64,000 nt of DNA, from NCBI GenBank assembly GCA_030267565.1, contig BRXU01000004.1, positions 977,501-1,041,500 of the forward strand, read 5' to 3'. Positions 1 through 64,000 of this stretch are shown in pieces; position 1 is the stretch's first letter, and the number at the start of each line of letters is the position of its first letter. The position numbers were made by a program, and so were the translations under genes. This DNA comes from Pleodorina starrii (Eukaryota > Chlorophyta > Chlorophyceae > Chlamydomonadales > Volvocaceae). The notes beneath the pieces are model-generated. The model had not been told where the DNA came from. It ran no database searches and saw only the letters and a list, made by a program, of their open reading frames with translations.

Positions 1-385
1 GGGTTCACGCGGGGGGTCGCCGGGGGGTCGCATCGAGTTGAAGGGCTCGTATCCTCGCCCGTATCCTCGCCCCCACCTCCCGCCACCTATCGGGACACAT
101 GACCGAGTCGGGCTCGCCAGCCGCAACCTGGCTGGGGACGGGGGGGGTACGGGGCTCGCGGCGGACGGGGGCGTGTCCGGGGAAGGCGAGAGTCCGCAGT
201 CGGGCAGCGGCGCCCTCCTCTCCGGCCCCTCATGCCTGCATCCTCTCTCCGCCCCGCCCGCTCACGACTCGTCCATACCCGGGCAACCACGCTGCACCAG
301 CCGCCCCTGCTGCAACCACTACCAACGACGCGCCGCACCCCTAACCTCTTGACCTCCTCCCAACCTCGCGCCCACCGCCCCGCAG
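1..385. other. Upstream/intron sequence before first supported cyclase exon
   Basis: No domain is visible here. The last 60 or so bases are pyrimidine-rich and end in CCCCGCAG at 385, which looks like a 3' splice site, so most of this stretch is probably intron or 5' UTR. An ATG at 232 is in frame with the next exon without any stop, so an unspliced start at 232 cannot be excluded. An ATG at 99 opens a different frame. I cannot place the true first exon, which may lie outside the window. Confidence 0.4.
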
Positions 386-3300
386 ACGACGAAAACGGCT
401 CCCCGGCGCAAGGCCCCGGTGCAGGGCCTGGGACCACCACCCCCCTCTCGGGCGTTCCGCTGGCTCGCTCCATGCGCGTGCACCGCTGCAGCAGCCCCAC
501 GACGCGGGGGTTTCGGAGCGGCACGCCGGCTCGCACAGGCGGCCACAGCAGCGACGGAACGACGGGGACGGGGTCGGGGATGGCCACCGGGACGGTGGCG
601 GCGGCGATGGCGACGATAGCGGGGGGGATGGTGGCGCCGGCGGCGGCGGCCGGCGGCAGCCGGGGCGTCTTGAGCCAGGGCAGCCCATTTAAGGCGCATC
701 TGATCAAGATGGCCAAGATGGGCAGCCCGCGCGCGCCTCAGGCGAGCAGCAAGTCGTACAATGACGGCATGACGCCGCCGCGGCCGGCGGCGGCGGCGGC
801 GGCGGGGACGTCGACGGCGGGGGCCACGTCCGGCGGGGAGGACTCGGATGGGCGGCCAGCGACGGGGCCCGTCCGGCGCATCAGCAGCACCGAGGGCCTC
901 CTCCGCCAGCACGCCGCCCGCGCGGCGGAGATGGCGGCGGCGGCCACGACGGCGGCCGCCGCTGCCGCCGCCGGCCGCGTCGCCGTGCGCAGCGGCCACG
1001 GCGGCCGCGGGGCGCGGCCAGGGGAGCTGGATCCCGGGTCAGACGACGAGAGGGGCTCGCTGGTGCCGCTGCCCTTACCGTCCGGGGAAGCTTCGGGGCC
1101 GCTGCCGCTGCGCCTCTCCAATGCGCGGGGCAGCACGGGCAGCGCCGGCGGCGAGCTTGGCGGCGGCCCGGGCCGCCGCCGCGGCGACGACAGTGAGTAC
1201 GCCGGCACGTCTGGCGCGAGCGCGCCGATACCCATGTTGGGGGGTCTGCAGCGCTTGCTGTCTCACGGCTGGCGAGGGCTGCAGGTGGCCGTACTGCCGC
1301 CGCGAGTGCAAGTGGGGCCGGCGCCAGGATCGCAGGAGCTGTCGGCGTCGGGGACGGGCAGCCCCGGACATCCGCTCGGCGGCCGTAACAGCAACGGCGG
1401 CATGGGCGTGCCGGGCCGGCTCCTCTGGTCGCGCTTGAACGGGGGGCTCGGCGCACACGGCCATCCGGCCGGGGGCTCCGGCTCGTCTGCAGCTGCTGCT
1501 GCTGCTGCGCAGCAGCAGCAGCAGCAGCAGCAGCGGGTGCAGGGGCAGGGGCCCCCGCTTGCGGCCTTCAGCACCGGCGGCAGCTCCGACTGGCCACCGT
1601 CGCTGCCCATCGCAGCGCTGGATGATGAGGAAAGGGGTGCGGCTGCCGCCGCCGCCGGCGGCGGGGGCCACGGCGGCGGCGGCAGCAGCGCTGTCCGTCT
1701 CAGCCGCATCAGCTCGCTGCCCAGCGCCCCCGCCGCCACCGTCGTCGTCAGCGCCCGCGCCGTGGCGCTGCAGCGTCGGGCGGTCGGCTCCGAAGCGTCG
1801 TCCAGGGAGGGCTCCCTGCGCCGCCAGCAGGCGCCCAGCCCCAGCCCCGGACACCCCCGCGCAGGGCACAGCGCCAGCCTGCTGTTGCTCCGGAACCTCT
1901 CCCGTGACGGCAGCCGAGAGGGCATGACTCCGCCCGCCCGCGCGGACTCCAACGGCGCGTCCGCGCAACCCAACTCACACACCCAACAGCAGCAGCAGCG
2001 TCAACAGCAGCAGCACCAACATCAGCAGCAGCAGCAGGCTGGCTTAGTTCCGGTTGGATCAGTGGAAACCGACGTCAGCGGCGGCGGTGGTGTAGGCGGC
2101 AGCGGCGCCGCCTCAGGTGGCTGGCGCGGGAGCCGGTCCGGCACGCCGGCGGTGACGTCGCCGTCGCCCGCGCCGCTGGCCCCATCACTGTCGCGCCACC
2201 ACTCGGGTTCCTTGGAGGCTTCGAAGTCCTCCGAAGGCCCCAGCCGGCGGGCGCTGGTTTCGGGGCCGGGCCCGGGGCACATGGGCATGCCCGGGCCGCC
2301 ACGCATGTCGCTAGCGAGCGAGGCGGGGCTGCACCCGCTGCTGCTCAACCCCATGCAGCCGGGGGGCCCCATGGCGGCGCCGCCGGCGCCGCGCATGCCG
2401 GGCTTGATGCTGCGGCACCCGCAGCAGCTGCAGCTAATGGCGCTGCGGCAGTCGTCGCCCAGTCCGCTGGGGATGAGCATGGGCGCCGGCGGGGACGCCG
2501 GCGGGACGGGACCGCCGTCGGCGGCGGTGCCGGACCCGATTTCGCGGACGGGTAAGCAGTTATTGCGGTGGGGGAGAGAGGGAAGGGACGGGGAGGGGAG
2601 GGGATGGAGGAGGGATGGCGAGGCAGCGGGGGAGGTCGCGGACGGTTGGGCGGACGACTCCCGGTTGGCCGCACCGGGGGCACCGGGGCATCTGAGTCTC
2701 CGGAATTCCGGGCGCGTGTGCGACGCACTGGAAAGCCCCGCCCGCTCACCGCGCCATCCCCACCTCTCACGCTGCCCCCACGTCTCGTGTCTGCACTGCC
2801 TTCTACCCCACCACCACCACCACCGCCACCACCCCCCGACCCCGCCAGGTGACTCCACCAGCAGCGCCGGCAACACCGTGCGAGGCATCACGCTGGGCTC
2901 CACCTACCGCCCCATGCCCGACTCGCAGCAGCGCGGCGGCAGCCTCGACGGCGCCGCCGTCGGCGGCGGCGGCGGCAGCGGCCCCGTCGGCCTCCTGCAG
3001 GTCAGCGGGCCCCGAAACGACAGTGGCTCGCTGCTCCTCAAGTCCCCCAGCATGGGCCACCAGTTCCTGGGCTCCACCCTGCAGGGCTCCTACCACCACA
3101 ACACGCAGGGCAACTTTTACTACACCGACGGCGGACTGCCGCTGGACTTCGACGGCGGCGGCGGCGGCGGCGGCGGCGCGCCGCGCCACTCGCCGCCGCC
3201 GCTGCCGCCGGGCCGGCGGCCGCGGCTGCGGACGCTGCTGCAGCAGCTGCTGACGCTGTGGCGGCTGCTGGCGGCGACCTGTCGCCACCTGCTGCGGCGC

Positions 3301-5517
3301 TGCCTCGTCTGCGTTCGGCTGCTGACCGCCTCGGACGACGACTCGGGGGACGTGGAGGTGTGGGCACACACCGACGGCGGCGTCGCGCTCGGCGTCGGCG
3401 CGGGGGCGCACCACCGAGCCGCAGCGGGCGGCTCCAAGCCCCAGGAGACTAAGGGCGTGCTCGTCGACATGGGATACTACCATTTCACGACGATGGATCC
3501 CGCCGCCGGCGGCGGCGGCGCCGCCGCCGCCGCCGCCGGCAACTTCGTGCATCTGATGCAGATCGCTCCTGCCAGCGTGGCGGCGCGCGTGCTGATGTTC
3601 CCCTGGCCGCTGGCGCTGCCGGAGGGGTGGGACAAGATCTCTCCCGGCTTCTTCGACGCGCCCGGGTCCGGCCGGCTGCTGTTCCCGGACATGCGCGAGC
3701 TGCTGGTCCAGGGAGGGGACCTGCAGGCGCTGAGGCCCACCGTCACGGTGGCATTCTCCTCCATTGAGGGCTTCAAGGTGGGCGCGGACGGGGGTGTCAC
3801 TCTCTCGCTCTCTCTCGCTCTCTCTCGCGCTCTCTCGCTCTCTCGCTCACGTTCACTTCACGTTCACGTTCAAAAACGTTGTGGTATTGTGTACTAAATG
3901 CCGTGTACTGTGTACGACTTCTGTACGCCGTATACCGGTCGGTTCTTGGGTGTTGGTTTTGCCCCTTCCCCTGGCTGCAGGAGCTGTCGGCGGTGAGTGT
4001 GGACGCGGGTCGGGACGTGCTGCAGCTGCACAACGCGGCGGTTCGGGAGACGCTGTCCACCTGCTCCGGGTACGAGTGCAAGGAGTTCAACGGGAGCTTC
4101 ATGACCACATTCGCGTCGCCCACCAGTGAGTTACCTTACCCCACCGGTATTGCCGCAGCTCATTTGCGACCTCTTGATGCCGCATGAGTGATGCAGCAGC
4201 TCACTGATGAACCAGGTGGCGCCTGGCGCGGCGGCGCGGCGCGGCGCGGAGGGAAGGGAAGGGAAGGGGGGAGCTGCGTCGGGGCGGTGGCCGCAGCGGT
4301 GGCGGTGGTGTTCCATGTCAGCAGCATTGCCTCCTGCCCTGCCCTCCCCTTTTCCCCCCTTCCCACCCCAGGCGCCGTGGAATGGGCCCTGACCCTGCAG
4401 ATGGCCCTGATGGCCATGCCCTGGCCCGAGGACCTGCTCGCCTGCGAGGCGGCGGCGGTGGTGCTTAACCCGGAGAACGACACGGTCGGATACGACGGCG
4501 GATGGAGGGATGGAAGGGCGGGCGAGCGGGAGGGAGGGAGGGGAACGGAAGGGCGGATACCTGCGTGTTCAAACCCAGCGGGCCATTCGGGCTTCGTGTG
4601 GACCCTCAACTCCCTCATGGCGCGTCGTTGTTTTTCCGTCCCTCTGTACGGTGTGTCTCTGCGTGACCGCACGTGCGCACGCCCTTACAGCCAACGCAGT
4701 CCGTCCCGCGCCCTGCCCTGCCCTGCCCTGACCTGACCTGCCCTGACCTGCCCGCGCTCGGTACCCCTCGTGGCTCGGCTCGCCTGCAGGTGTTGTTCCG
4801 GGGGCTGCGGTGCCGCGTGGGCATCTATGCGGGAGCCATAGACCGGGTGACGCCGCACGCCAAGACGGGGCGCGCAGACTACTTTGGACAGGTGGGGGGA
4901 GACGGACGCTCTCCTAGGCTGAGTCTATTTCTGTATTGGTGCTTTCCGGGGTCCCTGAGGGTCCCTGAGGGTCCCTGAGGATCCCTGAGGGTCCCTGCTC
5001 CTGTTTGTGTCGCGCGCTCGCATCTCTTGTGTTCGTGGTATGTTGGTAGTGGCGTCATCACGATCAGTCCACGCGCCCAGACCCAACATGTGGGTGCAGC
5101 ACGGGCCGGCAGTGTCGCCGAGCTCGAGCCCCAGAATGACACTGAGAGAGCCAAAGGCACTGAGCACGAGCCAAAGGCACTGAGAAGGCGGTTCGGTGAC
5201 CCCCAGACGAGAAGCGCGCCTGCTGCGAGGAGCTGTTCGAGTGCCGTTGGCGGTCCCTCTTGAGTCGTGACTGCCGCCTCAACAGCGCAGCGGCCGGCGC
5301 AGCCGCCCTTGTTTGCTGCTCCCGTCGCCGCTGGGGTGCTGCTCCCGCCGCCGCTAAATGCTCCCCCGCCTGCTGCATGCTGCTGCTGCTGCTGCTGCTG
5401 TCGACCGCCCGCCCGTGCAGCCTGTCAACCGCGCCGCCCGACTGATGACGGCGGCGCTGGGGGGCCAGGTGGTGCTGGATCAGAACCTGCTGGACGATGT
5501 GAGTGACTGCATCGGCC

Positions 5518-5555
<38 letters not shown>

Positions 5556-8500
5556 GTTTGTGTATGGGGAGGAGGCGTGTTGGGGAGAGCAGCCGGACGA
5601 GCTGGCGGCGTGGTGGCGCAGGACGGGGCCGGGGTGGACTAGGGACCCTTGACGAGCTTACCGTCCGCCGCCGACACCGCCCGACTCCTTTACCCCACTC
5701 ACGCACAGAAAGAGAGGTTCTGGGGGCATTCCTTGCTTCCGAGGATGGGGGTCAACCTCCGGTGCTCCTCCGGTATCCGATGCTGCTGTTTGGCGCGTTC
5801 CTGCAGCAGCAGCTGCTGCTGCTGCCGCTGCCGCACTAAGGGATTCCGCTACCGGGCCGCCCCCGCGCAGGTTCTTGATGAGTGGCGGCGTCGTCAGGAG
5901 GTCCGGCGGCTGGCCACCATACCCTCCGTGGAGGAGGGCTCCCTGGCGGACGAGGGCAGCCTGAGGGCGCCCAGCGAGATGCGCCTGGCTCGCTCCTTCG
6001 TGTCGGCCAAGTCGACGTAAGCAGCAGCAGCAGCAGCAGGCGCTTAGGGTTTTAGCTCCTTAGGGTTAGCTCCTTGGGGTTTAGGGTTTTAGGGTTTTAG
6101 CTCCGTCGTGTCGACCAAGTCCACGTAAGCAGCAGGCGCTGGTGCAGGCGCAGGCGCTGGCAAAAACCTCCGGCAGGCTAGGTTGTCCCTCGTTCAGAAC
6201 CCCCATCTGTATAGCTTGCTCTGTTATTTAATTGGGGCCTTTCCTTCTGCGTTTCTTAGCCGCCCTGCTCTTCCCCCTCTCTGCGGCCCGAGCGCGGCCC
6301 TGCTGAAGTGTGGCGTGCCTGGCTTCCGGGTTGGCCGTGCCTTCCTCACGCCCTGAAGACCCCTTTACACGCACGCGCCCGCCGCCGCCCCGGCCACACA
6401 CCCCGCCCTTGCTCCCCGCCCCCCCTTCACCCCCCGCCAGCCATCGGCTGCTGCGGCACCAGACCTCCGCGGCCGCCAGCTCCAACCCCTCCATCACAGC
6501 CCTCCCAGAGCTGTCCCTGCAGCACCTCTCCGCGCGCTTGGTCGGCGGCGCCGCCACCCCCTCCGGCGGCACCGCCGGCGGCGGCAGCGACCTGTGCACC
6601 ACCATCACCACCACCACCACGACCGCCAGCATGACTACCACCGGCGGCGGCGGCGGCGGCGCGGGCCTTACCGCGGCCGCCGGCGGCGGCGGCGGCGGCG
6701 GCACCTCCGTCGCGGCCGCGCCCACGCCCTGCGCCGCTGACGCCGACGCCGACGCCATGGCTCCCAGCCCCTTCAGCAGCCCCAGCAGCCAGGTGCTGGA
6801 TAAGGTACGTTCCAGCTGCGTGTTCAAGGACGGCGGCGGTGGCGGCGGCGGCACTGATACCTCCGTCAGCCCCAGGGCGTCCACGCAGCGGCCCATGCCC
6901 CGCGCCAGCAGCTCCATCATAGGCATGGCGTCATCGCCAGCGGCGACCGTCGCTAGCGGCGGCGCCGCCGCCGCCTTGGCTGCGTCGGACCTCGCCTCCG
7001 GCGGCGGCGGCGGCAGCGGCGGCAACGGCCTGGGCCAGACGGTGTCGACGTCCAACACCGGCAGCCTGGCGCGTTCCCTGGAGCGGATGCTGCTGCTGGA
7101 TCAGCGGGTGCAGCGGAGCGCCCGCAGCGAGCCGCGCATCCAGCGAGTCACCAGATTCGGCCTGGGCGGCCTGACGGCCGTGCTGCGCGGCGGCGGCGGA
7201 GGAGGAGGCGGCAGCGTCCGGGCAGGGGGTGTCGGCGGCAGCCGCCGCGGCGGCGGCGTCGGAGGCGGCGGGTTCGCCGGGGCCGGCGCCACCGGCCCGC
7301 AACCGCCCATGCCCACGACCTCCTCCCCGTCGCTCATCATCACTTCCTCCGCCATGGTGCCCTGGCTGCCTGACGCGGCGCCCGCGCACCGCATGCGCAG
7401 CGGCTCCTTCCTGCACCGCTCCATTACCGCCGGGCCCGGTATTGGCGGCGGCGGCGGGAACGGCGGCCTGTGGCGGCCTGTAGGCAGCCCTCGCAGCCCG
7501 CTGGCGGCCATCTTCGGTCTGGGCTCGCAGCTGCAGCTGCAGCACCCCTCCCGCAGCTCCCCCTCGGGCAGCGTCGCCACCAATGCGTTGGGCGTCGGCA
7601 GCGTCAGCGGAGGCTACCCGACCGCCCGCGGCGGCGGCGGCGGCTCCGCCGCCGGCACCGTGCCCGGTCTGGCGGGGATGCAGCTGCCGCCGTGGGTAGG
7701 CGCCGCGATGCACACGCAGACCAGCCAAGGCGGCAGCCAGCAGGGCTCCCTGGCAGGTGCCGTCGGCTCCGCCGGCGGCGCGGACCTCTCGACGCTGGGC
7801 CTGTCGGCGGCGGCGGGGCTGGAGCTGCAGCCAGCGGAGTGGGACCCGACGGCGCGCGGCGCCGCCGCGACGCGCGCGCGGCGGCGGCGGCGGGCATCCG
7901 TCGGGGAGATCGTGGTGAGCATGCTGCAACTGGCGACCCGCGGGTCCACCGGCGCGTCCACATCGCGCGGCGCGCTGCTGGGGGGCTCCCGCCACGACGG
8001 CAGCCAGTTGCCGGATGCTACCGCGGCGCAGCAAGCCCGTGGCGGCGGCAGCTCCGTCGCCGCCAGCGCCACCCTCAGCGGCAGCCAGACGCCGGGGTGG
8101 CTCACCCCGGGCCGCTCCCCGTCCAGCCGCATCAGCCCCGCCGCCGCCGTTTTGCGGGCGCGGCTGCTGCCGGGCTCGCCCTACAGCACCCTCACCAGCG
8201 TGGGCGGGGGCGGGGGTGTCGGCGGCGGCGCGGTGCCGCACGGGGCGAGCTTCGCCGCCGCCGCGGGCCTGCATTTGGAGATGCCCGAGTCGCCCTCCGC
8301 CAGCACAGCCCTGGCGAGCCCTCGCTCAGTGGCGAGCAGTAAGGCCCTCCTCGTGAGGCGCATGGGCTCAAGCCCGCTGGGACAGGCGGCGACGCACGCG
8401 GCGGCGGCGCCGCAGGACGCGGCGGGGGCGTCCACCAAGCGAGCCTCCGAGGCGGCGGCGGCGGCGGCGGCGGCGGCGCTGCGGCGGCGCAGCCACAGCG

Positions 8501-9599
8501 GCGCCGGCGCCGGCAGCGCCGGCGGCGCCGGCGGCGCGCTCAGCTGGAATCTCGCCGTCGCAGCACCGCCGCAACTCGGTGTGAGCTGGCAGCACCACCA
8601 GCAGCAGCATGAGCAGCGCCACCACTCCTTCCAGCACCGCTTGGGGTCCAGCGGCCGAGCCGCGGATTCGCGTCATCACTCGCGGCACGGGGCCGTGCCG
8701 TCCACCTCCACCGGCCCCGCGCCCGCAATCGCAGTCCAGTTTCACCACAACGACCACACCCACACCCACAACCACAACCTCCCCTGCCAGCACGGGCAGC
8801 ACGCGCAGCACCAGGCCCACTCGAGCCACGGCTCCTCCGCGTTGCAGCTGCACAACTCGGCGCCGCAGGTGCAGGGCCTCACGCCGCGCGGCAGAGAGAG
8901 CCTGGACTACCGCGGCCCTGCTATGGGGCCGTCGCCCGGGAGCCCGTGGAACACGGCGCCGCCCCAGTACTCGTCATTGCACCACCACCACCATCACCAC
9001 CACCACCACCATCAGCAGCAGCAGCGGCAGCAGGGTCCAGCTGCGCGGCACAGCCTGGACGACGTCCCTCGCGTCCTCAGCCCCGCGGCGCAGCTGCTCT
9101 CGCAGTCACGCTGGTCGGCCAACCCGCCGCAGGTGCACCGACAGCAGCACCCCAGCGGCGGCGGTGGCGGCGGCGGTGGCGGCGGCGGCAGCGGCGGCGG
9201 CAGCGGCGGCGGCGGCCTGCTGTCTTCCGTGGCGGAGGCGCCGACGCCGTCGTCGGGTTCCATGTTAGATCTGGATCCGGACACGCCGCGCCACGTGCAC
9301 GTGCCGCGCCAGGTACCCGAGCAGGTGCAGGCGGCAGGCAGCGGTGGCGGCGGCAGCGGCGGCGGCGGCGGGGGAGGTGCGCTGTCGCCGACGTACACCC
9401 ATGGCGACGACGTGTCGCCGCGGGGCCGGGCGCTCGCGTCCGCGTGGACGAGCGGCGGGGACTCGCCCGCCGACATAGCTGCGCAGCTGGGGACGGGGAC
9501 GGGGCCGGGCGGTGGGGCTGGTGGGACGGGTGCCGGTATCAGCACGCAGCTCTTGTCCGGCCGGGGCAGCGCCGGGGCAGCAGCGGCGCGGGGCAGCGA

Positions 9600-9633
<34 letters not shown>

Positions 9634-12600
9634 AGCGCCGCGTCCGTGCTTCTGCTGCATTTCAGGGAGGCGGGCACTTTGGTGCGGTCGGGCGGGGGGG
9701 CCAGCGGCGACGGAGGCGGTGGCGGTGAGGGAGGCGGCGACGGAACCGGAGGCGATGCCGCTGCGGGCCCGGCTGCGGAAGCTCGGTCAGCGCTGCTCAC
9801 GAACACGAATACGAATACCAGCGTAATCGGAGCAGGAGCAGCGGCGGGCGGCGCTCCACGGTCGCACACGGACGCTGCCGCCAACGTTGACGGAGGCGGC
9901 GGCGGCGGCGGCGCGGAGGGCGAAGGGTCGGGGATCGACCCGGTCGACGCTGACGGGACCGGCTCGGTCGTCACCACAGCCAACGGCGGTGGCGGCGGTG
10001 GCGGCGCGCGCGAGGGCAGCGCGTCAGCGGCGGCCGCCGCAGCCGCCGGCACCAGCGCCTTCGCCAGGGGGTCCCTGACGTCGCGCACCTCGCCGCCCTC
10101 CTCCCCCACCAGCGTCACCAACGGCCTGGCGCTGGTGCCTCTGATGGCGCGCCAACAGCCCTCCCTGCCCTCCCTGCCCTCCTCGGAGCGCTCCTTGCCG
10201 CCGACGGGCTCGCCGCTGCACCCGCTGCTGCCGTCGCCGTCGCTGTCGACGGCCAGCTCGTCCTTCGCGCGACGTACTTACGACAGGGCGAGCTCCGCCG
10301 CGGCGTCGGGTGTGCTGGCCGAATCAGAGGCCACAGTGATGCCCAGCTTCGCCGCCAACCTGCAGCAACAGCAGCGGTCGGCCGCCGCCGCCGCCGACGG
10401 CCCCAGTCCTGGCGGCGGCGGCGGCAGCGGCGGCGAGGGGCCGAGTGAGAACGGCGGCGGCTGGCTGCGTCTCGCCGCTGACCCGCTCGGTCCGCAGCCG
10501 CCAACGCTGGCGCCCAGCCACGGCGGCCCCTCCAGCGGCGGCGGCGGCGGCGGCGCGGCGTGGCTGGGCCACGGCTTTAACACGCTTCATTGCAACCCCG
10601 TGTTCCGATCTCTGACGGGCGAGGTGACCATTGCGGAGGACGACGAGGAGGGGCTGGGGGACGACGGCTCGTCCAGCGCGGGCGCCAAGGCGGCGGGGGC
10701 GCCGGCGCCGGAGGCGGCTGAGGCTGAGGCTGAGGCGCAGTCCGTGGACCTGGTCGCCACGCACCCCAGCCTTCGAGCCTCCGCGCCCCGGAGGCCGCTG
10801 CAGGCGGCAGCGCCGCAGCTGGAGCAGCAGCAACCGCCGCCGTCGAGACAGAGGCTGCAGCAGCCCGGGGCTGCAGCGACCGGTCCGGCGCGCGGCGTCG
10901 GCGCCGGGCCCGGCGTCGACATCGGCGCCGGCATGCTGCTGGGAATGCCGCCGTTCCTGGCGCTGCAGCCGCCGCCGTACCACCTGCCGAATGGCAGCAG
11001 CGCGGCGGCAGCCGGCGGCGGCGGCCGGGGCTTCTCGGACGGGCCGCAACACTGGAATGACGCCGCCACCGCCGCCGCTGGCGGCGCCGCCGGCTCCTCC
11101 GCCGTCATGCAGCAGCTTACGGGCCCTGCCGCCGCGGCTGGCACGGGCAGTCGCGGCCGCCGGAACTACAGCCGCAACAGCAGCGGCAGCACGGCGGCAG
11201 TCGGCGGTGAGAGTCCGGCAAGCGATGTGTACGGCATCGGCCGCAGCCCCACGTACGACGACTGGGCACAGCTCGCGAGCAGCCAGCTGAACGCCGGGAC
11301 GCCGCCGCGTCAGCTGCCGCCGACGTCGATGGCGGCGGCGGCGGCCCACGGGTCAAAGCCGGGATCCGGTTCATTGTACGGCGGCGGCGGCGGCGCCGGC
11401 GGTGCCGGGCGGCTGCACCCCTCGTCGGCGGATGCCGGGGCGCTGGCGGCCGCAGCCACCACCGGCTCCGCGCCCGCGGCGACGGCGACGGCGACGGCGT
11501 TGCCCTCGCATGACGGTTTGCTCGGCGGCGGGAGCAGCGGCGGTGCTGCTGCCTTGCACGTCGGCAGGCGCAGCGGCGGCATTGGCTTGACAGGGGCGGC
11601 GGCGCCGCCGCCGCCGCTGGCCGCGGCGGCGGCCTTCACTTCTGCGGCCAACCGCCGGCGGGCGTCCTCGGGCACCATCGGCGTGTCGCTGCGCGCCGCC
11701 GCCGAAGCCGCCATCACCCAAATGCACTGCAGAGACAGCAACGCGCAATACTCCTCCGCAACAACCGCGGGGCCGGCCGTGTCGCCCGCACGCGCGCTAC
11801 GCAAGTGCACCAGCTCCCGGGGCCGCCGTAACCCTCCGGGGGAGTCGCGCGCATCCGTCTCCGGATCCCCATGGGACGTCGCCAGTGCCGCCGCCACCGC
11901 CGCCGGCGCATACGCCACTGGCGGCGGCGGCGGCGGCGGCGCGCTGGCACCGCGGTACCTGCGTGGTGCCGGTACGTCCCAGCGGCCCCAACGCGCGGCC
12001 TCCGACGCGCCCGGGTCTGCGTTGTCTCCGGCGGTGGGGCAGCTGGCGGCGCTGGTGTCGCCGCAGGGCGGTCTGGAGCTGCGCGCCTCGCCGTCCTTTG
12101 ACCGGCTCGGCGGCGGCGGCGGCGGGGCCTCAGCGGCGGCGGCGGCGGCGCCTGGCCCGCGAACGGTGGTGGTCAACGCGCTGATGCGGTCCGACGGCGG
12201 AATCAGCGTCGCCGGCGGCCGCAACGGCGGCGTGCTGCGGCGCAGCGCCCCCGGCCACAACCTGCCCGTCGGCGGCGGCGGCGGCGGTGCCGGGTCCGGG
12301 GCCGCCGCTGGCGCCATGGCCCCCCACCGCTCCCACCAGCCCGCCTTCCTTGACCCCGCCGGCACGACGCTGCCGCCCATGCTCACCTACGCCACCATGC
12401 CGGCGGCGCCCGTCGCCGGCAGCGACGCCAACGGGGGCGGGTACGCCGTTGGCGCCTCGCGCCGCTCCTCCGCCGGCGGCCATGTGCTGTACGGCACCAG
12501 CGGCGCCGGAGGCAGCCCCAGCCACGCCTCTCACCCGCAGCCTCACCCTCACCCGCACCCGCACCCGCATCTCCCCCAACAGCAGCAGCAGCAGTCACTC

Positions 12601-14841
12601 CACCTGACAGCATCAGCGACCACCTCCGCTCCCTACAGCCGCTTCGGCACTGCCGAGTCGCTCGCCACCCCGCCACACACCGGCCCCGTGCTGCCCCCCG
12701 AGGCGTCCCTGCCCTGCTGGATCCCCGTCCCCCGCGCCGGCGCCGGCCGCTCCAGCTACTCCGCCGCCGCCGGTGTCGTACCGCTCCCCGGCACCGCACC
12801 CAGCACCCCACACGGCGGCCTGTCGGGCTCCGCCAGCGGCGGCGGCACCGCCGTCACCGCCGCCGCCCGCGCCGCTGCCATTCAGCGGTCCAGCACCCCG
12901 CAACTGCCCTTTCTTCCGCCGCTGGGCGCCTTTGACGGCCTGGGCGGCGGCGCCGCCGCCGCCGTACCTGGCACCGCCCTGACGGCCCTGCAGGTGGCTC
13001 GCCTTCGCGCAAGCCACCAGTCCCTGCCAGACGACGCCCTCGCGGGCGGCGGCGGCGGCGGCAGCGATACGGCAGGCATCGTGTCGCGCGCGCAGAGCGG
13101 GCGGCCATCCGAATCCGCATGTGCTGGGCAGTACGGCAACGCCAGCTCTTACCCGGGCATCGGCCGGGCATCGCGTTGGCGTGCACCGCGGACTCACAGC
13201 GTGGTGTTGCCGGCAGAGGAACCAGTCGTCTCGGTCGCGGGAGGAGGGGGAGGGGGAGGAGGAGGAGGCTCCGCCGCCACCGGGCCCTCCCTTGACCACC
13301 TGTCCCACCCGCCAGGTAGCCCCGACGCCTGCGCCGCTGGCGGCAGTGGCGCCGCCGGCGGCGGCGGAGGCGGTGGCGGCGGCCCGGCCATGTCGGGCCG
13401 GCCTGACCTTAAGGACAAGGACAGGGAGAAGGACAGGGACAAGGACAGGGAGAACCGGCCGGCTGTGATGGCGGAGTGCTACAAGATCACGCAGCAGCCG
13501 GCGGGCGGGCCGGGCGGGGGCGGCAACGAGGTGGCGCAGAGCATCACCATGATCAAGTACACCAACCTGAAGCAGGCGGGTCCGCGTGCGAATGTGGGTT
13601 CGTGTATGAATGCGTGTGTGAATGCGGGTGTGTGCGTGCGGGCCTTGTAGTGGCGGTGTTGGTGTTGGTGTTGGTATGAGTGAAGTGAGCAGCGCTTCCG
13701 TCAGGCCCCCACGTCCCCGCCCCCTGGCGCGAGTGGGTTGGTTGAGCCTGTGCAGACTCGCGGGGCACGACGAGCGACGCATCGGTGTCTTGGACTTGGG
13801 TTGTTGCGGGCGGCCACGGTCCCCACCCCACCCCACCCCCGCCTCCCGAATCCCGACCCGCATGCGCTCTTCCTCCCCCCTCTCCTTCCCCTCCCCCCGC
13901 TGCGTTTCCAGTCTTGGTAAAGTTACAGGTATTCGGTCGGGACGTATTGCCTTGGGTTCAGGGTCCGCTCGCTAACGCCGTCTCCCTCCGTCCCTTCGCT
14001 GCGGCATCTTCCGCATTCATCGCCACACTCCTCTCAGGAGCTGGCCCGAGGTGACGACGCGGAGGAGCCGGACGATGTGCTGGTGCCCACCAACATGCTG
14101 CTGGTGCCCACAGTGGCGGTGGAGGTGGCCATTTGGAGCCTGGGGGTGTTCAGGTGTGTGTGGGGGGGGGGCGTGAAGGAGGTGCATGCGGATCGGGCCC
14201 CGACGTGTCCGGCCCTGCCCTGCCCTCGCGCCGCGGGTGTTGCGCATGTCCTGCTCTGTTCTGTCCTGTTCTGCTGCCTCGCTCGCGCCTTCTCTCTCTC
14301 TCTCTCACGGGTTTTCGCATTTCGGCGGTCCGTTTCCCTGCCAGTCGCCTTTCCTGGGACTGCAACGCCGGCTTCTTCCTGGTATCGCTCCAACCCTCCT
14401 TCTTCCCCCTCCCCTGCACCGATCTCCTGACCCACCCCGCCTCCCAACCCCCTCTTCGCTGCGGGGCTCTTCTTTCTCCTCCTCCTCCTCCTCCACCCGT
14501 CTCCCTCCCCCGCCCTCCCCCCCTTTCAGGCTCAAGGGCGTCACCGAGCCCATCAAGATCCTGCAGGTGCTGCCCACCCAGCTGGAGGGCCGACTGGCAC
14601 TGCTCAACAAGGCCGGGCTCAACCGGGGGAAGGCCAGGTGCATCGAGCGGCGGGTGGCCTGCCTGGACGTCATCACACTGCAGCTGCCGGATGTGTCGAG
14701 GCTGTCGTGCGTAGCAACGGCGGCGGCGGCGGCGGCGGCAGCGGGCTCGGTGGACGCTGCCGGCACCGGCGGCGGCGGCGGCGGCGGTGGGTACTCGCCT
14801 GGCGGCGAGGAGAGCTTTCTCGATGAGGACGGCGGCGGTGC

Positions 14842-14874
<33 letters not shown>

Positions 14875-17800
14875 GTTCGGCCAGGCGCTGACGGATGAGT
14901 TCATGGAGGATGCTGGTGCAGATGAGGACGTCGACGGCGGCAGCGGCGGCGGGGGCGCCATGGAGTCGCCGGATCCGTCAGCGCCGTCGCCGCAGCTGAC
15001 GGCGCTGCCGGCGTTTGCGGCGCTCACGCGCGCGTCGGCGAGCGGCGGAGGAGCCGCGTCGGCGGCGTTTCCGGCGCCGGCGCCGGTCTCGGCCACTGCT
15101 GTTGCGGCGGGTCAGGGCTTCGTCGGGCCTATCGTGCTGGGCCAGGGCCAGGGCCAGGCGGGCTCCGTTGCCGACGCGGGCGCTCGCTGGGCGGCTCTAC
15201 AGCTGCAGACACAGATGCGGAGCGGGGCCTTTCGTGAGTGGTTTCGGGGCCCACGGGGATGTCCGGGGGTCCGCTCGGTTCGTGGCTCTCAAGTTAGGGA
15301 TTCCGCCCCGGGTGCAAAGCCCCCGGCTGGGAAGCGAGGGCGGGGCCAGGCCGGTGCCTACCCACCACACCCTAACCCGCAGCGTTCGGCAGTGTGCGTT
15401 GGAGCCCAGCGCTCCGGAACCCAACCCGTGCCCAGCTTGGTTTCTGCAATTCGATTCAAATGAACTCCGCCAGTCGGCTCTGGGTGCCGTACCCCTGGGT
15501 GGCAGATGTGACACGCCGGTTCGTTAAGGGCTGCCGCGTTGGGTGTTTCTAACTGTCGCCCTGACCTGAGCCCCTGTCCGGCCCCTTGACCCGACCCTCT
15601 GCACCGCAACACCCCCCGCGCCTTGGGTCCATTTCTGCGCTGCCCCTTAGGGTCACCCACCCACCCACCCACCCACCCGCTCTCTCTCTCTCTCCCAACC
15701 GGTTCCCAGCCCTTCCTTTCCTTCCTGCCATCCCCTGCGGCGTGTATGGCCCTGTGCCTCCACCCCTTCATTTCCCCCCTGAAACCCCTTCCCTCCCCTC
15801 TCCCGGCCCCTTCCCCCCCGTTCCGCAGGCGAGCTGGAGTCCAGCGAGGTGGGCCTTCCCCCCATCAGCGAGGTGGCCACACCCGTCAGCAGCCCCCTGC
15901 TACACTCCAGGGAGGGCTTTCCGCCGGGAACAGGAGCGGCAGCGGGAGGGCCCCTCAGCAGCGCCGCCAGGACCCCGCCGGGCGCCCGCCGCCAAGTCGG
16001 CCACTTGCCCCTCCATCTGCAGCCGCCGCCAGCAGCTGACATTGAGGACGGTCGCGTGGCGGAGCCATCAGCCTACCCCTCCGACACAGGCGACGACGCC
16101 GACGCAGGCACGGGGTTGCTGCAGCAGCTGCCGGTCCGGACGTCGCCGCGCGCCGGCGGGATCCGGGGCTCCAGGCCGGGGTTCCGGAGCTCCGGTGCCG
16201 GTACGGCGCCGGTAGGGTACGGGCAGCCGCCGTACGGGGTGCCGCCCGACCTGCACTCCCACCATCACCACCACCACCACCACCACCACCCACTTCCGTA
16301 CCCGATGGAGCTTCGGGGTGGGCCGCTGGGCGGGGAGGGCGCCGCGGCGGCCCACCCCGGGATTCCGGCCTTCAACTCTTTCCACGGCGGCGGCGGCGGC
16401 GGCGGCGGCCTCGAGTCGGTCACCTCCGTCAGCTCCGCCGCCGACGGCCGGCCCAGCGGCGGCGCGAGTCAGGGCGGCGACCGCCAGTCGGCGGCGCAGC
16501 GCGGCGGCGAGGGCACCTCGGCGGCGCCGCTGTCGACGGGGCTGCTGCCGTCATCGTTGTCGTACATGGCGCACCGCAGCGGACGCGAGCGCGACACGAT
16601 GAGCACCTACGCTGCCATGGTGTCGGCGGGTATGGATGTTCGCAGCCCCGGAGGCAGCCCAGTCAACACGGCGCTAGGGCCGCCGGGCCGCCTGCTGCTG
16701 CCGTACCAAGCCGCCGCCGCCGCCGCCGTCGGACACGATGTAGAGTTGGACCCCACGGCGGCGGCGGCGGTGGCCGCGGTGGCGGCAGGGCACTGGCCAT
16801 CGCCGCCGCGGCTCACGGCGGCGGCGGCGGCAGCGGCTGCGTACCGGTACGGCTACCCGCCGCTGGTGTCGTCGCCGCTGCAGCTAAATGACCGCGGCTC
16901 AGCCGGCACACACACCACCACCACCACCGCCACCCACACGCGCTCGGCGCTGGTCATCGATCGCAGCTCCTCGGGCTTCCATCACGCCTTCTCCGGCAGC
17001 CAGACGCCCGGGCCGGCGCTGACAGAGCGCTCGTCCAGCGGACGGTACGGCAGTGCCCACGTGCCGCCGGCCCTGCTGGGCACCGACCGCTCGTCCAGTA
17101 CGATGCCGCCGCCGTACGATCCCTGGTCGCCCAGCGGCGGCGGTGATGGCAGATACGCCTTGGCGGCGCTGTCGCCGCGGGGGGGCCCCAGCTCCGCCGG
17201 CGCGGCGGCGGCGACGGCGGCGGCGGCGTCGACCTCGGCGGCGGCGTTGTTTGGTTTGGGTTCGGGCGGTGACGGCGTGCAGCAGCAGCAGCAGCCGCAA
17301 CTGCTACAGCTGCAGGAGCCGCAGTCACCGTCGGGATTCCCGCCGTACGACGTCGGCGCCGCCGCCGCCACCGGTTCCGGGCGCTATGCCCGCGGCCTTC
17401 AGCCGCCGCTGCCGCAGCAGCAGCAGCAGCAGCAGTTGCAATACCACGACCAGTTTGATGAGTCAGATGCACTGGAGGTGCACTGCGGCGACGACGGCGG
17501 CGGCCGCTCGTACGGCAATGGGCTGGGCGCCGTCACCGCCGCCGCTGCTGAGTGCCGCTGCCCGGGTGCGGCCGCCGCCGTCGTGGACTTGGCTGGCCTG
17601 TACGACGACTCTACGGCACGCGTCATTGCCGCTGCGGCTGCCGCCAGCGGCCGTGGCGGCGACGGCGGCAGCGCTCCCGATGGAGCCTCCCTCCCGAGTG
17701 CGCCCCAGCCGCCGCCTGGCGGCGGCGCCGCCGCCGCCCCAATCGGCCCCTCCGCTGCGGCCGCTGCCGCCGCCCTCCAGGCCCCCGCCACCGCCGACCC

Positions 17801-18404
17801 TGACTCGTCACCCAGTCCTCGCGCCGCGGCCTCCGCCTCCGCGTCCCCAGGCCCTGAATCGGGCGACATGTCGGAACGAGGACCCTCCTCAGAACCGGCA
17901 GCCGACACGGCCGCAGCAGCGCCGCGCGCGGCCGCGGCCGCGGCGGCGGCTGCGAAGTCGAGCTCCGCCAACGGCGTCGGCGTCGGCGGCAGCGGCTCCG
18001 CCGCCGCCGCCGCCGGCCTGGACTCCGCCAACCTCACCCATCTGTACGACATCACCGTGTCCGTGCGGTCCAGTCTGGCAGGGTCCGCCGCGGGGGGCCT
18101 GGCGGGGGCCGGCGGCGTGGGCCGTGTGGGCAGCAGCGCGGGTTTGGTGCCGGCGGGCGAGGAGGGCGGACTGCGCACGTTCGGGGTGCTGGGCCACATG
18201 TTGTCGTCCTCGGGCTTGCGGGAGCCTGTGAGCGCGAGCGACCTGCTGAGGTCCCTCGCAGGAGGCGGAGGGCGAGGTGCCGGAGGTGGGAGCCGCGATG
18301 CCGGCGCGGGCAGCGGAGGAGGGGAGGACGGAGCCGCCGCCGCCGCCGCCGGCGGCGGCGGCGCGGCCTCCGGTTCAGTGGCGGGCTCCGGCTCCGCCGC
18401 GTGA
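386..18404 (+). CDS. Giant class III nucleotidyl (adenylyl/guanylyl) cyclase-like protein, 5' end unresolved
   Basis: Proposed exons, all phase-consistent: 386-2551, 2849-3777, 3981-4125, 4372-4484, 4790-4891, 5421-5498, 5871-6016, 6441-13593, 14038-14153, 14530-15233 and 15829-18404 (TGA), about 4,741 residues. Class III cyclases convert ATP or GTP to a cyclic nucleotide. The catalytic fold is recognised from VTVAFSSIEGFK (near residue 1,030), GYECKEFNGSFM, GLRCRVGIYAG, RADYFGQPVNRAARL (near 1,150) and the final strands FRLKGVTEPIKILQV (near 3,650). The Asn-x3-Arg pair of the transition-state site is present, and the Asp in RADYFG fits an adenine-type pocket. The two metal-binding Asp positions appear to hold Ser and Gly. 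Everything else is Gly/Ala/Ser/Gln/His low complexity, including about 2,400 residues inside the domain. No membrane or PAS segment is clear. Donors at 4485 (GTCGGA) and 13594 are the weakest junctions. The family call is firm, activity is uncertain. Confidence 0.8.
3795..3870 (+). repeat. CTCTCG-rich microsatellite
   Basis: TCTCGCTCTC units and three CACGTTCA units in the cyclase intron 3778-3980. Confidence 0.8.
4950..4997 (+). repeat. 10-bp tandem repeat
   Basis: Five copies of GGTCCCTGAG (one with ATCCCTGAG) in the cyclase intron 4892-5420. Confidence 0.85.
5515..5555 (+). repeat. (GGCT)n microsatellite
   Basis: About ten GGCT units just after the donor at 5499 in a cyclase intron. Confidence 0.85.
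5988..6136 (+). repeat. Duplicated exon end and splice donor flanking a telomere-like tract
   Basis: The exon end TCGTGTCGGCCAAGTCGAC plus donor GTAAGCAGCAG (5997-6027) recurs as TCGTGTCGACCAAGTCCAC plus GTAAGCAGCAG (6106-6135). The second donor cannot be used in frame because TAA at 6018 intervenes. Confidence 0.75.
6043..6104 (+). repeat. Interstitial telomere-like repeat
   Basis: Degenerate TTTTAGGG/TTTAGGG/TTAGGG units mixed with TAGCTCC, inside a cyclase intron. Resembles the T3-4AG3 telomere repeats of green algae. Confidence 0.65.
6441..13593 (+). other. 7.15-kb low-complexity exon inserted within the cyclase domain
   Basis: A single open exon of 2,384 codons, dominated by poly-Gly, poly-Ala, Ser, Gln and His runs encoded by GGC/GCC/CAG/CAC repeats. 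It has no recognisable domain. Near its end it carries a charged Lys-Asp-Arg-Glu repeat (13408-13453), followed by a more ordinary segment containing ECYKITQQ and ITMIKYTNLKQ. Many overlapping frames on both strands are open here only because stop codons are rare in such GC-rich repeats. The exon joins in phase on both sides to conserved cyclase strands, so it is translated if the gene is spliced as proposed. Confidence 0.65.
13982..14012 (+). repeat. Intronic repeat family B, 3' copy (cyclase)
   Basis: CCTTCGCTGCGGCATCTTCC, a variant of the family core CCGCTGCGGTATCTTC, 26 bases before the exon at 14038. Confidence 0.45.
14038..14590 (+). other. Cyclase catalytic domain, C-terminal strands (exons 9-10)
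   Basis: Exon 14038-14153 encodes PTNMLLVPTVAVEVAIWSL and is spliced in phase 2 to 14530, giving FRLKGVTEPIKILQV. This is the typical end of a class III cyclase domain (a strand containing Lys-Gly, then a strand ending in a hydrophobic-Gln-Val pattern). It lies about 8.5 kb downstream of the rest of the domain. Confidence 0.75.
14451..14480 (+). repeat. Intronic repeat family B, 3' copy (cyclase)
   Basis: TTCGCTGCGGGGCTCTTCTT, 50 bases before the exon at 14530; a divergent copy of the family core. Confidence 0.45.
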
Positions 18405-20992
18405 GAGGCCGCATCGGCGGTCCCGGCGGGGTCCGGGGTCAGGGTCGGGGTCGGCGTTGGGCGATGTGGGTTTGGCGGCGGCTGGGGAGCAGTGGCAGCG
18501 CCGGGGAAGCAGGCTGGGCTCGGGGTCGGCGCTGGGGTCGGGACGACGGGGTCGCGCCACGTTGGCGGCCCGCACGCAGCTGCCCGCGCCCGCGCTCGTG
18601 CCCGCGTTGGCGGGTGCTGTGCTGTGCTGTGCTGTGCATGGATGAATGGAAGGATGGAAGCATGGAAGGATTGAAGGAAGGGGTTATTCGTCCGAGGGGG
18701 CTTCGTGGCCGCGTCGTAGCACCGTCCGTGGGCAGTGACACGGCGGGTATTGGGCTGTGGGGTCCCGGCGCTGGCGCTGGCGCTGCCGCTGCCGCTGCCG
18801 CTGCCGCTGACCCCGGCACAGTGCGCGGTTCCCCCCTACCGACTCACAACGTCATGACCGGACCCCGGTGGCCTCGAGGTCGCTTTTGCTTTTGTTCGTG
18901 ACCTGTCCCCTCTGGGATGGAACAAGGGGCTGCGAGGCACTGCCCCGCACTGCACTGCACTGCACTTCCGGGGTTTGATGTATTGTGTGTGTGCGGGCCT
19001 GCGGGCGGGCGGGCGGGAGGGCCCTTGAGGCGGGTGGCGGTTGAGGTTGGCTGTCAGGCATTGGGGGCTGTCTGGCTGGCTGGCTGGCTGGCTGGATGGT
19101 GGCCGGGTCGGTGAGGTCGCGCACTGAAAGAAGCACTGCATTTGGTGGGGCTGGGAGGCGCTGCGCGTGTGAGGAGGATTGGCGGATGCGCGATGGTGGG
19201 TCGGCGTACCGTATTGGCGCTTCGCAAGGGTACGGCGCTTGATGTACACTGTACGGCGCGTCAGGCAGGTGACTGCAGGTCCTGCCCGGGAAGGCGATGC
19301 TGTCCGCTGCTGGGGAAACTGTTGGGGAAACTGCTGGCGCGCGTTCGTGAAGCCTCGTTGGCGGCAGTGGCAGGCGGGAGCGGCGGATGTGTTGATGTGT
19401 GTGTGTGTATGTGTACGAGCATTCACAAGTTGGACGAGCAGCCCTGGCTTGGACCTGACCGTAACGACGGAGGTGAGGCATGCGGGGCTGCGGGGGAGGG
19501 GAGCGCGGCCGGGGGATATACCGTAGGGGGAAGAGGAAGGAGGAGGTGGAGAAGGTGGGCGGTGCGGACGGGCGGAAAAGGCACGGGGGGACCGGAGGCG
19601 GGAGGCAGGCGGGCCGGCCTAACCTGTCATCACGATGAGTACCGAAGTCTTACCGATGAGATCCTCGCAACGATTTTATGCTTGCATGCGAATGCGAATG
19701 CGTGCGTGCGTGTGTGTGCGTGCGTGCGTGCGTGCGTGGGACCAAGGCCGATGGCCTGCTGTGAATTGTTGAGAAACCCAACCCATGGGGCCAAGCCCCG
19801 TCTGCACTCGCGCTGGCGATTCCCGCGGAAGGCGCTCCGCCTGCCATGTACGGCTGCCTCGTACGGCATGGTTGCCGTACCGCAGCGGGGTGGTGTGGGG
19901 GTATTTGGCCGAGGCTGAGGATGGGGAACGCCCCGGGGGGCCTGACTGGTAATGGGCGTCGGGGGCTGTTGCCTGTTGGCTGCGTCGTGTATGCTGCTTC
20001 GTGCCGCACGGCTGCTGCGAGCACGGTCGCTGTCTCTGCGCGCGGCCGGGAGTGTTCAATAGGGGGGTTGTCGCGTGTTGCCGCGAAGTGGGATTGAAAC
20101 ACATTGTGGGGTGCATTGCAGCCTGGGTGGATGGGGCGGCGCTGGGGAGCCAATGGAAGTCGCCCAACCTGGAAGGTCGGTGGTGTTGCTGCGGGTGTTG
20201 GACGGTAGTAGCGGTGAGGTGCCGTATGTCGTACTCTTGACCATCAGTCCAGCCTTCACGTGCCGGCGGGCGGGCTAGGGGGGCTGGCAGGCCCTCCCCG
20301 CCCGCCCCTATGGGTTGTCAGAGGCTTGGCGGGCTGGCTCCCACACGATCGAATCAAACGAATGAGCGAATGGAGGGTGAAGGTGCCGTATTTATTAGGC
20401 CTCTGTTGTGGATGGGCGCGGAGTGGAGTGAAGTGAAGTGAAGTGGGGGGGATGAAGAGGGCTGCGACTAAAAGAGCACCGCGCATTTCATCAGAGTCTG
20501 CCGTACTGCCGTACTGACCGACCGGCTGACACGTGATCGACCGGCCGCCCCCGCTTTGGGCGAAGGACAAACGCCATTCGAACTGCATTGGGCAGCATGG
20601 GACTCATCGGATTGAGGCGGCTGCCAATTAATGCAATTTGGGTAAACTCGGGGTAAATCGATCATCAAGGTTGACGGACCGGGCGGGAGCCTGCATCTGG
20701 CGCTGTCAGGAGCGCAGCCGCAACTCTTCGCGTCCGGCGTGTATCGTGCGTCGCGCGGAGTGGGGTAGGGGCTTGTTCGTTAGTTTATTTTTATATTTTC
20801 GTTTCGCGAGGGGTGGGGGATTGTTCGTTCGTTTGTTGCATGGGCGGGGCGGGGCGGGGCGGGGCGAGGCGGGGGCCGGGGCGGACGACGACGAGAGGGC
20901 AGCAGGCCTTTCGTGCGGGGCCACCAGCTGTTTGGCAGCTGTTTGTCTCTTGTCGAATTGTTTGAGACGCGGCTTTCCGGAACTTGCCGGCC
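18405..20992 (+). other. Probable long 3' UTR of the cyclase gene
   Basis: No coding segment is convincing here. The sequence is moderately GC-rich with microsatellites (CTGTG, TGGC, TGCG repeats) and short chance frames. The first TGTAA on the plus strand after the stop codon is at 20993, which would give a 3' UTR near 2.6 kb. That is long, so an earlier unrecognised cleavage signal is possible. Confidence 0.35.
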
Positions 20993-20997
20993 TGTAA
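20993..20997 (+). terminator. Candidate poly(A) signal TGTAA (cyclase gene)
   Basis: TGTAA is the usual polyadenylation motif of volvocine algae. This is the first copy found downstream of the stop at 18404. Confidence 0.35.
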
Positions 20998-22547
20998 GGT
21001 GTCCTGGTATGTGTGTATGTACGAATTGGATCTGGATTTGGTGTGTGTGTACGGATTGGATTTGGGGATAACATGTCTCTGCGCCGTCAGCCGCTGGTGC
21101 CTCTGGGCCGTGTCGAAGCTGCCGACAGGGACGGGGGGAGGGGGGTTGGCAAAAGCCTGTGTGCAGTCCAAGCAAAAAACCCGCCGCCCCAAACCTGCTG
21201 CAGTATAATCAGCAGTTGACTACTTGGTGAATTACCGGTACGCCTGCGATCCAGCCATGATTTGCAGGCGCAGCTGCAGCCGGCAAAATGCATGTGAAAG
21301 CCACCGGAGTATGGCTGCCTGTCCCTGGCGGAACCAGCCCGCAAGAGCCACGGCGGACATTGTCCAGCAAGTCAGCGGCACCAGAAACGATTGAACTGCT
21401 GGCATGCGTTCTGTTTGGGAGTTTCAAATTCATCATCATGGCGAAAAATTCTCTAGTCGAAACCATGAGTTAAAACCCCTCCGACGTCATGAGTCATCCC
21501 ATCCCGAACGGCCATTGCGGCGTAGCCCTAACACAACGTTGCGCACGGCCAAACCATACGAAATAAATCGGGCAACTTACGGCTTCTTCGTTTAATCTGC
21601 GCTTTTTGTCCTACACTGCGTTGTCTCGTTCGCTCTCCACCACCATCCATCTTTGGCTGTGCTTCCGCCGGAACTTTACGTGCTTGCAAAGAGCTCCCAG
21701 AACAAATGCCTCGTGTTCGTTCGCCATCAGGTGCCGAAATTAAGGCACATCCGCGCGAGTTCGCTCTCCTGCGCCAGGTTGCGCCATCGGGCGAGGCAGA
21801 TGCCAAGGTACTGTGACCCCGGGACCGGCCGCCTGCGCGCGATTGTCTTTTTACATGTCATTGCATAATTTCAACACTGATCTTCCTCTGTGATCGGTCT
21901 TTAACCGGCAAGTGTCGGAGTCGTTGCCAGCGCCAAGCCGCCATGTATGTCAACGGCCCTCCGCCCTCATCGTTTTCACGAGCTGCTACCTGTGTCGGGC
22001 TTTGTTGACGTCTTCGTGGAAGCTTGTATTCTCGTTGCTCCGAGCATGCTCTCGTTGCTCCGAGCAACGCACGGCGCTATGCCGAGCTGTACGCACCCTC
22101 CACCCTCCACCCGCCCACCTGATCGTTGCCCGATTGCTTTGACACCCGAAATGCTGACGAGTCACTGGAGGAATTCCACCGCAACGCTAAAACACTGAAA
22201 CGCTAAAACGCGCAGACACTGAAGGAATACGTACAGCTGTACGGGGAGCCCTCAAAGACTGTCGCCGATGGCGGTGAGTAGCCCGGGGTTGGGTGGGTGG
22301 GTGGGCACGTGGGCATCTGCGCGCAGAGTACGGTACTCTGGCAAAGTCTGGGTTCGGATAACTCAGCCTCATGTCCATCTTCTCCCACCATACAGACGGA
22401 AATCCCTTGCGGACACGACCGACTGCTTCCCCCCGGATGCGCCTCCCACCGCCGCAACGCCCCCGCCGCTCAAATGGCTCAATCAACCCACCCCTCCCTG
22501 CCACAACACCATTTGGCGCAGAGATCTCCTTCGCCGACTTCGCTGGG
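20998..22547. other. Intergenic and 5' region of the alcohol dehydrogenase gene
   Basis: Lower in GC than its surroundings. No coding region could be supported. A GGATTTGG-rich tract lies near 21026-21068. A GTGAGT at about 22272 and a pyrimidine tract ending in CAG at 22395 could bound a 5' UTR intron of the next gene, but this is not resolved. Confidence 0.35.
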
Positions 22548-25500
22548 ATGTTCTCCAAGCCGGCGACCGCCCGCAGCGACCCGCCCACCAACTGCATCGG
22601 CTACGCCGCCCGCGACAGCACCGGCGTGCTGAGCCCCTTCACTTTCGACCGCCGACCCGTGGGTCCCAAGGACGTGCGCATCCAAATCGCCCACGTGGGC
22701 ATCTGCCATAGCGACCTGCACTCGGCCAAGAACGAGTGGGGCAGCTCCCTCTATCCCTTGGTGCCCGGGTGAGAAGAGAAGACTGCTCCAGGAAGCGGGC
22801 CGGCTATTTTAAACATGGAAGCAGAGCCGTGCAAGCCGGATTGTAAACCTGCATTTGCTAAGGTTTGATCGGGGGATCTGGATTTGGATCTGGGTCTGGG
22901 TTTGGATTGGGGCGGGGACGGGGCCACGGGGGGCCAGCTCTGCGGCTGGGTTGTTGTGGGCTGCTGCTGCTGCTCGCCAATGGCCTTCGTTGCCTCCCGA
23001 AAGCTCACTCGCGTGTCGTAGCAAGACGTCCGTTGGATCGTTCCGTTAAGTCACCCCAGCGCATGACGCGGCGCGGATGAAGTACCGGTACGACATCCTG
23101 TACTGCACCTCCTGCAGTACAGTTGCTTTCGGGGGCCGCGTGTCTCGACCGAGTACCCCACGTCACACCCCAAACCACACCACACCGCATCACACCCCAA
23201 ACCACGCCGCACCGCATAACCAACACAACATCTACGGACAATGTCCTCGGGGTTCTCCGCCACGCCGCCGTTGCCAACAAGAACGGGTAGCGCCCGCAGT
23301 GGCGACGCCAGCCGCGCCCGCCCGCCCTGCCGCACCCATGCCGGCACCCATACACACCGTCTCCCCTCTCATACACCCAAAACATGCGCCCCTCCATGCC
23401 GGCACTCCGTTGCTACCGAAGAGAGCTCTCCTGTACGGCACCTAGGACCAAAGCTCCGCCCCATACCTGCCATCCTCGGCGGACCCTATCTCCCTCTTGA
23501 GCAACCCACTCCCTCCCTTCCCTTATCACCCTCCCCTTCCCACCCTCCCCTGCTCGACCCTCCCCTGCTCGCCCCTCCTCCCTCCCTCCCACCCGCCCCC
23601 TCCTCCCCCCGCAGTCACGAGATCGTGGGTATCGTCACTGAGGTTGGGTCGGAGGTGACCTCGTTCAAGCCGGGCGACCGGGCGGGTGTGGGCTGCATGG
23701 TGGACTCGTGCGGCGCTTGCGACATGTGCAAGGCGCCGCGGTGCGAGGAGCAGTTTTGCAGCAAGTGCGTACTGACATTCAACTCGCTGATGCCGGATGG
23801 CACTCTGACGCAGGTGCCGTACGCAGGGGATGGGGTGGGGGGTCTCTGCAGGCTTTGTGAGTGGGCGGGTGTGGGGGGTTGGGGTTGTAGAGAACAAGCG
23901 CGAAGCGAAGCGAAGCGAAGCGAAGCGAAGCGAAGCGAAGCGAAGCGAAGCGAAGCGAAGCGAAGAGATAACCCGCCTGCTTCCCTGGCTCTCCACAAGT
24001 TAACTGATGCCGTACCGTATTTTACACGATATTTTGTTGCCCGGATTTCGGAGGTCGACGAGGCGCGCCTGGGTTTCGGGGCCAATGGATTTTGGTCGTT
24101 TGGTTGGTTGGTTGGTTGGTTGGCAAGTGCTGGAACGCGCTGCGGGGGATGCGTCCGGTGGGCATGTTTGTCCATTAATGGTATACTGCGCCCGTGCGGC
24201 GTTTGAACCCCGCCTGCCTGGCCTCCCTCCTGGTGTTACGTGCTCTTGGTGCGCCCATCCGCTGGTGCGCCGCACCCCCTTTGGATAGGCCATGAGTCCG
24301 GGTGGGTGGATGGCCGCTCACACGCGCTTCATCCGTCTCCGGAGCTCTCCCACCGCCGCTTCCTCCCGCCGCCGCCACTGCCTTCTGAGGCCTGCCTCCC
24401 TTCCGACCCTCGTCCTGACCCTCCTCCCCCCCCTCCCCCCCTCTCTCCCCCCTCTCTCCCACTCTCTCTCCCAGGGCGGCTACTCGAGCCACATTGTGGT
24501 GACTGAGAAGTTCGTGTTGCGGCTGCCCGAGAACTTGCCGCTGGAGGTGACCGCACCGCTGCTGTGCGCCGGTATCACCGTGTACAGGTGGGCGGAACGG
24601 TGGGCGGGGATGAAGGGAAGGAATGATAGCCTGAGCGTGTGAGGACAGAGGCGGGGCGGGCGCAAGACGTGCCTAGGGGCCGGGTGGGTGTTTGTGGCCT
24701 CTCGCCCCGGCCGATGATTGCTCCTTTCTCACCTTTCCCATGGGTGGTAGGTCCAGTGGCATCTCGTGTCGGGGCTGGTGGGGCTGCTGAGGGTGGGCGG
24801 GTTTCGTGTACATGCTTCCCCACCACGTCACCGGCCGCGGCGCTCTCCCCCCCCTCCCCGGACCTCTTCCGACGCATCCTAACCCCGGCGCCCTCCCCTC
24901 CTCCCCCCTCCCCCCAATCAGCCCGATGAAGCACTTCGGTCTGGACAAGCCGGGGATGAAGCTGGGCGTGGTGGGGCTGGGCGGACTGGGCCACATGGTA
25001 CGTAAAACGTAATACAGTACGGGCAGGTCAGGGTTGTCGTACTGCATGTCATTGTGGTACCCCGATGTGGTTCATCGTCATCGTCGCATGACGCTCATTG
25101 GCGACTTTGCGATTGTGCCCAGAGGGACAGTCCTGATAACAAGCCGTGTGTTGTTGATCTGGCTTTATCTTGTCGAGTCCCCATTCGGCGCGTGTGCTGC
25201 CTCATCTGTGATAAGACGCCAACGTGCGGGCTCCCTCCTCCTCCCCCCCTCCCCCTGTCTCTCCCTGTCCTCAGGCGGTCAAGATCGCCAAGGGTATGGG
25301 CCTGCACGTCACCGTCATCTCCACATCGGAGTCCAAGAAGGAAGAGGCGCTCAACGTGAGGGGGGATGGGGCGGGCGGGTGGGGGCCAGAGCAAGTTGGG
25401 TGTGTGTGTGGAGGGCGGAGACGGTCACTGTGCACGGGACCGCGTCCAGGGTGTTTCCGGCCCGGTGTGGGTCTCTCGTGCAGCTGCGCGGTGCTGCGGC

Positions 25501-26570
25501 GTCCTCGGTCAGTGCTGCCCAGTGCAGCAACAGGGCCCCCTTACCCTCCCCTCCCCTCCCCTCCCCTCCTGTTCTGCCCTCAGGTGCTCAAGGCGGACGA
25601 GTTCCTGGTGTCCAAGGACGAGGCGGCAGTCAAGGTGGGTACCGCCGCGGTGGCCATCACTTACAGCCTCTGGCGCAACTCGCACCTGCTTCCATTGCCT
25701 GGCCTACATTCCAAAGGTCCTGTGATCACCCCGCCCTCTCCTGTTTCCCCTTCCCTTCCCTGCCGTTTCCCCACCCGCCCCGCCTCCTCCCCCTTCCCCC
25801 CGGTCAGGCCGCGTTCGGCAGCCTGCACGGCATCATCGACACCGTGTCTGCGCAGCACGACCTGGCCCCGCTGGTGGGTCTGCTGCAGGTGGACGGGAAG
25901 CTGGTGCTGGTGGGGGTGCCGGACAAGCCGCTGCAGCTGCCCAACGCAGCCATCGTGTTCAGTGAGTGCGGAGGCCGGGGGGGGCGGGGGGGGGGAAGCA
26001 AGGGCTGCAGAGGGGCCCAGCAGCAGGGGCGGGAGCGGGTCCAATGGTCGGGCGCCGGGGCAAGGCAGGAGCATTTTGGGGGCTGGGCGCAGTCGCTAGG
26101 CCTCGCAACAGCTCAGGACCAGGGGTATCGGCGCGCAGGGCGTCGGGTGATGTTCCTTTCCTTGAGGCTGCCCCCCCACCTGTCCCGACCAGCTCCACCC
26201 CACGTGCTCCTCCGTTCCGCTGCTGCTGTTCAGAGCGCGCAACGGTGGGCGGCTCGCTGATTGGCGGCATCCGACAGACGCAGGAGATGCTGGACTTCTG
26301 CGGTCAGCACGGCATCGGAGCCAGCATTGAGAAGATCCCCATTGACTACGTCAACACCGCCTACGAGCGCATGCTGCGAAGCGACGTGCGATACCGGTGA
26401 GGGTTGGCTGCCGGGTGGTCCACATGCATGGCTTCCAAGCGCTTCCAACCGCGGTGCACTGACCGGCAGCGGTATCCGGTGGGTGCCTCCCGCTGGCTCC
26501 CTCCCTCCCTCGGCCCCCCCGCAGGTTCGTGATCGACATCCAGGGCTCCCTCATCAACGGCGGGCAGTGA
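22548..26570 (+). CDS. Zinc-dependent alcohol dehydrogenase, cinnamyl alcohol dehydrogenase family
   Basis: Likely NADP(H)-dependent reduction/oxidation of aldehydes and alcohols by a medium-chain dehydrogenase of the CAD/ADH6 type; the natural substrate cannot be told. Nine exons: 22548-22768, 23615-23813, 24475-24587, 24922-24997, 25275-25355, 25584-25634, 25808-25961, 26234-26396 and 26525-26570, giving 367 residues, the usual family length. Catalytic zinc ligands are C53 (GICHSDLH), H75/E76 (GHE) and C171 (LLCAGITVY). The structural zinc loop has C106, C109, C112 and C122, with an extra C117. The Rossmann motif GLGGLG is at 196-201, followed by ISTSESKK, a pattern typical of NADP preference. 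The end matches the family ([21 protein letters not shown]). The Met at 22548 was chosen because conserved sequence starts just after it; in-frame Met codons lie further upstream (for example 22371). No targeting peptide is obvious. Confidence 0.9.
23901..23965 (+). repeat. (CGAAG)13 pentanucleotide repeat
   Basis: Thirteen exact copies of CGAAG in the second CAD intron; it would be polymorphic. Confidence 0.95.
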
Positions 26571-27153
26571 GGTCCGGAGAGGGCTGAACAGCCGTTGCCT
26601 CCGGAGGGAGGGAGGGAGGAGGGAGGGAGCAGGAGGGAGGAGGCAGGAAGGGAGGGAGGGGGACTGCAGAGGGCTGCTCCCGGCTGGCGACGCTCGCAGC
26701 AGCGGCTTTGTACGATGGGAGACCTCTTTTGATAAGAAGACAGGCAGAAAACATCAAGGAAGCTCACCTGGGGATTGTGCGTTGTTTTGAGGGTTGCATT
26801 CCGTTTGGTGGTACGCGGCGTTTACGAGCCGCGAGCTTTCGGCCGCGGCGATGCCGGGTGTGGTCCTGTCGCGTCGCATCCACCCGGAGGCCCGGGGAGC
26901 TGCTTGTTAGTTGGCAGTTAGGGCGTTGTTGCAGCGCACGAGCTGCTGCGTGGCGTGACGTGGCGTGCGAGCTGCGGGGTAGCTTCAGACGCGTGCTGCT
27001 GCTTTCCTTTGGTCACAGGCCCCCCTGAGGGCGTTTCCGCGCGCTCGGTCGAGATGCGCCGCTGCGTGGCGTGATGGCGCCCGCGAGTGGCTGTTTGTGT
27101 CGATGTCGATGCTGTCTGCCAATGGAAGCCGAGGTGAGTCCAAGCGCAATGGT

Positions 27154-27158
27154 TGTAA
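27154..27158 (+). terminator. Candidate poly(A) signal TGTAA (CAD gene)
   Basis: Plus-strand TGTAA 584 bases after the CAD stop codon, a plausible 3' UTR length for these algae. Confidence 0.5.
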
Positions 27159-27616
27159 CCCCCGGGTAGCCCCGGGTAGCCGTCGCCCCCCAACAGTGCC
27201 CCCCTTTCCCCCCGCCGTGCGCACTGCATCCGTTACCTCCCCGCCGTGCACGTCGTGCAAGCGCTCGTGCACGTTGAGAAAACCATCACACAGCAGCAGC
27301 AGCCCCTCTAGAGGGTGCGTCACGGGAGGCCCCTTCCCCCGATCTAAATGTAGATCTAAATCTTGGCGCTGCCCATCGATGGCACATCATTGCGGGTTGT
27401 GCTCACGTCCGGAGGCAGCAGCCGGTCAAATAAAGGCAAGGCAGGAAACCCCTAAAAGAGGTGATCGCCGCACAGGCAAAGGCTGCAACAGGGCTGGAAA
27501 GTCTGTACCCACTCCTTGCCGTCTGCCCACACGCACCTGCGTCTCTCGCCTCGCCCCCACAGCTGCACGGCTACACACGGTGTGGCGCCGCAAAGCAGCA
27601 CCAAGGCTCCAACACC

Positions 27617-27621
27617 TTACA
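27617..27621 (-). terminator. Candidate poly(A) signal TGTAA (DUF3531 gene)
   Basis: TTACA on the plus strand is TGTAA on the minus strand, about 300 bases past the DUF3531 stop codon. Confidence 0.5.
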
Positions 27622-27921
27622 CCTATACCTCGCTTGCCCCACGCACGCTGCATTGCGCGAGGCCCCAAACCCCTCGTAGCACGCTCATCATGTTGCTCCC
27701 CGAGTGCTGCTCCCCCCCGGAGTGGTGCTCCCCGGAGTGGCGTCCACTCATGCGCCAACCACCGCCGCCACCACCACCACCAGGTGCAGCCCCCAACTAC
27801 CACCACCGCCACAGCTACGGGCAGCTACCGCCCACCAGAGGCTGTCCAGTCAGGGGCTATCCAGTGTCCACTCAGCGCCGCCCAGCCCCCCGCTCAAGAG
27901 CCCCCCGGAATCCCTAGTCCC

Positions 27922-30900
27922 CTACCCGCCGGCCGCCTTGCCGCCGCTCCCCCGCCGCACCCGCCGCACAAAGCTCGCACCCCACGGCCGCTTCGGCTCG
28001 GCCCCCTGCTGCTGCTGCCGGCTCCCAGACGCTCCATCCTCCCCCTCGTCCGCATCCGTAAACTCCAGCTCATCGGGGTTGAAATCCGGCCCCAGTTCCA
28101 GATCCAGATCCTCCACCCCAGCGCCGGCGCCGTAATACCCAGTGTCGCCGGCGCCGGCGCCGCCGCGCGCCCCCCGCGCTCTGCCGCCACTGCCGGCACC
28201 TGCGGGTCTCCGCAACCGCTCCGCAAGCTTCTGAAGCTCCTGCTCCTCCGCCCGGGCGCCGTAAGGCCCCGCGCGGACGCCGTAGCCCCCGTCGCCGCCG
28301 CTGGCCGCCGCCGGCCTGATGCCCTTGCCGCCCTCCAGCATCCCCTCGTCGTCCATGAACTGAAACTCCTCGTCAAGCCCCTCGGGCAGTCGCATGGGGT
28401 TCATGCCCACCTGCAGAGAATGCCGGAAGGCGGCGGGGAAAGGGGGGAGGGAGGGGGGGAGGGAGGGGGTTATCCACGTATAGGTCGGAGCCCGTAAACG
28501 GGGGTGGGGGGCGGGGGGATGCTGGAGGGCGGCAAGGGCCTCAGGCCGGCCATGTCGGAGGGTGCGGGCCGCTTGGCCCCGGTGCGGGCCGCCGACGTCC
28601 GCGGGGCCCCCCTCCCTCCAAGTCCCCTCCTGCTTCCCTCTCCAGCGGCTCCCGCCCCGCCCCACCCTCACCCGCCTGTGTGCGGACTGTGGACATTTTT
28701 TCACAACATACCCCTCCCTTCCTCCCTCCCCCCCGCCGCCTGACCTGCCCCCTCCCCCCTCTCCCCCCCCACCTTCATGTAGTCGTCATCCGGCCCGAAC
28801 TCCCGCTCCTCATCCGGCACCGGCCAGTCCTCGTTGGCTCCCCCCAGTGTCACCGACTTGAGCGCCACCATCTCCGCACTGAAGCCCACCAGCATGTTGA
28901 TCAACACATCCAGAGCCAGCTCGTCAGCGGTACCCATGTCGATCCTGAGGGGGGGGGCCGGGGGGGGGGGTAAATAGAAGATACCGCAGCGGGAGCCGGG
29001 GGCGGGGGGTGTAGACGTGGTGAGAGCGCGGGGCGGGGGTGGCGGGGTGGAGGCGTGGGGGGGGGAGATCAGGGGGGGAAGGGTTTGGGGTGTTTGGGGG
29101 GCAGAGGTAGGGTGGGGTGCGGTGGAGCCGAAGGGATGGAGGGTTGGGGAGGAGATTTGAGGAGCCGGTATGTCTGGGGGGAAGGGAGGGATGTTGATGT
29201 CGCACGCGATCGTGCGGTGGTGGTGGTGGTGGTGGTGGTGGTGGCTGGCCCCCGCGGTTTGGGTGCTCTACACGCTGCTGCTGGGAGTCGAAGAGTCGGC
29301 GTTCTTGCCGGGGATCAGCGGCGGGGTGTGCGACGTGTAAATACTGTGTCATGTGATGCGTGTGGCCGCTGTGCCATGTGACGTGTGCAGTCGCTCGCTG
29401 AGTCGCTCGCCCATTGGTTCGTTGGTCTGTTAGTTCGTTGGCTCACCACACGCGGGCCCAGGCGCCCCGGTACTCGACCTCCCCGATGTCGTGAACGTAC
29501 GACGACATGCGGTTCTCTCCCGCCTCCAGCTCGTCATTGTCGTATTCAAAGAAGGACTGGTCGTCGTCTGCGTTTTGGTAAACCTGGGAGGGGGGCGGGG
29601 GCGGGCGGGAGGGCGGGAGGAATCACCGACGCAGCCAGCCAGCCAGCCAGCCAGCCAGCCGCCCACCCAATCGCCCATCCATCCATCCATCCATCCATCC
29701 ATCCATCCATCCCATCCATCCATCCACCCACCCCAGCAGCGACGCGGCCGCAGCTCCTCCGGTCTTGGAAACGCAACCAGGTACAAATACGTCTTGCAAG
29801 TACTGCCGAGGGTCCCGGTGGCCCGTCCGCCCTCCCGTCGCCTACCTCCCTCCGCTGCGGTATCTTCTTTCCTTCCTTTCAGCCCCAGCCAGACGCCCAA
29901 TCACCCGCCCAACCACCCGCCCAGTCATCCAGCCACCCGATCAGCCACCCACCTGCAGGTTCTGGCTGTTGTATCCTCCCATCTTGCCCACCGCGAACCA
30001 GCTCTTGAGCAGCCCCTCCAGCATATCGGTCTCAGAGGACATGGGGGCCTCAATGAACTCCAACCACAGCTGGGGGGAGGAGGAAGGTGGGGAGGTGGGG
30101 AGGGAGGGAGGAGGTGGGGAGGGGAGGAACTCATATAGGACACCGAAGGGGGGGCTTTGAAGGGTGAATTTGCAAGGAAGAAACAAGAAGCCCTGCGGAT
30201 GTTGTAGTCCGGCGGGGGTGGGGGGGCGGGTAAGCCGGGGGGAAAGTAGGACAGGGACTTGTGTGTGCGTGTGTGTATTGGGGGGTGGCCGGTAATAAAG
30301 AAGGGTGTTTGGAGTGTGTGTATGTGTGTGGTTGGGGGGAAGGGGGCCTGCGGGAAAAGAGAGCCGGGAGGGCTCGGGGACAAAGAAGAATGGCGGAGCG
30401 GGTCTGTGGGACTGTGGGCGGGCGGGAAAGGGCTCCAGGGAAGACGACGGGACCCGCTGAAGCCGCTGCGGCTGCGGTGGCCGAGTACGGCACATATCTG
30501 TGCAGGCCAGGTGGGCGAGGGACTCGGGAATGAGTTCGGCACCCCCCCCCCCACCCTTTTCCCTCCCCTAGCCTCCCTCTCCACCCCCCCCTTGGGTGCT
30601 GTCCCTTCCCTCCTCGACTGCCCCCCCACTAACAGAGCCGCTCACCCACAGACCCATGGGACTGATGGCCCTGAAGCGGATCACGGGCGGCACGTCCGAG
30701 CCCTGCTCCTCCCGCCGCATGTCCGTCTCCTTGAGCGCGTACTTCATCTGCGGGGGAAGCGCAGTGGTGCAGAGCAGGGAAGCGTAGATAGGGGGTCAGG
30801 GAATGATATGCTCCTTTATAAAAAAATGAGTCACTGGGGACGTTGTTGATCAAGCTGCTACCGCCGTTAAACCTCCGGAACTGTCAGGCGAGTGGGTAAG

Positions 30901-32001
30901 CTGGCTGGCTGGCTGGCCGGCTGGCTGGCGTTGTGGGGATATACGGCTAAGAAGGAAGAACCGCAGGGAGGTGGTGGGCTTAGGGGGGGGGCGCGAAGAT
31001 GGGTACGAGTGAATGGTGGCCCCAACCAAAGCCGGGCCCCAACCAAAGCCGAGTTGGGCGACCGCCAACCCCCGGCCGTCCCCCGCCCCACCCGCCCGCA
31101 CACCATCCACCGCGGCCCCACCGGCCCGCTGCACGTTGCCTCCCCAGCCCTCCAAGGGCCCATCAACGGCCCTCCAAAGGGCGCCAGCTGACCGGGCCGT
31201 CAGGCCCCACCCGCCTGTGCCACCCACCCCACCCCACCCCACCCCATCCCACCCCACCCCACCCCACCGCAGACCCAAGCCCGCCTACCTGAGCACCGTC
31301 CCCCGGCCCCCGCCCCTCGGTCCCCCGGTCCCGGGGGGGGGAGGTGGGTCGCACTCAAACGCCCGATCGATCCCGAGTCGCCCCGGCTGTCGGCTGATGT
31401 TCGTCGAGCCGGCTCCCCCGGGTGGGGTAACGGCCGGTCACGGCCGTACCTCGAAACCCCGAAAAGTACGGTGTCGTACAGTGCCGTACCTTTTCCCGGA
31501 TTCGGTCCGGATCTCCGTCCGTGCCCTCCAGCAGCCGGGACACATCGGGGTCGTTGTCCGCGTCCTCCTCGAGAATACTGCCGTACACGTCCAGCGGGCG
31601 GGCGGGTGGGAAGAGGCGGGTGTGTCAGGCCGGACGGCCGGAGACGGGTTTTAGGGTTGTGGGAGCCGGGAACTGCTGAGAAGCCGTGGAAGGGGGTTAT
31701 CCACGGCTTCGGGGGTGGGGTATCCACGTATAAGCCGGGGCCCGTGAACGTATCATTCTGACATGAGGGAGCGAACCCACCGAGGGGGAAAACGGGGAAG
31801 AGTCGGGGTGTGGAATGTGTGCAGTCCCTTCGGTACTCACCGAACCCATTCGGGCTTTCGCGTTCGCCGACCGGCTTGGCTGCTCCCCCCGTACGGTTCG
31901 GGCCCTAATGCTGCAGCTAGCGTGGTGCCGCGGCCACAGCGATGTTGACCGGCGACCGGCCCACGCCCGTCTTTTTGCGTGCATGAGGCTGGCCGAAACA
32001 T
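27922..32001 (-). CDS. DUF3531-family protein, probably plastid-targeted
   Basis: Function is unknown; the family is shared by plants, algae and cyanobacteria. Exons on the minus strand: 32001-31841, 31577-31490, 30747-30646, 30069-29953, 29583-29447, 28944-28773 and 28410-27922, total 421 residues, all phases consistent. The core reads [46 protein letters not shown] (near 118), [17 protein letters not shown] (140-156), [28 protein letters not shown] (190-202) and [16 protein letters not shown], which I recognise as DUF3531. The first about 45 residues are Arg/Ser/Ala-rich without acids clustering, compatible with a transit peptide. The C-terminal about 120 residues are low complexity (Gly/Ala, poly-Gln). 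The second exon's 3' splice site (CGGCAG at 31582-31578) has a poor pyrimidine tract. It was chosen because it alone restores phase. An upstream in-frame ATG exists at 32109. Confidence 0.8.
28466..28500 (-). repeat. Intronic repeat family D, copy 1
   Basis: In gene sense CGTTTACGGGCTCCGACC then TATACGTGGATAACCCCC, about 55 bases before DUF3531 exon 7. Confidence 0.6.
28966..28996 (-). repeat. Intronic repeat family B, 3' copy (DUF3531)
   Basis: In gene sense reads CCCGCTGCGGTATCTTCTAT then TTACCCCC, 22 bases before exon 6. Confidence 0.65.
29628..29731 (+). repeat. (CAGC)n and (ATCC)n microsatellites
   Basis: A run of CAGC units followed by about fifteen ATCC units in the DUF3531 intron 29584-29952, close to the 5' end of exon 5 territory. 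Confidence 0.9.
29841..29878 (+). repeat. Intronic repeat family B, inverted 5' copy (DUF3531)
   Basis: Plus strand CCTCCGCTGCGGTATCTTCT; in gene sense it is AAGATACCGCAGCGG, about 75-110 bases after the 5' splice site of intron 4. Confidence 0.65.
30147..30184 (-). repeat. Intronic repeat family C, copy 1
   Basis: In gene sense TTGCAAATTCACCCTTCAAA then GCCCCCCC, about 78 bases before DUF3531 exon 4. Confidence 0.5.
30799..30863 (-). repeat. Intronic repeat family A, copy 1
   Basis: On the minus strand (gene sense) reads AGCTTGATCAACAACGTC, then AGTGACTCATT and TTATAAAGGAGCATATCA. It lies in DUF3531 intron 2, about 50 bases before exon 3. Confidence 0.75.
31209..31268 (+). repeat. (CCCAC)n repeat
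   Basis: Twelve or so CCCAC units with one ATCCCAC variant, in DUF3531 intron 2. Confidence 0.9.
31691..31750 (-). repeat. Intronic repeat family D, copy 2 (doubled)
   Basis: In gene sense CGTTCACGGGCCCCGGCT then TATACGTGGATACCCC, followed by a second partial CCGTGGATAACCCCC; in DUF3531 intron 1. Confidence 0.6.
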
Positions 32002-33320
32002 GAGGTGTAACGACACAGTCTGCTTGCTGCCATGAAGGTGATGTGGCTCAGGTACGCGCAACGATTGACTCGAATGCCGCCCACCAGGGACGCCGGCGGC
32101 GCACTTCATCCTAGACAGTTACCGACTGTAAGCCGAGGACACAACTTATATACGCTTGGGCGACAAATCTTCCAGCGAGTTGCAAAATTTGCCGAAATAT
32201 GTTCAAGTCGGTTGAAGTTTCTGCATGTACAAACTGGAACCTTTCCAGGTCTCGTGGAAGCAGCTCCTGCAAAATTAAGAAATAATTGCTGCCGTGCGTT
32301 AGAGCGTTACGGTAGAAATCGTGAAGTCCGCAGCATGACAAGTAAAACGGTTGGAAGCTCACTAAGCCAATCCTCTACCGCTTTCTGCTTCGCTTCGCGT
32401 GAAGGATTCTTCCTCGTTTGTAGATTTTAATGTCTTCCGGCTTAAGGACAATAAGCTAAGGAGTCGGCATTTTGCCTGTTCCGACAGCTCAACGGAGCTC
32501 AACGAACCCAACGCAGACCGTTGTCGCCGTTCGCAGCGCGGCAGCACGCTGCCCGCAGCGGCCAGCAGTGCTTGTTAGCTACTGCGGTTTGATGAGTGCC
32601 ATCTGTCCAGGATAGCACCTATTTCAGGGACAGGCCGTTAGCGTGGACTGAGGCAACCAGGACGGCGTTCCGGGGTGGCGTCTGCAATCACTTGAGGCAC
32701 GCAAGGCTTTTTTAGAATTCCAGGCCGCCCGGCAGCGGCGCCCTCGGGCTATGGAACTACGCGACGATGCGTGGGCCACCCACATTCCACGGCTGGCCGC
32801 TTGATGCTCGCAGAGAATGATCCCCGTTCTCACCTGCCTGCCTGGATGTGTATCTGTCGGGCGCTGGTTGCAGTGATTTACGGTTGGTTTGGGGCTAGCT
32901 GCCTCTCGGCGCACACCGTCCATACAAAAACAGACCACCCGCTCTGAACCTACATGCCTTACTCTAGCTGTACCCGTTCCAACCCTCCCCCAGCGTACGT
33001 TTGTGTATCCATGCATCACAGCATCAGTCAAGTCTACTTGCTTGTGCAAACTCTCAGGCAGACCTTGTATAGCGGATACAAATGATGAAATCTGCAACTG
33101 ATGCACTGAAAACCGACAACCGCCCTTCCCTGCGGTCAGCCCTGGAAAGGCTCTGAATCGCCGTCGATTCTATTGGCAGAGCGACACCTTGATATTGCTC
33201 AAGCCTTTGTTAGTTTGTTTTCACGTCACCATCCCGCAACGGTTGAAACGTCCCCGCGTTCAAGTCCTTATGCGTACTTCTGCCAACATAATATACAGCA
33301 CTCTGTGAGATGTCGTTAAA
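32002..33320. other. Divergent intergenic region (DUF3531 / ePHD-AAA promoters)
   Basis: About 1.3 kb of markedly lower GC between two genes that start in opposite directions, so it probably carries both promoters. An AT-rich ATAATATA stretch lies at 33288-33295, about 30 bases before the plus-strand ATG, which would leave a very short leader if it acted as a TATA element. Open frames here (for example 33106-32624 minus) show no family features. Confidence 0.4.
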
Positions 33321-36300
33321 ATGAATGCACCGCCGCAGTGGGCTTTATGCGCTTTCTGCGGCCAGGACCGAAAGGCGTACAATGGGACCCTGGGCGCCTT
33401 CCTTGGGCCCCTGGATGATGGCAACCTCAGCGGCGTGGGCGTCTACGTGCATCGAAATTGCGCCTTATGGAGCTCTGAGGTGCGCGAGCGAACTCCGCGG
33501 CTCTTGCCCGCCAATTTCACTTTTCTCGGCCGTGTTCTCCCTGTGGGTGGTCGTGCCTCTGCCATGGCATTCGCGACTCAAACTAAACATGTCACGTTTG
33601 GCTGAATTGCTGCTGTCCCCGTAAACCACTTAACACTCCGCACCCGGTCCATCGCCCTGCTGTTGCCCCACATCCCCGGTCAGGTCCATCACAGCTCCGA
33701 TGGCACGACGCTGCGCAAAGTGGGCCAGGCCATCCGCCGCGGCAAGCAGCTGAGGTGCGTTGCACCGATTGCACCGTGCCCGGCGGCGCCTGCTGGCGTC
33801 CTGCTCCGAAACACCTTTTGCAGCGTGCTCCGCTGGCCCCAGCCAAAGACACATCGCAGCTCCCCACAAGTGAGGCAGCTTGGCCTGGCTACCGGGGGCT
33901 GCATTACCGATATCCGACTCCGCTCCCACACTGTCGTACAGACCCGGCGCCCCGCCCCTTTGCGCAACCCACCAGCAACCCAACCCCACACGCGCCGGCT
34001 GGCCCCCGGGACGCCCCCCCGCGCGCCCCCAAACCGACACCCCTTCCTCCGCCCCCCAACCTGCCACGAGCCCGCTTCCCGCATTAAGCAGCACTCCACG
34101 CCCCTAAGTTACCCACTCCAGACACACACACACACACACACCCCTTCCCCAGCTTCCGTCCGGACTCCCAACCCTCCCCCAACCCCCTCCCCCGTCCGCC
34201 ACTCTACTTCTCCTCCCCCAACCCTTCCCCACCCCCCACCCCCTTCCCCCACCCCCCACCCCCTCCTCTCCAGATGCGGCTACTGCGGCGAGCGCGGCGC
34301 CACTCTGGGCTGCCGCCTGGAGCGATGCAATGTGTCGTACCACCTGCCGTGCGCCCGCGCCAGCGGCTGCGCCTTCTTCTCCGACCGCTACCTCATCGCC
34401 TGCCCCCGCCACGTCAAGGAGTTCAGACACGAGCTGCCCGCGCAGCAGCAGCAGCAGCAGCACCACCACCGGCAGCAGCAGCGGCAGCGGGGGAGCAAGG
34501 GCGATGCCAGGGCCAGGGCGAGGGGCCAGGGTCAGGGCAGGGGTTTCCTTGGCGCCGGACCGTCGCGCGACGGGCCAGACGGCCGCTGGCCCGCGCCACG
34601 CGGCTTCGACGGACCCACGGGTCACGACAGTCCCGTGGGTCAGCGCTGTGACGGCCAGCCCCTGCTCCCCCACGACCGGCGCGGTCCGGAGCCCGACGGC
34701 CTTCGGGAGCGGGAGCGGGGGCGGGGGCGGGAGGAAGGCGGCGGGCGGCAGCCCCCGAGGAAGCGCCGCAAGTGGGTCTCGCCGGGCTGCAGGATTGCAG
34801 GGGGAGGGCAGGAGACCGGGGATGGGTGGGTGGTGGTGGGGGGGGGGGGGTAAAAAGAGAAACCGTGGAGGGTGGCTGGGTGGAGGCTGGAGGGGGGATC
34901 GGCAGCCTGTTGGTACTAGTGGGCTAGGAGACTTGATGGGGGAGCTAGCGAGATGCGCGTGGACGGCTCGGTGGGAGGCGGATCGGGAACACAGCGGAGG
35001 CGGACGAAGCCGCGACCCAAATCCAAATTCAAACCCAAATCCAAATCCAACCCCACGCCGCCCTGCTTTCCGCCCTCCCCAACCCCACCCACCCCCATCC
35101 AAAGACTCGACTACGCCGCCGCTGCCTCTCATTTGGCGGCGGCCGGTGCCGCACTCGCGTCCGCGGCCGCCCGCCGGGCCGCCGCCGCCACCGCCGCGGC
35201 CGCCGCCGCCGAGGCCGAAGACGACGAGGCGGTGTTTGCGGCCAAGGAGCGGCGCCGCCACGGCAAGGAGACGGCGAGGTTGGCGCCGGTGATGCTGGGA
35301 GGAGGAGGAGCGGGAGGAGGAGGAGGAGAGGGGGATGGTGGCAGGGGGATGTACGGCAAAGGCTTCGAGTGTGTGGGCGGACTGCAGGTGGGTGGGGTGC
35401 GGGTGAGAGGGACTGTGGGGGAGGGGTTTGCAGGGAGGTGGGGATTAGGGCAGGGGGTTAAGGGCAGGGAGGGGTTACGAAGGGGGGAGGTTAAGTGGTG
35501 GTAAGGGAGGGGGCCGCGGGGTTGGCTGGGTGAGTGGTTGGGATGGGCGACGACCGGGATAACGCTGGATGGCGGCACCACCACCCTCCCCGGGGTGGCG
35601 GATGGCTGGTGGCCGAGGGGCACCACGGCGACTGTGTTCCCCCGGGACTGTGATGCTCTGAAGCCTCCAAAGCCCCTCCAACAACGTCCAACCCAACAAC
35701 GTCCGCAGTGAGCCATTGTCTCATTGTTATACAAAGGAGCATGTCATTCCCTGCTCCCCCCTCCCCTCCTCTGCCGGACACGGGGCCACGCACCGAGGCG
35801 CAGGCATCCGTCGGGGGCGGGAGGGGAGGCAAGGACGAAGGCGAAGGGTAGGGGTAGGGGTCCCCACACGGTGACGTCAGCGGTCGGGAAGTTTGGGGCG
35901 ACAGTTGAGCACCACCCGCCCAGCCCGCCCCTTCCCGCCTCTCTCCCGACATCCGGATCGAGCCGTGCCGTGCGGTTGACCCTCCCCACCATCCCCACCA
36001 TCCCCACCATCTCGCCGTGTCTCGCATGTCTTGCCCCCCACATCGCCGTGGGATAACCCCATCTCGCCGTGCCGTGTCTTGCCGTGTCTTGCCGTGTCGT
36101 GTCATGTCTCCCTTGCGCTGCGGTTGCAGTCGGTGATCGGGTCACTTCGGGAGATGGTCCTGCTGCCGCTGCTGCACCCCGGGCTGATGGAGAGGCTGGG
36201 GGTGGCGGGGGCGGCACCGCCCAGGTGGGTGACTGCCTGACTGGGCGTACTGGGGGGAGGGATGTGGGGTGTGTTTGTATGTGTGCGTGTGTGCATGTGT

Positions 36301-39300
36301 GTGTTTTGGCCGTGTTGAGGGTGAAATGCGTGCTGCAATGGTATTGGTACTGACCGCAACGAGCGGGGGAGGTAGGGTGGGTGGGTAGGGGGGGAGGGGT
36401 TGGGAGGGTAGGGTGGGAGTGTGGGAGGTTGCCGGCAGCGGAAGGGGGGGAGGCCGGAGGGAGCAGCCGGGAAGGGGGGATGGGGTGGGGGTGGGGGGAT
36501 GGTGGGGTGGTGGGGTGGTGGCGTAAGCCGGTGCACGGTTCTGCCGGGGTGTGTGTGCTGTGTTTTGCTCTGTGTTGTGGGATGTTTTGTAGCATCGATG
36601 AATGTGAGTGTTCAGTGGGCCAGCAGGGAGGGAGGTGGGGTAAAGCTTCCCACCTGTTTGTTTGTTTGAACACATGTTTGCTTGTTTGTTTGGACCCACC
36701 ATCCACCATTCCATTCCACTCTATAACGTAACGTAGCACGCCCCAGTGGCCACGGACACCCCGCCCGCTCCCGACCTCCTTTCCCCCCTTCCCGGCGCCC
36801 TCTTACATCCAATGGGGGCCCGCGACCAGGTCCAACGCCGCTTTGTCACTCCTGCCCCTCCCCCTCCCCAACTTCCGCGCCTCCCTCCCCTCCCCTTCCC
36901 GCCCCTCCCCCGCCCCCTTCAGCGGCCGGAGCAGCTTGATCAACAACGTCCGCAGTGACTCATTGTTTTATAATAGAGCATATCACTCCCTGCCCCTCCC
37001 CCATCACTCCCCCCATCACCGCGATACCTTTTATTCCTCCCCCCTCCCCCCCCAACCCCAGGGGCATCCTGCTCCACGGCCTCCCCGGCACTGGCAAGAC
37101 CCTGGTGGTCCGCTGCCTAGCCGGTGAGGTGGCGCGGCGCTCGCCGGTGCCTGTGGCTCTGTTTGCCCGGGGCGGGGCGGATGTGCTGGGCAAGTACCAC
37201 GGAGATGCGGAGCGCACGTTGAGGCTGCTGTTTGAAGAGGTGCGGGCTCGGGGGGGTGGGGGGGCCGGGTGGGGGGGTGGGTGGGGGGGCAACAACGACG
37301 ATAAGGGGGGGGAGGCGGAAGGAGATACGAACGGGTGGGGGCGAGAACTAAGCACCCCGCCCCGGGCCCCGCCCTCCCCCCCTCTGCCCTCCACCTCCCC
37401 CCCAGGCCCGTCGTGTCGCCCCCTCCATCATCTTCCTGGATGAGCTTGACGCCCTGGCCCCCCGTCGCTCCGTATCCGCGGGGGGTTGCGACCAGATATA
37501 CGCCTCTGTGGTGTCAACACTGCTGGCGCTGATGGACGGGGTGGCGGACAGGGGGCAGGTGGGTGTGTTTTGGGGGGGGAGAGGAGGGGAGGGGAGGAGG
37601 GGGGGAAGGGGGGAGGAGGGATACAGAAGGAGCGGAGGTGGGGCAGTTGGGTAGATCGGGGGCAGGTTGGGCACGGGAGGCGGGGTGGTGGGGAGGGGGT
37701 TAAGGGAGGGGATTGGGCAGCGAGGGGGCAGGGGGGGCTGCGACCTGGGCTGGATATGCGTGTGTGTGGGGGGGGGCCCGGGGTGGGAAAGAGGGAGGAG
37801 GGGGGTGGGGGGGAAGGAGGGGAGGCGGGTGTAGCTTTCAGCGTCTCCCTCCCTCCCCTCTGTGCGCCTCCGAATGTCTTCCTCCTCTCCCGTTGGGTCG
37901 GGTCGGGTCGGTGCTGCGGCGCCACGGCCCGCCGCGATCCTCAGCCCCCTTTCACAACCCATCCCATCACATTCCATTCCATTCCATTCTGGCGCCCGCT
38001 CAGTTGGTCTCCGGTTCGGTTCTGTCGGGGAAGGGCGGTGGGTGGGTGCGGCCGGGGGCGGTTCTGCAGCCCTCCTTCTCCCCTCGGTCCGCCTCCTCCC
38101 CCCACCCGCACCCACCCACCAAGGCTACATCCCCTCTCCCGCCTGCCCTCCCTCGCCCTGCCCTAACCACCACACCCCTCATCCCAATCCGCCACTCCTC
38201 TCCTCACCTTGTTCCCCCCTCCCCCCCTCCATTTAACCCCCCTCCATTTAACCCCCACTCCTCCCCCCCACTCCTCTCCCCCCACCCCAACCCCCGCCCC
38301 CATTCAACCCTCCATATGTCCCCCTCCCCCAAAGGTGGTCGTCATCGGCGCCACCAACCGGCCCGACAATCTGGACCCCGCCCTGCGCCGCCCCGGCCGC
38401 TTCGACCGGGAGGTGGCTGTGGGGCTGCCCACCCGCGGCGAGAGGGCGGAGGTACTGAGGGTGCACACGGCGGGGTGGAGGCCGCAGCCGCAGCAGGAGC
38501 TCATACGGAGGCTGGCGGAGGCGACGGAGGGCTTTGCGGGTAGGAGCACCCGGGCGTGGGGGGGCGGGGGAAGGGGAAGGGGAAGGGGGGTGTTTGGGAG
38601 CCGGAAGGGGGGGCGGGGTGGGGCGGAAGGGCTGTGAGGCGGTGCTGGGGCGATGAAGTCGGGGGGCGGACCCCGGACTGGCGGGATGTCCTTGCTTGCC
38701 TGACTACTTGGGCCTTGCTTCCCACACAGACACACACAGACACACAGACACACGCACACCCTCCCGCAATTCCGCATCGCACTCAGACAAAGACAACCTT
38801 CCTCCCACAAGCCTTCTTCACCCGAGCCCTCCCACACGCCTACCCCTCCCTCCCTCCACCCCCCCCCCCCACCCCACCGCAAAGGTGCCGACCTCGCCGC
38901 GCTGTGTTCCTCAGCCGTCTTGGCGGCCCTGCGCCGGACCTCCACCGCCGCAGCCGCTGCCGCTGCTGCTGCTGCTGCAACCGCGTCGACCCACACCCAC
39001 ACCCACACCCGTACCCCGCCTGGCCCCGGGGACCTCGGCCCGGGTCCGGGGCCAGGTCCGGGGTTGGTGGAGCGGTTGGTGTGGAGCCGGGAGAGGCAGC
39101 GCAACCGAATGGAGAGGGCGGAGGAGCGACGGCGGCGGCGGCAGCAGCACGAACAACAGCAGCAACAACAACAACAGCAACAACAGCAGCAACAGCAACA
39201 ACAGCAACAACAGCTGCAGGGCGGCGGCGAGGTAGCCCGGGGTCCGGTGCCGCTGCGGGACACCGAAGGACCGAAGGCCAGCGAGGCAGTGGCTGCTGCT

Positions 39301-42300
39301 GCGACCGCTGCTGCAATGAGCGATGGCGAGCAGCCGGCCGCGATGGACCCCACGGGGGCGGGTGAGGAGGCAGCGGCAGCGGCGACGGAGGGAGGAGGCG
39401 CCGGCGGGGGCGGTGGCGGTGGCGGTGAGGAGGAAGATCGTTTTCGCGGGCGGGATGTGGAAATGGCTGCCGCCACCGGCGGGGGCCGTGGCAGCGGTGG
39501 AGGGCAGCGGTGGAGGGCCGGTGGGGCTTCCGCGGGGTGGTTGACCGCCAATGGCGGCGGTGATGGAGCTGGAGCGACGGAGGGCAGCGGACGGGAGGTC
39601 GCGGAGGAGGAGGAGGAGGAGGATCGCGCGGCGGCTGTCAGCCCGGTTGCGGCGGCGCCGCCGCCGACGGGGACGTGGGCAGGGGACGCCGGCGTTTGGT
39701 CCCATCGGGGGCCGGCGCTCGCTGAGCCGGGCGCGGGTGCGGATGCGGGTGCGGGTGCGGGTGCGGGTGCGGGTGCGGCGGAGACCGCAGCAGCAGCCGG
39801 TGGCAGCGGCGCCGGCGATGCCGGCGGTGGCGGCGGTTGCACTGCGCGGCGGCCGCAGCGGCCCAGCTTCGCCTCCGTGTTTCGGGACGTGGGGCGCATG
39901 TTCGACAGCCCCAGCGGATTGAGGCCCGGCAGCAACACGCAACAACACAGCCGCGCGCCGCCCGCGCTCCAGCAACCGCTGCCACCGCCGCCGCCGGCGG
40001 CAGCGGCAGCAGCCGCCGCTGCGGCCAGCGGCGGCGCTGCCTGGCGGCAGCCGCAGCCGACGGATCGTCCGGATGGTCAGGATTCCTCAGGGAATGGGTG
40101 GGGAGATGGGGGCGGCGGCGGCGTCTCAGGCCTCGGCGCAGCCGCAGCAGCAGCGGCGGTGGCGGCGGCGGCTGCTAGGGAAGCCGCTGATGACTTTGCC
40201 GGTGGCGGCGGAGGCGGCGGCGGGCCCGCGGCGGCGCCGTCCGCGGCGGCAGCTGCGGCTCCGATGACCTGGGCGGCGAACGCCGCGGCGCCGTCAGCGG
40301 CAGCGGCAGCAGCAGCGGCAGCAGCTCAAGGGGCCGGTGTGGAGGCGCCTCAACGGGAACGGCAGGCGGGACGGGATGTGGGCAGGGCCGCTGACCTGGC
40401 GGCGGGCGGTGATACGTCAGCTGCTCCAGGGATGGCGAAGCCCCTGGAGGGCGAGGCTGTAGGAAGGGCGGCGGCGGCGGCGGCGGCACAGCAGTCGGAC
40501 GCGGACGCCGCCGCCGCCGCCGCAGAGGCTGAGGCTGAGGCCGGCGGCAGCGGGGTTGAGGCTGCGACATGGCGGGCGGGTTCGAATGAGCTGCTGCAGG
40601 GCTCGGGGGCGGAGGAGGAGGTGGGGGAGGGGGAGGAGGAGGAGGAGGTGGGGGAGGTGGAGGGGGAGGAGGAGGAGGAGCCGGAGTGGCTGGGCCAGGT
40701 GGCAGTGGTGGAGGCGGACTGGGAGGCGGCGCTGGCGGCCGCACCAAAGCCCTGCAGCCGCCGCGACGCAGCGGCGGCGGTCTGCGCCGCCGGCCCGCCG
40801 CCGCCGCCGCCGTCGTACACGGCGGCCCTGGCGGCGCCGGCAGCGGCGGCGGCGGTCCTGCGCTTGGCGGCTGCGGGCATTGCGGTTCCGGAGCCCCTGG
40901 CGGCGGCGGCGGCAGCAGCCGTCACCGCCGCGGCCGCGGCCCAGGGCCGCCCGAACAGGGCGATGTCGACCGGCGCCGCCGGCGTCGCAGCTGCCGCCGA
41001 GTCGTCGTCGTCGTCGGCGGCGGCGGCGCGGGGGCCCGGCGGCGCTTCCGCTTCCGTCGCGGCCATCGCGGCGTTTCTGCGCCTGCTGGCCCTCTCCGGG
41101 GCTGTCGACAGCGGCGAAGGTCCGCTGCCATCTGAGCCACAACTAAACGGCGGCGGGGGTGGCGGTGGAGGCGGTGGAGGCGGCGGCCCGGAGCAGGGCG
41201 GAATCGACGTGGTCGGGCCAGCCGGCCTCGGCCTGCCCGGGCCCCGTCAGCCGCACCTGCAGCCGCCGCACCCGCCGCTGGCCCGACATGTCCCGCCCAC
41301 CTCGCCGCATGCCTGCCACTTGCTGCTGTGCGGGCGGGGCGACATGGGCCAGGAGGCGGTCGCGGCGGCGCTGCTCCGCGTCCTCAGCGCGCCCCCGCAA
41401 ACCCCGTCACACGGCCCCTCCGCGGTGGCCCTCCCCCCCGGCGGCGGCGGCGGCGGCGGCGCCGCGGTCCACACCATCAACCTGCCCGGCATTGTGCTCC
41501 GCAGCGGCGGCGGCGGCGGCGTGGAGGACGCGGCGGCGGGCGTTACGTCGCTGGTGTCCGAGGCGCTGGCAGTGACCCATGGGTCATCTGGGTCGCGCGG
41601 GCAGCTTCAGGTGCTGTACCTGCCGTACATCGACACGTGGGCGCTGGAGCAACGGCTGGAGGGCCCCTCCTGCTGGGGCGAGGAGGGGGAGGAGGGCGAG
41701 GGGGAGGAGGTGAGCGATGGTAGGTGCAGCGATAGTGCGTCGGGACCGCTCCCAGACGCCGACGACGATCCGCAGCAGCAGCAGCAGCCGTCCGATGACG
41801 AGGGGGGCGGAGGGGAGGAGGGGTCAGGCGGGGTGCTGCGCAGCCGCACCTGCATCAGCCCTGCCTGGAGCGTCTTCATGCAGCAGCTCGCAGCAGCAGC
41901 CGCAGGCGCGCTGCGCCGACCCGCCATCCCCCTGCTGGGCGGCGGCGGCGGAGCCGCCGCCGCCGGCGGCGGCGGCGGCGGGTTGCTTGTTCTGGCCACT
42001 TGCAGCCTTCCTCCCGGGGATCTGCCGCCCGAGCTCCGGGAGTTCTTCGGAGACGACCCTCACCAAGAGTCGCTGCTGGCTCAGACGCAGGCGGGGGCGC
42101 AGGCGGGGGCGCAGGCGCAGGCGCAGGCGCGGGTGCAGTTTCCGCAGGCGGAGGCGGTGGTGGTGGCGGGTTTGGGCTCCGGGGGAGCAGCGGCGTCAGA
42201 GCCGTACGGCTGGGGAGGGTTGCGGCCGTCGCCGGCCTGTCGTCACACGCTGGTGCTGACGGCGCCGCCGGCCGCCGCCGCCGTCGAGGCGGCCGCCGCG

Positions 42301-45238
42301 GAGGCGGAGGCGGCGGTGCTGCCGGCTGTACGGCGCGCGGTGGAGGGCGCCGCGCTGCGGGCGCTGCACGCCGCCGCCGCCGCCGCTGCAGGAAGCTCCG
42401 CCGCTCTTGGTGGTCTCTCCGGGACCGACAACGCGCGGGTGCAGGCAGGGCGAGATGAGGGCGGCGACGGCGGCATCGGGTCCGGTGCGGATGACGATGA
42501 TGGTGGCGTGCGCCGGATTGCGACAGGGGCCGCGGCGTGTGGCGATGGCGTTGCCGGAACCGGCGTTGTCGGCGGCGGCGGCGGCGGCCCAGCGCCGGCG
42601 GCGGCGGCGGCGGCGGCGTGTGCGCCTGCGGTGGCGGGCGGCTTTGCGGCTCATCCCGGGGAGCTGGTCCAGGGGGGGATGAACAGCGCTGAGCTGGAGA
42701 GGGGGCGGCGGCTGCTGCTGCAGGTAAGACGTAAGAGGGAGCGTTATGTGAGTGTGTGTGTGTGTTCTATTCGTTCCCGTAGACCACATACATAAGAGCA
42801 GAGGGGGTACCGTTGGGACGCTGGAGCTAAAGTCCAAACCGCCAGGACCTGCAGCACCGCCCCACGCAGCCCCGGCCCGTTCCCGCCTCGCTCCTCACTC
42901 CCTGACACCCCCCTCCCCTCCCCTCCCCCCGGCTGCCCTCCTCCTAACACCCCCCACCACCCACCCACACGGTTCCGCTCTTGCATTACACTCTTCAACC
43001 CCCCAGTTCGCAGACGCCGTCTCCGTCCCTCCGCTGCGGTATCATCGTTTTACCCCCTCCGCCCCCTCAGTCCCAGGTGGCCGTCCGCAGCATCGCCTCC
43101 ACCATGATGCGCCGCCACAGCGGCTGCCAGTTGGCCAGGGCCAGTCTGCGAAGAGCGCCGAGGGGAAGCGCCGGCGGACCGACCTACACAGCAGCCGCCG
43201 CAGCAGTGGCCGCAGCCGCAGCAGCAGCTGCGGGCGGGCCGCACCCTCCCTGGTCCGCCCACCCCCACCCGGGCCACCCCCCGCTGGTCGCCGACTCTTC
43301 CAACGAAGAGGCGACGGGCGGCAGGCGGGGCGGTGAGGTGGTCAGTCTGGCGGATGTGGCCCAGCGGGCACTCGATGGTGGGTGCAAGCCAGCGTGACCT
43401 CCCGTGTCCCGTCTCGTCTTGTCCCGTCTCGTCTCTTGGGGGGACCGGCCTTCCGGGGGCAGCGGTCCATCCGTTGGGGCTGTCTGGAGGGACGGCCTGT
43501 TGGGGGTGTTGGCATGTGTATGTGTGTGTGTGTGTGGTGGGGGGCCCCTGCCGGCCTCATCGCAATCGTTATCGGGGAGGCATGAGTGCCGGTACGCTCT
43601 CTGGTGGCCTTGCTGCCACGTGGCATTTGAGGTCCATGAAAATGGATGCTTTCCCCCTGCTCGCACACGCTCATGCGCACGCGTCTCCCCTGCCCCTGCC
43701 CTTGCTCTTGCCCCCGCCCCTACGTCCCCTCTCTCCCTGCCCCTCTCTCCCTGCCCCTCCCTCCCCTTTCCACACCCCTGCCTTCCCTCCCCCCTTCCAC
43801 GACTCCGTGTTTTCCACCGCACTCATCCTCGCCCTCTCCCCTCCTTGCAACGCACTCGCCACACTCCTCCATCACCCCTTCCCCCGCTCCTCCACCCCTC
43901 CTTCCGCCCCGCCCCACCCCCCCTTCCGCCTCCCCCTCCGCCCCCTCAGGCCGCATCCACACATTGGACCAACTCCGGGTGGAGGTACAGGCCGCCGCAG
44001 CACGCATCAGGACTCTACGCGCAGCCGACCCCCACCCCCACCCCCACCCTCACCAGCCACATCCCGGACCCCGGCGCCCTGCCCCTTCCCTCGGGCCCCA
44101 CGCCACCGACGGCCTCGTCCCCCTCAGCGGCAGCGGTGGCTACAGCCGCGCCTCCGCCGCCGCCTCCATGTGGGAGGACATTGTGGTGGCGGCCTGCGAG
44201 GCGGCCTCTCGGGCCCTACATCTGGACGAGCCGTCCGGAGAGAACCGGCGGCTGCTGGAGGCCGCCCTGGAGCACCTGCAGCGGGCGGACGTCCAGGATG
44301 CGGCAGCAGCACCAGCAGGAACGGCAGCGGCGGAGGCAAGAGGGGAAGGAGCGGTGGGTGCGGCTGCGCCGCAGCCGTCGAGCAGCCAGAGGGCGGCAGC
44401 CGCCGCCACCGGCGCCGCGGCGCTGCGCTGCCGCGTGGCCCGCTCCTTGACTCCAATCCGGGAGGAGGAGGGCGGCAGCCCGCGCCGGGAAGAGGCAGCC
44501 GCAGGCGTCAAGCGGCGGCGGGGGCAGCAGCAGCAGCGGCAGCCGGGCGAGTTGCCGGCGACCTTTCCCGCCGGTGACGGTGAGGGGCGCGGCGGCGGCG
44601 GCGGCGGCGGTGGAGCCGGTCTTGGAGCGGGCTGGCAGGTCCGTGCGGCGGCTTTCTTGGAGCGCCAGGCGGCGACGCTGGCGGCGGGTTTGGAGATGCA
44701 GCTGGTGTCGCGTGGGAGGCTGCGGCGGGTGCTGCAGATGGGGCCTGGCGGCTGCGGCGGTGGCGGGGGTGGCGGTGGCGGCAGTGGAGCGCACTTGCGA
44801 CTTGACGCCGGGCCGGACCGACCGCGGCGGCAGCAGCAAGACGACGAAATGGAGGAGGAGGAGGAGGAGCAGGCAGATGGCGTTGGCGGTGCGGATGTCG
44901 GCGCGGAGTTTGATGAGCGGGTGCGGCGGGTGGTCTCCCGCCTGCTGGCCGCGTGTGAGCGCGTGTGCGTGTTCGGGTGCGGCAGCCTCATCGGCAGCGG
45001 CAGCGACGTCGGTGTTGGAAGCCGGGAGGCAGGTGGGAGCGGGGCGTTGGATGGCGGGCGCGGTGCCTACTTGAGCTGGGTGGGCCTTACGGCGGAGGAG
45101 GCCGTCCGGTGCGACGGCGTCAGCGGCAGCGGCCGATGGGGCGGCGAGGCCGCGGCGGCGGCGGGCGACGCCGCGGGGCGGCTGGCGGCGGCGGCGGAGC
45201 AGCTCGCGGCCGCGCTGGAGGCTTCCATCTCTTCCTAG
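33321..45238 (+). CDS. ePHD zinc-finger AAA ATPase with second degenerate AAA module (ATAD2/Yta7-like, plant type)
   Basis: Probably a nuclear chromatin factor: the extended PHD would contact histone or nucleic acid and the AAA module would supply ATP-driven remodelling. Exons: 33321-33479, 33684-33754, 34274-34771, 35105-35387, 36130-36224, 37062-37239, 37406-37558, 38335-38539, 38885-42723, 43071-43377 and 43950-45238, giving 2358 residues with all phases agreeing. ePHD at about 10-122 ([46 protein letters not shown]). AAA1 has VGGL before it, Walker A GLPGTGKT (375-382), Walker B IIFLDELD (436-443) and the second region of homology [11 protein letters not shown]...RRPGRFD (484-503), so it looks active. 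A second AAA at about 1340-1600 has lost Walker A (CGRGDMGQE) but keeps [10 protein letters not shown]. Between and after lie Gln, Gly, Ala and Glu runs. No bromodomain is visible. The ATG context GTTAAAATGA is good. Confidence 0.85.
33348..34418 (+). other. Extended PHD (ePHD) zinc finger
   Basis: Spread over exons 1-3. A pre-PHD C2HC unit (CxxC in CAFC, then HRNC) is followed by an atypical PHD with CxxC (CGYC), a CxxxxC (CRLERC), HxxC (HLPC) and a closing C..H pair (CPRH). This spacing is the ePHD signature, seen in MLL-type and plant chromatin proteins. Confidence 0.75.
34841..34870 (-). repeat. Intronic repeat family B, inverted 5' copy (ePHD-AAA)
   Basis: GGGGGTAAAAAGAGAAACCG then TGGAGGG, a divergent inverted copy about 70 bases into intron 3. 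Confidence 0.4.
35677..35753 (+). repeat. Intronic repeat family A, copy 2
   Basis: In the ePHD-AAA intron 35388-36129: AACAACGTCCGCAGTGAGCC, TCATTGTTATACAAAGGAGC and a TCATTCCCTG end. The AACAACGTCC start is duplicated. It is the one copy not close to a 3' splice site. Confidence 0.7.
36931..36992 (+). repeat. Intronic repeat family A, copy 3
   Basis: In the ePHD-AAA intron 36225-37061: AGCTTGATCAACAACGTCCG, CAGTGACTCATTGTTTTATA and GAGCATATCACTCCCTG, about 70 bases before the exon. Confidence 0.75.
37013..37046 (+). repeat. Intronic repeat family B, 3' copy (ePHD-AAA)
   Basis: CACCGCGATACCTTTTATTC followed by CTCCCCC, 15 bases before the exon at 37062 and directly after a family A copy; divergent. 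Confidence 0.4.
39149..39214 (+). repeat. CAA/CAG repeat encoding poly-Gln
   Basis: In-frame CAA/CAG codons in the large ePHD-AAA exon, coding more than 20 Gln. Smaller poly-Gln runs occur in the cyclase at 1509-1535, 1987-2038 and 17280-17296. Confidence 0.9.
41290..42065 (+). other. Second, degenerate AAA-like module
   Basis: Inside the 3.8-kb exon, [20 protein letters not shown] aligns with a P-loop region but lacks the GK[ST]. It is followed after a low-complexity insert by [13 protein letters not shown] (Walker-B-like) and [19 protein letters not shown] (sensor-like). This order matches the inactive second AAA of ATAD2-type proteins. The assignment is by pattern and less certain than AAA1. 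Confidence 0.55.
42971..43006 (+). repeat. Intronic repeat family C, copy 2
   Basis: CTTGCATTACACTCTTCAAC then CCCCC, 65 bases before the ePHD-AAA exon at 43071. Confidence 0.5.
43021..43056 (+). repeat. Intronic repeat family B, 3' copy (ePHD-AAA)
   Basis: CCCTCCGCTGCGGTATCATC then GTTTTACCCCC, 14 bases before the exon at 43071. It sits just downstream of a family C copy. Confidence 0.65.
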
Positions 45239-47047
45239 CTTCCTTCCTAGCTTGCTTCCTAGCTTGCTAGCTAACTGCACGGGGTTGTGCGCAACCTTAA
45301 CCCCGGATGGCATCGCTCTCCAAGAGCACGAGCGGGAAGTCTCGCTGCTCCTGCGACCTTGTGTGACATGACCTGACACCACCTGACCTGACCTGACACC
45401 ACGACCTGACCGGACTCAGGTGTATGATTGTGGGATTCGTGTGGGCGGTGCCAGCCCTGGAGTGGAGCGCCTCGCGGACGGGATTGTGCGATTGCGTGAC
45501 CGCTGTTTCGCCGCCCCGCCCCGCCCCTCCCAGCCCCTCCCAGCCCGCCCCCGGGTTCTCGCCACTTCCTGCACCGCAGCCGACCACAGGCTGCGGTGCA
45601 CAGTTTCAGAAGCCAAGTTGTACCTTCAGGAAAATCGGAAAATCGAAGGAAAATCGACGGGAGTATTATGAAGGGGCCACTTTGCAGCATGAATCTGGAG
45701 AGGCTGAGGGCTGTATGGAAGCGCGCTGACGAGCGCCATCGGGCAGCGCCGAGTGACTCTTGTCACGTGTCCTCAAGTGACTCATCTTCGGTCGTTGCGT
45801 ACCGACCGACCTGTACCGGGGCGCAGGTGCTACCCTGCTGCCCCACAGGACCCTGTCCGTTTATCCACTCGTCCAACCGCCTCAACATGCGTTCCACAAG
45901 TGGCGTTTCTCTTAGCTTTTGCAGCGAGGACCGCCAGGACAGGACAGCCCCAAAGAATGCCCGCCCGTATGCCAGCCTGCTGCCAGGCCGCGGTGAGCGG
46001 AGACGGTTGGCAGGTCAAGCGTACCATGCCTGTCTTGTGTCATACCGATAATTTTAGTTGACTTATAGAGCCAACCGAGTCAGAGTCCCAGAGACCGGAG
46101 CACCTGCAGAGGACTGCAAACGCGAGAGGCGCGCGCGGACCCAGATGAGAGATCACACATGAGAGAGGAGCTGGCTGTCGGATGCGGGGGCCGGCTTGAC
46201 GTTGTCCGGTTGTCCACAACCACTCGTAGCACCTGCGGCGCTGCACCAGTAATGGCAGCGGCACTGGGCTGCTTTGGAGAGAGCGCGAGATGGGCATGGA
46301 TGGCCGCATTCGTCGCCGTACGATGTAAGCTAGCGGCCGCCAACCGACGGTGCCATGGAAGCACGGTCAGGCTTTAGTGGCTGAGCGAGCGATCACGAGG
46401 GTCCTATCTGCATGAGCGGCAGGCTCTGGTGAAGACGGTAACTTAGGGGTGCGTAAAAGTGGTATGTCGAAAATCAGGCTAACTACAATTTACTCGAGTA
46501 CAGATGTCACTTTCATACGACGACAGGGCAGTTCAGCAGTAGAACGGCCCGCCCTGCGAGAGCGAGCATGAGTGACACTCCGGCAACATGCGGGAATTTT
46601 AAGGGGAAAACACAGAACATGCGGCTTGTCCTGTCAGCACCCATATCAACGTCCGCACTCGCCGGAAGCTTCCATCCAAAAGGACAAGCTGAAGATCCGG
46701 ACGATGCAATTAAGCATAACCACAGTGCATTTATAATTCATAATCCGGTTGCAAAAAAACCAGGGTGGTTGGCGTAGAGAGTTGCTCGTCCAGATGGCCG
46801 ATTTTTACGATCATCGTGAATCTAACTTTTTCGCTTTCGGTTGCAGCGCGGCCCTTTTAGATTAATTCGAGTTAAAGCTCTCGGTTTTAGCTCCTAGCCT
46901 TACCGTGATCTGTGTGCCTCCAAGCGGCTGACCACAGAATCGACAAGGAAAGGGGTCAGGCAGAGCAGACCTCTGGGTTCTGGTTTGTCGACCATCGGAA
47001 CTGCCAGAGGCAATTAGTCCTGTTCTGTCAAACAGCCATCCTGACAA
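45239..47047. other. 3' UTR and intergenic sequence after the ePHD-AAA gene
   Basis: Starts with a GCTTCCTA/GCTTGCTA repeat just after the stop and a CCTGACC repeat (45369-45415). The part from about 46380 to 46900 is the lowest-GC stretch of this area. No open frame shows family character. A TGTAA at 46324 could end the upstream transcript. Confidence 0.4.
46324..46328 (+). terminator. Candidate poly(A) signal TGTAA (ePHD-AAA gene)
   Basis: First TGTAA on the plus strand after the stop at 45238, giving a 3' UTR of about 1.1 kb. Confidence 0.4.
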
Positions 47048-47365
47048 ATGCGGCCGCTTTCTGCGCCAGCTCTTGGTCGCCGGCTAGGCTCGAGCGCACC
47101 GCATCCAGTTGTGATTGCGCCGCGCCTGCGTCAGGGAGTCCTTCGTGCAACACCTCGCCGATCGGTAAACTGTCCAGCGGTGCTGGCTTCCGTTGGCAAC
47201 GTGCAGCTCAGCCAATCCGGAAGTCAGCAAGGGCCGCAGCATGCCTCACTGCTGCATGGGCTGGGAACCGTTGGGGAAGTGAGCGCCGCGCACTTGCCAT
47301 GGCTGCTGCGGCTGGCTCACGTACGCGCCAAGACGTCCGGCGGTGATTCTGGAGAGGCCCTCCAG
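47048..47365 (+). other. Possible orphan exon or gene fragment
   Basis: Open from an ATG at 47048 and ending at CTCCAG before GTGAGC, a consensus splice donor. The C-terminal part (LLHGLGTVGEVSAAHLPWLL) has the helix-like, Leu/Gly pattern seen in helical-repeat organelle proteins, but I cannot assign a family. No convincing partner exon was found. The next candidate coding piece (around 47580-47700) has no clean acceptor. It could be a remnant, an upstream exon of the VWA gene, or chance; the minus strand is also open over part of it. Confidence 0.22.
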
Positions 47366-48225
47366 GTGAGCACGGGCCGTTTTGCCATCATCGTGTTTCC
47401 GCGGGAGCCGGGGTTTTGGGGGAACTTCTGCGATTTCCCCCGGGGCCTTTGCCCACCGACTGCCTAGGCGTGGAAGTTCTGCCACGCCTTCCACCACACA
47501 TGCAATGCCTTCCCGTGTTCTCCTGCATCCCCCAACCTCCTGTTTCTCGAGGACGGCGTTTTCAGTGCGACCAACGGAAATAGAATTGCTGCTGCTGCTG
47601 AGGGTTGTTGCGGAGGGGGGCCTCAAAGCCTACAAAGAGTCGTTTAGAAGGTTGAAGCCCGCGGGCCAGCTGACTGCGCACTCCGCCGGAAAACGACAAG
47701 TGGGCGAAGGAAGGCGCACCGGGGTCAGACAGCGCGAGGCGCGGGGCACCCAGACAGGAACGAGCAAACCTCCCCACGGGGAAAAAAGAGCACACGGGCC
47801 CGCGACCAGGGGGACATTAGCCTCGAGGCTCCCCGGAGTGCGACGGGTCCCGGCCACACCCTTTCAGTAAGCGACACACTGACACACCAGACACCAACAA
47901 CAACCAACAACAACCAACAACAACCAACACACCAACACACCAAACACACGACAACTCTTGGGAAACAACTGAGGAACGGGCCCCTGCCTCTTGAGGCCAC
48001 ATCAGGGCATGCCAAGACTTGCGGAACGGACCAACCAGCGGAAAGCTAGCCCTTCGCAGGCGGCACCTCTGGCCGCGAACATCTATACCAGCTCGGCCGA
48101 AATCATCCGCAGGCAACCGGCGGCCCCCGGACACACCCGATCCTGCCGCCCCAGGGACGCAAAGCTCGCCATACGTTATACTGCGACGGATTGCGCCAAC
48201 ACAATCCACGCCTGCTAGCCGAGAA
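47366..48225. other. Upstream region of the VWA gene
   Basis: Contains an AACAACAACC/AACACACC tandem repeat (47889-47950). I see no further gene. The stretch just before 48226 is probably the 5' UTR and promoter; the ATG context GAGAAATGGCC is strong. Confidence 0.35.
47889..47950 (+). repeat. AACAACAACC / AACACACC tandem repeat
   Basis: Repeated ACCAACAACA units, then ACACACCA units, upstream of the VWA gene. Confidence 0.85.
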
Positions 48226-51200
48226 ATGGCCGCTGCCGTCCTGGCTCCTCCCGGTTGTCTCTCCTGCCCAGACCTCCCACACGCTCTTCCAGCCCTGCGA
48301 CACTCTCCCCTCCCCGCACCCTCCGCTCAACCCAAACCCTCCTCCCCATCACTCCACCCCCTTCACCCCTTCACCCCCTCCCCGCCAATCTTCGCCTCCC
48401 CACCCTTTCATCCTTATAAATTCACTCTTCAATCCCCCCCACCCGCCCGCCCCCCACCCCCACCTCCCCGCTCCTCCCCGCCCCCCAAGGCCTCCTCCCG
48501 TGGCCTGGCCGCCTGGTCCGCTGCGCTGTCCCGCGGTCTGCTTCCCGACGACTGCACTCTGCATCAGCTGGTGGCAGAGGGGGACGACTTCGCTGCCGCA
48601 TGCGCCCACGCCCCCCTGGAGCTGATGGCCTGGCCCGAGGAGCCGCTGAGGACCATGATCATTCGGGCGCTGGCCAAGCTGGGGGTGGGCAGGTGGGTCG
48701 GGGGAAGATAGAAGTACGATGCCGCGGCGAAAGGAAGGGAGGGGGTCGGCAGGTGGGTCGGGGGAAGAAGAAGGATGCCGCGGCGAAAGGAAGGGAGGGG
48801 GGGTCGGCAGGTGGCTCGGGGGAAGAAGAACGATGCCGCGGCGAAAGGAAGGGAGGGGTCGGCAGGTGGGTCGGGGGAAGAAGAACGATGCCGCGAAGAA
48901 AGGGACGGAGAGGGGGGAGGGGACGATAAGCCTTCCATCTTACGGTGCCTTCCCTCCCCCCAATATATAAAGGAGCTTATCACTTCCTGACCACCACCCC
49001 CGTACCTCAGGCTGTGTAAGAAGTACCCGGCGGTTCGTGATGCGCTGCTCAAGAGCGTTCTGGAGGTGGTGGTGCGCTACCACAAGATGCTGGCGGGAAT
49101 TGAGGTGGGTGGGAGGGGAATGGAGGGGTGTGTGTATGTGTTTGTGTGTGTGTTTGGGGGCGGGGGTTAGCCACGGGAGGGTAGGCCGGGGCCCGTGAAC
49201 GGTGAATAATGGCGTAGGTAATGAAATTTACCTACGGGGAGGTGAAGGAGGCGGTGGATGGGTAGAAGCGCAGAAGAAGCCGAAGCGCGACGACGAGGAG
49301 GGAGAGAGAGGGAGAGAGCGGAGGGGGAGGGGGTTCCCGAAGAGGGGGAGGCCTTGAGTTGGGTGAGGGTGGGAGCCGAGGCGAGGAATGAGGGCGAGGG
49401 AGAGAGGGGGCTGCGGCCGGGGAGGCGGGGGGCATCGCCACTGGGGTGAGTACGGGTTGGTGGTGCGTTGTTCGGCGGTGCGGCGGTGCGGCTAGCGTTG
49501 ATGCGGTGGGCGGTTGAACGTTCGAAAGGCGACTGTGCGGGCCATGAGAACTCGGGGGAATGCCGGGGGGAGGGGGGCATGCGGGCGAGAGTCTTGTTCG
49601 GGCATGTGATGTGATGTGTTTTGAGGTGTGCAGCTAATCGCCGGGCCGCGATCTGTGTGTCTATAGCCTCTCCCGCATACCTGGTCGGTGCTTTCCTTCC
49701 CCCCCCCTCTCTCCCATCATCCCCACCTCCATTCGGAGCCTTCTCTCTACCCGACCTCCATCCCTACGGACAGAGAGTCGGGACGACATGAGGGGGGGAG
49801 GGAGGGGAGGGGCGGGCGGTCGAACGCACGCGGCATCTTGACATCATAAGGCTTGACATCATGAGCGACCCGCTGCTTGGTTGTCTGTCATGACGCAGGA
49901 GGAGAGGGAGGAGCGGGAGCGGGACATTCACGGCAACGTGTTCAAAACGGCGGTGGAGCTCCAGGTGGGGTCGGCGGGGTGGGGTGGGGTGGGGGGGCTG
50001 CGGGTTGTGGATGATATAGGGCGGCAGAGCGACGGGCGGTCTGGAGGGGGGTTAGGGTTTCATTCATCGGGCAATGAGGGCGGCGAAACGAGATACGGGA
50101 GGCCGGGAGGCCGGTCAGCGTCAGGAGACGCCCTGGGCCTTACCCTCCCACCTTCTCCGCTGCGGATTTATCTTTATATCCCACCTTAAGAGCTGCGATA
50201 CGGGAACGTCTCCGGTCTGGATTCTTCGGCGGCCCCCGCCAACATATGTACGGTACTACGGTGGATTATGGGGCCGCGGTACTGTGTGCTTCGCCTCCCA
50301 GTGCCCCACACCGGTGCTGCTCCCGTTCGCTCCTCCCTCAACATGAGTGGTTCCCTCAACACGAGTCCTTGAGTGGCTCGGTGCCGAGCGCCGGTGTCTC
50401 CTGGGACACGTCCTCGGCACCACAACCCTTTCCGCCCTCCCCCCGCCCTCTTATCCCTTGTCCGCCCCCACCCCACCCCACCCCACCTCACCCCACCCCT
50501 CCCCGCTCCCTCAGGCCGAGGAGGCCGCCCGGCGAGCCGCCACGAGGGGCAGTCCGGGGGTGAGCCAGGGTCCCCTGGAGGGGAGGGGTGCGACCGACAT
50601 CCACAGGCCTCGAACTTGGAACCTCCCGCACTCCCGTGTGTGTCCGCAACCGCGCAACCGCGCAACCGCAACCGCGCAACCGCGACCGCAACCGCAACTG
50701 CGCCGGACCGGGGGGGAAGGGGAGGGGGCGATGCGCCTCCCCTGTCTGTTTTGGCGCACACGTGACTGCAACGCACATGCCAAAACACGGCACGGCACGT
50801 CACCCCTCGCGGGGTCTACATCCTCACGCTCTCTCCCCCCGCCCCCACCAGTGACGAGAGAGCCCCTCCTTCTTCCCCTCTTTCCCCTCTTTCCCTCTTC
50901 ACCTCTTCACTTCCGTTTCACCGCTGCGGTTCCATACTCCTTTCCCCGGCAAGGGAACCCATTCCCCCCTTCCATTCCCCCCCTCCCGCTCCCTTCTACC
51001 CCTCCCTCCCCACCCTCCCCCTCCCCACCTCACCCCCCCACCCCCCACCCTCCTCATGCAGTCTGGCGGCAAGGCCGTCGCCGCGCCCGCCGTGCTGACC
51101 CCCTCTGAGGCCGCCGCCGCCCGCCTCCGCTCCGCCGTTCTGGCCGCCACCTCGTCTGGTGCCGCCCCCGATAAGGCCACCGCCTTCGCCCTGGTCAAGG

Positions 51201-54200
51201 AGCTGTACGGGCAGTGGCAGGCGCCTGTGGAGACGCTGGGGCGGGCGGGGCGGGCGTTTGAGGGCCTGGAGGCACTGCTGGGGGCGGAGGGGTTTGACCT
51301 GAAGGTGCGAGTGTGTGTGTGTTGTGTGTTCGGGGAGGGGACGATTTCGGTGGGATGGGTGGGATGGGGGTGGGGACGATTTGGGTGGGATGGGTTGGTG
51401 TGGCGCGGGATGGGGTAGGATATTGGAGCCGGGTGACTCTTATGTTGAGAGGGCGGCCCCGGGGTGGAGCTACCTGCAGGGCAAGGAGGGTGTAGGGCGT
51501 GGAGGGGGGGAAGGGGTCGCGGGCGGGGGGTGGCGAGGGCTTGGGGCTGGAGTTTGGATGCGCCTGGGGGGAGAGAGACGGGCCTCTTGAGGTGCGCCTG
51601 GGGGAGGGGGAGAGGGGAATTTGGCGCGAGCGAGGCAGGGGATGGGTGGGGTTGGGGTGGGGCTGGGGTTTGTGGGGGCTGTTGTGCAGGGGTGTGGCAC
51701 CTGTTCCCCCCTTCCCCTTCCATCCCCGCCCGTCCCTTCCAATCCTGTTTATTATTGGCCTTTCCTGGAGTCCATGGCGGCGGCTTCCTGGAGAGCCTGC
51801 TGCTCCAACCCGTACCAAGGGACTGCACTCCGTAACACTCTCAAATCCCCTCCAAATCCCCTCCCAACCCCCCCGCCCCGGGGGGGGACTGCCCTCGGGA
51901 GCACGCCCCCGGTGCCCTGAAGCCCGTCATTCCCCGGCCTGCCCCGAAGCCAGTCCTTGCCTTGCCTTGCCCTGCCCTGCCGGCCGCCTGCCCCCGGCTC
52001 CTGGAAACCTCCTCCCCGCCTCAGCTGCTCCTCCCTCACTTCCTCCGGACCTCCCCTCTCAGATCCCCCGTCATCCAAACCCCCCCTCCCCATCCCGCCC
52101 CCCTCCCCCCCTCCGCAGGGCTCCATTTGGAAGCGGCAGGGCTGGGCGCAGCTGGACGAGCTGAGGCGCAAACTGGAGGTACGAACGCGCGTACGACATC
52201 CGAGGTCCCGTCCCACCCGCTTCCTCTGCCTGCTGTGTTTGTTTGGTTGCACAAAGACCAAGACGGCGATGTGCGAACGCTTTGCACTGCTGAGGACTCA
52301 ACTCACTTCCCGGCGCTCGCTTTCGCTGCTGCGGAAGCGAGCTCCAGCTCCCGTGTGTGTGTGTGTGTGGGGGGGGGGGCGGGTAAAAAGAAAATACCGC
52401 TGCGGAGAAGGAGGAGGGGGGGAACCAAAGAGGAGGTTACCGCCAGGGGGCCGTGTCGCTCGCGCCTGATCCACCACAAGGCACACAAGGCATGAGCGTC
52501 CAGTCGCAAGTCCCGAGGATCACACCTCGCCGCGCTCACGACTCACGACGCGCCGCTATATCGCGCCCTTGAACAGATGTGTTGGAGAATGCATACACCA
52601 GGTGTCATCCCCCGTCCCGCGCCGCATGTGCGCATACGTGTCGTACTGCAAACCCGCCCCTGTCGTACTTGATCAATTATACCGCAATCGTACCCAGTGT
52701 GCCGCAATCGTACCCGCCGCCTCCCATGTGGCGGCTGCACAGGACCTTCGGGAGCTCCGGGACCTGGTCCGCAGCCTGGGCAGGGGAGGGGGCTGGGGAC
52801 CGCTGCGGAGGGCGCCAGTGCAGGTGGGGGAGGAGGGGGGAGGGGGGGACGGGAGGGGGGGACGGGAGGGAGGGGAAGGGGATGAGCGCTTGCGAGCTGG
52901 AAGAGGGGCTTTGGAAGGGAAGGGTGGGGTGGGGTGATGGTGGGAAAAGAGATAGCAGAGAGTCTGCTTGCTGACAGGCCGAGCTGGCAGGGAGGACGGC
53001 GGTGTCCGCTGATGCGGAATGGCTCGCGAGCGAGCGAGGGAGAGGGCCGATATGTGGGGTGGTGGGCTACAGCTTTACAATGCACGCAGCCGCAGCCGCA
53101 GCTCCCCCAAATTCACCTCCAATGGCCGCGGTTCCCCGAACCCCGAATGGATGCCGTCGCCTTGCCGTCAAGTGAACCCCTTCCTGCCTCCCCCTCTCCA
53201 AACCCCCCTCCCCGAACCGAACCGACTGCGGCCAACACCATTTCCCCCTTCCCCTCCCAATCCCGCAACTAATCAGACAGCCGATCCATTCGCAACCGTT
53301 TATGTCATCCGCATCGGCCTCCCAACTCCTCCGCAATGCCCTCTCGCCCCCCTCCCTCCGTCACTCTCTATTCCGCCTCCCTGACCCCCCCCTTCCCCGT
53401 CCCCCTCCCCCTCCCCCCACCCCCGGCTCCGGCCTATACGTGGATAATCCCCCGGCTCGCAGTACCTGGACCTGAACGCCCGGCCGGGTCTGCTTCGCAC
53501 TGTGCTCGAGGCCCAGGAGACCCGGGGGCTGACCCGCTCGGAGGACATCAGCAGACTGCTGCCGGCGGAGGCGGCGCTGCTGGCCAGGGGGAGGCAGGTG
53601 AGGGGGTGCGGGGCGGGGCGGGGGTGCTGGGCGGGGCGATGTGGCTTGCAGGGCCCTTTTTAGAGGATGCGGTGGGGTGGGTGGGCGGGTGGGTGCGGGT
53701 GCTGGGTTGAGAACGCCATTGATCGGAAGCTCGAGAGCAACGCGCACACCCCCGCACCTCTGGCCCCCGGCCCCCTGCCCTGTCTCTTGTTTCATTTCCT
53801 CTCCCTCCCCTCCCACCTTCCCCCTCCCCCTCCCTGGACTGGACTGACAGGTTCGTCAGGCCAAGCTGCTGTTTTACGCCCGGCTGGCGGAAAAGGCGCT
53901 GCAGACGTACGAGCGGGACGGGTGGGGCGAGTACCCCACGCAGGTGGGTGGGGGGGTGGGGGGGTGGCTGGATGGGGCTGGGGCTGGGGATGGGGTTGGT
54001 TTGGCGGCGAAGCAGCGGCGCGCCCGGTCAGGGCAGAGGTTCCAATGAGTCGTTCCGGGGTGTATGGGGGGGAAGGTGCGCTACCGCTACCGCTGTCTCT
54101 CATCTCACCGAACACACCCCCAATCAATCACACCGGTTTGCGAACTTGGCCGGTGTTTTCGCGGGCCACGGGTGGCTGGCCCATCGTCCTTTGCCTGTTT

Positions 54201-57200
54201 CGACCCGTGACCTGGATGCCGCCAACCCCACAGTCCTCAGTCCCTTCGCCGCGTTTCGTATTCTTACCTCACACCCACACGCACCCACACGCACCCACAC
54301 GCCCTCGCTTCTTTGTCCGCCCCCGCAGGTCGAGCCCGAGCGGCGGGAGATCCGGCCCACTGCCGACCGGGGGCCCATCCTGTTGTGTGTGGACACCTCG
54401 GGGTCCATGAGGGGGCCGAGGGAGACGGTGGCCAAGGTGTGTCGGATGGCTGGGGGGTGGGGGGTGCGCGATTGGGTCCTTGAGAGCAGGGGAGGGGCCG
54501 GGGGGGAGGGGCTAGCCTCTCGGCCTAGGTAGTCCACGGCTCCGGTTCCCTCTTTCGGTTCTACGGCTACTACCACCACCACTATTCGACTACCATTGCC
54601 GTTTGTGCTCAGCCCCACGGCACTCGGCTTGTACTTTTTCCACGCCTACTTTGCACTGGGAGCACCTGTTCCTGTTCTCCGCCTACCGCCCCCCTGGTTG
54701 GTTCCTACTCGAGCTCGGGTGCCGCGTGTCTCGCCTGTCTCTCCTACACGCGAAGAGGCACCGCGGGACTGTGTGGGTGGGTGGGGGCGGAGCCCGAACC
54801 CCCCGGCTGAACTTGCAAGCTCGTAATCCCTGCCCTCCGCCAAACCCTTCCCCTCCCCTATCCCCTACCTCCTTCCTCCCCTCCCCAGGCCCTCGCCCTG
54901 GAGTGCATGCGCGCCGCCCGGCAGCAGGAGCGCGGCTGCTACGTGTTTGCGTTCTCCGGCCCCCAGGAGGTCCGGGAGCTGGAGCTCAATATGGATGCGG
55001 CCTCACTGGACAACCTGCTGGGCTTCCTGGAGAAGGTGGAACTGGGGGAGGAGGGGGAGGAGGGGGAGCTGGGGGGGGGCGGGGGAGCTGGGGGGGGCGG
55101 GGGAGCTGGGGGGGTGGTTAAGGAAGAGGTTTACCGCAGCGAGGGGACGGAGACGGCGTCAGCGAGGAGCGGACCCTGAACCCTGAACGTACATGTAACC
55201 TGCTGTGCCCCTCCGGTACACACACCTCCTCCCCCTGACATCACCCTTGCTCCTGCCCCTCCTGCTCGCCCCCCCCCCTCCCCCCCTTCCCTGCCCTGCC
55301 CTCCTCTAGATGTTCAACGGCGGCTCCGACTTCAACGAGCCCGTCAAGCGCTGTCTGGACCGACTGACGGACGCCAAGTGGGCCAACAGCGACATACTGC
55401 TGGTGTCGGGTGGGTGTGGGGGGGGTAAGAAGAAAGATACCGCAGCGGGGGCCGGGGGAAGAGGGGACGGGGGGCCGGGTGGAGGGGAGGGGAGGGGTAA
55501 GGGAGGACGGGAGGGAGGATGATGGGAAAGGAGAAGAGTGTCTTACATCCCCGTGTAGGCCGGCGGCCGCGAAGGGCTCTCGCTTGGCGGGTGGGGCTGG
55601 GTGGGGCGAGGGAGCAACGCTGCGTGCTGCACGGCTGCTCGACCCTGGAGCAGCGGCGCGCGTCCAGCGTTCGATCATGTCGATCGATCTGCGGCCCGCC
55701 CGCGGCCGGGACCGCATTCACGCTGCGACCAACAAGCCTAGCGTATGGGACACACCAGGCCACGCGGCGCCGTGTTTCCACCTTGGAGCCAGGGCCCCAC
55801 CGGCATTTACGGACGTGTGGTGCGCTGAAGCCACAGCTTGTACCCGTCACCCGTGGACTTATTGTCCGGCCGCGCTTACAATGGTGCCGGGGGCGCAGAG
55901 ACGCACACGCTTGAGGGCCCCGCTGTGGGCCCGAGGAGACGGAGCCAGGGGGTGGACGACCATTTCCCGCCCAGTAGCCCGTCCTCTCGAGCCCATACAG
56001 CTGCCCTGCTGCCCACTACCGGTGCCAGACCCACCCGAATCGTCCGCCCCTCCAACCTGTCCCCTCCCCCCCTCTCCCGCAGCTCGATCATCAACGTCCG
56101 CAGTGACTCATTATTTTATAAAGGAGCATATCACTCCCTGAACCCCCTCTCCCCTCCCCTTTCTGCTGGGTTCTGGCTCGCCTACGTCCCTCCGCTGCGG
56201 TCTCTTGTCCATTTTCCCTGCCCTGCTGCCATCCCCTCCCCCCTGCCCCCCCTGCCCCCCCTTCAGACGGTGAGCTGCGTCAGCCCGCCCCCGCCATCAT
56301 GCGCAAGCTGGCGGGTGCCAAGGAGGGTCTGGGTCTGCGGGTGCACGGGCTGGTGGTGGGCTCCCCCGAGAAGAAGCGGGCGGACCCGGCGGTGCTGAGG
56401 GCGCTGTGCACCAACTACCTGCCCAACGGAAAGGTCGAGGTGGGTGTGGGGCTGCGGGGCTACAGAAAGGGGGTGTGGAAGGAGGGTGCGACGGGGTAAC
56501 ATACGGGGGGTGAGGGGAGGCGTCTGGGGCAGGCAGAGCAGCACGCCAGCCCCCCGGACCGCCAGACGCAGCACCCGCCATGGTGTGGAACGAGGAGTGC
56601 GGGCAGGAGCTCCCCAGAACGGCACCCCCTGATGCGTGGCGTTGCGTCCCCTGCCCTGCCCTGCCCTGCGTCGTGCCGCCCTGTCCCCCGCCCCCACCCC
56701 ACCGCACCACGAATTGTCCTCGGCTCTCGCACGCTCCCGCCCCCGCCCCCGTGATTCAGTTATCCCGTCCCGCCTCGCCCCCGTTTATCCCCGCCCCACA
56801 CACTGCCACACCCCCGGCCAGGTGTTGGTGAGCAGCTTTGAGAACTGGGCCTCAGTGCAGGTGGGTGGGTGGGTGGGTGGGTTAGCGGGTGGGTGGGTGG
56901 GGGAGTCCTCCTCCTCCTCCTCCTCCTCCTCGTGGTGGTGGTGGTGCTGGTGGCCGCGCGGCGTCCATCACCGTGTATGTGTGTATGTGTGGGCCGTAGC
57001 TCGTCGGGTGCACCGCCGGGCAGAGGGGCCTTTCACACATGCGACATGAGCACAACCTTTCGCTTCAACCTACTTGGCAGCGCTCCAAGTAACCTCACCT
57101 TCACCCTCCCCCCCCCGTACCTCCCTGCCCACGGGCCCACGTCCGGCCGTGAACCGCGAACCCCACCCGCACCCGTGAACCGTCCCCTCGCTCAACCTCC

Positions 57201-57862
57201 CCCACACTCGGGCTGCCGCCCCCTCCCGCCCCCTCCCATCCCGCCCTGCTGCCCCCTCCCGCCCCCTGCCTTAGGCCGAGTCTGCGTTCCAGTTGGACTG
57301 GGACGACGTGGAGGGCAACTCACGTCGCCGCCTGGCCAATCTGGCGCACGAGAAGAGGAGGCAGGAGGAGGTGGGATGGGGTGGGATGGGGTGGGGTGCG
57401 GTGGGGTGGGGTGTTTGGCACCCGCCTTGGGAGGGGATGGCCCTTGGGGGGCACGTGTCGAAGAGTGATGGTGGGTGGAGTGGGGGAACACAACCACTCC
57501 GCACTCTGGATGGGATTTCCGGAACTGCAAGCGTTGGCGTCCAAGTCCCAACCATCCCCGGCCGGTTCATTCCCGTTCCATGACAAAACGGAGGGCTCCT
57601 TGATCCTTGGTCCTTGATCTCCAATTACAGCAGCGCGAGCCCCCCACCCCAAGCGCGTGCCGCCGCCGCTCATCCCGTTCAAAAGCCCCCTTTAGCCTCC
57701 CCTTCCAACCTCTGCCCTATCCCCACCCCCCGGCTCTCCCCTGCCCTCAACCGCTCCCCCCCCCAAACCACCCACCAGGCCCGGCGCAAGAAGGCGGACG
57801 CCAAGAAGGACGTGTCCCGCACCGGAGTGCTTCCCACCGTGGGGTCGAGGCTGGGGGCCTGA
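48226..57862 (+). CDS. VWA-domain protein, ViaA/CoxE-like
   Basis: Exons: 48226-48692, 49011-49104, 49899-49964, 50515-50559, 51062-51304, 52119-52178, 52743-52823, 53463-53597, 53851-53943, 54329-54436, 54889-55035, 55310-55409, 56267-56439, 56822-56860, 57275-57370 and 57779-57862 (TGA), about 676 residues. All junction phases agree. The N-terminal half is helical and charged; the VWA domain spans about 440-610 with MIDAS DTSGS at 450-454, GGSDF (Ser519 where most have Thr) and SDGE (Asp547). The layout, with a helical N-terminus and late VWA containing CVDTSGSM and ILLVSDGE, resembles bacterial ViaA, which works with the MoxR ATPase RavA. A similar partnership is inference. The tail is Lys/Arg-rich. 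The first 88 codons are Pro-rich and may hide an intron ending at 48489 (CCCCAAG), whose donor I could not place. Exons are small, some under 50 bases. Confidence 0.7.
48403..48440 (+). repeat. Intronic repeat family C, copy 3
   Basis: CCTTATAAATTCACTCTTCA then ATCCCCCCC, about 50 bases before 48490. It supports the idea that an intron ends at 48489 in the first VWA exon. Confidence 0.5.
48688..48912 (+). repeat. Tandem repeat of the splice-donor region in a VWA intron
   Basis: Four units of about 55-60 bases, each starting GGCAGGTGGGTCGGGGGAAG (third has GGCTC) and running through GATGCCGCGGCGAAAGGAAG. The first unit begins at the authentic exon end and donor at 48692/48693, so the intron is largely built from copies of its own 5' splice site. 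Confidence 0.8.
48960..48990 (+). repeat. Intronic repeat family A, copy 4 (short)
   Basis: Only the right part is present: ATATATAAAGGAGCTTATCA followed by CTTCCTG, 20 bases before the second VWA exon. Confidence 0.55.
49163..49202 (-). repeat. Intronic repeat family D, inverted 5' copy
   Basis: GGGGTTAGCCACGGGAGGGT then AGGCCGGGGCCCGTGAACGG, inverted, about 58 bases after the 5' splice site of the VWA intron 49105-49898. Confidence 0.55.
50915..50940 (+). repeat. Intronic repeat family B, copy (VWA)
   Basis: TTCACCGCTGCGGTTCCATA, about 120 bases before the exon at 51062. A similar CTCCGCTGCGGATTTATCTT lies at 50156-50175 in the preceding intron. Confidence 0.4.
52376..52408 (-). repeat. 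Intronic repeat family B, inverted copy (VWA)
   Basis: GGGCGGGTAAAAAGAAAATA then CCGCTGCGGAGAAGG, inverted relative to the 3' copies, about 200 bases into the intron starting at 52179. Confidence 0.6.
53421..53454 (+). repeat. Intronic repeat family D, copy 4
   Basis: CCCCGGCTCCGGCCTATACG then TGGATAATCCCCC, directly abutting the 3' splice site of the VWA exon at 53463. Confidence 0.6.
55421..55450 (-). repeat. Intronic repeat family B, inverted 5' copy (VWA)
   Basis: GGGGGTAAGAAGAAAGATAC then CGCAGCGGGG, 11 bases after the 5' splice site at 55410. The same intron has a sense copy at 56184-56210, so the two form inverted ends. Confidence 0.7.
56080..56140 (+). repeat. Intronic repeat family A, copy 5
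   Basis: In the VWA intron 55410-56266: AGCTCGATCATCAACGTCCG, CAGTGACTCATTATTTTATA and AAGGAGCATATCACTCCCTG, in gene sense, upstream of a family B copy. Confidence 0.75.
56184..56210 (+). repeat. Intronic repeat family B, 3' copy (VWA)
   Basis: CGTCCCTCCGCTGCGGTCTC then TTGTCC, about 57 bases before the exon at 56267; the partner of the inverted copy at 55421-55450. Confidence 0.6.
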
Positions 57863-60190
57863 AGGAAGCCACGTAAGGGGGGGGGGGGAGGCGGGAGGCG
57901 GGGACTGACCTCGAAAGAGTGATTGCCGCCAGGGCATCGAGGAGGGCCGGGACGGGATGGGACGGGCCGGGTTGGGTTGCGCGAAGGTGGCGACACCATC
58001 GTCATCACCACCATCCAGGAGACAAGGAGCCCCTATAGGAACATCCTTCCGGCAGCGTGTGTGTGTGCGTGGGGGTGCCGGCTGCTGGTGCTGCCGCTCC
58101 TTTTATGCGCACCACGGTCAGGAAAGCGGCGCCCTGGGAAACCTGCAGACGGGGGAGGGGGGGCAGCTGGCAGGTTGCTTGGCGAGCTTGCATGCGGCAG
58201 AGGTGTTGGGTGGAGGTGTGGTAGGCTGTGTATGTTTTGTAGCAGTAGGCAGCAGTCTGAAGGGGAGGGGAGGGGGAGGGGGTGCCCAGCCATGCATGTG
58301 CCAGGGTGTTATCTGTTATGTGTCAGGCCGGGGGAAGGAGGGGAGGGGGGCTGCACGAAGCGCTGTGCAGCGCACGCAGTGGCGACGAGGACAGGGGTGG
58401 TTTAGCGGAAAAAGCGTAGCGGCCGGTCACACCCGCGCTGACGCGCTGAGTGATGTTGGGGGAATAAGGTGGCAACCCAAGTGGAGGAACTCCTCAGCCA
58501 GCAGTCCGTTCTAACTGTTTTGTGCCTCACTGGGTCTCACCTGTCATGGGAGGGCGTCTGATGACCTGCTTCCAACGGGTTACGTATGCTGCATGGGGGG
58601 GAGGGAGGGAGGGGTCCCCCCTTTGTGCCGGCCCGCCGACGCTCCGGTGTTGCGGTTCGTCGTCGGCGACCGGCGTTAGGCCAGGGATGACATTTTGGCA
58701 TGTACGGTTTTCCAGAGGGGACTTTTGGACGGGGTCTTCTTTTTCATGTGTGCGCTCAAGCTTGTGTATGTGGCCGTACACGGACGGTACGGCAGTTTCC
58801 CATGCTTTCGGCTTTCGCGCCACCAGCACAGCGGAAGAGGAAAGCCACGGGGGGAAACCATAAACTGAACCGCGACTTGGTTATATGGGTCACACACGGC
58901 AAGATGCGGCAATGATCCCGATCGCCGCATAGTGTGAAGCGATCGCTGGGCGGTCGCTGGCTAGGCGCTGTCCCATTTGATGGGATCTGATGGGGGATGA
59001 TGTAGTATGAGGATGCGACCCGCGGGTCAGTCCTTCGGTTTGCTTGCTCATCGGTTCATCGTTCCCCATTACCTTTTCACTCACTCGGTTACGTTGATAG
59101 CGTGCACTCTCCCGGATGACTGTTGTTGGCCAGCGGAGGCGTATGCGCGCTTCACATTGGGGCTGTGCGCGTTCCGGAGGGAGAGAGAGAGAGAGAGAGA
59201 GGGACAGTACGGTACGGTACAGGCAGGCAGGCTCAGCTGGTAGAGGGTGTGGAGCCGCATCGGAGAGCGAGGGAGGGCAGTGTGGAGGTTGCGGCAGTCG
59301 ATGTGGGTCGCGGGTGGGGAGGCCTGATACGGCGTCCCCCGGGCCATCGGGCCCGGCAAGATACACCCCGGTCAGGAGCCGTAGCAGCAGCTGCCGCTCC
59401 TCCTCGTGCGGCAGTCTGTGTGGGGGCGCCTCTCAGTGCTGGGCCCAGTGGACGCGGTGCGCAGTTCTTAGCGCCCGGAAAGATGTTGGGTCCCCAACTG
59501 ACGACGAGACGCACTGCATGGCCCGGTCGAGTGCGTGCAGGGCCAAGTGGGCGGCGGCATCCCCCTGTACCCGCTCCCCTTCCAAACCGTTTCTGCTGAG
59601 GGCCCTCGCCTCTCCCCACTTTACTTTACTTGACCGCAACCGAGCTGTCTTCTGGGGAGCCGTTCTGTTGTGAGAGGACAGTTACGAAAGGTGAAGCAAG
59701 GGCGCTTGTGGGGAAAGTGCGGAGTCGACCGTGCTCCCTGGGACCCTGGCTGGCGGGCACCGCAGCAAGGCCGACAACATCCCACGAGATCCCAAACACA
59801 CTGCCGTGCATTTGGCCGACCAGTACACACTTTGTCAGAGGCGGTATGATCGATACGTGCCGGTGAGAACTCCGACCCCTTGGGGCCGACAGTCTTTCAA
59901 TCCATCGCATCTGTGTGTGTGCGTATGTGGCCGCAAGCAAGCCTCACCTTCCCACACACCCCTGCCTGCCTAAAACCTACAGCACGCACTCTCGACCTGC
60001 TGATGTTGTTGTTGTCGTCACCACCGCAGCCAAGCAAGAGCTACCGTACATGCAGAGCCCGGGGGAACGCCAGGCAGGGGCACACCCCCAAACCGGGAGA
60101 CCGTCCTTTGCAGCCGTAACCCTCGCGGCACTTTTAGAAGCGGCCACACACACACACAGATACACACACACGCAATCCCACAAATCCGCT
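57863..60190. other. Convergent intergenic region between VWA and OXA2-type genes
   Basis: About 2.3 kb between two stop codons that face each other. No coding region is supported. I found no TGTAA on either strand between the two stops, so poly(A) sites are unassigned. A GA-repeat lies at 59178-59201 and CA-repeats at 60146-60172. Confidence 0.4.
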
Positions 60191-63100
60191 TCAGCTGTGA
60201 CGGCTTCCGGCAGCAGCAGCAGCAGCAGCAGCAGCTAACGCACGCAGGCGCTCCCCGGCCGCCTCGTGATCCGGCTGCCGAACCAGTACGGCATCCACAC
60301 AGGCACGAGCCGCCGCCGCATTGCCGGACTTGCCGTACGATTCCGACAGCGCCAGCAGCAGCTCGTCCACTGCTGGGGGCATCGTACGGAGGTCAGATCG
60401 GTCAGGGGGGGATAGGCAGTCGGTTGGTCAGTTGGTTGGTCAGTCGGTTGGTCAGTTGGTTGGTCAGTCGGTTGGTCAGTCAGGCTTCGGCACAGGTTGG
60501 TGCGTGAGGGTGAGTTGAGTGGGGTTTGATTGCGGTGTGGGGCAGCAGCGAGTATACGGTTTGTTGTTCGACCCCAGCGGAGCAGCGGCCGCTGAGCCGC
60601 GTTGCGTCCTTACGGGCCCGCACGCACGCACGCACGCGAGCTGGCCAGCAGACGTACTCCATCCTCTTGTCTGCTCAGCCCCGCGCTCGCCTTTCCCCCT
60701 CACCCCACGGCTCTATCGTCTCCGCGCATCGCATCGCCGGGGTACGGGTACGGGTAGCTGTCCTTGCACAGGCACGAGTACGGGTACGGGTAGGTACGGC
60801 AACAGGTGCGGGTATATAACTAAGGCGCTGTCCCGCCTTGCGCCCAACGGCAGAAGGATCCAGCCAACTCACACTCGCCCGTAGCTGCGTCCTTTGCCTC
60901 TCCAGCCCCTGCGGCCGCGTCTCCGGAGCGCGCCGCCGTCGGCCCCGTCGCCGTCAGCATCTCCGGCACCCCCGCGGCCCTCCGCAGCGCCGGCACCCCT
61001 CCCGCCAGCTGATACACCCCCAGCTGACTGGCGGCATGAGTCAGCCAGTACAGCAACACCGCGTGGGGCTGCAGCAGCGCCGAGCAGTACAGCGGCAGTA
61101 GCAGCAGCTTGAGAGCCAAGTGGATGCCGGGGCTGGAGCCTGGACCACGGAAGGGAGTGGGATTTGGGGTTTTAGGTTGGTTTTAGGGTTTTTAGGGGCC
61201 GGAGGAGCGGGGATAGGGCGGCGGGGTGTGCCGTGTGGAGGGCGGGATGGAGCGCGGGCAAGGAGGAAGGGGGACGGCGATGCGTGCGTGCGTGGGGGGG
61301 GGGGCGGGGTTGCGTGCGGCAGTCGGTGTGCTGGGCAGCCCCCGGGACGCTGCGCCGAGAGCTGACGGGTGCACCACCGCACCTCACCGCACCGCACCTC
61401 ACCGCCTGCCTGCCTCCCCGCCTGCCTCTCCCTCTTCTGATCCCCCGTGCATACAGCTGCCCATCTCGGAAGGAACGAAAGAAAGCATTGAGGCCAGCGA
61501 AGACCCACACACACTCGCGAAGGTGCCACACGGGGGGACTACCACACCGCCCGCAACTCACCCCCCTGCTGTTACCTCCCCCCCCCTCCACACACACGCA
61601 CACACACACCACTGCGTAGACGATGACCAGTCGGACCCCGCGCCCCTCCCCGAGGTCCCCCAGCGATCGGCTACCCCCCCTGGAGGAACGCACCCAACCC
61701 AGCCCAGCCCAACCCAGCTCGGCCCAACCCAGCCACCGTGCCACCGTGCCACGGTGCACCCAACCCAACCCAGCCCAACCCAACCCGGCCCAGCCCAACC
61801 CAGCCCCGCCCACCTCCCGCGGATTTCTCGGCGGCGGTCATATACAAGAGGACGAGCGCCAGCGGCAGAATCGCCCCTGCCGTACCGTACGGCGTCGAGA
61901 GGGTCTGCAGGTACACCGGGGGCGACGTGAGGTCGGGGAAGTAGAGCGCCCCCTCCCCGGTGAAACCCGGCCACAGGCTGTCCGACATGCGGCGGAGGGC
62001 CAACGACAGAGACACCAGCAGCGGGGCCTGCGGGCAGGACAGACCGGGAGGGAGGGGGGGGAGGGGAGGGAAAGAGGAGAGGGAGGGGAGGCAGGGGAGG
62101 GAGGGAGGGAGGGAGCGCTGGGAGGGAGGTGAGGGCGGGAGGGAAGGGAAGGAGGGACAGAAAAACACGGCGAAACCAAGCGGCACCAAGCGGGGGGAAA
62201 GGGGTGGAGGCGCGCGTCCGAAGAGAGGTCGCGTGAGCCTGGGCGCCACCAGGGCGTTGCGTGCACCTTCGCGCTCACACCCAATGTGGTGCGGTCGAGG
62301 GTGGGCCGGACCTCCTTTACTTCCCTGAGGCTAGCGAGCACGCAGCACGCAGCACGCGAACACGCAGCATCCGCAGCCAGCCAGGTACCAGGTACCAACC
62401 CGCCGCACCTGCACCGCCGCATTGCCCAGGTACCAGCCGAATGAGGGCGCGCCGTGCTGCAGCCGCAGGTGGGCAAACACCCGCCGCACCAAATCCAACC
62501 GCCGCAACTCCACCGGACCCGCCGCCGCCGCCGCCGGTGCCGCCGCCGCCGCACCCGCCGCACCCCCACCGCCACCACTGCCGCACGCGTCGCTGCTGCT
62601 GCTGCTGCTGCTGCTGCCGCCACTCGCCAGGCGTTGCCCATCGCCCTCCTCGTCCCGCTGATCCCGCTCCCGCTGCCGCTGCCGCGCCGCTTCCGCCACC
62701 GCCTCCGCGACGGCTCGCGACGCCCCAAACGCCTGGTGCAGCAGCGCCACGTTCGCCGAGGCGGCGTAGGCGCGCAGGCTCAGCGGCAGCAGCGCCGTGC
62801 GCAGCGCCAGCGTGGCTGCGGGGATGGAGGCCCACCAGGGCAGCTCGCTGGCGGTGTGGGCGCCCTCCCAGAGCTGCACCCCCAGCTGCACGGGGCTCAG
62901 GACGAAGGCCAGGGAGTCGTCCAGTGGGGAGGCGGCGGCGAGGGAGTGGGAGGGGCAGAGGCAGCTTGACGTGGCCCAGTCGTTGTCAGCTGTGGGGGTG
63001 GGGATGAGGGAGGAGATGATAGAGGAGTCGTCGGCAGCGGACGCGGAGGCGGAGGCGGAGGCGGAGGCGGAGGCGGGGGTGGCGCTGCAGCTGGCAGGGC

Positions 63101-63579
63101 CGGGGGCGACGGTCAGGTCGTCGTGGAGTGGGTCGGCGCGTGAGCTGTTGTGGCGGCGGCTGGAGGCAGGGCCCGGGAAGCCGGCGGCGTGCAGGGAGGC
63201 AGCCCTACGGGGGATGGGGGGGAGGAGGTGTAGGGATGGGGGGTGGAGTTGGATGGAGTGGGGAGGGAGGGAGGGAGGTGAAGCAGAGGGGCCACGGGGT
63301 TGGGAGTGCTGATGGAGGTCGCGGTAGGCGCGGACGTATGTTTGTTGTCGGCTCAACATGCCCGGAACTGGGTCGGTCGGGCGACAGAGAGGAGGGAAGC
63401 GGCGCGGGAGTGTGTAGCGGAACCAAGTGCAGGGCGACGCGTGAGTGGTCGCTACGGTGTCGCCGCGGGTTGCCTTACCAGCCCAGCGCCCCGTGCGCGT
63501 CTGACGGTACGGCTGCTGCTCCGGTAGAGGGGCAGCGCGCAAGATACGCCAGGCCCCCAAGCCTCCGCAGACGAGACAT
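60191..63579 (-). CDS. YidC/Oxa1/Alb3-family membrane insertase with C-terminal TPR (OXA2 type), probably mitochondrial
   Basis: Inserts proteins into an organelle inner membrane. Exons on the minus strand: 63579-63479, 63367-63296, 63204-62409, 62027-61814, 61139-60873 and 60372-60191, 543 residues, every phase consistent. The N-terminus MSRLRRLGGLAYLARC is a basic, acid-free helix typical of a mitochondrial presequence. The insertase core runs from about 179 (LPWWASIPAATLALRTALLP) through PLLVSLSLALRRMSD, TAGAILPLALVLLYMTAA and LLLLPLYCSALLQPHAVLLY to about 440. The loop after the first membrane segment, where family members carry a helical hairpin, holds a Ser/Gly/Ala low-complexity insert. 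The last 60 residues (DELLLALSESYGKSGN, AAARACVDAVLVRQPDHE) form a TPR-like unit, as in plant OXA2 proteins, where the repeat follows the insertase domain. The first two exons rest on phase and splice signals only. Confidence 0.8.
60417..60481 (+). repeat. GGTTGGTCAGT tandem repeat
   Basis: Alternating GTCGGTTGGTCA and GTTGGTTGGTCA units in the last OXA2-type intron (60373-60872). Confidence 0.9.
61161..61198 (+). repeat. Short telomere-like tract
   Basis: GGGGTTTTAGG, GGTTTTAGGG and TTTTTAGGGG units in the OXA2-type intron 61140-61813, next to the 3' splice site of exon 5. Confidence 0.5.
61690..61802 (+). repeat. CCCAACCCAGCC repeat with central palindrome
   Basis: CCCAGCCCAACC-type units on both sides of a palindromic GTGCCACCGTGCCACGGTGC core, within the OXA2-type intron 61140-61813, near its 5' splice site. 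Confidence 0.75.
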
Positions 63580-64000
63580 TAGGCCTCAATCAAGGCGCTG
63601 GGAGTAGCCTGCGGCCGCGCAATCGGCCTTGCTTTAGCCGCTGATGAAACGCCGAAAGGACGTAAGCGGCGGGCCTAAGCTAAGTGAGCGGCGCTTTATT
63701 AAAGTATGGAAGCTCGAAGTTGCAGTCGAAGCGCTGGGGAATGTAATCAGGTATGTGTCTCGAAAGAAACGGTCGCGGATCGTACACGATGCAGTTGGAA
63801 GGCTCGTGATCAAAGCCATTCTTCACCCATAATAACAGACCGTGTATTCATGCTAATATGGTATTCATTTTCTGAGAAGTACTTGCAGTATATGTCATCC
63901 TTTATTTGTCCACATTAGTCGGTTCCTACAGCTTGACACGCACGCTGCTCTTGGTCAATTGCTCGGATCGTGCACAATTGTACCTGGTTACCGATTGTTC
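63580..64000. other. Upstream region of the OXA2-type gene
   Basis: The last 350 bases are clearly AT-richer than the rest of the window. A 62-codon frame (63644-63832 plus) and an overlapping minus-strand frame are open, but neither has family features or the codon use of the real genes. Probably promoter and intergenic DNA. Confidence 0.35.

Follow-up and report, generated by a model that had tools for sequence, protein, structure and literature searches.

Short repeats that recur beside the splice sites of unrelated genes, seemingly inverted at the two ends of their introns, raise the question of whether such repeats make introns or are merely directed to them. One such family, here termed B, had been pointed out in an earlier note on a stretch of 64,000 nucleotides of Pleodorina starrii DNA (the window), which attributed it to introner-like elements or MITEs that make or fill introns.

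A scan of the window allowing up to three mismatches located the B core, CCGCTGCGGTATCTTC, at 13996, 29852, 43031 and 56192 on the plus strand and at 28977, 52390 and 55433 on the minus strand, positions that lie 8–14 bases above those given in the earlier note. A profile of family B, built from 56 copies all outside the window, recovered seven of the ten sites listed there (E 2e-13 to 3e-4) and found nine copies in total, two of them previously unlisted (55114-55168, minus strand, E 5e-7; 50148-50182, plus strand, E 0.004), with a best score of E 1.6 in the reversed window that served as control. The other three sites did not hold: 14451 scored at noise level (E 2.5), and 34841 and 37013 had no profile match at E 50 or better. 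The sequence GGGGGTAAA is present at 34846, although the profile gives no match there. In the genome as searched (136,057,477 bases in 95 contigs) the family had 5,087 matches with up to two mismatches (2538+2549) against 102 (54+48) for the pattern read backwards, and the motif is therefore not due to chance. At gathering score, Rfam identified no RNA family within the window. The short copies, or stubs, of B and of two further families termed G and C are distributed in the window as follows, with the E-value of the respective profile.

13959..14012, plus strand: B stub in predicted intron 13594-14037, sense, close to its 3' splice site (E 6.8e-9)
28966..28992, minus strand: B stub in predicted intron 28945-29446 of the DUF3531 gene on the minus strand, sense, with the 3' splice site about 20 nt away (E 6.6e-5)
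29832..29871, plus strand: B stub between two predicted pieces of the DUF3531 gene on the minus strand, to which it is antisense (E 3.1e-8)
43003..43057, plus strand: B stub, sense, AAA gene, predicted intron 42724-43076 (E 2.2e-13)
50148..50182, plus strand: weak B stub, sense, VWA-like gene, predicted intron 49965-50514 (E 0.0043)
52382..52414, minus strand: B stub, antisense, VWA-like gene, predicted intron 52191-52697 (E 8.9e-5)
55114..55168, minus strand: B stub, antisense, absent from the earlier note, predicted intron 55036-55309 (E 5.1e-7)
55422..55448, minus strand: B stub, antisense, close to the 5' splice site 55410, which was read from the sequence (E 3.2e-4, profile positions 35-61 only)
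56179..56206, plus strand: B stub, sense, on the side of the 3' splice site 56266, read from the sequence (E 3.4e-4)
30794..30856, minus strand: G stub, sense to a minus-strand gene, predicted intron 30748-31489 (E 1.4e-19)
35694..35754, plus strand: G stub, sense, predicted intron 35289-36129 (E 6.1e-12)
36933..36994, plus strand: G stub, sense, just upstream of the unsupported B site 37013, predicted intron 36225-37061 (E 9.1e-20)
48962..48991, plus strand: G stub, sense, predicted intron 48693-49010 (E 7.7e-7)
56081..56143, plus strand: G stub, sense, flanked by the B stubs at 55422 and 56179 (E 5.8e-22)
28469..28504, minus strand: C stub, sense, predicted intron 28411-28772 (E 1.9e-8)
31721..31750, minus strand: C stub, sense, predicted intron 31568-31840 (E 3.9e-6)
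53420..53447, plus strand: C stub, sense, a short way before the predicted 3' splice site 53462 (E 1.1e-8)

Among the products of the window, Pfam matched pieces of three genes, namely DUF3531, AAA (E 1.7e-33) and a VWA-like gene (VWA_CoxE, 5.6e-5, and VWA_2, 1.1e-4, both below the cut-offs). The gene pieces flanking 29852 cover positions 3-54 and 42-141 of the DUF3531 model (E 1e-28 and 1.5e-16) and are one gene wrongly split in two. Since the plus-strand copy at 29852 sits between these two minus-strand parts, it is antisense within an intron missed by the gene finder, and it is scored as outside genes in the orientation counts given below. The orientation of the copies relative to genes was, in the scan and gene models, as originally described, and the VWA intron 55410-56266, read by eye, does contain both orientations, with the antisense copy close to the 5' end and the sense copy close to the 3' end. 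The gene finder split this intron in three; of the 68 introns predicted in the window, 14 hold stubs.

When 61 B matches from 357 kb were aligned on the core (two of them counted twice, as locus L001 repeats part of the window), they shared a 3' end consisting of GGTATCTTC, a T-rich stretch and then C-rich sequence, while the left edge varied from copy to copy. A longer motif with up to four mismatches gave 63 copies in the fetched loci, against none for the reversed motif, and their length ranged from 24 to 650 nt with a median of 58. Family G was found by searching with a window intron and ends in CACTCCCTGAA before a C-tract, its shortest copies measuring 30 nt and its longest over 1.5 kb, and family C ends in GTGGATAA, likewise before a C-tract. 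With up to two mismatches the genome had 2,059 matches to G and 3,126 to C, the reversed controls giving 0 for each. G and C behave like B. In all, 114 of 140 copies were stubs of at most 130 nt (L001, the duplicate of the window, and L051 were left out, and one C copy without a breakpoint was dropped from 141). A candidate fourth family, D, had one copy at two mismatches and two at three to five, and was dropped.

The flanks of the copies carry marks of insertion. The two flanks of the same copy were more alike than flanks taken from different copies (mean score 8.07 versus 6.82, sd 0.18; permutation, n = 140), a score of 12 or more was reached by 15 of the 140 copies where permutation predicted 2.7, and an unweighted score of 10 or more was found in 15% versus 3.4%. 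Target-site duplications of 12–14 nt are seen in, for example, loci L002, L019, L013 and L006; these are C-rich and begin with the C-run, so that the run is more plausibly part of the target than a tail carried by the element. The duplication is an excess over the whole set and is not demonstrable for most single copies.

Long copies lead to the parents of B and G. Upstream of a long G copy in L036 there is a 534-residue frame that is still open where the locus ends, in which RLYTNIPH, GIPMGISPAPFIANLF and RYLDDL were picked out by eye as what we take to be the motifs of a Penelope-like reverse transcriptase (RT). Family and PDB sequence libraries searched with this frame returned no match. 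A protein search with the G-element RT gave 18 matches, several of them volvocine and two named reverse transcriptase domain-containing, with homologues in Tetrabaena, Chlamydomonas, Gonium and Volvox; over 73% of its length the G-element protein shares 99% identity with PLESTM_000457600 from Pleodorina starrii itself. The predicted model of one homologue (pLDDT 72.4) had telomerase as its best match in Foldseek and VIA-align, the latter being a re-alignment of Foldseek's own matches, with low TM-scores and with no match in a PDB profile search. A relation of the RT to telomerase is a hallmark of Penelope-like elements, and it is found here at the level of the predicted fold. The stretch that runs 3.4 kb upstream of the B segment in L051 encodes an RT related to that of G. 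Genome-wide, an RT match lay at near-constant distance ahead of 14 of 39 B segments (from 42, omitting the query's own place and two partial matches) and 6 of 41 G segments (40 of 42, omitting two weak matches, plus one place from the motif scan), and nearby for 0 of 40 segments of C; 72 of 90 RT candidates had been scored, and 57 of the 98 RT matches entered the comparison, the rest being further pieces of the same loci. These sequence relations and the predicted fold indicate that B and G are the ends of related retroelements with a telomerase-like RT, in keeping with Penelope-like elements. For C no parent came to light: its copy in L038 is about 600 nt long, and upstream of it tblastn matches were at chance level (best E 0.007); a retroelement origin of this family is what we infer. 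A frame of 447 amino acids in L049 had no Pfam match.

Alternatively, the stubs could be SINE-like or processed fragments that owe their mobility to an unrelated LINE and not to a Penelope-like element. The genome has many LINE-type RVT_1 genes, many stubs are just 24–60 nt long and no C segment has an RT match nearby, all of which would suit such fragments, but the near-constant spacing of B and G segments from an RT of their own speaks against it, and we hold this explanation to be unlikely.

The placement of the copies was assessed with a gene finder of our own, an HMM seeded with a Chlamydomonas codon table and retrained on the DNA sequence of the loci alone, which returned 403 complete introns in 353.5 kb after predicted genes scoring under 15 were dropped. 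Stubs were present in 105 of the 403, an inflated rate since the fetched loci had been chosen for holding B or G. Of B (n = 63), 37 copies were sense intronic, 16 antisense intronic and 10 outside genes; the corresponding numbers were 25, 7 and 3 for C (n = 35) and 40, 1 and 2 for G (n = 43), and no copy was exonic. The copies are thus mostly intronic, sense copies prevailing towards 3' splice sites and antisense copies towards 5' splice sites, in agreement with the earlier note, which would have withdrawn its reading in the absence of a bias of place or orientation. Yet the C-tracts, taken as possible targets, show the same bias, apart from a strong sense excess of G: of 3,374 tracts, 48% lay within introns in sense and 38% in antisense, with 7.5% in exons and 6% outside genes. 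Distances to splice sites, measured to the 3' site for sense and to the 5' site for antisense copies, did not separate stubs from C-tracts (Kolmogorov–Smirnov, sense p 0.71, 0.30 and 0.78; antisense p 0.18 and 0.82), and G copies under 300 nt alone gave p 0.021 against the C-tract null. In stub-free introns of at least 100 nt (298 before this length cut) guanine makes up 52% of the bases at the 5' splice site and drops to 17% at the 3' splice site, while cytosine climbs from 18% to 53%. The choice of C-tracts as targets together with this asymmetry accounts for both the placement of the stubs and the look of inverted ends. Selection could explain why no copy is exonic, and so could a gene finder that annotates inserts as intron; when the elements were masked and the genes called anew, the sense to antisense ratio was 40:1 for G, 35:15 for B, with 2 copies in exons, and 26:7 for C. 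Two or more stubs were present in 17 of the 105 stub-bearing introns, about as many as in a hand-made Poisson estimate. A role for the stubs in supplying the branch site was dropped, as enrichment of 5- and 6-mers near the 3' splice sites of 243 stub-free introns revealed no clear branch motif.

Introner-like repeats would insert into exons, create the introns in which they are found and supply one or both splice sites, and they have been reported from 175 of 3,325 genomes (PMC9860276). With 126 of 141 copies inside predicted introns and none in a predicted exon, and with a predicted 5' splice site inside the element in 19 and a 3' splice site in 9 of the 105 stub-bearing introns, this explanation has its attractions. 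However, 23 of these 28 splice sites are in elements longer than 300 nt, where most recur at identical positions within G, and may be artefacts of a gene finder that reads the element as coding. Stub-bearing introns have a median of 313 nt outside the stub, fewer than 100 nt being left in just 11 of 105, so the creation of introns is not supported; in our gene models the element boundaries did not coincide with intron boundaries, and the 10 of 63 B copies outside predicted genes (at least one being a gene-model gap) are likewise against it. Beyond intronic location the introner reading finds no support and is very improbable. A DNA transposon, MITE or otherwise, whose terminal inverted repeats sit at the two intron ends, to which the antisense copies near 5' and sense copies near 3' splice sites and the window intron holding both had pointed, is barely credible and was rejected, given a fixed 3' end with a 5' boundary that differs from copy to copy, parents of B and G that encode RT, both orientations in only 4 of 105 stub-bearing introns (the window intron 55410-56266 would make five) and splice-site distances that do not differ from those of C-tracts. 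The derivation from mobile elements, by contrast, stands as originally proposed.

The orientation of G requires a separate explanation. Of 41 intronic G copies, 40 were sense, against the 56% predicted from C-tracts (p 2e-9), an excess that persisted under six other C-tract definitions and with elements masked and is not explained by C-tract targeting; copies of at most 110 nt were sense in 16 cases and antisense in 0. B and C leaned more weakly to sense against the same null (p 0.05 and 0.01). Selection against antisense copies or insertion tied to transcription may account for the bias.

The stubs of B and G are most probably the 3' ends of Penelope-like, telomerase-like retroelements, and those of C are alike. 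Reverse transcription would start on the 3' end of a G-rich strand, which would serve as primer, and the element's end would therefore land before the C-tract; an early stop of synthesis would leave a short stub and the C-rich target would be duplicated at insertion. With introns G-rich at the 5' and C-rich at the 3' side, insertions would come to lie in sense near 3' and antisense near 5' splice sites and so resemble inverted ends. We infer an RNA-primed mechanism in which pre-existing G-rich ends are used without an endonuclease of the element. The GIY-YIG domain (PF01541) had 15 matches in the genome, each at least 220 kb from the listed RT matches or on contigs without one, a check that covered those listed matches and may have missed a divergent domain or one in the 5' parts of the elements. 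This makes priming from existing G-rich 3' ends plausible. Hammerhead ribozymes are a feature of Penelope-like elements; in seven loci searched with Rfam at E 0.5, the eight matches were to sub-threshold miRNA models only, with no hammerhead among them. Attachment of G to telomeres was rejected: among its 2,059 matches the G end was followed by CCCTAAA at one exact place and one with a mismatch, against 1 for the reversed control, and G is thus not telomere-bound in the assembly. Endonuclease-deficient Penelope-like elements are described as priming from exposed 3' ends at telomeres or breaks (PMC3846280), and by analogy such priming could act at intronic G-rich ends. A bolder possibility, which we put forward tentatively and consider somewhat doubtful, is that a telomerase-like RT without endonuclease acts within chromosomes in the way telomerase does at their ends: it primes at intronic G-rich 3' ends, leaves stubs often of just 25–60 nt and duplicates the C-tract so that the target is regenerated. 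If so, insertions would over time feed the G-to-C gradient of introns, and the sense bias of G would reflect transcription-coupled insertion or a 3' end compatible with splicing in that direction only. The three published P. starrii assemblies (male NIES-1363, female NIES-4481 and bisexual NIES-4479; PMC10256686) make priming at G-rich ends and orientation relative to transcription directly testable.

Penelope-like elements, 5' truncation and intronic insertions are already known. Stubs directed to C-tracts in this way did not turn up in the open-access literature searched, the coverage of which does not extend to the main paper on Penelope-like elements and Chlamys; at about 10,000 places (5,087, 2,059 and 3,126 motif matches) a telomerase-like retroelement group seems to have inserted. 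LINE-1-type insertions have a fixed 3' end, 5' truncation, target duplications and an A-rich target. The P. starrii stubs share the first three features and differ in the C-tract target, in being much shorter and in the predicted telomerase-like RT. Coprina, like Athena, is an endonuclease-deficient Penelope-like group. The elements described here resemble both in the predicted telomerase-like RT, near which no GIY-YIG match was found, and in 5' truncation, and are unlike them in that the stubs lie inside introns at C-tracts, with target duplications, and that G is not bound to telomeres. The Chlamys group possesses a permuted N-terminal GIY-YIG endonuclease. It is named in PMC12477816 and provides a parallel for a Penelope-like RT in green algae, but no GIY-YIG was found near the B and G RT matches listed. 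Introners, as described by Gozashti et al. 2022 (PMC9860276), are similar in being high-copy repeats in the introns of an aquatic alga, and dissimilar in that insertion into an exon makes the intron, whereas the P. starrii stubs sit inside larger introns. Intron-rich repeats with seemingly inverted ends are thus not necessarily introners, as a preference for C-tracts in strand-asymmetric introns mimics them.

Three long copies, one each of families B, G and C, which are 5′-truncated repeats with a fixed 3′ end, harbour signals resembling those of splicing. At loci fetched from the genome because they hold B or G, an AG|GTRAG motif, similar to a 5′ splice site, was located 218 nt (long B copy, L040), 399 nt (long G copy, L036) and 297 nt (long C copy, L038) before the end of the searched stretch, and it was absent from a second B copy, in L049. 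The acceptor-like sequence TTTTGCAG also lies within the long C copy of L038. The 3′ regions of these long B, G and C copies may contain introns. By eye, a short ATG-started frame leading to a GTAAAG donor-like site was seen near the 3′ end of G copies, at L008:1350-1450 and in other long ones. At this frame our HMM gene models repeatedly predicted an exon that was joined by splicing to a host exon. The same models wrongly split the single DUF3531 gene (window 27748-31849) in two, with a stub, a very short truncated copy, in the gap between the predicted pieces:

Window 29832-29871, antisense: family B stub.

Further copies and repeated segments were located elsewhere in the genome (G000):

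L005:745-880: a tandem array of five stubs of family C, with a C-run between successive stubs.
C43:780404-789959, near the contig end: two B segments that face opposite ways with about 8 kb between them, each 99% identical to the B query.
C7:2081468-2083448 and C1:4178999-4180979, different contigs: two copies of a 1,981-base stretch, 100% identical.

The tandem C stubs are arranged as if each insertion had served as the target for the next. The twofold 1,981-base stretch represents either a recent duplication or an assembly copy. The G ends in L008, L018 and L036 continue into microsatellites of the type (CCCCT)n, (CCCCCA)n or (CCCTA)n, which may be either insertion targets or products of slippage.

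Scoring 150 of the 1,045 candidates in the whole genome gave 150 RVT_1 matches, and many of these matches lay in open frames exceeding 1,300 codons. The genome is rich in apparently intact LINE-type elements.
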